A DNA stretch of 64,000 nucleotides from NCBI GenBank assembly GCA_039566865.1, contig CM076947.1, forward strand, positions 19,159,501 through 19,223,500, in the 5' to 3' direction. Below the pieces are notes generated by a model. That model ran no database searches. It was not told the origin of the DNA and saw nothing but the letters and a program-made list of their open reading frames with translations. The stretch's first letter is position 1; every line of letters begins with the position of its first letter. The position numbers and the translations under genes were made by a program. This DNA is from Aurelia coerulea (lineage: Eukaryota; Cnidaria; Scyphozoa; Semaeostomeae; Ulmaridae). Below, piece by piece: positions 1 through 64,000 of the stretch.

Positions 1-39
1 CTATATTGAAAAGCTGCTATAAATAGGCTGAAGAAACGC

Positions 40-700
40 CCACAAACCCATTGTTTTTTTCACCACACAATGAAAGGGCAGGCATCACAGTTTTTGAATA
101 CACTAAAAATTTCCATGTTCTGAAACTTTTGGAGCAAGCGAGAATCCCTCAAAAGCAACAGGACTTGATAACATTGCAAGGAAAATTCCTTAAAGACAAT
201 GCACCAATTTTGGCAGAGCCAATTACAGAGCTGTACGATCTTTCCATCTCCCTATCACGTTTTCCAGATGATTGCAAACAAGCTAGATTAAAACCACTTT
301 TAAAAAAAGGGTAGCAAAGAAGAACCAAAGAATTATAGACCAATCTCACTTTTGCCGCAGATTTCTAAGGTAATTGAAAAAATTATCCACAAACAAATAC
401 AAGAATACCTGGATACGAACAGATTCTTTATCGATCCCAGTTTAATTTTCATCGTTACCACTCAAGAGACACCTGCTTATCATACCAAAGTGACAAAATC
501 ATACAAGGATTTCAAAATAGTATAATGTTTACTGGCATGATATACTAATCGATTTACAAAAAGCTTTTGACACGATTGATCACAAAATCTTCCGAGAAAA
601 AAGGATACACCTTTGGCTTTGCCGATTCAGTAATATCTTGGTTTCGGTCTTACCTGACAAACCAAACTTTCTTTGTAAACATAGCACAGTGTTCCAGGGC
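40..700 (+). mobile_element. LINE reverse-transcriptase fragment, 5' part (split copy)
   Basis: Frames broken by indels encode RT landmarks: FPDDCKQARLKPLLKKG, then (shifted) NYRPISLLPQISKVIEK and KAFDTIDHK, then SWFRSYLTNQTFFVN. These are RT domains 0-3 of an APE-type LINE. The reading is decayed. The second half of the same RT resumes at about 2172, so the 701-2171 foldback is an insertion. Confidence 0.75.
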
Positions 701-2171
701 ATGTAATTAATGTGAAAAATGAAAGAATCAGAATTGTACCAAACTGATTTTTCTATTGTTAACCGTAGCCTGAGGTATGTCAAAACCCAAACATGTTTCA
801 AATCGAACAATCTAGAGCTGAGAAAATAGTGTTTCAAGTTAGGCCTAAAAAGTGTACTTCAGGCTTCTTTTTAAGCACAGCAAGGCCACAAAATAGCACT
901 AAGTTTCAAATTTAAATTTCTTGGCTTGCACTCACCCGATTTTCATGATCTTTGTTTTGTTCAACAGATTAAGCCTTGCAGAGTATGTAGTCAAAAAGTG
1001 GATTGAAAATTTTATCTTGAGATGCGGAAATTTTGCGAATTCATAGTGGTCATCAAACGTTAAAAAAACTAAAACTGAATCACAAAGTGCTTCTTCAACA
1101 TTAAAAACAAAAATCTATGTTTCAGAATTCTCGGAAAGTCTATTGCAGAATCAAGTTTAAGCTATTGGCAACACGTTTGCAAAAGGGCTTAATAGAATAA
1201 GCTCTCAACTAATTTTGGCGAATTTTTCACGAAAACCAGTTTTGCACCTTTTCAGAGTAAAAAATTGCATTTTTATGATGAAAATCTATTGGCAAAGGCA
1301 ATATTTCATCATATCTCCACAATTTCAAATACATGCTTTTTAGCAATAGTAGTATAAAGTATTTTTACATAATTAACTAATTTTCAAGGTTTTGAAAACA
1401 TGCAGCCAACTCTACAATGATTTGTTATATCCCAAGGTGGAAAATGCGCCTAGTAATATCGAAAAACAGAACAAACATCAAAATTGATACCTAACATGAT
1501 TAGGGAGTTGATCTCTAACCTCCTTTTTGACTATAAGAGGGAAATATTTGTTTCATTGAACATCTAGTTCAGTCTATAGTACAGTGGCATGGCAAATACC
1601 GACAGCATTTTCTAAAAAAGGCTTCTTCTTTACTGGCCTTCGTGAAAAATTTGTAAAAATTAGTTGAGAGCTTATTCTACTTAGCCCTTTTGCCAAAATG
1701 TTCCCAGTAGGTTAAACTTTATTCTGCAATAGACTTTACGAGAGTTCTGGAACATAGATTTTTGTTTTCAATGTTGAAGGAGCGTTTCGTGATTCAGTTT
1801 TAATTTTTATAAACGATTGGTCACATTTATGGATTTGAAAAATTTGCATATCCCAAGATAAAATTTTCAATCGACTTTTTCACTACATATTCTTCAGGGT
1901 TCAATCTATCAAACAAAATAAAGATCATGAAAATCGAGTGAGTGCAAGCCAAGATATTTGGATTTGAAAGTTAATGCTATTTTGTGGCCTTGATGTGCTA
2001 CAAAAGAAGCCTGCTGTACACTTTTTAGGCCTAACTTGAAATGATATTTTCTAAGCACTAAATTGTCCGATTTGAAAATTTTTTGCGTCTTGATATACCT
2101 TAGGCTACGGTTAAATATAGAAAAATCAGTTTTGTACAATTCTGAAATTTTATTTTTTTGGCATTAATTAC
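701..2171. mobile_element. Giant foldback element with ~600-bp inverted arms
   Basis: The left arm begins ATGTAATTAATG at 701 and the right arm ends with its complement CATTAATTACA near 2171. Long matching tracts include GCCTAAAAAGTGTAC (845) against its complement near 2020, CTTGGCTTGCACTCAC (920) against 1945, and the AAGTTTAAGC stretches near 1155 and 1710. About 600 bp pair on each side of a short centre. No coding capacity was seen, so it is a non-autonomous foldback. It interrupts a LINE. Confidence 0.75.
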
Positions 2172-2830
2172 ACTAAAACGAAAATCTGGATCACAGTGCA
2201 TCGAGAAAGAGACCTCATCACCTGGGAAATCATCATGTGGAGCTCCACAAGCTCCTATTCTTGGCCCACCCATTTTCCTCTTGTATGTCAATGATATGCC
2301 TCAGGCAGTTGACTGTGACCTTCTTTTATATGCAGATGACTCCTGTGTTGTATTCAGTGACAATAACGTGAATAAAAGAGAAAAACAACTAAATAAAAAT
2401 GTCAACTCCCTTTGTGATTGGTTTGTTGATTACAGACTAAGCATTCACTTTGGAGAGGACAAAGCGAAGTCTATACTTTTTGGCAGGAAAAATAAACGAA
2501 CTGGCAATAAGAAACTGGATTTAAGAAGTGGTGACATCAAAATCAAACAACACACCTCAGTAACGTATCTAGGCTTATTCTGGACGAAAACCTGTCCGGT
2601 GAACTAATGGCCACCAGGATCCTGCGTAAAATCAATGGTAGGCTAAGGTTCCTCTATAGAAAGCAAAATTTTCTTGACTTCTCTCTTCGTAGGTTACTAG
2701 CAAATCCTCTAATCCAGCCCCACGTTGACTATGCATGCAGTGCTTGGTTTCCATTGATTAATAAAAGGTTAACCAAAAAAATGCAAACAGCCTAAAATAA
2801 ATGCATAAGGCTCTGTTTGAATCTAAATAA
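2172..2830 (+). mobile_element. LINE reverse-transcriptase fragment, 3' part (split copy)
   Basis: The ORF at 2158-2607 encodes GAPQAPILGPPIFLLYVNDM and YADDSCVVF: RT domains 4-5 with the catalytic YADD. A frame change leads to the thumb region in 2607-2795 (RILRKINGRLRFLYR, HVDYACSAWFP). Same element as 40-700, split by the foldback. Stops and frameshifts make it dead. Confidence 0.85.
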
Positions 2831-3038
2831 TAGAACACATATAGGAATCAAAGAATTTAAAGATATAAATTGGCTCTTGTTCAAGAAATTCATGTAGTTT
2901 TTGAGAATTCCTTGAGAATTCTGTAATGTTATGATAATGTGCACAAGGTCTACTGTAGGTTTGAAATTAACATGTTATAAGAATTCATTAGCATTGGAAA
3001 GTTTTGCGCAATGTTTCTTTTAGTTGATATACTGTATA

Positions 3039-3128
3039 ATGGAAGTGGATTCTACAGTTACCATCAAAGTGAATGGCAGAAATATAAAAGCAGTGGTTGT
3101 AGAAAAGGGACCGAAGAAGGTTTTCAGG
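3039..3128 (+). CDS. Exon 1: start codon and first strands of Tudor-like module 1
   Basis: ATG at 3039 has A at -3 and G at +4, a good eukaryotic start context, and an in-frame TAG lies at 3021-3023. It encodes 30 residues ending EKGPKKVFR, then a strong donor AGG|GTGAGT (phase 0). The pattern (charged beta hairpin, then KGPxxV) is repeated in exon 4, which supports the reading frame. The TTTCTTTTAG just upstream could also be a splice acceptor, in which case the coding sequence might begin in an earlier exon; the in-frame stop and the good ATG make 3039 the simpler start. Confidence 0.75.
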
Positions 3129-6100
3129 GTGAGTTCAAATTTACAGTACCATTTATACCATAGAATTAGAATGATACATTCCAAATTTTGGAGAGGGTTG
3201 GTATAAAATTCTTTGAGCTAAAGCCTGGTTTTCATTAAATCGTAATTCATCGGTAATTATCGCCGATTGATGAATGTTACGATTTGCGAAAACCAAGCTC
3301 TTGCGAGCATCGGCCATCATCGGTGACCATCGCTGATCAACTTTCAGATTCAGAAGATTTTGTTTCCAGACCTCATTCGCGATTATCGCCAATTGTATAA
3401 GACAACTAATTCATCATGAAAACAGAACATCGACGATCATCGGTGATCTTGAATAGCTTTCCGCACCATTTCTGTGCGTTATCACAGATCTTGAGTGAAA
3501 AATATTGAACAATCTTTTGCTGACAGCTGCAGCCATGTTGAATTCCGCGCCAAAATGCAAGCCTAATCACAGGAAGCCTATTTTACAAATAAACAAAAAC
3601 ACAATTATGGCCTATTTTACAGTTTATTATTAAAAATATCGATGAATTTAAAAAAAAATTAATGTTGTCCTCCTTTCAGTTACCTGCACAACCATCACGC
3701 TTTACTTGTGAAATAGATATTTGTACAAGAGAGCACCTTGTAAATCTATTGTGAGAAAAGCCTGGACTCTCTGTGAATAAAGATTGTGGAAATGTGGGGG
3801 AATGTGCATAGAAGACTATATCTGCTTTTTCTACCTACTATCAGTCAAGAATTATCTTTGTCGCCCTTCAACCAAAATAGAACTTGTCCCAAGCACTATA
3901 CGCAGGGTTAAAGATAACTGTGATGCCTTGCTATGAAACTTTTTTTGCAAAGGGAAGGAATGGGCTGAGAAAGCTACTTAATGAAACGGCATTGAACTTG
4001 TCGACTAAATTCATTCCAGCAACCATGCTGATCAACCTAAAAACTATCAACGCAAATATCAATGGAATTTCGTGATAACGACCTCCTTGACAAGTTTAAG
4101 CATAGGTTTAATTAGAGAAAAAAGAAGTACAGTTGTATACTTGTGGTTGGTTGTCCACCGCTTCCCAAAATACATACTAAATTCCGTCAAAAAGATCCCA
4201 AAACTTTTGCATTCAATTCAATTGTTACACCGGTTGTGCCAAAAAGCTGTAATTCATTTTTGACAGGGCATGATCAGTCACACGCAACGCTGATTTCGAA
4301 GATTGAGAATTTGCAGTAATCTCTAGCTGAAATCCCAAATCATACGGTGCTGGGCGAATATAAAAAATCACCCAGCGTTTGAAAGATACTGCTCTCTAAA
4401 TATAAAGGATTAATACTGAAAACTGTCTTGCTTCATTTCCAGTATGATAGTTGGATTCATTAATTTACCCGCCTTTGATCGGTCATTCCTTCCCACTTTC
4501 CCGTTGACATGGGAGATTTTCTGCAGAAAGCCCATTTTAAAAACCTGCAAGAATCAAGTGAAAACGACGAGCAACATTTCCTCTGTTTTTCTTTCTGACA
4601 ATAATGACGCTTTTATGTATCAGGATATATGTTGTCCTCGTGGAAAAATGGAATTCCCCTGAATAAGGTTATTCAGAACCTTTTTAAAAACCTGCAGAAA
4701 ACGAGTGAAAACGATGAGCAAAATTTCCTCTGTTTTTCTTTCTGACAATAATGACACTTATGCGTATCAGGATATATGTTGTCCTCGTGGAAAAATGGAA
4801 CCCCCCTGAATAAGGTTATTCACACCAGGGAGAAGACCTAAGACTTTTTCCTCCTCCCAAAAGGATAGCACGTGCTAAAGCATGTTCAAGTCATCGCTGG
4901 TAAAAATATTGTGCAAATATGCTCGTAATTTAGCACGCTTTTGATGGTTTCTGGAAGGGTCTTTCCCTAGAAAGCCCCTTTGCAATCTGAACTGAGTGAC
5001 CGATTTCAGCGAGTAAAAACTTCTAGAAATAATTGAACATGTTGACTATTCAACCAGATATTGCAACATATTTTTGCTTATACAGGGTGCCCCAAAAAAT
5101 TGTGCCCCGTTTGTCTGAAGATTGCGACAAAACGGCAAAAGATTCTCACCAAACTATTGCATGATAGTGCTCTTCAAATGTCCAATTAAAGTTTGCCACC
5201 ATCCCCGTAAACATCCGTTGAAAAATGATGGAGCTACGACCTTCAGAAGACCAAATTTGCCTGACGACTGAAACCAGCAGTCGGCCATTTTGCCTTACTA
5301 TTTTTGCAGTGATAAGTATCTACACGTGAGGTAAGAAATAATTTCTGTGAGGTCAGAAATAGTGGAACTTTCTGAGGATTATCGGAATTTTCACGAGAGC
5401 TGGAAGCTCCTGTTTCATTTGCATTCCATAATGCTATTTATCGCTGCAAAATAGTAAGACAAAATGGCTGGTTTCAATGATCGGGCATATTTGGTCTCCT
5501 GAAGGTCATAGCTCCATCATTTTTCAACGGATTTTTATGGGGATGGTAGTGAACTTTAATTGAACATCTGAAGAGCACCATCATGCAAAAATTTGGCAAG
5601 AATCTTTTGCCGTTTTGTCGCAATCTTCAGACAAACGAGGCACAATATTTTTGGGACACCCTGTATATTTAGGGAGGGAGCAGTAAAATTTCAAACGTTG
5701 AAACGGCGTGCGTTATTTGTCACAAACACCCGGTACTTGGGGGCAATCTTCCGGTCTATGGTTTCGAAGATTTTGCCCTTCTTATGTTATGAATGATTAC
5801 ATAATAGATTCTTAGTCCGGAAACTGTCGAAATCGATTGAGAAACATTGATCAGAAGTTGTGAAGACCGAACTAGCTAAGACAACAATAAATAAAAAAGT
5901 CCGCCAGGTGAAACTTTAGACTTACCCTTTTTCTTTCTTTATAAGCACATTACCTCTCTTAAAAACCACCTATCGCTTGCACAAGGCGAAAGTTTTCCCT
6001 ACTAGCTTCGGGGCAACAACAACGATGCTTCATATATATTTCATATTTCATTCTTTTAAGGAGGGTTGCCCTTCAGCAGAAGCTGTTTTTCAAGGGGCCC

Positions 6101-9100
6101 TCCAATAAAAACTTAATTACAATATACAGCTAAAATAACCTTTCACTAAAAAACCATAACTTTAAAACCCTATTTACAATTATGCAATATTTACAATTGA
6201 AAGAAAAATTAACCCTTTATTGACTTTTTAAAACCATTCAGGGAGGATGCCGTCTTAGATTCAGCTGGGAGGCTATTCCATAGTTTAGCTCCCCGGAAAG
6301 AAAAGCATTTTTGCCCATTTGTTGACTTTTTCTTTGGCAACTTTAAATCAGTTTCAGTATTCCTGAGACTGCGGGAGGAACTTGTTGAGTTTTTGATAAA
6401 AAGGTTACACAGGTATTGTGGAGCCAAATCATTGAGCGACTTGAAGACCATCATTTTAGACTCAACATCAATGAGTTCTACGATAGTCTTCCAGCCCAAC
6501 TCCTCGATAAGTTGTCTGCTTGGGGTTTCAAAGCTGCTATTTGTAATTATTCTAGCAGCACGATTTTGAAGCTTTTGCAACTGGTTTATGTCTGTAGAAC
6601 CAGCACAACCCCAAACAGAACAACAATATCGAAAATGGGGCTCAACAATGCCTGTGTAAAGAGTTTTCAAACTCTCCTTAGGTAGAAAAGACTTAGCATG
6701 TCTTAAAAAGCCGATTGCCCTGGAGACCTTGGTAGAAACTGCCTTAATTTGCTCCTTCCAGTCCAAAGAGCTATCGATTTGTACTCCAAGGTACTTTGTC
6801 TTTTGAACTACTTCGAGCTCATTGTCACGTATTTTCAGTTCCAAGACTTCGTTTCGACTTTTGAGAGAGTTGTGTTTCTGCTTTGTAGATATAAGCATTG
6901 AATGAGTTTTTGCTACATTCAAGGACAGCTTATTGCCTTGCAGCCAAGTGTCCAGTTTTCTAAGATCACTGTTTATAGCCTCATTCAACTGAGTCAAATT
7001 GTTCGACTGTTGGCACAGACTGGTATCATCAGCATACATAGTCACAGAGGAATCTTGGACAGCCTGGGGAAGATCGTTGATATAGATGAGGAAGAGAAGG
7101 GGGCCAAGGCATGACCCCTGAGGGACTCCCACTTCTATTTCCTGGATATCTGAATCAACACCGTTAACCCTACAGAATTGTTTGCGGTTGGATAGGTAGG
7201 ACCTAAACCAAGATAGCTCTCGCTGCTGCACGCCATAAAGTTCGAGCTTTTTACAAAGAATGTCGTGGTCGACCGTATCAAATGCTTTTTTCAGGTCAAT
7301 AAACACTAATCCCACCAATTTACCGAGATCAAGCCCATTGTACCAATCATCGTTCATTTTAAGCAAACAAGTCAACGTGGAGTGAAGGCGTAAAAACCCA
7401 GATTGGTATGCTGTCGCAATTATTAAGGAAGCAGCGTTCATTATGCTATCACCAGTGGCGGAAGTTATGGGGGGGGGGTTGGGGGGGCAATTGCCCCCCC
7501 CCAATTCGATAAGACTCGGAAATTTTCTTAAAAGTCGGAAATTTCGTAGGTGGGATTGAAACTGTAGTGAAGAAACGAGTCACCGTCAAGAAGTGGACGA
7601 GTTTTTATATAGAAAGAGCAAACGAAATGAACAAGCTCGAAAAGCATATTCTAAAGTTTTTATTTACTTTCATTTATTTCATAAACGAGAAGAAAGTTCT
7701 TGGGTATGGGTTAGTTAGAGAGTAACAATATTTCCGCGAGATGTTGAAGCTTTGGGAGAGGCATTCTAAGCCAATGTGAAGGTGGGAGTTCTCCAAAATT
7801 TTCCTGGACGCGACATTAACACAAATTATCAGCGAATTTTCAAAGTTTCCATATTGGGGGCGGGGGCAGGCAAAACCTGAATTGCGAGAAGCGTTCTAAG
7901 ACAAAGGAGAGGTTCTTCACGCAGAACTGTTTTGAGAACTGGTAATTCATATTATCATATATTCTAATTTGGCACTGGCAAACATTGGATACAAGAGCTC
8001 TCCTAAGCCCAATTAAACTATCTGATTACCCAAAAAATTTCCTTGGGATGCTACTCTGAAAAAATGTTACAACATTGTCAAAATCCCAATTCAGTACTGG
8101 TAAACACAGGGTCATGAAAGGCATTCTAAGCAAAAATAGGGAGTGTCCTCAAAAATTTTCCTGGGGGCTTCGCCCCCAGCGTCCTCGTGGCTATTAGGCC
8201 TACCGACAGTACGTTCATAATACATTCTTGCCTTTTTCTATCAGCCGCTGAATATAAATAGTTTTGAAATCTGATATACAATGACCTTAGCACCCCGGGG
8301 GGGGGGGGTACTTGACTAGGGAAGTGACGGGGGTGTGCAGAAAACCTCTCCACACCCTGCACCCTGTCGCATAAAAAATAGGCCAAAAGTATACCCTGTC
8401 GCATAAAAATTTTGCCTCTCAAATACAGTGTAGAACGCAATTTTTGCTTGTGATACCCTGTCGCATAATTTTTTACCTATTATAATACCCTGTCGCATAA
8501 TTTTCGCTAGAAAATGACACCCTGTCGCATAATTTTTACCGCAAAAGGACACCCTGTTGAGCGGCACATCCCGTCAGGTCATGTGTAGCAGTGCCCCCCC
8601 CCCGGGCTTAGCACATTTAAGGAACTATTTATGTCAGGTCTAAGTCTTCTAGCGAAATGCCTGAGAACAAAAGCATTTCCTCCGACTCGGAAAATTTACG
8701 GCTTGCCCCCCCACTCAAAAAGCTGAATTTCCGCCACTGGCTATCACGAATTCAATGACAGTTGAAAAAATTACAGGCAAAAGTTACATATCTAATTTAA
8801 TATCTAATTTAATAAAAACACCCCATGGTTAAAGATGGCAGGGATAGCATTAAAAGGTCAATGCGACCTTGTTTCCATAATGGTCCCTCCAGGAGTGCCC
8901 TTTGAAATTTCCATTATTTCATTTTAAGGTGACCTATGATGGCTGGTCAAGTATTTATGATGAATACGTTACAACAGAGCAATGCACTGCTGTAGAGGAT
9001 GGAACTCAAGTCACTGATGAAACAAGCGTAAGTCTCTTTGTTCATCATTTGGTAGAACTCACGTATTAATATACTGTTGAAGGATCCTTGTCATTCAGGA

Positions 9101-12100
9101 TCCTCCGATACTTTGTGGGCACGCTGAAATTTCAGACACTTTTTGTCGCTTTGCCCTTCATTTGACATTCAACGACGAGATCTTCTCGCTGGAGTTTCGG
9201 ATCTACTACGACCATTTGCTGATATCACCAGTCTTTCAAACGATTTTCTAATGCACATTTTATTATATGGTGACCAAGACCTGTCTAATGACCTGAATAG
9301 AAATATACTCGAACTTACTATACGATTCATCCACAATATAGGTCGGTTTGACTAATATCATATCAAGTTTCAGTCACATGTCATGCAACCGCCAAGTGCC
9401 CACCAATTGTCTGAAGTAAATTTTCTTTTTGTTTGTAATTTCTGTCTCACATTAGATGTCAGGTCCAAAATAAAAATTTACATTTTTCGGGCAAATTACA
9501 GCCCCGACCAGACATCTAATGTTAGACAGGCCACAGTCATCGCTTTTTTTTGTAGCATTGTTTGTAGCATCTATGTCAAATTGTATGCAGTTTAGCTTTT
9601 TTTTTTAAACAATGCCATGGGGTAGACATAGACTTTTGCTCCTCGTGGCATCGTCCTTGTAGTATTGTAAAGTAGTTTGTAGGTAAAGTAGTCTATGTAA
9701 AATGTATTGTAAAATTTTAATTGAATATATAAAAAAAAAATTCAGACTGTCTGAAAACCAAATTTGGCCTGAGTGGATACCATGGGTCCACACTGCAGTA
9801 GTTGAATTGATGGAAATGTTTTACTTTAGTTCAACTGTTCTATCCGTTGAGCTAATGAGCTGTGAATATACAGGGTGTCCCCAATAATTGTGCCCCGTTT
9901 GCCGTTTGCCTAAAGATGGCAACCAAACACGATTCGCGCCAAAATTTTGTACGATTTGCTCTTCAGATATTCAATTAAAGTTTGCTACTATCCCCGCTAA
10001 AAATGATGGAGCGATGACCTCCAGGAGACCAAATTTGAGTGATGACTGAAACCAGCTGTCGCCCATTTTGTATCACTATTTTGCAGCGATAAATAGCTCC
10101 ATGGTTGAAATGAAACAGCAGCCTGTAATGTCATAGATCTCGTGAAAATTCTGATAATCATCACAGAGTTTTCAACTATTTCTTACCTTACTGAAACTAT
10201 TTCTTATATCACATGAAGCTATTTATCAATGCAAAATAGTATGACAAAATGGCCGACCGCTGGTTTCAGTCATCAGGCAAATTTGGTCTTCTCAAGCTCA
10301 TAGCTCCATCAGCTTTCAAAGGATTTTTACGGGGATGGCAGCAAACTTTATATCAACATCTGAAGTGCAACATCATAGAAAAGTTTGGCGAGAATTTTTT
10401 GCCGTTTTGTTGCAATCTTCGGGCAAACGGAGGACAATATTTTTGAGACACCCTGTATAGTCTCCGTTCAGGCCAAAAAGTCTGAAATTATAGCCTTCCG
10501 TTAACATACGTTTCCGTTATTATCCTATATACATTTTGCCTCTTTGTTAAATTTGAATAAGACAAATTGTATTTGTACTATTCCATCCATTCTTTCTTTC
10601 TTTGTTTTACCTGTTTGTTTAAATAACCCGAAAATCCCTCATGAATTCAGAACGGATTTACCGATTTCAGTTACTTGAATTTATTAAATAAATTTGAACC
10701 TATCCATAATTTATTATTTCATTTATCAATATCATCTTATTGATGTCCAGGGAGCTGGCAGTGGCCTTTCAAGTGAGATTTGTTTTTTCTGACTCATCTG
10801 ATAGAATTCCTAATATTTAATATACCGGGTGAGCCAGAAAAAAAGTTCCCAATTTTGAAAATTCGTAACATCAAGAGTACTGAATGTATTGGAATGAATC
10901 TATTTTTGCTTGACAGCCAAAAGATTAGAGTATTTTTGTGATTTTTCACGCGTTCTTATGAGGACTGGAAAAACTGGTGAAATCAAGTTTACAAAAACTT
11001 GATGGTTGCCAAATGACTGGAAAAGGCCTAAAATGCTTTATCAAATTATAAAGGACTCCTCGCTCAGAACAACAGAGTAAATACAATTTCTCAGGGGTGA
11101 GAGATATCGTTTGCACGTCTATTGCCATAACATTGAAATCTTTTGTATCTGTTTGAAAATCTATGTCTTATAACTCTCGAGAGATGTGAATGCCTGTGCG
11201 TATTGTTCTGTGTGAGGAGAGTCCTAACGATTTGATGAAGTGTTTTAGGCCCTTTTTAGTCATTTTGCAACCATGACATTTTCGTAAAGTTGAATTGACC
11301 TATATTTGCATTGCTCGTAAGAAGACGAAAAAATTACAAAACTACTTCGATCTTTTGGCTTTTAACTAGAATTTGAATTATTCAAATCCATGAAGTACTT
11401 GCGGTGCTACGAATTTTTAAAAGTTGGAACTTTTTTCCGGCTCATCCGGTAAAATATGTAACATTTAAATATTTGTTCTCAAATGACAAGTCATCTATAT
11501 TCTTTACCTTTGATCGTATTTTAAATTGTTGCTAATCATCTTTCATTGGTTTTTTTTAATATGATGTTAAAGCGTTTTTTCTCTATGCATTGCAGATATC
11601 CAAAGATGACAAGCTGACAGTGAAATGGCTTGATGGTTCCTCATACATTGGTACAGTTATCAGAACTGGTGAAGCAGTTGCCAAGGTGCAACCAGAGGGA
11701 TATCCAAGGGAATACACGCTATGGATTACCTCTAATGAGTTCGTTGGAACCGATGTTGATAAAGATAGTGGTAAGAAAATCATCTCTTTACTCTACCAGG
11801 TGTCCCAGATACAGTATAAAGATTTGGGTGGGCCCAGCGATGAGAACTTAGCTTTGATCAATGGCTATTTAATTTAAAAATGTTCATACATAGTCACCTT
11901 GAACATAGATACCTCGTTTGCTTATATTGGTACTTTGAATGTTGATATGTTAATGTTCAAATTTGCTGTCACCTCAAAACCAAAGCTTTGGCGTTTTGGT
12001 GCAATGCCTCACTCATTGATGCTGGTGCATTGAGTGTTGAAATATTTATGTTGCAACTTCCAATTTGCAGTCACCTCCAAACCAGTGCTTGTTGAGAGGT

Positions 12101-15100
12101 TTTCTGTTCAGAATTTCTTCCATGCTGAAACTTTTGGATATGTCCAAGTTATTCTTGTTATTCTCTATTGTGTACGGTAGTTGAATAGACCTTTTAGCTA
12201 TTCTATAGAAGAATCTGATCAAGCGATAGTTTTATACATTTTTGAAGGAGATGTTAGATTGAATGTCGTTGGAGCTTCTATCACTGTTACGTACATTGAA
12301 AAGTTTTTCAAAACGTATAAATATATCATTAATTTCAGATTGCTCTAAAGATGCCCTAGTGGGTGAAACTAGTTAGCAGATAACTGAATAAAAAAGCGCA
12401 CAAGATCAACTCGATGCCTGCTCTCTTTGGATGTTGTCCCTTTTCTTCTCATCGTTCACTTTATGTTAATTTCAGATTGTGTTTTAGGATATCGTAAAAT
12501 ATCTACCAAGCCCCGAATGTGGTTTAGTTAATGCCTTGGGCTTGTTAGATAGGGGGTTTATTCACAAAGTCAAGTGACGAGGATATAAATGGTAGCCTCA
12601 ATACATAAGGACCCTCAACTTACGCTCATCTGATTGAAGTGAATTAATGTTGTTGTTGTCGCTCCAGTTGAGGGCCTTATGGACTAACTCTTCTCAAAAC
12701 GGCAAAAAAATTCTCGCCAGGAACAAATTTGTTCCTGGACCAATCAGGATGCAAGACTTGAAATAACTTGATGGGATTGGCTGATTCTTCTTCAATTCAA
12801 ACTTCCCGCCAAAGGCAAACAAACGAATTCGAACAACGCGTTCGACTGAACTGCTGCAACGATCAAAATCTCAAAGTAACGAGCGAATTTACGAGATCTT
12901 TTGCGCCCCCAAGTAACCAAAATATTACTTATAGGTAGGAGTTTTTTGTTTTATTAGCTTGAAGAAACATTCATCTAAGTACTGATAACTTGTTTTGCAG
13001 TGTAGCACTTGAGGAAAACCACTTTTTGCGGCGATTTAGGGTCGGTGGTTTCAAGAAAAAATAGCAGGTTATTTAGGCCATGTCCGTTTCTGGAGGCGTA
13101 AGTCCATGAGTCGTAGTTATAGCGTCCATCAGCCTATCAATAGCGATAACCTACGAAAATATAATCAGTCTATATAAATGGTAGCTTTTTAGTTCTTTTC
13201 CCCGATATTTTGAGGAGTCAATATACTATCGGGTAAGTCAAGAATTGTTTACACGTTTGGTGGACTGTGGAATAAAGCGTATGTGGCCGATATTTAAAAC
13301 TAAGATGTTAATCTGTCAGACAAAGGCTAACTTAGATGAGAACATTTTGTTTCGTAAAATCATTGATCTTAAAGACCCAATAATTAGAGAAAGTCCTGTG
13401 AGGTGTTTGTATGGGAATCGAGAATGTCACCTTCCATTCTGGTCCATGATTTGGTGCTATTGTAATCAAAATTCTATTTCTGAAACTGACTATTGAATTG
13501 AATTTAAATATCAATGGCAAATAAATCATGGAACAGAATGGAACGAGGAAATTCTCGATTCCCATATTGACTCAATGCAGGCATTTCTCTAATTATTGGG
13601 TCGTAAAGATCGGTCTCATACTTTTGTATTCGACAACCCGTCAAATGTTTAAACTTCTTTTTGGCTCACCGAGTATTTTACGTGTCAAATACAAGAATTC
13701 GACACAGTCCTTATCCCAAACCATATCGAAAATAAAATGCAAAATTGTTTAGCTAAATAATTAAAAAATATTTGTTATCCTCTTGCGTGTGATTTAGTTC
13801 GGGGGGGGAGCTCATTAGAGAGGGGGCCTATATCAAATTTTTGCTCAGAAGGGAAGGGGCTTATTTGGGAATGGGGATAAATAGAGCTCTTATGGTAGCT
13901 AAAGCGTCTATTACATTGTATCCTCGGAATTTGAAAACCAATTCATTATCACCTTTGTGGGGAAAGGCAATCAGAAGGGAAACTTCTTTTCATGACATAC
14001 CGTTGTTAATTTATCAGAGACCACTTCAAGCATAGCTACTTTTCTGTTACATTAGCCTTAGCTAATCATCGAACAGACGGCTTAAGAGTTGAAGCGTTAA
14101 CATGCAACCCCGTTTGCACTACTCCATTTTAGCATTGAAACGGATTGATGTCAGTCCCTTGTGATCTTGAGTTAACATTAATCACATTCATCCACAATGA
14201 AAACGGGCCTTTTTGAAAACATTGATGAAACCAGAGCCAAATCAGAATGGGAAGCTTTCAAATGCATCCAGTAGCACTGTGCCAAAGACGAGACAAGTGA
14301 AATCACATCTCAACAGCAACCGTACAAATGGGACACAACTTGTTTTGGACAACCCATAGAATTTTTAAATCTTAGATAAATTGCCAAATGTGCACCACAG
14401 TGGTACAAGGTGTTTCACCGAAGACAATTTCAAATAGAATTGTATTCTTGTAGGGGGCCATTTCCAAGTTGGTCAGAAAATTATGGTGAAACTTATGAAT
14501 GGGAAGAAGACACAAGCAGAGGTGACAGCAAAAGGACCACAACAAGTTTTGAAGGTAGGCATGAATTTTTCAATGCAGTATCAATTTCCCATTATAGCCC
14601 TAATTTTTAGACCATAGAAGGTTTCTCCTGTTTTTTTATATGCTCATAATATTTACAATGTATCTAAACTACAAATACAACCTACACACAGTCACATACG
14701 ACTACATAACGAGGCCACAGGGAGCATCGAATTTCACAATAACCCTGCGGCCATTTAAAATTAACTCAAAGTTTGTTCCAAAATAGATGCCAGGTCAGAA
14801 ATTCGAAACATTTCAATGGATATCGAGATATGCATGAGTCATAGTGATGGTCGGAGGAGAAAAGCCTTACCTACCTGGTTACTATTTTGGAACAGACTTT
14901 GACAACAAATATGAAAGAAACAAGTAACAAGACTATAAAAGAAAAATTACGTGATGATAAAAAAGGAAACTGTTTGCGAGAGGAAACAATTGCAGCGATT
15001 TATCGAAAATGTTCTGATGCATGAATGATTTCCGTATTCAAGACAATTGGCAGCCTTTCATCGCCATACAATAAAACTGTAAGCATAATTTTGTTAGAAA

Positions 15101-18100
15101 GGTTGGATAGGCCATGTTGGGGAAATATTGCATTGACACTGTTGAGAAGATCACGTCTGCAAACACATACAAGTGACAGAACAGCAAATATTGTTCCGTA
15201 TCCTCAATGCCATCGTTTATTGAGCACATTGGATCTATTGTATCTTTAAAATTGTGCCTGAACTTTTGGAGATTTGGTTTGCTAAGACCCACACGTAACT
15301 GTGTAAGAATTGCTAAACCTTTTGGATCGTGAATACTGAAAACTCAATTTACAGGGGGGCGAATAAGAGATGATACTTTGTTCTTGAATGCACTTACTGT
15401 AGTTAATAGTCCGATTTCAGGATCAAGCATGTTCCACTCAGATAGACAATGAGGATAAAAACTTGCATCATAACGGACTGTTCTTGCACAGATTCGCCCA
15501 ATAACGTTGCGTTTGCGAAAGAGTAAGATGATTCTAACAAAGGTGGAATTGGCAATCTTCTATAATCAGGTGTTAGATTGTTAACAAACTTAAAAAAGAG
15601 CAATACTGTCTTTTTCTCTGTCCGTGTAGTAATACTGTAACATTGATAATGATAATGATAATAATCTTATTTAAAGTTGGTCTATTTACAATAGTAATAT
15701 AATCACTAATTTATACCAACTATTTACAAAAAACAACTTTAATAGAAAATATACAAATTTACAATTCTGGCTATTTACAAATCCGGCAATTACACTTATC
15801 GCCAAGCCAGTGCTTGATCGCTCTTTTGAAAGCTGCAACTTTTGGAAGTGCTTTTATCTGGTCACTAAGGGTGTTCCAAAGGAGGCTTCCTCTAAAGGAT
15901 AATGACTCTATTCCAAATTTTGTTGTTCGTGTTTTTGGCAATCGACATAAATTTTTTGTTCGTAGGTTGTATTTCACAACCTTTTCTTCATGAAATTCCC
16001 AAATATATGAGGGGTTCAAGTTGTTCATTGTTTTGTAAATTTCGATCATCAGTTTCTGGAGATTTTGAACATGTATTTTCACGCTTTCGCTTTTCTCCAG
16101 TAACTCATCAAAGGAAGAGTCATAGTCCTTGAAGAGGATCCTTAGTGCACGTTTGTGTGTGCGGTTTATTTCGTTATTAGCAGCTTTCGTAGAAAAAAGC
16201 CAGATCAACGGGCAATAGTTGAAATTGGACGGTATTACGGCATTACATATTAACATGGCCTGTGGTCTTGAGATATAAGTATTTAGCCTTGAGAAGGCAT
16301 TTATCTTTCTATTTACCTTGGAGCACAAATTTTGTATATGGGCAGTGAAAGTCAACGCGTTGTCAATCTCTATGCCCAACAATTTAACCTTATTCGTAGT
16401 TAGTATTTTGTTATCATTGATATTGAGACGCAAGGTATTTTTTTCTTTCAATCCAAGAAACATCACTTGAAATTTGCCAGGGTTTGCTACCATTCCGTTT
16501 TCAAAAAACCATTCTATAAGTGCGCTAAGGTCATTTTCCAGCCTTGGGACAATTTCGTCCAGACTACAGCCACACGCATAGAGTGTGGTATCATCTGCAA
16601 AATTGCACAAGTCTGAGTCTAATTTTAAGAGAAAGATGTCATTGATGAATATATTAAATAATACTGGTCCCAAAACAGAACCCTGTGGGATTCCCGCTCT
16701 AACGATTTGTTGTGAGCTCTTTACCGATCCAATTTTAACCCTTTGCATCCTATTTTTTAGATAGCTATAGATCAAGCACAGGCTATTTACACTGAATCCA
16801 TAGGCCTCCAGCTTAGCAATTAGAAGATCATGAGGCAAGCAGTCAAACGCTTTTGACAAATCCATCAATATAGTCCCCACTATTCCAGATGAATCCAAAC
16901 ACTTCCTCCATTTTTCAATTACTCTGATTAAAGAGTGCTGGGTGCTATATCCTTCACGAAACGCAGAGAGAAGATTTGAGAATTTGTTGTTAAAAAATTT
17001 GATCATTTGATCTTTTAAGAGCCTCTCATAAATCTTAGATGTTGAAGGAAGAACACTTAGGGGCCTATAATTTTCTTTAAGAGTTGCCTCATCCTTTTTG
17101 AATATTGAGGATATATCAGCTTCTTTTAGTTTATCCGGAAAGGCTGACTCGTGGATGGCACAGTTTATACAGTCTGTCAGGAAAGGGCAAATGACATTTT
17201 TGGTTGCTTTGAGCAAGAACGTTGGAATAATTCCACTGTGCGATTTCTTTACATTTAAAGAATCAAGTTGTTTTTCGACCTCCCATGGGTTTACATGAGA
17301 AAATTCAAATTTATCTCCACTAGGTCCATATTTCTGTTTGATTGCTATAATACTGGGGTGCGTATTATATTTTTGAATTGCCATAGTTGTCAATTGTTCG
17401 ATCGTAGTGTCATCTGCCACCTCATGAACCTCTCTAAATGTAGGAGCTATATCCAGACTGTCTGTTATATTAGTGAAATATGTATTAAAGCACTCTGCAA
17501 CCTCTGCGTCCTTCGAGAGTATCTTATCGTCTTCAATCAGGGTGATTTTTTCACTCATAGCATTTGTATTTGAAAATAATGGTTTCACAGTTTTCCAAAA
17601 TTGTTTGTCATTTTCTATCGTCTTCGATTGAATGGATTTAAAATACTCTCGTTTTGTTTTTTTGTTCAAATTTACAACATGGTTCCTCTGGTCTTTGTAA
17701 TTTCTAATGTCAGCTTCTCGCTTACTTTCATTTGCAATGTTTTTCAGGTTTGTTCTTTTCATTATAGCTTTTCGTAATTCCTTGTTCACATGGGGTTTGT
17801 TATTTCCCCTTATAAACTTTGTTTTCTTGGGAGCATTTGCTTCCAGTGCATTTTCAAAAGCTGTTTCGAAATTTGTGTAACTGACCGTTGGCATAGACTG
17901 GAGATTTCGCATTAAGTCTAACACAAAGCGCTCTTCTGACCATTTTTTGTAGTTTCGATAAACCAATTTTTTTGGAGGAACCTTGCTGTAAGTTGTTTTA
18001 AGGATTGTGTATATAAGATGGTGGTGATCACTAAATCCTGTTTCAAACGACTGAGTCTTCATAAGCGAGTGCCGCTTATTCGTCAATATTAAATCAATGC

Positions 18101-21100
18101 ATCGGCCCTTGGACGACTTGAAACATGTAGGCCCTTTGATAATATTTTTGAGATCATGCTTCTCCGATAGGGAGCACAGATGTTGTTGGTTGTTTGGTTC
18201 CATGTTGAAGTCTCCAAGGACCAATACATTTTCAAATCCAGACAGTCTGTCTAGCAGCTGAGATAGTTGTTCTATAAAGTAAGCCTGATTTTGATGTGGA
18301 GGCCTATAAATTGGCAGCAGCAACCATTTCTGTTTCCTTACATTAATGTCAAATGGGATCACTTGGATATCATCTGGAACATTAACGTTCGGAATTTTCC
18401 GTGATATGAGGTTGTCTCTAACGTAAACTAATATCCCACCACTGTTTTCTGTCACATCTAGCCTAAGTGGTTTCTTAAAGCCAAGTATCTGGAACTGGCT
18501 GTCAGGGAAAGTTGAATCTATCTTCGTTTCAGAGATTATTAACACATCTAAATTATCTTTCACCATCATCGAGAAAGATTCAAATTTGTTCCTTATTGAA
18601 TTGATGTTGATGTAACCTATAATTATATTTTTTGGATATTTTAGACGGAGGGATTTTAGCTGTACGAAAGATTCAGCCTCATTTTCAAGTGAACACTGCG
18701 ACACATAGGTGTCAGCATTTAAAATCTGGATACTACTGTCATTTTGCGTTATTGTCTGATCTGGATTCGATAGCACAGAGTTTGATGTTCAATAAGTTGT
18801 AATATCGTAGCATTGCAGTAATACGATATTGTACCGGGTGTCCCAAAAAAATGTATACGGATTTGGTCGACTCTAGCGCTGTGAATTTAGCTTTCATCAA
18901 TGGCTAATCACTCTTAAAATGTTCCTCGATGGTTAACTTGAACATAGATACCTCGTTTGTTGGTATTGGTGCTTTGAGAGCAGAAATATCAATCTTTAAA
19001 GTTCAAATTTGCCTCTTCCTGCAAACCAGAGCTTTAGCCTTGTGGCCTAAGCAATTTCTTAAGGCACAGCATATAAATCAACGAGAGCCTTGATAGAATT
19101 TGAACAATATTAGATCTTATGATATTCTGTTTTCCAGAAGTCACCCCCCCCCCCCCATTCACCCATTGGGAAGTTTCTTAATTTTTAATTAATTTCAGTT
19201 CTTAATTTCGATGTGCTTCAGGAATTTGCTTAGGCCAAAAGGCCAAAGCTCTGGTTTGCAACTGGATGCAAATTTGAGCTTTCAAGATTGATATTTCTGC
19301 TCTCAAGGCACCAATACCAACAAGCGAGGTATCTGTGTTCAAGTTAACTATCGAAGGACATTTTGAGAGTGATTAGCCATTTATCAAAGCTAAATTCACA
19401 TCGCTGGAGTCAACCAAATCTGTATACATTTTTTTGGGACACCCGGTAGTATTAGTAATATGGTAGTATTTTTGTATGGTATTTTTATATATTGTAGTAA
19501 TGTAGTATTATTTTGACGTTGGTATAAACAAATTTGCTTTAATTTCTTTAGGTCACTTATGATGGCTGGTCAGCAGTTTATGATGAGTACATTGAAATAT
19601 CTCAATGCGTAAGTTATAAAGATGGAAGGAATGTTACTGACTCTGATGAGGTAATCTTTTCATCAAAACAATTCTTTTATGTCTTATGCAGACTATATGG
19701 TAACATGTACACTAAAATAGCCACAGGGGGTCCAGGAATGTCAGTAAAGACCGTAGTTTTGGTTCCTTTGGTTCCCTGTGATCGGATTATGAAACGCAAC
19801 AGTTGTGTAATTTGATACAGATTACATCGTCGTTGCAGTCGGCCTTCTATCGTTACAGAAGAAGATCTTTTCTTATGTGAGAGCTCTTATCTCATTGGTT
19901 GCGGTTTGAACTCACGGGTTTTTCAAACCCTGTCCATCGTAACAGTAAGAAAAGAGAAAAGAACATGAAAAAGGCGTGAATCTTCTGGCGATACATTGCA
20001 ATGGATTGCTAAAGAATGCGAAACATTGAAAAATCTGGATGGATTGGAATGAAGCAATATTTAGTTGATAGCCAAAAGATCGAAGTATTTTTGTGATTTT
20101 TCTCGCTTCGTTACAAGCAAGCATGTTAGAAAAATTGGTAGAGTCCTAACGATTTGATCAGGTGTTTTAGGCCCTTTTTCAGTCATTTTGAAAACATGAA
20201 ATGTTTGTAAAGTTGAATTTACCTATATTGCAGTGCTGGTAAGACGGCGAGAAAAATCACCAAAAAGTACTTTGATCTTTTGGCTTTTAACTAGAATTTG
20301 AATCATTCAAAGTTATGAAGTATTTATGGTGCTGGGAATTTTCGAAAGTGGGAACTTTTTTCTGGCTCAATCGGTAGTCAAACATCTCAAAAGGTGGAAT
20401 ACTTTCATTTTTACCATCATATTGTGTTACTAACGGACCATCTTATGATATCCTACCAGAAATTGCATTCAGTTCAGTACCATTACGAAGATCAATTTAA
20501 GAACCATCTCGTTGCTACCAGAAATTATGAATTCTGTCATTTTCCCAGAAATTATTCAATAAATCAAGAGCTGCGTTGTTGGGTTATGGTTGATGATAAA
20601 TTATTTTGTTGCAGTGGTTTTGTAACCATCTACAGGGTGTCCCAAAAAAATTGTGCCCCGTTTGTCTGAAGATTGCGAGAAAACGGCAAAAGATTCTCGC
20701 AAAACTCTTGTATGATGCTGCTCTTCGGATATTCAATTAAAGTTTCCAACCATCCCCGTAAAAATCAGTTGAAAAATGAGGAAGCTATGACCTTCAGGAG
20801 ACCAAATTTGCCCGATCAATGAAACCAGCGGTCGGCCATTATGTCTTACTATTTTGCAGCGATAAATAGCTTCATGGATTGAAAATGAAACAGCAGCCTC
20901 TAGTTTCATAGCTTTCGTGAAAATTCCGATAATCCTCAGAGAGATCCACTATTTCTTACCACACAGGAATTATTTCTTACTTCACGTCAAGATACTTATC
21001 ACTGCAAAATAGTAAGACAAAATTGGCCGACCGCTGGTTTCAGTCATCAGGCAAAATTGGTCTTCTGAAGGTCATAGCTCCATCATTTCTCAAAGGATTT

Positions 21101-24100
21101 TTACGGGGATGGTTGGAAACTTTAATTGAATATCCGAAGAGCAGCATCATACAAGAGTTTGGCGAAAATCTTTTGCCATTTTGTCGCAATCTTTAGGCAA
21201 ACAGGGCACAATGTCTTGGGACACCCTGTATTTTAGCAACTCATTTCTCTGTAAATGCGACTGATTTTGGACTGATTTTCACTCAAAAGTTTTTATTGTA
21301 CTTAGTTCCAGATAAAACATTTTTCTAAACAGTTTATGATTCAGTAAGTTTTGCAGAAATTTGTTGAGCTTTGAGGTTCCTTTTTTGGCCTTTCCGTTAT
21401 ATCCTGCGTGACTTGTTTACAGATCCAAAAAGATGACAAGATGAAAGTTAAATGGCTCGATGGCTCCGTTTATGTCGGTACTGTGATTGAGTCAGCGACT
21501 GCAGTTGCAAAGGTTTGCCCTGTTGGTTATCCAAAAGAATACACATTTTGGGTAACTCAAAAGGAATTGGTTGCAGAAGGGGCAAAAGAGAGTGATGCCA
21601 ATACAGGTTAGTTCAGTTTAGCCTCACTACATAAGGACCCTCAACTTACGCTCACCTAATTGAAGTGAATTAATGTTGTTGTTGTCGCTCCAGTCAAGGG
21701 CCTTATGGACTAACTCTTCTCAAAACGACAAAAAAATTCTCGCCAGGAACAAATTTGTTCCTGGACCAATCAGGATGCAAGACTTGAAATAACTTGATGG
21801 GATTGGCTGATTCTTCTTCAATTCAAACTTCCCGCCAAAGGCAAACAAACGAATTCGAACAACGCGTTCGACTGAACTGCTCCAACGATCAAAATCTCAA
21901 AGTAGCGAACGAATTTACGAGATCTTTTACGTCCCCAAACAACGAAAATAGCACTTATAGGTAAGAATTGTTTGCTTTAATAGCTTGAAGAAACATTCAT
22001 CTAAGTACTGATAGCTTGTTTTGCAGTTTAGCACTTCAGTAAAACCACTTTTTGCGGCGATTTAAGGGTCGGTAGTTTTGAGAAAAAATAGCAGGTGATT
22101 TAGGCCATGTCCGTTTCTGGAATCGTAAGTCCATGAGTCGTAGTTATAGCGTCCATCAGCCTATCAATAGCGATAACCTACGAACATATAATCAGTCTAA
22201 GTTCAGTTGCTCCCGGATGACCAAAACATATTCACGAGCTAGATTCAAGGTATCAGTATACAAACGAATAACAGCATAAATGATTGTGCCTTTAACAGAG
22301 CTTTATTTTGTGCAAGGTATCAGTATACAAACAAATGACAGTATAAATGATTGTGCTTTGAACAGAGATTTATTTTGTGCAAGGTATCAGCATAAACTGT
22401 ACCGGGTGTCCCAAAAAATTTATACGGATTTGGTTGACTCCAGCGCTGTGAATTTAGCTTCAATCAATGTCTAATCAATGTTTCTCGGTAGTTAACTTGA
22501 ACATAGTTACCTCGTTTGTTGATATTGCTACTTTGAGAGCAGACATATTAATCTTGAAAGCTCATTCTTAAGCAAATTCTTAAGGCACAGCGTATAAATC
22601 AACGATAGCCTTGATAAAATGTGAGCATTATTAGATCTTGTGTTATTCTGTTTTCCAAAAGTGACCCCGCCAGTCACCTATTGGGAAGTTTCTTAATCTT
22701 TCATTAATTCCAGTTCTTAATTTCGATGTGCTTCAGGAATTTGCTTAGACCAGAAGGCCAAAGCTCTGGTTTGCAAGTGGACGCAAATTTGAGCTTTCAA
22801 GATTGATATTTCTGCTCTCAAGGCACCAATACCAACAAGCGAGGTATCTATGCTCAAGTTAACTATCGAGGAACATCTTGAGAGTGAGTAGCCATTGATT
22901 AAAGCTAATTTAAAACTGTTGGAGTCAACCAAATCTGTATAAATATTTTTGGGACAACCGGTTGAATTGGAAATTTTCTTTGCATCTGGTGTTTCGGATG
23001 GTAGCTCGAAGTGACCATGCGGCATCTCAAAAGATAGTCAAGCCTTTAAAAAAAACTGTGATACAGATGTTTTTCAGTCAATTTTGATTGTAGAAAGCTC
23101 GTTTCTGTCTTTGCACTAGTATGTTTCCTTTAGTTTATTTTAAAACAAGCAATATATTCTGCATAAACATATTATATTCTGTTTGCTAAAAGTCACTTAT
23201 CGTGCCGTTGTTTTCATTTGTCTTCAATTTTGTGTTAAACTTTGGATTTGCTTCAGGAATCTGCTTAGGCCAAAAGCCGAAGGCCATTGCTCTGGTTAGG
23301 ACATGGGGACAAATTTGAACTTTCAAGATTCATATGTCAGCTCTCTAAGCACCAATAACGCCAGTTGTTCAAGTTTACTTTCGAGGAACATTTTGAAATT
23401 ATACCAGGTGCGGGGGGATTTGAAAAACGTGGGGCATTTGCGAAGTTTTTTTATGCAATTTACTTCGCAATTCGTTTCTTCAAAACTTCTTTCACGGGCA
23501 AAAGGCTAACTCTAATACGAAAATTTATTTGGTCGAATTCAGACTCTCCGTTCCATAATCACGAGTAATTTTCATGGAATAGTTTTTGGCAAGTTTCCTA
23601 AAATTGGCTTTCAATTAACTTCAAAACAATGACAAACATTCTGCTTCGGTACCAAAAGATTGAAACAACGCTTACATTGTGTTAGAGAAATAAGAAAAAC
23701 TATTGCTACTTATTTTGTATCCCCAGGAGAATAGTCATTCAACTGACATTACTAGGATGCAGAACGTTTTTACAAAAATGATGCCCTTTTAACCACAATA
23801 ACGATATCACAAAATTGCGGATGAATATGGAAAGAAATGGCCGATTTTGGCAAGCTAAATTTCTAAGACAAATTAAATCTTACTCCTTTGACGTGGGACT
23901 TTGATATATTCTTTTGCCTGATTCTTTTTTCATATTTAGGTAGCTTTGAGAGCGCATTGAAAGCTGCCATGCAAGAAGCGATGGAGGGTGTCAGCCAGCT
24001 TATCAACGATCAACAACAAAAGGGGCTAGAAACAACACGCAGCGAAGAGACACCGAAAAAGAAGATCCTTAATTTGCAAAGCCCTATACACAGTAAGTAC

Positions 24101-27100
24101 TTTTATTTCTGCTGCGTAAATAGTCTGCTGCAACATCTCCAGTAGCTTATCATCAAAGGTAAGCGGACAATCTCGTACTTGCATCCGAAGCTCTCTGTCG
24201 TTGTCTGAAAATTGTTCTGCCGTAAAAGCTGTTGATGTCTGCCTTTATAGAGCATTTCTGTCAAATTTTGTTTCTCTTAAAGTATTAATCGTTGATGTTA
24301 CTCTGTTTTGTTTACAATGATTTTATTTGTCGTCGTGCTTGCCCTCCGATTTATCGTGAGACTGCGTTTTCCACCCGATGTTTCAATGATTGTTTGATAT
24401 GTTGCATATGAAATGTAAAGGAGATCTCATATGCTGATACATTTATAGCAATAAAGGCGCTCAACTCGGCAACTCAATCCGTGCTGAAATTTCAACACGG
24501 GTTGAAATTCTCATATGAACGCAAATTGTTTTCAATTCGTGGCATGTTGAAAACAAAGATAGAGTGTGAACAAAGGAGATCAATTTATTTCCGCAATGAT
24601 TCAAATTTTTGAAATGGTTCGCAATCCTGCTTCTATTGTTTGCAACCGCATTCATATCATGTGATCTTATCTCATCCCGTTTTGAGATTTCATGTAAACG
24701 CTAGGCAGAAGAAGCAATGCTGTCAAAACTCCACCCATGTTGGACTTAACACGGGTTGAAATTTCTCATATAAAGGGCCTCTTAATCGGATGGGCTGAGA
24801 CAAGGTCTGAAACTCTAAGTTGAAGCATGTTCTTTGCGACTGTATCAAGAACGGGACAATAAAGCATACACCTCCTCTGCAGCAGCCAACAAACTGGCAC
24901 AAAATATTTTGGGCACGCTGTACATCTCCTTGTTTAACCTCAATTTATTGGTCATGGCGTGCTCACCCTCAAATTAGATATATCTCTGATTTTCTTATGT
25001 GATAAAAATTTACCGTGTGTCCCAAAAAAAGTACTCCCGTTTGAAAAATCGCCAAAATTTAATTACACGACCGATCTTCAATTTTCATTTTTGTCAAGTA
25101 GATCAAGGACCAAATTATTTTCCCAGACATAGCTGATTTTGTAATTGCTTTAAAAATTGGCAAATTTGGTTCTTTTTGTGGCTACCTGGTTTTGAATCAT
25201 ACTGCAAAAAGCACTGATGATTGCCAGATCAATTTATTTGTGCATGTAAAGCTTCTAGTTTGGTCATAAATGACAGAAAGAAAAGCGCATTATCGTTATG
25301 ATAAAATATCTGCAAATTTTGAATACGAATATTTTGCTTAAAAAGTATGGCACAATGTGTAATTTTTCTACCTTACTGTATCAAAATCAAACATTTTATC
25401 ATCTATGAATATTTTTTGGATCTTTGACAAAGCAACTCAAAAAGAAAATGTTATAAAACGTTTGATAATCAATTTTGCTGCTTCTTTAAACTGGAGTATT
25501 TTTTTGGACACCCGGTATATTTACGATATAGCTTTACTGTTTACTTTGTTTTTCTTCAGAGGACAATACAAAGTGGAGCAAATATCTTTCAAAAACTCTT
25601 ATATCGAAATCTAAACTTGAAAAATTAATGGAGAAGTCAAAACAAGTGAAGAAACCGGCATGGTCTGGCAAAATGATCAGATCGAATGAGTACCATGTTG
25701 GTATAGGAGCAAGTGAAGACGATATGGAATTCGCGAAAATTGTCGAAGAAACTCTCGTCAAACGAGGACTGAAAGTTACCACAGACCAAGATGATTTACA
25801 CAGTTCAAGGACATTTTTGTTGATATACAGTGACAGTGTGAATATGGATGAAAACGTCATTCGCCATCTTACACGAGCTGCTGAGAGATTCAATATGGGA
25901 GAAACGATAATTGTGACCTTTGTGAGGCCTGGCTGCCCCGAAGAGGTAATTGATCGTGTTCCAGACAGGGTGGCGTATTCATTGTCAAATGTTGTGTCTT
26001 TCAATTATGATTTGTTTGGAGAACCAGCGGAGATGGCAAGAAGAGAAACTTTCAATGATCTTACAGGTAAGGATTTTTAGTGGAGGAGCATGGAGTTATT
26101 TATCAGAGTTGCGTTGCATTGGGTTATCATCTCGAAACTTTTGTCCCAGAAGTTTGCAAACCAGAAACAAAATTGAATATGTACCCTCTTCTATTAGTGT
26201 ATTTTTGATTTGATTTTAATTTCTTTAGGCCCGATGGCCACGTCAGTCAAAGGTCTGATTTACAGTGGGCCATGCAAATACATACAATAACTAAATTAAA
26301 AGAAAGGCATACAAAATTAAATAATCTTATTTACAAAACAATCTAATAAGCAAATGAAAAGTAATGTATTGCATGCAAATTAAAAGTATCAAGTATTGTT
26401 ACATTCGATTTTATTTCATTTTTGATTATTCATAAGGGTAATACATTCAGTAATATGAAATAGTTGATTTAGAATGTGCCATTCTCTAAAAACCTAAGCG
26501 AATTGTCTTACAATTTAATAACAATGGAGACAAAAATCAACATGCAGGATGTCCCAACAAATTCTGCCCCATTTGTGTGATTGCCGCGGAAGACCTGTAA
26601 GTTTTTTTATCCCATTCTTGGTACGATTTTATAGGATTGACTTCAAATTAGTGCTTGAGACCTTGTTTTAGCCAATCGGACAAAAATGGCTGCTGATTTA
26701 TGGCACGCGAGAGTCTTGCTCTAAAAACAGCACTTTCTTTGTTGTCCAAAAATGTGAAAATCAAGTATAGTATTACCCCGCCACTAAGAAACTCATGTTG
26801 TAAAACCAGGCTGCTTGGTTCCTTATCAATACTATTGGACAATGACTATAGTGCCATCTGGCAGGCTGCAGTTTCTTATGCCTCAGTTTCTTAGTGGTGG
26901 GGTAAAACTGTATATCATGCAATAAGTGTTCTTTTGTTGTTTGGAATTTTCTGTACAGTTTGGGGGGGGTTGATTGTATTGTTTACTGATTTCAAAAATA
27001 TGTTGAGCCATTTTCAAATGTAGAAAAATTCAAATTCAAAGCTAATACCCTTTCTTTCAAAATCTACATGATTTCGACATTTTTCTAAGACAAAGAAAGT

Positions 27101-30100
27101 GCTGTTTTGAAACAATCACTTTTTCGACTGTCTCGTCCCGTAAATTAGCAACCACTTTTCTGACTAGCTAAAGCAAGGTCTTAAACTCTACCGGGTGAGC
27201 CAGAAATAATTTCCCACTTTCGAAAATTCGTAGCACCACAAGTACTTCATGGATTTCAATGATTCAAATTTTAGTTAGAAGCCAAAAGATCAATGTATTT
27301 TTGTGATTTGTCTCTTCTTCTTACGTGCACTGCAAATATAGGTAAATTCAACTTTACACAAATTTCATTGTTGCAGAATGACTGAAAAATGCCTAAAATA
27401 CTTGATCAAATCGTTAAAACTCTCCTCGCACAGGGCAATACTCACGGGCGTTTCACTTCTCTCGAGCGTTATAAGACATAGATTCTCAAACAGATACTAA
27501 AGATTTTCAATCCCATGGCAATAAATATGCATACGATAGCTGTCGCCCATGCAAAATTGCATTCTCTCTGTTATTTTGAGCGAGGAGTCCTTTATGATTT
27601 GATCAAGTATTTTAAGCATTTTTCAGTCATTTTGCAACCACCAAGTTTTTGTAAACTTGAATTTACCAATTTTTCCAGTGCTCGAAAGAAGGCGAGAAAA
27701 ATCACAAAAATACTTCGATCTTTTGGCTGTCAACTGATTCATTCCAATCTATCCAGTACTCCTGGTGCTATGAATTTTAAAAAGTGGGAACTTTTTTCTG
27801 GTGCACCCGGTGTATCAATAACGAGACAACACTTAGTCTTTTTCCTATGCAATGAATTCTTACAGTTGCAGAACGAATGGCATCAATACAGATTGTCAAA
27901 CGCATCACGCTTTTGCTTCCTTGCCGGTAAACTGGTCCCGCAAATTAAATATCAATCTTCCATATCTTGGCTATTGTTAAAAACAGTAGATCATTGTTGA
28001 TTCCGTTGTGCTAGTTCTAGGAGAAAAGCAGGTTCTTGGTTTCTTATTAAGCCTTTTCTTGTATGCAGAGAGCTAATTTATTTCAGCGTTTAGGTCTGGC
28101 TAAATTATCCTTTTTATCGCTGGCAGTTTACTTACAGAATACCGGGTGAGTCAAAAAAGTTTGCACGTTTACTGGGCTGTGAAATAAAAAGTACGTGGCC
28201 AATGTTCAAAACTAAAATGCTAATCAGTCAAACGCTCACCCAGATGTAAAAATTGTGTTTGGTAAAATCATTTATCGTTTAGTTTCAGAAATTAGAAAAT
28301 GCTGGTAAAGGGCTTGTGTATGGAAACGAAAATTTTAGTCCCTAATTGACTTGCAATTTTATTATAAATCCAATACCATTGTATGTTTCAGAAATAGAAT
28401 TTAAATGTCAGTGGCAAGTAAAACATGGACCAGAATGGAACGTGGAGTTCTCTTTTCCATACAAACTCCTTACAGCATTTTTCTAATTTCTGGGTCTAAA
28501 AGGTCAGTGCTTTTGCCAGACAACAAATTGTCTGGCTAGTATAGACTTTGACTGACAGATTAGCATTTTCGTTGTGAATGTCGACCGTGTACTTTTTATT
28601 CCACAGCCCGCCAAACGTGTAAATTTTTGATTCACCCAACAGAAATGAATAGCATCAAGTGTAAATTTTATTTCCCTCTTTCTAGCGTTGATCAAGAATC
28701 ACGTGAATGAGAAGCACGATTATAATCTCACTGGATTATGGTTGTGCCAAGCTGTTGTAACAAGTACTGTGACGTCATCTAGTACGAGTAGAGATTTCAC
28801 AATGCTTTTGAAGCATCAAGGGAATAAGGTAAAACCAATTCATGATAACCTATTTTAGTAGATGTGACGATACGCACTTTTTAGGATTTTTATCAGGTCA
28901 TTTAATTGGATATATTAGCATTAATTAGGTATTAGTCACTGTTGCATTCCTTTTTGGCATTTACTTTTGGTACATGAAAACTTGTTTCATTGCCTAGGTG
29001 GTTCCGTTCTTGCAAATCATACGTTAGTCATTTTCCTGTTATTTTGTATGTAATTGGTTAGTCTTAATAGACGATTGCGCTAAAGATGGCGGCGAGGAAT
29101 TTTTACCAAGATGCATTGCGTTCCAATAAAGATTCCTTAACGATTGTATAGGAATTCGATTAAAGAACGCAGTGCATCTTGGTAAAAAATTCCTCGCCGC
29201 CATCTTTAGCGCAATTGTCTATTGGTACTCCCGCATAGTTTCTGATATATTCTGTAACTTTTTATTCAATGTATGGTTCTCGTTATACGACCAGCTACAC
29301 GTTAATTCCGAGTCTCATTTGAGACCCGTTGGCCTTTGTACATGGTCATCGTATAAACAAGGCCAGATTTTGTAAGACAATAGCATGAATTGCTTTTGAT
29401 TGACACCATAATTCAAAGCGATTAACGATCGCAGACAAAGGAAATTCCCTCAACCACTAATTCAAAACAAGCAAAGCCGCAAGAGTTTCTCTGAAAACCA
29501 GGTAGCTAGCTCACTCGTTGTGCATTCCAGAAATTGTTTGCCCGAGGCAGATGTGTAAATATATCCTTCTTCTTTCAATCTATGCTCGTGTTTGCTCGTA
29601 AAAAGGATTTCTGGAATGCACAACGAGTGAGCTAGCTACCTGGGTTTCAGCGAAACTTTTGCGGCTTTGCTTGTTTTCAATTACTGATCGAGAGAATTTC
29701 CTTTGTCTGCGATCGGTAATCGCCTTGAATTGCGTTGTCAATCAAAACAAATTCGTGATATTGTCTTACCAAATCTGTCCTTGTTCATCGTACATGTTTG
29801 CATACAATCGTATAATCGAAGTTTCTGTGATTTAGCTGCTCATGCTCAAGTTGCAAGTGCGTCCAAAGTCAGTCAAATTCACAGCGAAAAATTATATCAT
29901 GACGTAGATAACAAGGAAGACCAAAGGGCAAATCACTGCATATAATTCTTGTGAACTCTTGGCAAAGTTGTTATGTTTTCTAGAAAAATCCTCGAAGAAT
30001 CCCTACGATGCCCTTATTTTGAAGATTTCATATGCTGTTTTGAAAGAGTGATAAACACCACGAGGAAGAATATAGGTAATTTTACCCTAAGGCTCAGAAT

Positions 30101-33100
30101 CAACCGTATTAGCCTGTATGAATTTGAGAGTATTTGATTTTCGCCTTGAAAACTAATGTCTTCTGGAATAGCATATTTTTGCCAGATTCAAGAGGCTAGT
30201 TCTTTTGCCATATGCATCTTACATTGTTGAGTTAATCTTTATGCTTTTCTCCCTATAGATAACAGGAAGAACTGTCGATAACTTCAAAATAGAAGGAGAA
30301 ATTCAAAAAAATTTCATCAATTTAAGATTATCATTCAGAGGGAAATACGAACATTATCTCGAAATGTGGGAAGAGGATGATTACATGTACGTTGCTGAAA
30401 TCGCGGCAGTGATTCATAATCAAGGTTAGAATAGATAAGATTATATTGAAATTGATTTGGAAAAAAAATTACCAAGAAATCTTATTACAGGCAACAGAGT
30501 AGGGGCGACCGGGGTCAATTGTAACACTTTTTGGAAAATTAGCCATATCATCTAAAAAATGATTAATTGCGCTCTTGAAGGTAAATGATATTGTAGTTGC
30601 ATCCCTTGGAATAAAATAGACATTAGTTTCCATCACATAGAACCAATTTTTGTGACGCTGTGAACGGGTCAATTGTAACACTTTTTGGAAAATTAGCCAT
30701 ATCATCTAAAAAATGATTAATTGCGCTCTTGAAGGTAAATGATATTGTAGTTGCATCCCTTGGAATAAAATAGACATTAGTTTCCATCACATGGAACCAA
30801 TTTTTGTGACGCTGTGATAGTTTTAAATCAGTGGCCAAGTGTTACAATTGGCCCGGTAACATGGGGCAATTGTAAGAGATGGTTGGAGCAATTGTTACGT
30901 ATCTTTAAAATCATCACAGATGATTATTGCATGACTCTGCTTTCTTCCTGACACAAAATGTAGCACCAGGTGGAAGATTATTCATGGCTTTAAAAAGAAC
31001 AAATTAAAAAGAAGACGTGGCTTTTATTTCTTTGCAAATTTGGATGCACCAGTTGAAAAAAATTGAATCGATTGAGAAAAAATGGTGGTCCTTTTTATAA
31101 ATTTCAACTTTTGACTCTTTAATACTGCATGGATGCTCATTGGTCGACCAGATTAGAAAATGAATCAAAACCAAACCATTGGCCAGCTTACACCGAGGCA
31201 ATTGTAACATCGTGTTACAATTGCCCCGGAGCTGGTCAGCGATCGTTATTTTCCATTTTCACGTCTCATAAGCTGTGGAGCTTAAAACTTTAAACGTAGT
31301 TTTGATCCTAAACAGATGTCATGTTTGTGATGTGAAAATGAACTTTCTTACTCAAGAGCAAAACCTTTTAGACACAAATTTACAGTCAAAGCACCTATTT
31401 ACTTTCGTACTTAAAAACATGTTTTTTTTCTCCGAAAATGTTGGAAGCTTGGCTGAAAATTCCTGTACCTCAAGTCGTATGTAGAGGGTTAGAATGAGCA
31501 TATTCTGTGAAAAAATCTGATTTTAACACTTTTCTACAAGGCGTGAGAGTCAATGTTGAAATTGCCCCGTGTTACGATTGTCCCCGGTCTCCCCTAATTT
31601 TCAAAGATAGCCTAGATTGAATAAATGATCCATCGTAATAAACGCACAAATGCAACATTAGACACTGTGGAAAGAATCTGTAAACTCATATGAAAGAACA
31701 ACAACCAAATTAACATGTATCTAGGAAGCAGATTGTTAAATACTGCCAGAGTAACAACGAATTAACGTGAAACCTTGAAAGGAGAGAAAATTAGTTTATA
31801 GCTAAGCTGATATAGCACTAGGAGAACAACAAAAATCCAAAGCCACATCACGTGGCACCCAAACCAACGATTGGCTAAACTGACAGAAGACCCGCCAAAG
31901 TTGAACCTCATTTGGTTATTCGAAAGGCGTTTTTGGTTCTTCATCGTTGCTCTTTATTGCAGCCATTAACTTGTTTTCTCTCTTTTCGTGCCTTCAGGTT
32001 AATTCGTGTTTCTTTTTTGACAGGAAGCCAAGAACAATAAGCCAAGAGTTCTAATTCAATAATAAGATAAAATCTTGACAGGAATTCATGTTTCTTGTTG
32101 CTTAAGAATTTTCTTCCAGGCCACAGGTTCATTTGGTAATTATTTTTTTACAGGAATTGACAGTTTTATTTGATTCAAACTCTACACCACCAAACGAGAT
32201 TATTATACATACATCCATGCATACATACATACATACATACATACATACATACAAGGTCTAGGTGAGTATATCCACAATAATTGTGGCTCTTCAACTCGAA
32301 TTGAAAATGTAATTTCCCTAAGATATTACAATCTGTAAAAAATATTAAGTTACAATATAAATTAGGCAGCAACTAAAGAGAAATTAAAGATAAAATATAT
32401 AGTAGAAGTCAATTAAGGACAAAGACGTTCTTTAGCACGCCTTGTTAGGTCCGCTCTCAGTTTTGTAAAGAATGAGGTCAATGATTTCTGTTCCCTGATT
32501 TCTGTTGGGAGTTTGTTGAATAGCTTGCCCGCAGTGTCTTGAAAGGTATCCTTGATCATTGATGCGCTCAACTTCAGTTCGTTACTGTTACGAAGAGTAC
32601 GATTGGTCTTCTTTATTTCAATGCGGTTAATGGATGGCCAATTCTCGTTGTGAATCGCTTTAAAAGTCATTTTCATGCAATTAAATTCTCTTCTTTCCAC
32701 TATTGGAAGCCAGTTAAGTTTGAGAATATCAGCTGAAGATGCATAGCGACCAAGCATAAAACTTGCTGCAACTTTCTGCAATCGTTGCAGTTTGTTTATT
32801 TGAGTGACAGATAATGGTGAGTAAACATAATCGTTGAAATCAATTTTTGTCAACACTAGGCTTTCAGTAAGTGGTTTTCTCAATTTTAAGGTTGTGAAAT
32901 GCTTCAGCTTTTTTAAAATGGATAATTTTCCGTAACAGCTAGAGGAAAGTTCTTTCAAATGATTGGACCAATCTAAATGTTTATCGAGATAAAGTCCAAG
33001 GAGGCGAGGTTTTTCATCCAGTTCAATAGATTCTCCTCCCAATGACAGTAATATGGTCTTTTCTTTAATTTGGTGACGATCATACAGTCGTTTGGATCCA

Positions 33101-36100
33101 CTGATTAAAAATTTGGTTTTCATTGCATTGATGGCCAGAGAATTTTCATTTGACCACTGTTCCACATTCTTTAACGACAAGTTTAACTTATCAGTGATCA
33201 TTTGTATATCATTAGGTCTGATTATTGAAAATATTTCTTCATAGACAAGGTTTGACAATCCGTATGAAAGGAAAGGTGCTTTTACGCGGTTGAGGAGATC
33301 AATTTGCATCGTGGTAGAACAATTCTCATTGTTTTAAGGAAGTGACCACTTTTAATCCTTGGTACGGGGGTGGAGTATGATTTCATACAATTAGAAAATA
33401 TTTTATACCCCATATCTTGAGTTGAATTTTAGAAAATATTTGTGTGGCCCACCTTCTTTCAGCAAAATGGTTGGTACCAGTCCAGGGCCCTTTGGGTATA
33501 ATATATATATGCGCATGCATGCCAAGTTGTTGGATTTTCCTGTTAAGGCAAAGTGATCCATCATTTCCAGATGTCTGTTAATTTTCTTTTAAATGTTGAT
33601 TGATGATTCTACCGGGTGTCTCAGAAAAAAGTACCCCCTTTTGACAGGAAACAGGAACCAAGCGATAAGATATCATTGCTCCCCGACTTCACAGCTAAAT
33701 TTATCAATGTTCAACTTAGATGCACGTACGTCGCATTTAGAAATCATCCACCAAACACCGGAGATATAGGCTCGCAAAGTCAAAATTTACAGTGCACCTA
33801 AAACCAGAGGTTTTGAAAAAAGGCCTAGTCATGATTTGCATCGTGGACATTTACCAAAATACCTGTTGACTTTAAGTTTCCATGTTTTGCTTTTGAAAAG
33901 AATAAAAGATGCATGGACATGGCGCTGATTAAACAAATATAGTAAAAATTTGGTAAGAGTGATAAAGTCGTGCCACATCTCCAAAATAAGCGTGCATGTG
34001 CTCCTTTTCCTCTTCTTTAATACAAAACACTTGGGATCGAATGCAATGCAAGGACCGTTTCTTCAAAAGAAAAGTCACTTGAAGAACAATTGAAGTAATT
34101 CAAGGTATAAATCTTTTCAAAAATAAAAAGTAACGGTCAAAGTCGAAAATTCGTTTGCAAATGCCTGTTTGTTGTCAAAATTTTTCTCAAAACCTCTGGT
34201 TTCAGGTGCACTCCAAATTTTCACCTTGTGGATTCATATCTTCGGTGTTTGGTGGTCGATTTTCAAATGCAAGGTATGTGCATTTAAGGTGAAGGCCAAC
34301 AAATGTAGCCATGAATTCAAAAAGTCCTGAAATTTTTTGTGGCCTTGTTGAGTCAAAAGGGGGAACTTTTTTTTGAGACGCCCGGTATATGTTTTATTTC
34401 ATTTTCAAATGAAATAGTTTCCTACCTCATAACAATGTCCCTTGATATCATCGTACTCCAATAAAACGATGAAAAAGTCCACTACCCCGGTACCCAGAAT
34501 TTTTTGGATGACTGCTCTCTAATCTTATTATTGACTTGTTTCAAGGTTACCGACTGGAAGGTGAATATTTTGAAGAGACCGATGCTGGGGCAGAAAGCAA
34601 AACTGGTGCTTCAAAATTGAATTCGAACAGTGGTCCTTTCAGTGCAACGCTTGAAAAGCAAGCTCTGTCAGGGTAAGTCGATATTGAAATATTTATTGCG
34701 GGAGAATTTTCTGAAGTTTGAAAAGACTGCATTGAAACTGGAAAGAAATAGTTTTCAAGGTGTTAATCGCACAAAGCATGCAGTTTATATCTTGCACGCC
34801 AAAAATGGGTTTATGCGTTTGAAAAATCGTTGTAGCTACAGTACTGGAGGGATTTGGATGTATCAAAATTTGCTTGATAGTGTAGATCGAAATATTTTTG
34901 TAATTTTTCTCAAACAAAGAGAACACTGATAAATTCGACTGAACGGAAATTCGTTTGTTACAAAATTGTTTTGTTACAAAAGGTGAGAGCTTTGACATTT
35001 TGTAAAGGATTCAGAGAAATGAATGGTACATGGATTGATGTAAAATCCAACTGAGTAACAAATTTTTTTAGTAAACCCCTTTGCCCTTTGCCATATAGAA
35101 CAATTTCTGAGAATTTCTATAAACTTCATTGTGATGTATAGCCAAATGGTACAAAATTCGGAATCTTTCGGATTCTACATGTAAAACTGACCGGACACAA
35201 GCCACTAGAATGCAATTGGTGGAATAGCTGCATTTGAGCTCGTTACGCCAAGAACTGTTGAAATGCTGCGGTCTTAATCTTTTGTACACGATTGTATTAA
35301 CCCGGCATCTGTCGTCTTCCTACTTCTCAGATTTATCGCAATTTAATGCTGGTATTTTAACGCTCACCGTTTATTTCATCTATTCAAGATACTACAATGC
35401 ACACTGGCACAGCACACCAGATTTCAATGAAACATTTGGAATCATACACCACGGAGGAAATGAGATAGTTGCAGACTTTCCACAAGAATTTGGTTCCACG
35501 ACTGTTGGTTTCGTTGATATGTCCACAAAGAGTATCCAGCTGAATTCATGTGAAAATAGAAACATGGCAAGGACACAATTAGGTAGGTTTTTCTGTTGAC
35601 AATGTATTAACAAGGTAGCCCAAAAAATTCTGCACGTGTGGTAACTTTACCATGGTATCCTATTGTGAATTATATCAGGCCCGTAGGAGCGTTTTTCAGA
35701 TTGGAGGGGCACTAATTCACACCGAAGGGGTAAAGCTTCCGGGGGTTCGGAAGCGAAGCCCCCGGGAGAATTGCTCGGTCAATGCCCTCTTTTCTTTTGG
35801 TAACACCCTTCTGTGCATTATTGATAGGGCATTTTATGATCGGAGGTCCTGGAGAAAAGAAGTTGTGACAATTCTCTTTTGAGTTGAAGCACGAGGAAAA
35901 TTTTTGAAGAAACATCCTTTGCTTTGGCTTAGAATGCATCCCCTGATTCCATATTTGCCAGTGCTAAAATGGAAGATTTGACATTTCTTGGAAAATCCTT
36001 TCCCAGCTATACCCAGCTTTTTTCTCTTCGGTTTTCGAGGATCTCAAGGACCACGCCACTGCTCGTTAGTTCAGATATGATTATTGATACTTGAAGTCTG

Positions 36101-39100
36101 GGTACTTTTCGCCTCTCTTGACGAAGTGCTTCTGATGCCAAAAGGGTTGAGCTTTCCAAAGTGAAATTTCCTTGCATTGGAATCTATGACAAATTTGTTT
36201 ACGATGCTGACAAGGTTGAATTTATCAACTCTGTCGTTGTGCACATGTTTCACCATCAGGTGGTTGAGGCGGTAGTTTGCTGAACCCTGTTGAACTTAGA
36301 TAGGACTTGACTCGCTTCAGTGCCAAGGGCCTGTCACTGATGATCAGTTTTCTATGTTGTTATGAAGAATAAAGAATTCAACTTCTGGAAATTATTGGGG
36401 GGGGGGGCCCGGGCCCGACCGGCCCCAATAGGTGCTACGGGCCTGATTATATGTTCGTGCAGTGCAGATATGTTCCAATGGATCCAGTAATTTACCCGAC
36501 TTTAATCGGTCATTCCTTACCCGTGGATAGGGGGGATTTCCTGCAGAACATCCCTTTCAAAACCTGCAAAAACGAGTAAAAATGACGAAAAAGATCTCAT
36601 CAGTTTCCTTCGTATTAACAATCACACTTACATGTAAAGCAAATATTTTGTCTTCTTGGAAGAATGGAATCCCCCTGAAGAAGTTATTCATACTAGGGGA
36701 AAGACTGTTTCTACCAAGAGGAACGCACATACTAAAGCAATGCGTGTTCAAGTCGTCGCGGTAAGGGAAGAATATTAATGTGATTTGTTGTTGATTTACG
36801 CATTTGAAGGTTTCTCGAAGGGAAGTTCTGGAGAAGATTCGTTGTAAAATCTGAACGGAGTGGCCAGTTTCAGCCAGGATAAATTCTGAAAATAATTGAA
36901 CATGTTGGCTTTTGAATGAGATATTGCACAATTTTATTGCCTGTATATTTAGGGAACAATACCCTTTCAAACGGCTTGCATTCTTTTGATTCATCTGGTC
37001 TATTTCAACTACCGGGTGAGTCAGAAAAAAGAATCCCCGTTTGAAAGGCGACGCCCCCCCCCTGGATATCAAGACAATGATAACGGAAAATATATAGTTT
37101 AATGGTTGAAATGTTCAAATCTACTATGAAATTTACCTGACTGACATCGGCCACTCCATTATGAAATTATGAGGGATTTCATCGAGAAAGCCTCTTCAAA
37201 AAACCTTCAAAAGTGCCTAAACTCATGAACACAAATTTCCCTAACATTTCTGTCTTACATTACAATGCCCTTACAGCAATGACTTATGGACGCTGTAGCA
37301 CGTGCTATCTTCTTGGGAGGATGAACAAGTCCTCCCCCTGGTATCGAGGACCTATTCAAGGGATTCAATTCTCCCAAGAGGACAAAGTACATGAATTTAT
37401 GCGAGTGGCATAAATTTTAGGAAGGAAGATTTGCTCATTGTTTTCATTCGTTTTTGCAGGTTTTTGGAAGGGGCTTTCTGCAGAAAATCACCCAAATCGA
37501 GGGGAAGGAATGGCTGATTAAGGCAGGGTAAATTACTGATCATATTGGCAATAAAACAAGACTGTTTTTAATATTATTGCTTTGATATTCATGGAGCAGT
37601 GGCCTTTCAAGCGGGGATTCTTTTTTCTGATTCACCTGGTAGTTGTATCCCCCAGATTGCAGTATTTTCCATTGTTCGTTAGCTTCTAAAATTCATCTTT
37701 GCTGGCTTATATTTATCAAACGTTTTTAGGCAAAGTTACCAAAGATACTGATGGTGCAGCAGCATTCCAATTTCTTGGCTATGGAACTCATTTCGGTGTC
37801 TCAGGCACGCCAGCATCCATTGATCTGACACGTGACCCAATTCATACTTTAAAAATTGCATCGGAGGATGATGATGCCATCTTAGAAGAACTCCACAATT
37901 CCAAATCAGAGAGGTATGTTAACTTATTATTTTCTGGATGCTAAATGCACAACAATATCCGGTGTCCCAAAAAAGTTACCCCTATTTGAAACATAAGATC
38001 CTTTTGGATGATTACAAAGCCCGTCCTGAGCTAAGTAAGCATAAGAATATCTGAATATTGATTTCTTCATAACCCCACATGAGTGTTGATGCTGTTTTTT
38101 AGCTACAGTCAGAAAGATGAGTGTTGCTTCTAAAGTCGCGATCAACGCCTTCTATAAGAACAAGAATCGCATGAAAAGAAATCTTGATCTTTATATGAAA
38201 TCGGGATGATACGCAAAAAAATTCAAATGTAATTAGCCCCTGTTGGCCTAGTTCATGCATGAAACTATTATGCATCTGTCTCAAATTAGATGTCATATGA
38301 GAGTTATGTGAACGCAAAATTACTTATGCAGAACCCTGCAGAACATTTAAATTGTTTTTCTTCACGGGTATCTAATTTGAATCAAGCAGCCACCAAGATA
38401 ACCTCTCTGAAGAATCATATGCATGTAGACATTTTTCAGTGTAGTCACGGGCCTTACCCCCAGTTAATGGCGCCATTGTTTGCTTGAATTCTGCACCTTT
38501 CCTCTCCACTTCACCTGCGACGTTTGCATCTGTAGCTGTATAGGAGGGGAGTCCTTCTACCATCGGTGATGCCGTGAATGCTAACCTCTGTGCAGGCCTG
38601 TTACAACATCCGTCAACATTGACTTCTTTTCATAATGAGTGCTTTCAATAATTGGCTAATGATGCGTTCGTTCTAGAAAACAGTATTTTAGCAGAAATTC
38701 CCACCACATGATCTTGGCACGATAAAAGTACCTGAAAATGGGTTGAGATGCTAACATTTCGATTGTGTGGAAGGTCAGAAGAATTATGGGACAAGGCATC
38801 AAGAAACAATGCTTACGAAGACTTTACCAAATAAAAATGCTAATGACGGATCGCTAAACAACATGCTCCAAACATAATTCAGCTGCTAATCATGTCAAGG
38901 ACGTGCCAATTTAGGTTAAATTTGTTGTTGTGTCAGGGTAAACATCTTGGTGATTTATCCATCTTATGGTGTCAAATATGTCTAACTCGAAATAAACCGA
39001 CGTCAAATTTTTCCATAGGATCGCAGGAAACTTCTGTCTTGTATGCACTTTCTGTGCGCTTTCTTTATTCCTTGCCACTTTGCAGGGATAAAGCATTAAT

Positions 39101-42100
39101 CAGTTGCGTTAGTGAGCGTGACAGACGTACTTAGTTTCTTTCTTTCTGGCTGACCTGGAGCCCCTCTTAGATTACAAAGTGGACTTTGTAATAAAAGCCC
39201 ATCCAAATTTGATTTAAAATCGATCTTCAAATTCCTTTTCTGGAAAGTAGACCAAAGACCAAATTCTTTTCCATGTTATAGCTTGGCATAAGAATTAGTC
39301 AATCTATGTATTTTAAGGCTGCCTGGATTTGAATTTTAATGCTTGAATTTTGCTACAAATGGTCAGCCATAAATGCACTGATTTTCTTGTTGACTTTAGA
39401 ACATAGCGTTTTAACGTGTTTGTGAAACTTTAATTTGCTGTCAATTTCGATCCCTAGCAATTTGACGTGATCTGTTGCAGATAATTTGTTCTCACTGATG
39501 TTAGTTAAGTCGCAGTCCTCTCTGCCCTATCAAGCCAAGGAACATTAGCTGGAATTTTCTTGGGTTTGCAACCATTCCATTGTTTGTAAACCATTCGGGC
39601 AATCTACTGAGATCGCTCTCCAAATCGGTAATAATTTCTTGTAGGTCTAGCCCACACGAGTTTATGGTATTATCATCTGCGAAATTACAGATCTCAGAGT
39701 CTAGTCTCATGAGGCATAGATCATTGATGAATATGTTAAAGAGCAAAAGACCCAGGAAAGATCACTACACTAAACGCATACACTAAAGCTCAGCCGCCGC
39801 AAACACTGCACCCAGCCCCAACCAAAGATCACACTAAGGACCAGAAAGGCTTAGTTTTACAGTTGGCTTTTACTTAGCCGCATAGACTAGGCTTCACCTT
39901 AGATTTTGGGACCTTGCTTGAGTCAATCTGACAAGCGGTTGCTGATTTATGGCAAAGGAAATCTACAGCTGCTGCTCCACAGTAGCCATACAAATGAGCC
40001 GCAGTTTTTTTGGAACACCCTTTACACAAAAGACGAAAGTACTAACCACTGGGCCACTTACCATTATGTAGCGGCAATACCGATGAATCTCTCTTTTCAG
40101 TTTTGGACTTTTCAACTCTTTGTATCTGATTAAATTGTACGGTTTCTGCTTTTATTCCAGGCTACAAGGTATGCCCTTCACTCCAGGATCGTACAAAACG
40201 ATAGCCGATGATGAATTCGCAGTCGTGATCTTCTGCACAAAACACGAAGAAGAGAAAGCATTGAAGCTCAAACATGAATTAGAGACAGTACAAGATATCA
40301 AACCAATCTCGATTAATGCTGAAGACTGGGAGACATCTAGGACAATTATTTTGCTATTATCAAAACATACCCAGACCGAGGAAGGTAAGATGCATCAGAG
40401 GATTTGCTGCCTCGTGTCTAATAAAATTGACCCCCCCCCCCCCCCCCATAGAGAAACCTCTATGAAGACAAATCAGTTTGAGTTTGCAAGTTGCTCTTTG
40501 CGCTAGGTAAGTTAACAAGTGCAATGGTGTTTGAAGAATGCTGCTCCCCGACTATCAGAGGAATTATATTGACAAGGTTTTTACTTCATAACGTTTTCTA
40601 TGAAGCTGTTTCATGTGATCTAGTCACAGTAAGCCCAGGCGGTTGATTGAACGATAATAAGTTGAAAACTTCAAAATGCTTAATTGTAATACCTTTTTTC
40701 TTACTTGTTACTTCTCTACGACTGGATTGTGTTTCATTTATTCATTCTGTACTGCGTGATCGTTCAAATGGGAGAGTTCGATGTGAAATAACTAATGCAG
40801 TACTATATAATAGTACAAGGACTGAATCTTTTCTTCAACCCAAGTTTAATAATCTATTTTGTCTTCGATCGCAATCCGCCATCCAAAGACTACATTCGTA
40901 AGGTAACATATCAAAATGTTCCTCAATCATCGAACCATACTTTCCAATTTATTCATCTGTAATGTTTAAATGAAAAAATCTGCCACTTTATCGATACAAG
41001 TCTAGTGAAATTAATTTTCTCCCTATGCTTGCTTCAGAGAATCTAATCAAACACATTTTTCGTCGATAACCATACCTTTCTAAACATCCTATCAAATTGT
41101 TAAGCAATTTATATTCTATTTATCTAGCTCAGCTGCAAAGCTTCTTACAACTCTAAAATTTCACAAATAAGATACAGCTATATTTCCATATGTTATCCTA
41201 GTAATTTCCAAACAAATGATGTCATTATCTTGTACTTAAAATCAGTGGATAACTCGAAAAAGAAATGAGATATCAAAAAGATTTGAACAAGGTTTTATAT
41301 CATTCAACGGTACTATTCGTTTGCATCGATGAAAACATTCGCTTCACATCACCTTCAACATTGCATGATTCTTTTGCAGATTTGATTGAAGCCATAGAAG
41401 AAGCAGCGGAAAGGGGAATCCCCATCTTCAACATTGGTCTCGACAGCTGGTTCAGTATTTTTGGCCCAAGTAATTGGGAAGATCAAGAACTTCGTTTGAA
41501 GCTAATGAATTCACTCGCCAGGTTGAACCAAACACCAGATACAACTTTGGATCCGAACCACACTAATTTTCATGGGCTCGTGAAAGGTAAGTTCAGAGTT
41601 GATGTAGAATCATCCGCGTTAATCTAGCGACCTATTCCTTTTTCAGTGGTGTGGCTGTAAAACACCTTTCAACAATGCTCCCTAATACATTGATTTTGCA
41701 AACCGGAGATTTAATAGGTAAACCTAGAGTTAGCTCTAATCCTGTGTTAACTTAAAGGGGCAGTCAGACGTGATGTTGCGCGGGACATTTCCATTGTATT
41801 TGCATGAAAAGTCCTTAGGCCTAGCATCGACTCGTCAATGGAGATTTTGAATTGGATTATCGCACATTTCAATCCATCTCCATCGACATTGTTCTTGACA
41901 ATCTCAAGGATTTAATTGACAGATATTGTTCGTCTATGTCGATTTCATGTATTTGCAAAGTTATTTTGTTTATCACAAATTCCTGAAAGTCGTAAACAGC
42001 GATTTTGCAGAAGCAACTTTGAAGCTGCGAAGAGATAATCTACAAGTCGAAGTGGGCAAGAAACTCGCCAAAGAATCTGGTTTTTGAGTCAGATTTATGA

Positions 42101-45100
42101 TGTTAGGTGAAACCGAAAGGTGAATAGAACCTTCTCACACTCTACTGGATTCATTGCTCAATTAATTTCATCAGAATTACAGCGAACAAAGAGGTACAGT
42201 AGACATGTTTTGGTATTTAGGCCTATACGAATTGGATTGTTACACGCAGAATCTGATACCCGCGTTTCGCGTCTGACTGCCCCTTTAAAGGAGCTGTACA
42301 AGCTATACTTCCAAAATTCCTAGACTTTCTCTCCCTAATGCAGGCAGGTAGCAGCAGATAAATTGCAAATGAAGATGTTTTCTACAAGTTTAAACCCCGT
42401 AGAATTCGCCAGTGCTATCAGATTTTCTATGCCATCAACGGTTATAGAGATACAGCTGGATTCTAAGCGACGAGTTTCAGATGTGTTTAGCCTAAACACA
42501 CGGAAGGCAACAGGCAAGCTAAAGAAATTGTAAGCCACGCGCCAATTAGAGATGAATTTCTCATAGAATTTGATGATATTGGCCTGCTGATCTTTGTCTT
42601 TGACTAATCAAAATTTACGTTAATTGAGATAAAGAAAAAAAATCTTGTACCAAAGGCATTGCAGTGGCATGTTGGACCATCCCACCGAGTTACCAAGCTT
42701 TTGAAACTATGCTCAGGTTGTTAGCGGATTTTTTGGCTCATTTTGTAAGCAGTTTCAAATCGGTGGTTCTTATAACTTTAGGCTGTTATTAGTGCCGACA
42801 GTAATCTGAGTTGGCCTATCATGAGTAAGATTGTTTAGGTTTCGCGATCTTATCTGGGGTCCCCCAAGGCTCGGTGTTAGGTCCTACTTTTTAATGTATA
42901 TATAAATGATCTTTTTCTGTTTATTAAACAAACGCTATATAATTATGCCGACGACAAACGCTTGCTTGTTTCTCTAGGACTCTACCAGATTTGGTGCGAG
43001 ACTTAGAGGCAGAAGCAGGCGTTGCACGGAAAACCATATGATTGCAAATCCATCAAAGTTTCATGCACTGTTAATTGACCAGACAACTACCAGTGGTGAG
43101 AAAATAAGTATTCAAGGAAAAACAATCATGTCTGAAGATTCCGTCAAACTTCTCGGGATTCAACTAGATTATAAACTAAACTTTGATCCTCACATCGCAG
43201 TACTTTGTAGAAAAGCTGCAACTCAACTTAAAGTCCTAAAGAGGCTTCGAGCTTATAGTTTTGATGCGAGAGAAGTCCTTGTTCAAGCTTTGTTTATTCT
43301 AATTTCAATTATTGTCCTTTAGTATGGCATTTTTGTTCAGCTAAATCAATGCATAAGATTGAGAAGGTACAAGAACGTGCACTTAGGTTCCTTCATAATG
43401 ATCATGTCAGGACCTTCTACTGAAATCAAAACGATTTGTTTACCGACTTAGAGCTATCTCCATAGAAATGTTCAAGACTCTAAATGGTCTGAATCCATCC
43501 TTCATGAAAGAATTTTTCGTTAGATCCTCTAATTATTCATCGCGAAATCCTAATAACCTTACTCATTACAGACCAAACCAGGTTACTTTCGGTGCTCGCA
43601 GTCTCAAGTTCTTAGGACCGCAGATTTGGAATTGCTTACCAAATGAGCTAAAATCGGCTGAAAGCCTTAATATTTTCAAAAGGTTAATATCACAATGGGA
43701 TGGCCCCACGTGCAAATGCAACGCCTGTCGTTTTACTGTAAATAATGTACAAACCGTTTAAAAAAATTTATTTATTTTAATTTAATTACTGTATCCATCG
43801 ATTTTGATTAGTTTCCATGTACATATGTACATAGTAGACTAGATGATTTTTTTCAATCGATGTAAAATAAAGATACAACAACAACAGCGATGAATAATCA
43901 TAGAATCTCTTTTGGAAAATATCTTTCATGAATGTCTTGATAGAGCTTCTAGGGTGATCAAGTTTGCAGACTTGCTAGGGCCTTTTTATATGTAATATAT
44001 TCCAAACTTAATTTTTACAATACACATTACGAACTACATTACCTCCAAAATTACTCTACAATACTACTAGGACGATCAACCCCAGGGAGCAAACGCAGGC
44101 TGTGTCTACCCCGATACCATTAGATAAAGATAATGAAAGAATAGGAACTAAACAATTCCTTCAAACAAGTTACAAAATCGGGTGGCTTATGAAGGGATAG
44201 GTAAGTAACTACAGACATTCACTCGAATCGACCAATTTCATGGATAACATGTAGCGTAAGCTCAAGAATATATCTATTTAAAGAAATGGCAAAATCTATA
44301 TTGTCATACAATAAAAGTTGTCACAAAGCTTCATTTGCAAGATTTACATATCCAAGTGGTCTTACTAATGCATAGATTCCAGCGAGGAGGTCTCGTCTTT
44401 GTACATCAAAGCAAGGTCAGAGCAACAAGAAGTGTCCCGCATCTTTAATACCGTAAACTAGGGCCTTCAGCTGAAGGAAAGGTGGTGAAGACGAAAAAGA
44501 GCAGAAGGGGTATGATAATAATGATAATGATAATGATAACGATAATGATTTTATTTTCAAAGTTGGTGAATTATATAAATAGTCTTCTCTAAAGAGAAGA
44601 GTAACTAATTAAAACTAACCATTTAACTACGAAACTAAATCTTAGATGCTATTTACATATTTTTCTATTGCATTTATCCCCATTCCAAGCTTTTATTATT
44701 TTCTTGAACAAGACGAGGCTAAATTTTGGTTTTTCTTGATCACGTCCGGTGTGGAGTTCCAAAGAATGCTCCGCCTGAATGCTATTGAGTTAAATCCCAT
44801 ATGTTGTTTTCATGTTACGTAATTGTAAGAGATCCTTTACAAGGAAATCATATGTCGTTTCCCTCCTTTTGAACATATCCCTCATAAACATAGGATTTTG
44901 GCAGTTGAAGGACTTGTAACGCTCGATCATAAGGTTCTGGAGTTTTGTTACAAAGATTGGCTTTTCGTTGATTCTCTCGAGAAGTTTCTTAAAGGAAGCG
45001 TCGTAATCGTGGCTCGCACGTTTATGGCCCTATTAACTTCCTTGTTTGACCTTTTCCCAAAGAACATCCAAATAACGGGACCGTGGTTGAAAGTTCACAT

Positions 45101-48100
45101 TTTGAATGCATTATATAGTAGCTTTTCTTTTTGACCATCACGGTATTTAACAACTCTCGAGAATGCTCCAACCCTTTTGTTAGCCTTGGTGCAAATTGAT
45201 GCATCTACCAGAAGGATGTTGTATTGAATTGACTTTGTAGATGAGTGCCCATTATGTATAGGAGCTTGCCAATGATGCCTTATTTTTGTTCCATTCATTT
45301 TTTAACCGATAATATTCACATTTCTAGACTCCTTATCAGGTGTTTTTCGTAGCTTTTTGCAATGTCCATCATGTCATCGGTCTCTTCTCTCGGGCGAGGA
45401 TGTTTGATAGACGCTATTTCATCAAGTACATGTCCCTTGAAATCTTGGAATTGGTCGTAGAGTATGTCAGTCGTGCACGAGGAGGTCGAGGACGCTGGTT
45501 CAGGTTGATTGCTTGATATGTTATTTTCATATTGTGCATCAATATGAGCAGCAGTAATTTCATCACGTGTACAAATACGTGTTCAGATTGATTGCTTGAT
45601 ATGTTATTTTCATCTTATGCATCAGTATGAGTAGCAGTAATTTCATCACATGTACAAGCACGTGTTCAGGTTGATTGCTTGATATGTTATTTTCATCTTA
45701 TGCATCAGTATGAGTAGCAGTAATTTCATCACGTGTACAAACACGTGTTCAGGTTCATTGCTTCATATGTTATTTTCATCTTATGCATCAATATGAGTAG
45801 CAGTAATTTCATCACATGTACAAACACGTGTTCAGGTTGATTGCTTCATACGTTATTTTCATCTTATGCATCAATATGAGTAGCAGTAATTTCATCACAT
45901 GTACAAACACGTGTTCAGGTTGATTGCTTCATACGTTATTTTCATCTTATGCATCAGTATGAGTAGCAGTAATTTCATCACGTGCACAAACATTCTTACC
46001 TATGGCATCTGCTTTCCTGTGGGATATTTTTCATTGCAGGGTACCTCTTTTATGCAATTCGACTTGATGGCTGTTTTCAGTGCTTTAGGCCCTTTTTGGC
46101 CATATATTTTGCAATGTTTTCGAAATACTTGCCTTTACTCTTCTTCCTAACTCTTTCTATTACCTCAAGGACTTTATTTGATCACTCAAGTTAATTTTTT
46201 TCAATATCCTTTCCACTTTTCGAATCAATAAAAATAACAGAATATCAGAGTATTGAAGCACATCTTGCCTCAGCCGCCAACAACAATTTATCGAATGATA
46301 AATTCTTGCGAAGTATAATCGTAACCACAACCCTAACCCTAGCCCTAACCTGAACCCTAAAGCCCTAATCCTAACGCCTTAACCCTGGCCCTAACCCTGA
46401 CAAACAGTTTCGCATTCAATCAGAAGACAAACTGTTGGTTAGACCATTGTCATAGAGGTAAGCGACGGTAAGAGACTTCAGTTTTTTATATCAAGTAAAA
46501 TATAATCTAAATATACAATTCATTACTGGTCCCATCCACAGCAGGAAACGACATGAAGTCACCTAGTTCCCATTGCAGATGGGACGTACAAATTATAGCA
46601 CAAAATTTCCAAAAGCAAAGCAAGAAACAAGATTTTGTTTATGTTTGAAAGCAAAATTTTAATCCATCGTGATTGAAAGGTTGTTAATCAAGAACCTGCC
46701 TATAACAAGAGTTGAAATATCTTTATTCATTAATTTCTTTATTTCATCTTAGGTATTAGAAAGCGGATGGATCCTCCAAAGTTTCAATTAACGGGTCTCT
46801 ATGGCGTCGAAGTTGTTGGCTCCGATCCACCTGAAAAAGTTACAAAGTACTCCGACCTTGAAGATGAGACTATTCAAGTACGTACGGCATTAAAGAGAAT
46901 CTAAGCATGTATGAGCCTTCGATGAAAATAGCCCTGCAAAGATAATGGGCCGTGACACGTAGCAAATCATATTCGGGTAATTGATCCATGTGAACAGGAC
47001 ATACTTATATGTGATAGGCTAGAATTTGACCGCAAGTGGCTTGAGCCACTTTTATATGCTTACATTCCCTTTAAATGTAGACTCGTGATTGAGGTCCCTC
47101 CACTTTAGCTCGTTGAATTGAACTGATAGTTGTTGTTGTTACTTCAGTGAGGGACTTCGTTCCAAACACTTCAGAAAATGCCAAAGAGTTTCTTGCAGGG
47201 CCAATTCTTTGGAACCGACGAATTTTGAATAGCTTGATCGGACTGGTTAATTTTTTTGCAATTCAAACTTCCTGCCAAAGGCAAACAAATACGAGAACGA
47301 TCAAAATCTCGAGGAATTATCATTATTGTTATTATCAATTTTATTTTAACGTTGGCAACTTAAATGAATACAAAAAGCTAATTGAAGCCAACAAATTAAT
47401 ACAATATATACAGTATTTTCCCGCATATAAGAAACACAAATTTAAGAAACACAGACCCTGATTTTCAAAATAATGCCCCCATTTTGTTAGAAACTTGTTC
47501 CGGTCTGAAAAAGCCTTTTTTCTTATATAGAAACTATGTATTGAAACCTTGGAATTTTTCAGCTTCCAATTGCCTTAAATTGTACATATTTAAATGAAAA
47601 CAAGAATTTTGTATGCAAACTAAGTAAAAAGCACCGTCTTGGAATCATTGTATCATTTTCTGGAAGTGAAAATTTGCAAATACAATTCAAAATAGAATTT
47701 GTTTGTATCACAATCATAGAGCTCGATGGTACTTGATCTTTGTAATAAGAAACTTTACCCTGACCTCATTTTGTAAGAAACGCATCAGACATGAAATTGA
47801 AAAAGTTGTTTCTTACATGCGGGACACTACTGTATACAGGGTGCCCCAAAATATTGTGCCCCGTTTGCCTAAAGATTGCGACAAAATGGCAAAAGATTCT
47901 CGCTAAACTTTTATATGATGTTGCTCTTCAGATGTTCAAATAAAGTTTGCTACCATCCCCGTAAAAATCCGTTGCAAAATGATGGAGCTATAACCTTCGG
48001 AAGACCACATTTGCCTGATGACTGAAGCCAGCAGTCGGCCATTTTGTCTTTCTATTTCGCTGTGATAAGTAGCTCCAAGTGAGGTCAGAAATAGTGGAAC

Positions 48101-51100
48101 TCTCTGAGGATTATCGGAATGTTCACGAGAGCTATGACATTGGAGGCTGCTGTTTCATTGCATCTATGAAGCTATTTATCGCTGCAAAATAGGAAGACAA
48201 AATGGTTGACCGCTGGTTTCAGTCATATTTCAATTTCAATTCAATTCTCAAATAGCCTGCCATAACACTACGGTTATACCGTTCAACAGCTAGACGAGAT
48301 AACTAACTAAACATAACAGATCAAAACAATTAAAACAAACATAATTATAAACAAAAGTAGCCAAAGCTTCAAACTGGATCGGTATGTGTCTTTCATAGTG
48401 CAAATTTTGTCTCTTGAAGGTCATAGCTAGTTATCGCTATTGAAATACTGCCGGACGCTGCTAACTACGACTCATAATCAAACGCCATTATTTTGAAATG
48501 ACTATGACTGCCTCGTTTCGATAAGGGCCTAGGCGCAGAAAAGCAAGAACATTTGTAGTTTTGAAATGAAACAAATTGATTTGAAAACTTGACAATAAAT
48601 CAGTTAATGCTTAGCGAAAGCAGCAAAATAGTACCTACATACAAGATTTGATATTGTCGCCAACTGTTTTCATGGTATTCTTGTTCGTAAGACTTTGTTC
48701 TGTCCGGCTAAGCTCCTTGAAACTCTGCTTTGAGCTTCGAGTTTCCGTTGGTCAACATCAATCAATCGAATTTGCAGAAATTCCAATGGCGTTGTATTCT
48801 GTTGTATACTTTGTACATGACTTGTGTATAGCAGCCTCGTTCCCAAGGGCGTTCAAAAGTGAAAAAAGTCAGTCCAAAAATATTGCCGTAATATTATGAG
48901 TCCCAGTAAGAGCGGTCTCGGTCTGGTCATAGCTCCATCATTTTTCAATAGATTTTTATGGGGATGGTAGCAAACTTTAATTGAATATCTGAAGAACAAC
49001 ATCATCGAAAAGTTTGGCGAGAATCTTTTTGCCGTTTTGTCGCAATCTTCAGGCGAACAGGGTTCAATTTTTTGGGACACCCTGTATATATATACGGTAT
49101 ATATAAGTCAAAACGAAAGACAGAATGAGTGCAAGCATCACTGATTTGCTGCAGACTTGTACATTTTTGATATATTTATTGACTTCAATCTTCTTTTCTT
49201 TTAAAAATTGTTTTTGGCTGTGGTACCCAGGGTATCTCGACAGGAAAGCCAATGGGCGCTGTGGGCGCTTTTATGACAGGGAGCTACCTCTATCAGCCTG
49301 TTACCATATACAAGTAAAACAAGTCAATGAAATTACAAAGCTCAAATAAAATTACAGAGTTCATATTAAAAGTTGTATAAAACTATGAAAAACCGAGTGG
49401 AGAAATGTACTGTCTTCAAAGTCTGCAGTTGCAGCCTTCATCGTTCCAATGTTTGACGCTTTTCTTAAATTGTTGCACAGAATTTCAAACCTTAATTTCC
49501 TGTAGAAGAGAGTGTCAAATACGCTACCTTCTATATCGGATTGTTTCAGTACCATGATTAACTGTATTTTCCATATGAAATAAGAATGTATTGGTTTTTC
49601 TCAAATTGTATGCGAGACCTCTTTGCAGGAAGATTTCTTTCATGAAACTGGTGTTTGAATTGTTAGTAGTTTTGAAAATTTCAAGCACTAGCGATTGCAC
49701 ATTTTTCTGATGTATTGTTACAGATCTATCTTTTTCTTATACGGTTGCAAAGCTGGAAGTGTAGTCTTTATACGCAATTCGTAAGGCTCCCTCGTGCAGC
49801 CTATTGATTTTGTTATTCATGTTTTTGCTATGGAACATCCATACCAAAGGACAGTATTGGAAATGACTAGTTACAAATGCTCTTAACAAAAAGTCTTGAT
49901 TTACGAGCTTCTAGATATGCAGACATGCGTGACAAGGCAAATTGTTTGTTACCAGCCTTTTTACAAATATTGCTTACATGCTTTTCAAAACTGAGTTTTG
50001 CAAAAATCAAAACCCCCAAGAAGCAAGCTAATTTAAGAGATCTTTTGCATATCTAACCAAGCAGAATATCACTTTGTTTTAGAAGCTCAAAGAAACATCC
50101 ATCTAAGTACTGATAGCTTGTTTTACAGTGCAGCGCTTCCGGAAAACTGCTTTTTGCAGCGTTCTAGGGTCGGTGGTTTTGAGGTCATGTGCACGCTTTT
50201 TATGAAAAGCTTGGATCAGGCCACAGTTGGCCATAGTACTAAAAGTTTCTTAATTCAACATTTTCACGTTTTAGTACCACGCCCCATGTTCTTTGTGGTT
50301 TTAGGTACATCGCTCTTATTGTTCAACGGTTTTCATATCAGCACGAGTTTCATTGATTAGAAATATTTTCCAATTTCAGATGATAAAGAAACCATCCATG
50401 ATATACCTATATCTTGATCAGTCTTCAAACAAAGTAACCATGGCAACAGACTATATTGTTCAAGGTCTCACTGGTGAGGTAGATCCTGAGACTTTTACGT
50501 TGACGATGAAAAACAGTGCTGGCTCATACAAACTGAGGATCAATGCAGACATGGACAAAATGTATGGAACATATTGGAGTGAAAGAGCCAATAAAGAGGT
50601 AGGCAACTAAAGCTTCTGTTCACTCTAAATTTCTTTGAACGTTGATAAATCAAGCTCAATATACATTCGCCCCCCCCCCCTGTCTGTCTTTGGAATTCAC
50701 GATCCAAAGGGATTATCCTACCTTGCTCAACTTAGGGTTGGTCTCAGCAAGTTAAATTTCCACTAATTCGAGCATAATGTTAAGGATACCATAAACCCGA
50801 TGTGCCCAACAAGCGATGGCATTGAGGACATGGAGCACTCTTTGTTGCTCTGCCCTTCTTTTGATGCTCCATGACGAGATCTTCTCGCTGGAACGACCAT
50901 CTGTACAAATCACCAATCTTTCAAATGATGCTTTAGTGCAGCTTTTATTAATGGTGATCAAGACCTCTCTTATGACTTGAACAGAAATATACTCGAACTA
51001 ACTTTGCATTACATTCACGAAACTGGTCGGTTTGACTAAGATCTTTCAAACCTCAGCCATGCACAAAGCAGCCACCAAGTCTCTTCGCGTAAATGTTTCC

Positions 51101-54100
51101 TTTTCTTTGTAAATTCTGTTTCACATCAGATGACAGGCATTTGATTTACTTTAAATAACTAGAATGAGTTGCGCTCGCATTGATCGCAACCCTGACCTGA
51201 CATCTGATGTAGGACGGCATCTAGTATAGTATCCAGTAGTTTTTAATTCGTTCGAAGTGTAGTTGTATTTAGTTTAACGTTGCGTGTCTTTTCATATTGG
51301 CCATGGGGTAGTCATTGCCTTTTGCTCCCCATATGGTATCGTCCCCGTAGTGTTGTATAGTGATTAGAAAAGTATAGCAGAATTAAGATTTATTTTAAGA
51401 TTTTGATATGAATAAGAAAAAATCAAGCTCAGGTATACAGTAGCAACCCGCATAAAAGAACGTATGATTTTTGGAGGCAGCCTAAAAGAGGTTCTTGACT
51501 AACTGATGTAATAATCAAGTCCAGCCTGTAGGGTTCTCAAAAAGGTGCTTACAGTTGGTACTGTGCAAATGTGTTTTTGTTTCGTGCAGGCCTTGCGTTC
51601 ATTAAGATGGTTCTCTTGCCTAAGAATTCTCAAGAATTGTTGAGAAAATGTTTAGATTCTTAAAAGTTCTTGTTTCAAATATGACTCAATAGTTCTTATC
51701 AGAATGTCAAGAATTCTTGAAAATTTTTAAGACGTCTTAAGAGTTCTTGAGAATTCTTGTCAGGTTAATATGCACAAGGTCTGTACTGCAGATATGCTAG
51801 TGTATCCCTTCTTTTTTTTCTTTTTTTTTATATCAATCTCAAAGAAAAAAAAACTACAATACAAGAATCTGAGCCAATCATAGCGGGAAAAGACACATGA
51901 TCATCTAGTCCCCACTATGAATGACTCTTACAATAAATATAAACAATAATCTAATCTAACTAACAAAAGAACCCAATACCACACCACACTACTCCACACC
52001 AAAATACACTAAACTAAACAACGAGAAGACACTCTAGGAACAACGAGAAACCATGTAGAGCAGAGCGGCTCCTAGACTGAGGACATTCGTCTAAGTTTTG
52101 CTACATTGAATTAAATTGATATTTACTGTCCTGTTATAGTCATTCAAATTATAGTCATTCCAAAAAAGAAGGCAGCCCCACTCTACATAGCCCCAAGTTG
52201 CACTTCACACTACAATACAGCACAACAATCTCTCACATTACACTACAGACGAAAAGGGATTGCTGCTAATGTTGGTATTTAGTCCAACCGCATAGACCTC
52301 TCAATGAATGACAGGGTTGCTTCTAGGATTATTCTATTGTCGATTATAGTGAACTGAGGGCTGCCGTAGAGAAGCAACTCACACAATGCTTTTGAGTCCA
52401 TATTTGTAAGATCGAGACCGGGGACTTCAGAAAGCTGATCAAGGAGATCACGACGCATTACACGAAACCGATGGCAGTGCAGGAGGAAATGTGCGTTATC
52501 TTCGTTGCCCATACCACACAAGCACAGCGGGCTGACGCAGTCAAAGTTATGACGGAATCTGTGTGCATTGAGTGAGCTAAACTCCACACGAAGTTTCGTC
52601 AAACGCTTGATACCTACGAGGTCTCGAATACCATACATAGTTCTTTTCAAAGGTCGTATTGTCGATAGTAGCTTGCTCTTAAACACTGCCAGAGAGCTGG
52701 CATTTTTTATATCATCAGTCAGTAGATTCCATTCAAACAGTGTGTTATGAAAGTACGTGTTTGTAAACCGAGCCGTTCTTCCTACATTTTGGGCATAATC
52801 CCGAGAGTTTCGAAGATTGTAAGGTATCTGGCGCTCACATGGAATTTTAGCAAACAAATAATCTGGAGAACGCGTCAATCTTAAATTGTAAAAATGGCAC
52901 AGTCTTCTGTACCGTCGCCGGCTATAGAGACCTTCCCAACCCAATTCATCGTATAACCGTTGCCTACTAGTGTAGTGTATCCCTTCTATAACTTGAATAG
53001 TTTTTCAATATAACTGTTTTCGATAACGCTTTTATTGTGAAAGGTTTTGAAGTTTTGAAGTAAAGTACCATCTTTGAAACTATTACGTAAGCTTCTTCAG
53101 AAATTTCAGCCTCTTTGGGGCTCTTGTTTAGAAAGTTCTTTGTCTTTGAATTTCTGCCTCACGGTCCTTAACATTAGGTTCTTTCATGCTGGTTTGTACT
53201 GTATTTAAAACTGTTTCGTAAATGAACCTATCGATTTGTAAACTTTTCACAGCGATCTTTAACTTTTATGCTGCAAGTCTTTTGGGGTATTTTTATGCAC
53301 GTTGTATGGCGTAAACAAAAGCATTTAATGTATGTTCCCTTCTAAGTGCCAACATTTGATAACAGGCCCGGGTGATCATTGGAGAATTAACTGTACCTGT
53401 TGCTTTGTTTTAGTTCACAATATTGGTTTCAAGGGCAGAAGGAGCCTTAAGTGGTCTTTATATCATGGGTGGAGAACAAGCCCCTACAGGAATCGTGCAA
53501 CTCGGCAAGAAAACAGCTGATATCCTCTTTGGAGGGTACATTCTACCAGCAATGTTATCAAACAACAAGATTGTGTTTAATGCGCCGTACCCTGGTATGA
53601 AGAGCGTATACATGACTTATACAGGTTGGTAAAATGCAACGTTTTCTAGGCAGGCATAGCTGTGTAGTATATACCGTACATGGTGCCCCAAAAAAGTTGT
53701 GCCCCGTTTGTGTCCCGTCGCTGCGGTGGAGCTGCTACTTCATTTACCATGTTTTGCATAGTTACGTAGGGTAGTTTTCAACTTAGATTGTTGAGACCTT
53801 GTTTGAGTCAATTTGATAAGTTGTTGTTAATCTATGGACGAAGAAGGGCATAATAAGTGGTTGCTTCAAAAACAACACTTCGTTTGTTTTCCAGCTTTAT
53901 AAAAAAATCAAATGAATTTCAAAGGAGATGGTTCTAGCATCTTGTTCCATGTTTATTAAAGGATTAATGGTATCGTCTTATTGATAAGCAACATTATAAA
54001 CCCGTTTAAGATTACAGAAAACATCTGAATGCACCGCTTCTACCCTTACTTTCAAAATTTTATTGATTTTCGCTCTTCTGGAGGACAGAGGAACTGCTAT

Positions 54101-57100
54101 TTTTTAAGCAAGCATTTATTTTCCATTTCATTTCCGTATTATTATCAAACTGACTCTGGCAAGGCCTAAACATCTAAGTGGAAACATATCCCATGTAATG
54201 GAAAAAACGAGACGATTGAAATGACAACTTCTCCACACCAGCCACACAGATGGAGCATTGTTTGGGACACCCTGCATAAGGTGACAACTAACTACTCTCG
54301 AGATTGGAATAGATGCCCCATGCCCCCCGACCAGGTTTTAGAAAAAAATCCACTCAGAGAATCTTTATTCCAGTTTATTAAGTTTGATTTTTCTGGAAAG
54401 TGAAATATGCCAAATGCTGAATCGATATTCACTTAAATATCACTCGGACTATATAGTTCATTTCCGATGTTTTGAAGATTTTAGTTTGTTTCTTTTTTAA
54501 GTGATTTACCGCCAAAAAGACTATTTTATTTACCTTAGGTCAGAAAGTTCACCACTCACCCCGTTTATTTTATAGCCACCTCTATTATTAAAATTCAGTA
54601 TTTTTTTCCACCCATTGTGTTTATTACAAAGTTGAGAGTAATTGATTAGGACCTACTTTTCTTTACAGTTTCAGGTTCAGTTGCTCATTTTGAAATTCCA
54701 CAACATACAAACAATTTCAAAGTTAATTAACTAAGTGCAAATAAATACAAATGCTAACAACAACAGTGATGTAGTGAACAAATTCATAATTCGTATGCAG
54801 GGAATTTCTTAAGGAGGGGCCCTCTCAATAGATAAACTAATCGAGGAGGGAGTCTTAGGAAAGATTCAAAATTTATTTAAATATTGAGGATTGACGATAA
54901 ACTTGCGAAAATGAAGTTAGGTAAAAAAAACTGGATCTGGAAAACTTCATACTCATTCGGTGCTTCAAAATATGGTTGCTGAAAAGATCAAATTTCAAAT
55001 ACTTTCGACCTTTCGCCATCATGTTAACATTTCAAACACTGTTTTTTAAGTACCGGGTGACCCAGAAAAAAGTGACCCAACGCAATCTGTTATAGAAAAA
55101 AAGTAAGTGGCAGATTGAAATATTTCAAACGTTGTTTTGTCGCTAAAAGACCAGCCTACATCATGAGTATTTTTCGCAATTTTTTTGGGAACGGGAAGGT
55201 TTCCGAATTAAGGATTTTGAGGAAAAGGGCAGACTTGAAATTCTCAAAAAGTCATCAAAAACAGGCGATCGATTTGAACTGATTTGAAGGCATTTCAGAT
55301 CTTCAAAACAACGAGGAGCGTGTTTCATTCTGCCTGAGAATATTTTCAAGTACCTATGGACTATAAACTTGCTCTGAAGACTTCCGACTGTGTTACCTAT
55401 TCCCAGTTTGAAATGAAACACGCTCCTCGTTGTTTTGAAGATTTGAAATGGCTGTAAATCGATGCCCTGTTTTTGACGACTTTTTGAGGATTTCAGGCAT
55501 GCTCTTTTCCTCGAAATCCTTAATTTTGGAAATTTACCGTGCCGAAAAAATTGCGAAAAATACTCATGGCATAGGCTAGTCTTTTTGCGACAGAACAACA
55601 TTTGAAGCATCTCAATCGGCCACTTAGTTAATTTTCTGTAACAGATTGCGTTGGGTCACTTTTTTCTAGGTCACCCGGTACATGTTTATTAACAACAACA
55701 AAGTAACGATATGTGATAAATTCAAATTGTGATGATTTTTCATGAACAGCACTTATTTTTGACTGGCTCAGTATAACAACCCGTCCTACTTTTCAGCTCA
55801 AATTATGCTGAAACCCGATGGCAACTACTTGTATGGTTTCAGCTACCAATCAAAGGCATCTACTGAAAGGGGTCTTTTTGATGCCAAACAATATGCTGGT
55901 GGATTCCAGAAAGTTAAGAAGAATCAGGTACTACTCATATTTGACCTTTCTTATTCAAGAGCCAACATCTGCTCGAGCTTATTAAAGACGTTGTGATAAC
56001 CATGAAGCTTTGCGCGAATTTTGTCAAAACAAGGTTTTTTTTAATGTTGATGGCAAATAATGCTCCAATTGCAAATTAGAGAATGGGAAATTTGAAAATA
56101 GTCTTAAATACCGGACTCATCATAACCCATAAACGCAACAAAAACACCGAAATCAGTAGAAAGAAGACTGTTAACTCCTGTAAAAGAAACTATAACCAAA
56201 ATAAACCTGTAACAAGAGAAAAACTGTTAAATCCTGCAGGAGAAAAGCGAATTAATCTGAAAACCTGGAAGGAAAGAAATAAGTTAGTAACTCACCAGTA
56301 ACTGCTGTAAAGATCAACGTGAGATCACCAAATACTCGTTTTGTCGCACTCTCGTCAGTTTGGTTCGTGCGAAGAACGAATTAACAATAAAACAGGCCAC
56401 TTTTATTGCAGACGAACAATAGAAAATGGAAAATCACACGCCAATAACACCTAAGCCACTTATTGGCTATACCCAGCCAAAGATCAAAGCCTTTCGTGCA
56501 AATTAGAACAATTGGAACGTGAAAGTAAACTCCTTCTTTGGGCAGAGGGAGGGATCTCGAAGCTTAATAAACACCGCTTCTAAAACCTTGAGGTAGAATG
56601 CAGACCTTGCCCGGTTGTTGACTGTTCTAATTTCTTCTAACAGAGAGCAATGGCAATTATTTTGACAGCTACACATTTTCAAACACGTAAACAGTTTTCT
56701 GACTCGCTGGAAAGAAGCAGTTAAATTCATATGAATTGCTTGCTTTTAGAAAGCTGCTCTCGACACCGAGGATAATTGGGCACTTGAAATTGCTGAAGAG
56801 TACTGGCGTTGCCTTGAGGCTGGAGACTATGAAGGTTTTCTGAAAGGTTTGCCCTCCTTTTTTTTTATATTTTCATTTGAAGCTATGTCAAGCCTGAAAT
56901 TATCTCTCGCGATATTTTGTGGATGTGCTTGGTTATTGTAACGGTGGCCTTTGCCGGAATTTACTGCAAGACCTAGAAAAATGTAATACTCTCTTGAAAA
57001 ATCACTACATTTTTCAACGCTAATCCTAGTTGTTAAATGTAATGTTGCTCTTGAAAGTATAATATAGAGCAAGGCTATATGCAGACTTATGACCTCGAGT

Positions 57101-60100
57101 CCCTTGCTGCCCTGCGTTCTCTTGTTTGTTGATGTCACTTCAGTCAGTAGGGAAATTGGCTGCAGTCATTACTGTGAAATTCAGGCACACTTTAGTACCG
57201 CGCAGGATGTGGATAAGCGTCGTATGTATTCGCCAATCAAATTGCTAGAATCGTTTAGAACTCTGTTTTCAACCAATAAGGATGCAGTGTTCAGGGATTT
57301 GTTGTTGTAGCATACAAAGCTTCTGAATATCACCCAGAGTTCTCGTAGCTGTGACGGATTCATTTTGTTTGTACGAAGGATCATGACTTCTTGAAAGGTA
57401 TACATTTTGAAACTTGTAGATCGGGAAGCATTATCCTTTGTATTAACAAACGACATTTTGTTTTCCAATGTTTTGAAGTGATTTCATGGTAGCACGTTGG
57501 TGTAGGAACACTCCCCCAAATTTAGGGCATTTTGAATAAGTGTGCTGGTTATTTCATAGCAATGTTATCAGTCCCATTTGACCGAAGTGACATTAACAAA
57601 TCTAAGAGCGTAGGGAAACAAGGGATTCAAGCTCATAAGTCTAGGCAGTGTGATCTTAGCTTGTCATAGCAAACATATCTATAGGCTGGTGTGCTATGAA
57701 TTCTTCAGAGAGCAGAGCATTTAGTTTGTTAGAACTTCTTTTGAGCTTTGCTTATACATTCTTTGAGCCTTAAGCACAAACAAAATTATTTCTGTGAAAG
57801 CAAAAGTATATTTTTATTAAATTTGAAGGCAGAAACACCGCAATACGACAAAGAGCTACAGCGAATGAGTGAATTTATTTCATACCATTAGTTCGTCCTG
57901 CCATGCTGGACTTCTTCAGGGCTGTTGTGACTATTTTTAGTGCTTTTTAAGTAAAATATATTTCGCGAAGAAGGATTTTCAGCCGATGATAAAGCATGGT
58001 TAAAAATCATTTGCGGGAATGTACTATTGACTCCTTTTGCCTACTCGTGTTGCTGGCAGGGCCCAGGAGCCTGGGGGGGGGGCTCTTTTCATGCGTTGCT
58101 CCTCATAGGGCACAAGGCTGTCGCCGGTGAATTCAGAGAAGACACCATTTTGTATGCATGATTTTATTTGCAGTCTCGATACCTGAGATGAGATCAACTT
58201 TCCCCAAAGAAGCCTTTGACAAAGAGACAATTGCACACAAGCGTTTGCAAGGAAACTACATCCCAAATTCTGCAGTATATCTTGGGAAGAAAGCACAGTT
58301 TACGATGGGGAAACCAATTGGGCAAACAAGATACGACTTCAAATTTGATTTTGAAAAATGCAAGCAAGTTGAATACTCTGTATCTTACAGTGATGCTGAT
58401 AACAAGTTGAATGGTAAGTGACTTGTATGACCGATTTTAAGATACTAGATTTAGATAATTGATTTAGTCCGTTTCTTTCGTCTGCAACATAAAACTTGAT
58501 GACACCCGATTTGATCAGTTTTCATCCAATTATGGCTTGTTGAAGGATCCAAGTTGTTTTTTACTTACCCGGCATACTTTTCACCATTTTATGCAGGCTT
58601 AATGAGTTATGAAGAAGAAGCAGAGCTAATGCATGCAAGCCAGTATGATGTTATGATCAGCTATCGAAGTTGGGATGCTAGATGGATTGACTTATTGCAG
58701 GCTTTTTTGGAACATAATGGTTACACTGTTTGGAGAGACAGACGTATGGATGTTGGAGTAAATTGGAGTGAAGATATCACAAAAGCTGTTAGAAGATCAG
58801 GTTAGCCCTTGATTACGTATATTTCATACTTCATATTTGATCATTTTAAGGATGGTTGCCCTTCAGCAGAAGCTGGTTTTCAAGGGACCCGACCCTCAGA
58901 TGAAAACATTCATTTCATTCAATGTAAGGAAACCAAGTAAGATGTTCTTGTTTTGATCAAACGATAAAACCTAATTTACATCATTTGAAACCTATGTACA
59001 ATAATGGTCAACATTTGCAATCAAAAGGAAAGAATAACGTGCTGGATTCTAAAAAGCTCTCTTGAAACAATACAGAGTAGTGGTTGCCTATGCTGCTCCA
59101 TACTTTTGCACCTCTATAAGAGAAACATATCTGTCCATTTGCTGACCTCTTCGTTGATAGCCTCAGGTCTATCCCATATTATGAAGCCCACAAGATGAGC
59201 CCAGGGAATTTCGGTTATATACAGTTGAAAGTAGAAAATTAGAAGAGTTGAATTAGCTATCAGCACTTTGGGAGAAAGGACAACTTGTTTCATTGGAAAA
59301 AATGTCATTCATGTGGTTTTTCTGTTAATAACCAGAGCATTTGATTTTAACAGTGAAAGATATGATTCGAACAGAAACATGATAATGTAGTTGAAGTGAA
59401 AGGATAATCGGAACAGGATAATCGGAACAGGAGACTAAGCACCATGTTATAATTCCAAAAATGAGCCCAGGATTTCCTTAAAAGTAGCGAACATTTTCTG
59501 GGAGATTTTTCACGAAAGAATTCCTGCCCCCTGACCACCAAGATTAGAAGTGTTTGTTGATAACAGTAGCACAAAGTTAAAAGAATCGTCAGTGTGTTGT
59601 TTGATGCGTGCGTTAAAAGTTTTGCATGTTAATGCAAGCAGTCATTTTTTATGTGCTAAACTACTCTAATCAATGGACTACTGCCTTGCCAAGAGGCTAA
59701 ATGAGAAATTGTAGAGGGATTTTGGTTTTTCTTTTATTTTTCTTTTGATTCATTTCGGAACACTTCTTTTTATATCATATTATTAGATTAACTGTAAATT
59801 ATTAGATTAACTGTAAATTATTAGATTAACTGTAAATAAGGTTTTGAATTTTGTAGTATTTTGCACGGCCCCCTGTAAAGCAGTCTCTGCAGGCTAACGG
59901 GGCTACCGTGGTTAAAGAATTAAAAATGAAAATGAAAAATGAAATGAATTCAAAAGTTAGTCTTATATCTTTTAGTATACAGGGTGGCGCAATAACTGTG
60001 CCCTGTTTGTGTGGCTGCTGTGAAGGAGCTTTAGCGTTAATTGTCTCGGGTTTTTGCACAGTTGCATAGGTCAGGCTTCAACTTAGTTGAGACCTTGTTT

Positions 60101-62164: not shown

Positions 62165-62240
62165 GTATCTAATTTTTAAAGGTTATTGTTGTAAGAAAAA
62201 TGTCAGCGCCTGCAAAATATGTCGCTAATTTTGTATAAAG

Positions 62241-62821
62241 TACCGGGTGTCCCAAAATGATGTATTATTGTTTGATTGCTTACATGTCCATAACCAATGA
62301 ACCAATTTTTAAAAACTTTGTTTTATTTGATTGCCTAAAGACTAAATTGTATTTTAAGATTTTGGTTGCGGTTTTACGACGGCGTTTTCATGTCGAAAAG
62401 AAGAAGGATAAACCTGCTCAAATTCAAGCCTCAGATGGCATGAGAAAGAAACGGCCTATTTGTCCAGTCAACAATTTAGATGTGATACAAAGGCTGAACT
62501 CGTATTCGTATTCTCTGAACTCAGTATTAACTAAATTCGTATTCTCTGCGCGACATATAAGTTCAGCCGTTTGTAATCACATCTAAAATGTTGACTGGGA
62601 AAGAAGGCTGTTTCTTTTTCATGCCATCTAAGGCTTGAATTTGAGGAGGTTTATCGATCTTCTTTTCGACATGAAGAAATCGGCCTAAACCACAACCAAC
62701 ATCTTCGAATACAATTTAGCCTTTCGGGAATGGGATAAAATAAAGTTTTTAAAATCGGTTCGTCGGTTATGGACATATAAGCAATCAAACAATAATACAT
62801 CATTTTGGGACACCCGGTGTA
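62241..62821. mobile_element. Foldback MITE, TACCGGGTGTCCC, next to exon 24
   Basis: TACCGGGTGTCCCAAAATGA and TCATTTTGGGACACCCGGTG ends; long arms (TATTATTGTTTGATTGCTTA at 62262 and its complement at 62781). Begins 76 bp after exon 24. The ORF 62257-62586 lies in the repeat. Confidence 0.9.
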
Positions 62822-63780
62822 TATATATAGATATTTATTTTGTTTGTTAATAGTTGGTTTGAATTAGTATGTTGTTTTCATTACTATTGTAAATACCAAC
62901 TTTAAATATGGATATAAGAATAAGAATAAACTGAGCTAAAGAATTGTAAATACATATTGTCTCATGTCTTAATTAGCCTATGTGTAGATCCATCATCCAA
63001 CTGGAGAAAGGGTCTACGAATCAATAAGCAAAAGCTTGCTACTACAGTTCCAGATTTCTAGAACTTAATTTATGCAGCCTTAGTTTAGACGAGTTTCATA
63101 CAGTATTTGAACAGAGGATTAACATAATAAATTGGGCAGCCGTAGCAAGTTTTATCTCTTTATTTCGTAGAACCTTTATTCTTCAGGATAATGGGTCTAC
63201 TCTTAGGGTATGTCTTAATATGATGTTTAGAAAGGCATGCTAATTGAAAAAGCCGTTTCTTGATTAGATTTTCCGAGATGATTCGATGATTAGACACGCT
63301 GACTACGCTGTTCCGCTAATTACTCCTTGCTAAATAGGCTCGTATCAACAGCTTGTTTGTATTCAAATAAGATATTACAATACATGCTACATCCTATTAT
63401 AATTTCTAATTACTTTACAACTATACAACACTACAGAAGAGACGGGACTACAAGGAACAAGACACAATGAGACTCCCATGGCCATCAACACAAAGACATG
63501 CAAATAATAGCAACTAAATAAAAAACTACACAATGCTACAAATGTTAGACTATTAATTACTGATAGATACCAGAGTCTGTTTCACATTGAACATCAAGCC
63601 AGCATAGGAGAATGATGCTGAACAATAGGATGAAAGAGCAACAGCGACAGCAATTGCTACCGCCACTGATCCTTTTACAGTTTAGAGTCCGCACCGAAGT
63701 GCACATGCGAAATAGAAGGCTCTAGATTAAAGGATGGGTGGAGTTGCAACTGGCTTTCAGTCTCAAACTTAATAAAATTT
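62822..63780. other. Intergenic or intron sequence near right edge
   Basis: TAAATACCAACTTTAAATATGG followed by GATATAAGAATAAGAATAAA (62889-62933) resembles the + strand 3' end of the CR1-like LINEs. The rest is AT-rich and unassigned; no exon 25 recognised. Confidence 0.4.
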
Positions 63781-63784
63781 GACA

Positions 63785-64000
63785 GGGCCATGATGATCTA
63801 CAAAATAATGAATTGTCTCTGCGCGGACAATTTAAGAGAGAGGCTTGTTACCAGATCTCAATTATCTAACTATCGAGCAAGAAATCAGTTAGATCTGGAC
63901 ACCCCAAGACAGAACCTAGAGTTCTCCAAAAGCAGTTTTTTCTACCCTGGTGCTAAGACGTGGAATGAAATCCCATTAGAAATCAGAATGAGTTCCACAA
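63785..64000 (+). mobile_element. LINE RT C-terminal fragment, cut by window edge
   Basis: An open plus-strand frame reads MMIYKIMNCLCADNLRERLV, LSNYRARNQLDLDTPR and FFYPGAKTWNEIPLEIRMSS: the typical C-terminal motif (Y-x-GAK-x-WN-x-(L/I)P-x-EIR) of LINE reverse transcriptases. Confidence 0.85.

Follow-up and report, generated by a model that had tools for sequence, protein, structure and literature searches.

In the bacterial TIR-STING and TIR-SAVED proteins of CBASS, as described in the accessible part of PMC10419184, a ligand domain lies in the same chain as an NAD-cleaving TIR domain. The Cap15/S-2TM-beta effectors of CBASS and Panoptes carry another kind of sensor: Cap15 barrels bind cyclic dinucleotides, according to the portions available of PMC10419184 and PMC12657218. 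In animals, a 2020 survey (PMC7075850, available portion) names SARM1 as the sole metazoan TIR protein with known NADase activity, and describes a glutamate that is critical for this activity in the known TIR cases and common in others. We describe here a jellyfish locus that may combine a catalytic TIR domain of this type with repeated TIR-like and beta domains.

The sequence analyzed is a window of 64,000 nucleotides from Aurelia coerulea, by which we mean the whole stretch of DNA under study. It is AT-rich (37% G+C) and its forward strand contains 24 coding exons between positions 3039 and 62164, every one of compatible phase (Table 1). The 4240 coding bases translate without a stop into 1413 residues; a preliminary description of this stretch, drawn from its letters, was right about the 24 phase-compatible exons, and its length of about 1452 residues is revised by our chain. 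Exons measure 90-507 bases (median 170.5), and introns are long (183-5800, median 2247). Twenty-two of the exons were obtained by dynamic programming over splice sites and codon usage, with a codon model seeded by nine exons picked by eye, and encode a version of 1339 residues; exons 19 and 20 were placed afterwards by homologue matches. With a generic codon model, untrained on these exons, the forward strand gave a chain of 26 exons scoring 243.5, of which 21 lie within the 24, against 69.8 for the reverse strand and a mean of 16.6 (maximum 28.2) for 20 first-order Markov sequences. We accept the chain as real because its exons match homologues: exons 7-24 match protein P0001 of the scyphozoan Rhopilema esculentum (LOC135685388) and exons 1-24 match the EukProt protein P0002, the single-exon matches to P0002 being weak for exons 1 and 4. 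The match to Rhopilema also argues for the jellyfish origin of the window, and the 24 exons likely belong to one jellyfish gene.

The gene probably does not end where the chain does. Exon 24 terminates in a donor site at 62164; a stop codon directly after this position was considered as the gene end and dropped, as the homologues place it in an intron. P0001 and P0002 go on into another beta module and an EF-hand pair, the latter above the Pfam cut-off in both proteins and located outside the window, which indicates that the gene extends past the window. The span of 3039 to 62164 first proposed for the gene thus holds for the exon chain and fails at its end.

Table 1. Coding exons of the predicted TIR gene, with positions in the window and supporting evidence
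Feature	Position	Strand	Evidence
Exon 1, beginning of Tudor-like module 1; first coding exon of the model, with putative start codon	3039..3128	+	exon chain; P0002 E 0.31
Exon 2, Tudor-like module 1	8929..9027	+	P0002 E 2.8e-8
Exon 3, Tudor-like module 1	11596..11770	+	P0002 E 3e-14
Exon 4, Tudor-like module 2, copy of exon 1	14454..14554	+	E 0.027
Exon 5, Tudor-like module 2, copy of exon 2	19552..19650	+	E 4.5e-8
Exon 6, Tudor-like module 2, copy of exon 3	21423..21606	+	E 1e-14
Exon 7, linker; Rhopilema model begins within the equivalent exon	23940..24092	+	exon chain, homologues
Exon 8, TIR-like domain 1; invariant Glu near the catalytic position	25560..26066	+	P0001 73% identity, E 3e-75; TIR_2 in relatives
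Exon 9, beta domain bA1 (Cap15-like lead)	28686..28828	+	homologue match
Exon 10, beta domain bA1	30259..30424	+	homologue match
Exon 11, bA1 end and bA2 start	34546..34672	+	homologue match
Exon 12, beta domain bA2	35389..35582	+	homologue match
Exon 13, bA2 and linker	37730..37913	+	homologue match
Exon 14, TIR-like domain 2	40161..40384	+	homologue match; hhalign 97% to TIR-like 1
Exon 15, TIR-like domain 2	41380..41586	+	homologue match
Exon 16, beta domain bB1 (Cap15-like lead)	46753..46877	+	homologue match
Exon 17, beta domain bB1	50380..50598	+	homologue match
Exon 18, bB1 end and bB2 start	53414..53624	+	homologue match
Exon 19, beta domain bB2, homologue-added	55797..55927	+	P0001 E 1e-13; splice sites
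Exon 20, NTF2-like domain, homologue-added	56750..56846	+	P0001 E 1e-5; splice sites
Exon 21, NTF2-like domain	58174..58413	+	homologue match; DUF3887 E 0.0042, sub-threshold
Exon 22, canonical TIR	58597..58800	+	P0001 94% identity; TIR_2
Exon 23, canonical TIR, predicted catalytic Glu codon 61429	61373..61536	+	alignments
Exon 24, TIR end, then donor site	61969..62164	+	P0001 76% identity

Several retrotransposon-related sequences share the window with these exons. On the minus strand, intron 4 houses an open frame of 1005 codons (15774-18788) with endonuclease and reverse transcriptase domains, an element that we classify from its domains as a non-LTR-type retrotransposon, and intron 1 contains a frame of 456 codons (6212-7579) with a reverse transcriptase domain. 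A reverse transcriptase fragment on the plus strand (2146-2604), slightly under the Pfam cut-off, lies directly upstream of exon 1. Two further minus-strand frames of 306 and 241 codons (32416-33333 and 52282-53004), which have no Pfam match at E 0.01, look by eye like the ends of retrotransposon proteins. ARAGORN found no tRNA genes.

We searched a large protein set with the 22-exon protein, scoring the 7986 candidates that shared most words with it. Three proteins were retained at E <=0.01: P0001 (72.5% identity to the window protein over 1158 positions), P0002 (63.4% over 1336) and P0003 from the hemichordate Ptychodera flava (40.6% over 1071). A search with the last TIR region of P0002 (535 candidates) returned six proteins at E <=1e-10, these three and three new ones: P0004 (EukProt; 32.3% over 1240 positions), whose label Rmarinus probably stands for Rhodelphis marinus, and P0005 and P0006 (33.7% over 923 and 32.6% over 965), whose label Phypoly we read as Physarum polycephalum. 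As the searches were bounded by shared words and length, the family reaches at least this far. Neither the TIR-like pair nor the last TIR had a confirmed prokaryotic or viral relative in searches of genome contigs and viral contigs, and an NCBIfam scan of four relatives gave matches that were all far below cut-off.

Alignment of P0004, P0005 and P0006 reveals a common core, composed of a TIR-like domain, two beta domains, a second TIR-like domain, two beta domains, a TIR domain and a final beta region. Domain order is identical in all six relatives, and the beta region after the last TIR is present in each of them except P0003, which carries the same core only up to its faulty end. The P0003 model departs from the family within the last TIR, at the catalytic glutamate, and its tail is unrelated sequence: perhaps a fault of the gene model, or a damaged copy. 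At the N-terminus of P0004, Pfam detects a PH domain (E 7.5e-15), which suggests that front ends were swapped between lineages. The order of domains first given for this locus (two Tudor-like modules, linker, TIR-like, beta, TIR-like, beta, TIR) is borne out by the exon chain and by P0002, which shows the full fusion, and its core recurs in the other relatives; the list itself must be corrected, each beta module being made of two domains and a sub-threshold NTF2-like domain preceding the last TIR. A core common to jellyfish, the Physarum- and Rmarinus-labelled proteins and, up to its faulty end, Ptychodera is new here. We found no description of the family in the open text of PubMed Central, outside which most subscription papers and preprints lie, nor in the available parts of PMC7075850, PMC5094078, PMC8195603, PMC12657218, PMC10419184 and PMC9122588. 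Nor did we find a paper in the same open text that pairs a TIR domain with Tudor, in a chromo barrel or cnidarian context; the preliminary description named no family with both and repeated beta modules.

The two domains of each beta module (bA1 and bA2, bB1 and bB2) correspond between modules, with hhalign values of 94% for bA1/bB1 and 80% for bA2/bB2 (single-pair E-values); bA1 and bB1 are 12% identical. A scan of 10 domains, with E-values for 24,736 families, points to the Cap15 barrel. At E <=10, Cap15_CD_rec matches one of seven bA1 domains and three of seven bB1 domains, and it is found in 2/6 whole relatives; the best match, in P0002, reaches 21.4 bits, short of the cut-off of 31.2. Residues 6-42 of bA1 of P0002 fall on profile positions 5-41 of 122 (E 0.033), residues 72-110 of bB1 of P0002 on 75-114 (E 0.0064) and residues 72-111 of bB1 of the window on 75-115 (E 0.042). 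bA1 aligns with the beginning of the model and both bB1 domains with its final part, in nearly the same register, the offset shifting by a few residues from match to match. The PADLOC 2TM effector model (E 0.0055, P0002) coincides with one of these matches. The whole window protein in its 22-exon version did not match Cap15 at E <=1, and bB1 of P0002 had no tblastn match in plasmids. A bA1 match to a reticulocyte-binding protein in the PDB (E 0.012) was taken as chance.

These domains might instead bind something other than a nucleotide. If they were protein- or lipid-binding and unrelated to Cap15, the trigger would be a protein or calcium, and we regard this as the strongest of the competing readings, though less likely than not. 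It draws on the lack of any Cap15 chain at E <=10 when the PDB was searched with profiles of bA1, of bB1 and of the two combined, on Pfam matches of similar E-value to other families (C2_PACS_N 0.0064, Imm53 0.011), and on the EF-hands of P0001 and P0002. Against it, two paralogous domains match the same Cap15 model in register, and a second library agrees at one of the places. Since paralogous domains of 12% identity match the same family, we argue, short of proof, that the likeness to Cap15 exceeds chance.

The NTF2-like domain is a weaker assignment. One of four rows matches DUF3887 at 18.2 bits, below the cut-off of 31.8 (residues 11-109 on 1-90 of 91), and one of four matches SnoaL_2 (E 0.039); its profile finds only weak matches in the PDB, and no counterpart could be aligned in the Physarum proteins.

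The identity of the last domain as a canonical TIR, already recognized in the preliminary description, is secure from its Pfam profile: TIR_2 scores 82.7 bits, well over its cut-off of 28 (E 3.8e-23, residues 1168-1293 of the 22-exon protein). It is the most conserved part of the protein (88% to P0001, 52% to Physarum). The feature of TIR NADases, a catalytic glutamate after the beta-C strand, is present: residue 1313 (GAA) aligns with its equivalent in plant TIR chains and is found in six of the seven aligned proteins, the exception being the Ptychodera model, which departs at this point. A glutamate is no proof of NADase activity: how often it occurs need not reflect activity (PMC7075850, available portion). 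The last TIR might instead be a scaffold, signalling through TIR-TIR assembly like the TLR and MyD88 adaptors, which we consider somewhat unlikely. Three TIR-type domains per chain would suit assembly, SARM1 was the lone metazoan TIR of known NADase activity in the survey cited above, and a profile built from five of seven last TIRs also matches TLR and MyD88 structures. However, the best structures found by that profile are plant TIRs (RPV1, E 3e-11), the NAD hydrolase AbTIR is also matched (E 5e-4), and the glutamate is conserved from Physarum to jellyfish; LRR, death and Ig families are absent from the seven Pfam families at E <=1. We retain an NAD-cleaving last TIR as the likelier prediction.

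The two TIR-like domains postulated at the outset are supported: the first is matched by TIR_2 in relatives, and the second is homologous to the first (hhalign 97%, single-pair E-values). Both are distant from the last TIR (hhalign 19% for TIR-like 1, 3% for TIR-like 2), whose profile gives a best E of 0.00012 in a search of 14 TIR-like rows, the window rows scoring 0.31 and 0.65. In the TIR-like region of five relatives, TIR_2 matches four at E <=10 (best 7.6e-7), and TIR-like 1 of the Physarum protein P0005 reaches 29.3 bits for a cut-off of 28; TIR-like 1 of the window has no separate TIR_2 match in the Pfam scan of the 22-exon protein. A PDB search with the profile of the pair found no match. 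When TIR-like rows are aligned jointly with the last TIRs of six proteins, none of the 14 has Glu in the catalytic column. For TIR-like 2 hhalign agrees, and this domain looks non-catalytic. For TIR-like 1, hhalign opens a gap and thereby pairs the catalytic Glu with an invariant one (7/7) located five residues earlier, and the status of this glutamate appears ambiguous. In TIR-like 1 (25560-26066, residues 333-468), the invariant Glu precedes the motif LTRAAERF (LTGAAERF in P0004).

In residues 1-250 a module of three exons occurs twice (exons 1-3 and exons 4-6), the copies being 52% identical. In three module copies tested, Pfam reports MBT in all three and Tudor_2 and MSL3 in two each, with best E-values of 0.0077, 0.003 and 0.021, respectively; all of these lie below the Pfam cut-off, and a few unrelated families match equally weakly. 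A PDB profile search gives L3MBTL3 (E 0.006) and KDM4A (E 0.12-0.18). The Royal-family resemblance of the Tudor-like modules announced earlier is seen at sub-threshold level in both Pfam and the PDB. Aromatic residues are conserved across a YDGW...YDEY stretch, which may be the equivalents of a methyl-lysine cage. The repeats are seen only in the window protein and P0002: at E <=5, Tudor_2 and MSL3 each match one of six relatives (P0002 for Tudor_2), and inspection of P0001, P0003, P0004, P0005 and P0006 revealed none. Because of this absence, the repeats look like an add-on to the core.

Are the Tudor-like and TIR exons parts of one gene? We consider a single, fused gene likely, as the exons lie on one strand, their phases are compatible and P0002 holds both parts within one model, in the same order. 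That our chain alone has linked two adjacent genes, one with the Tudor-like repeats in exons 1-6 and one with the TIR domains from exon 7 on, appears rather unlikely. Such a split, in which the TIR gene would start in exon 7 as in the Rhopilema model, would agree with the start of the P0001 model inside the exon-7 equivalent, after the Tudor-like part, with the lack of a visible Tudor part in P0003-P0006, with a stop soon after the exon 6 donor (ORF 21375-21611), by which exon 6 could be terminal, and with two ATTAAA motifs between exons 6 and 7 (22898 and 23872), possible poly(A) signals. It is opposed by P0002, by the donor of exon 6 and the acceptor of exon 7, both of which score well, by the frame of exon 7, which is open up to the acceptor, and by a search for stand-alone Tudor-module proteins that found none at E 0.01 among 2959 candidates of 0.55-1.75 times the query length. 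P0002 may itself be a genome-based model rather than a transcript, because its Tudor module contains an extra stretch that looks like a retained intron.

The fused gene was first hypothesized to encode a chromatin- or methyl-mark-linked TIR effector, and a mark reader that brings a TIR NADase to chromatin, suggested by the Royal-family resemblance of the three module copies and their conserved aromatics, finds no support beyond that resemblance and is very unlikely, since every Royal-family match is below cut-off, the repeats are limited to the window and P0002, and Royal-family domains bind non-chromatin partners too.

In the model that we prefer, and to which we give an even chance on sequence grounds, we predict that the window protein works inside the cell, presumably in the cytosol, as a ligand-gated sensor of the TIR NADase type. 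Its repeats of TIR-like and beta-barrel-type modules would capture a small ligand, probably a nucleotide, bA1 and bB1 acting as Cap15-like nucleotide-binding barrels. Binding would drive TIR assembly, by analogy with bacterial TIR-STING and TIR-SAVED, and assembly would switch on the last TIR, likely an NAD-cleaving enzyme; the TIR-like domains would serve as scaffolds, a weak activity of the first being possible. In the lineage of the window protein and P0002, the core likely gained its N-terminal Tudor/MBT-like repeats, which could bind a methylated partner, and the EF-hand pair expected beyond the window could render activity calcium-dependent: the repeats and the EF-hands may represent lineage-specific inputs. 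The protein is predicted to act, probably, as an immune sensor. A bolder hypothesis, quite unlikely as a whole, envisages an undescribed family of immune sensors, ancient in eukaryotes, whose catalytic TIR is under the control of paired TIR-like domains and Cap15-type nucleotide-binding barrels, and which in jellyfish was wired to methyl-mark readers and EF-hands so that three inputs gate NAD destruction or an NAD-derived signal. If true, this would be a eukaryotic counterpart of bacterial TIR-STING made of different sensor parts. A TIR that retains the active-site glutamate, within a multi-module protein apparently common to slime mould, a Rhodelphis-like protist, jellyfish and a hemichordate, would be a second, possibly older, eukaryotic route from ligand sensing to NAD chemistry, beside SARM1. 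If the beta domains bind cyclic nucleotides, animal immunity would be linked to the Cap15 branch of bacterial defence.

Among animal proteins, the novel TIR genes of cnidarians (PMC5094078) and TIR group 18 (PMC7075850) are, in the available parts of these papers, likewise multidomain TIR proteins of lower animals; they differ in carrying GTPase, kinase, SH3 or death domains, and the words Tudor, chromo and EF-hand are absent from the available part of PMC5094078. The family resembles SARM1 as an animal TIR with the catalytic glutamate, and differs from SARM1 and Toll-like receptors in that ARM, SAM and LRR are absent from the seven Pfam families matched at E <=1 by the 1339-residue model. Its first beta domain resembles the barrel of the Cap15/S-2TM-beta effectors, sub-threshold and in register, whereas its likely effector is the TIR and Cap15 chains are unmatched in PDB searches. 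With regard to TIR-SAVED, four relatives are hit in their TIR part by SAVED_TIR, a PADLOC model, and no STING or SAVED domain was found outside the TIR by Pfam (window, P0001-P0005) or PADLOC (P0001, P0002, P0003, P0005). The likeness to TIR-STING and TIR-SAVED is one of working, here predicted, and the jellyfish family is set apart from them by its three TIR-type domains and its presence in eukaryotes.
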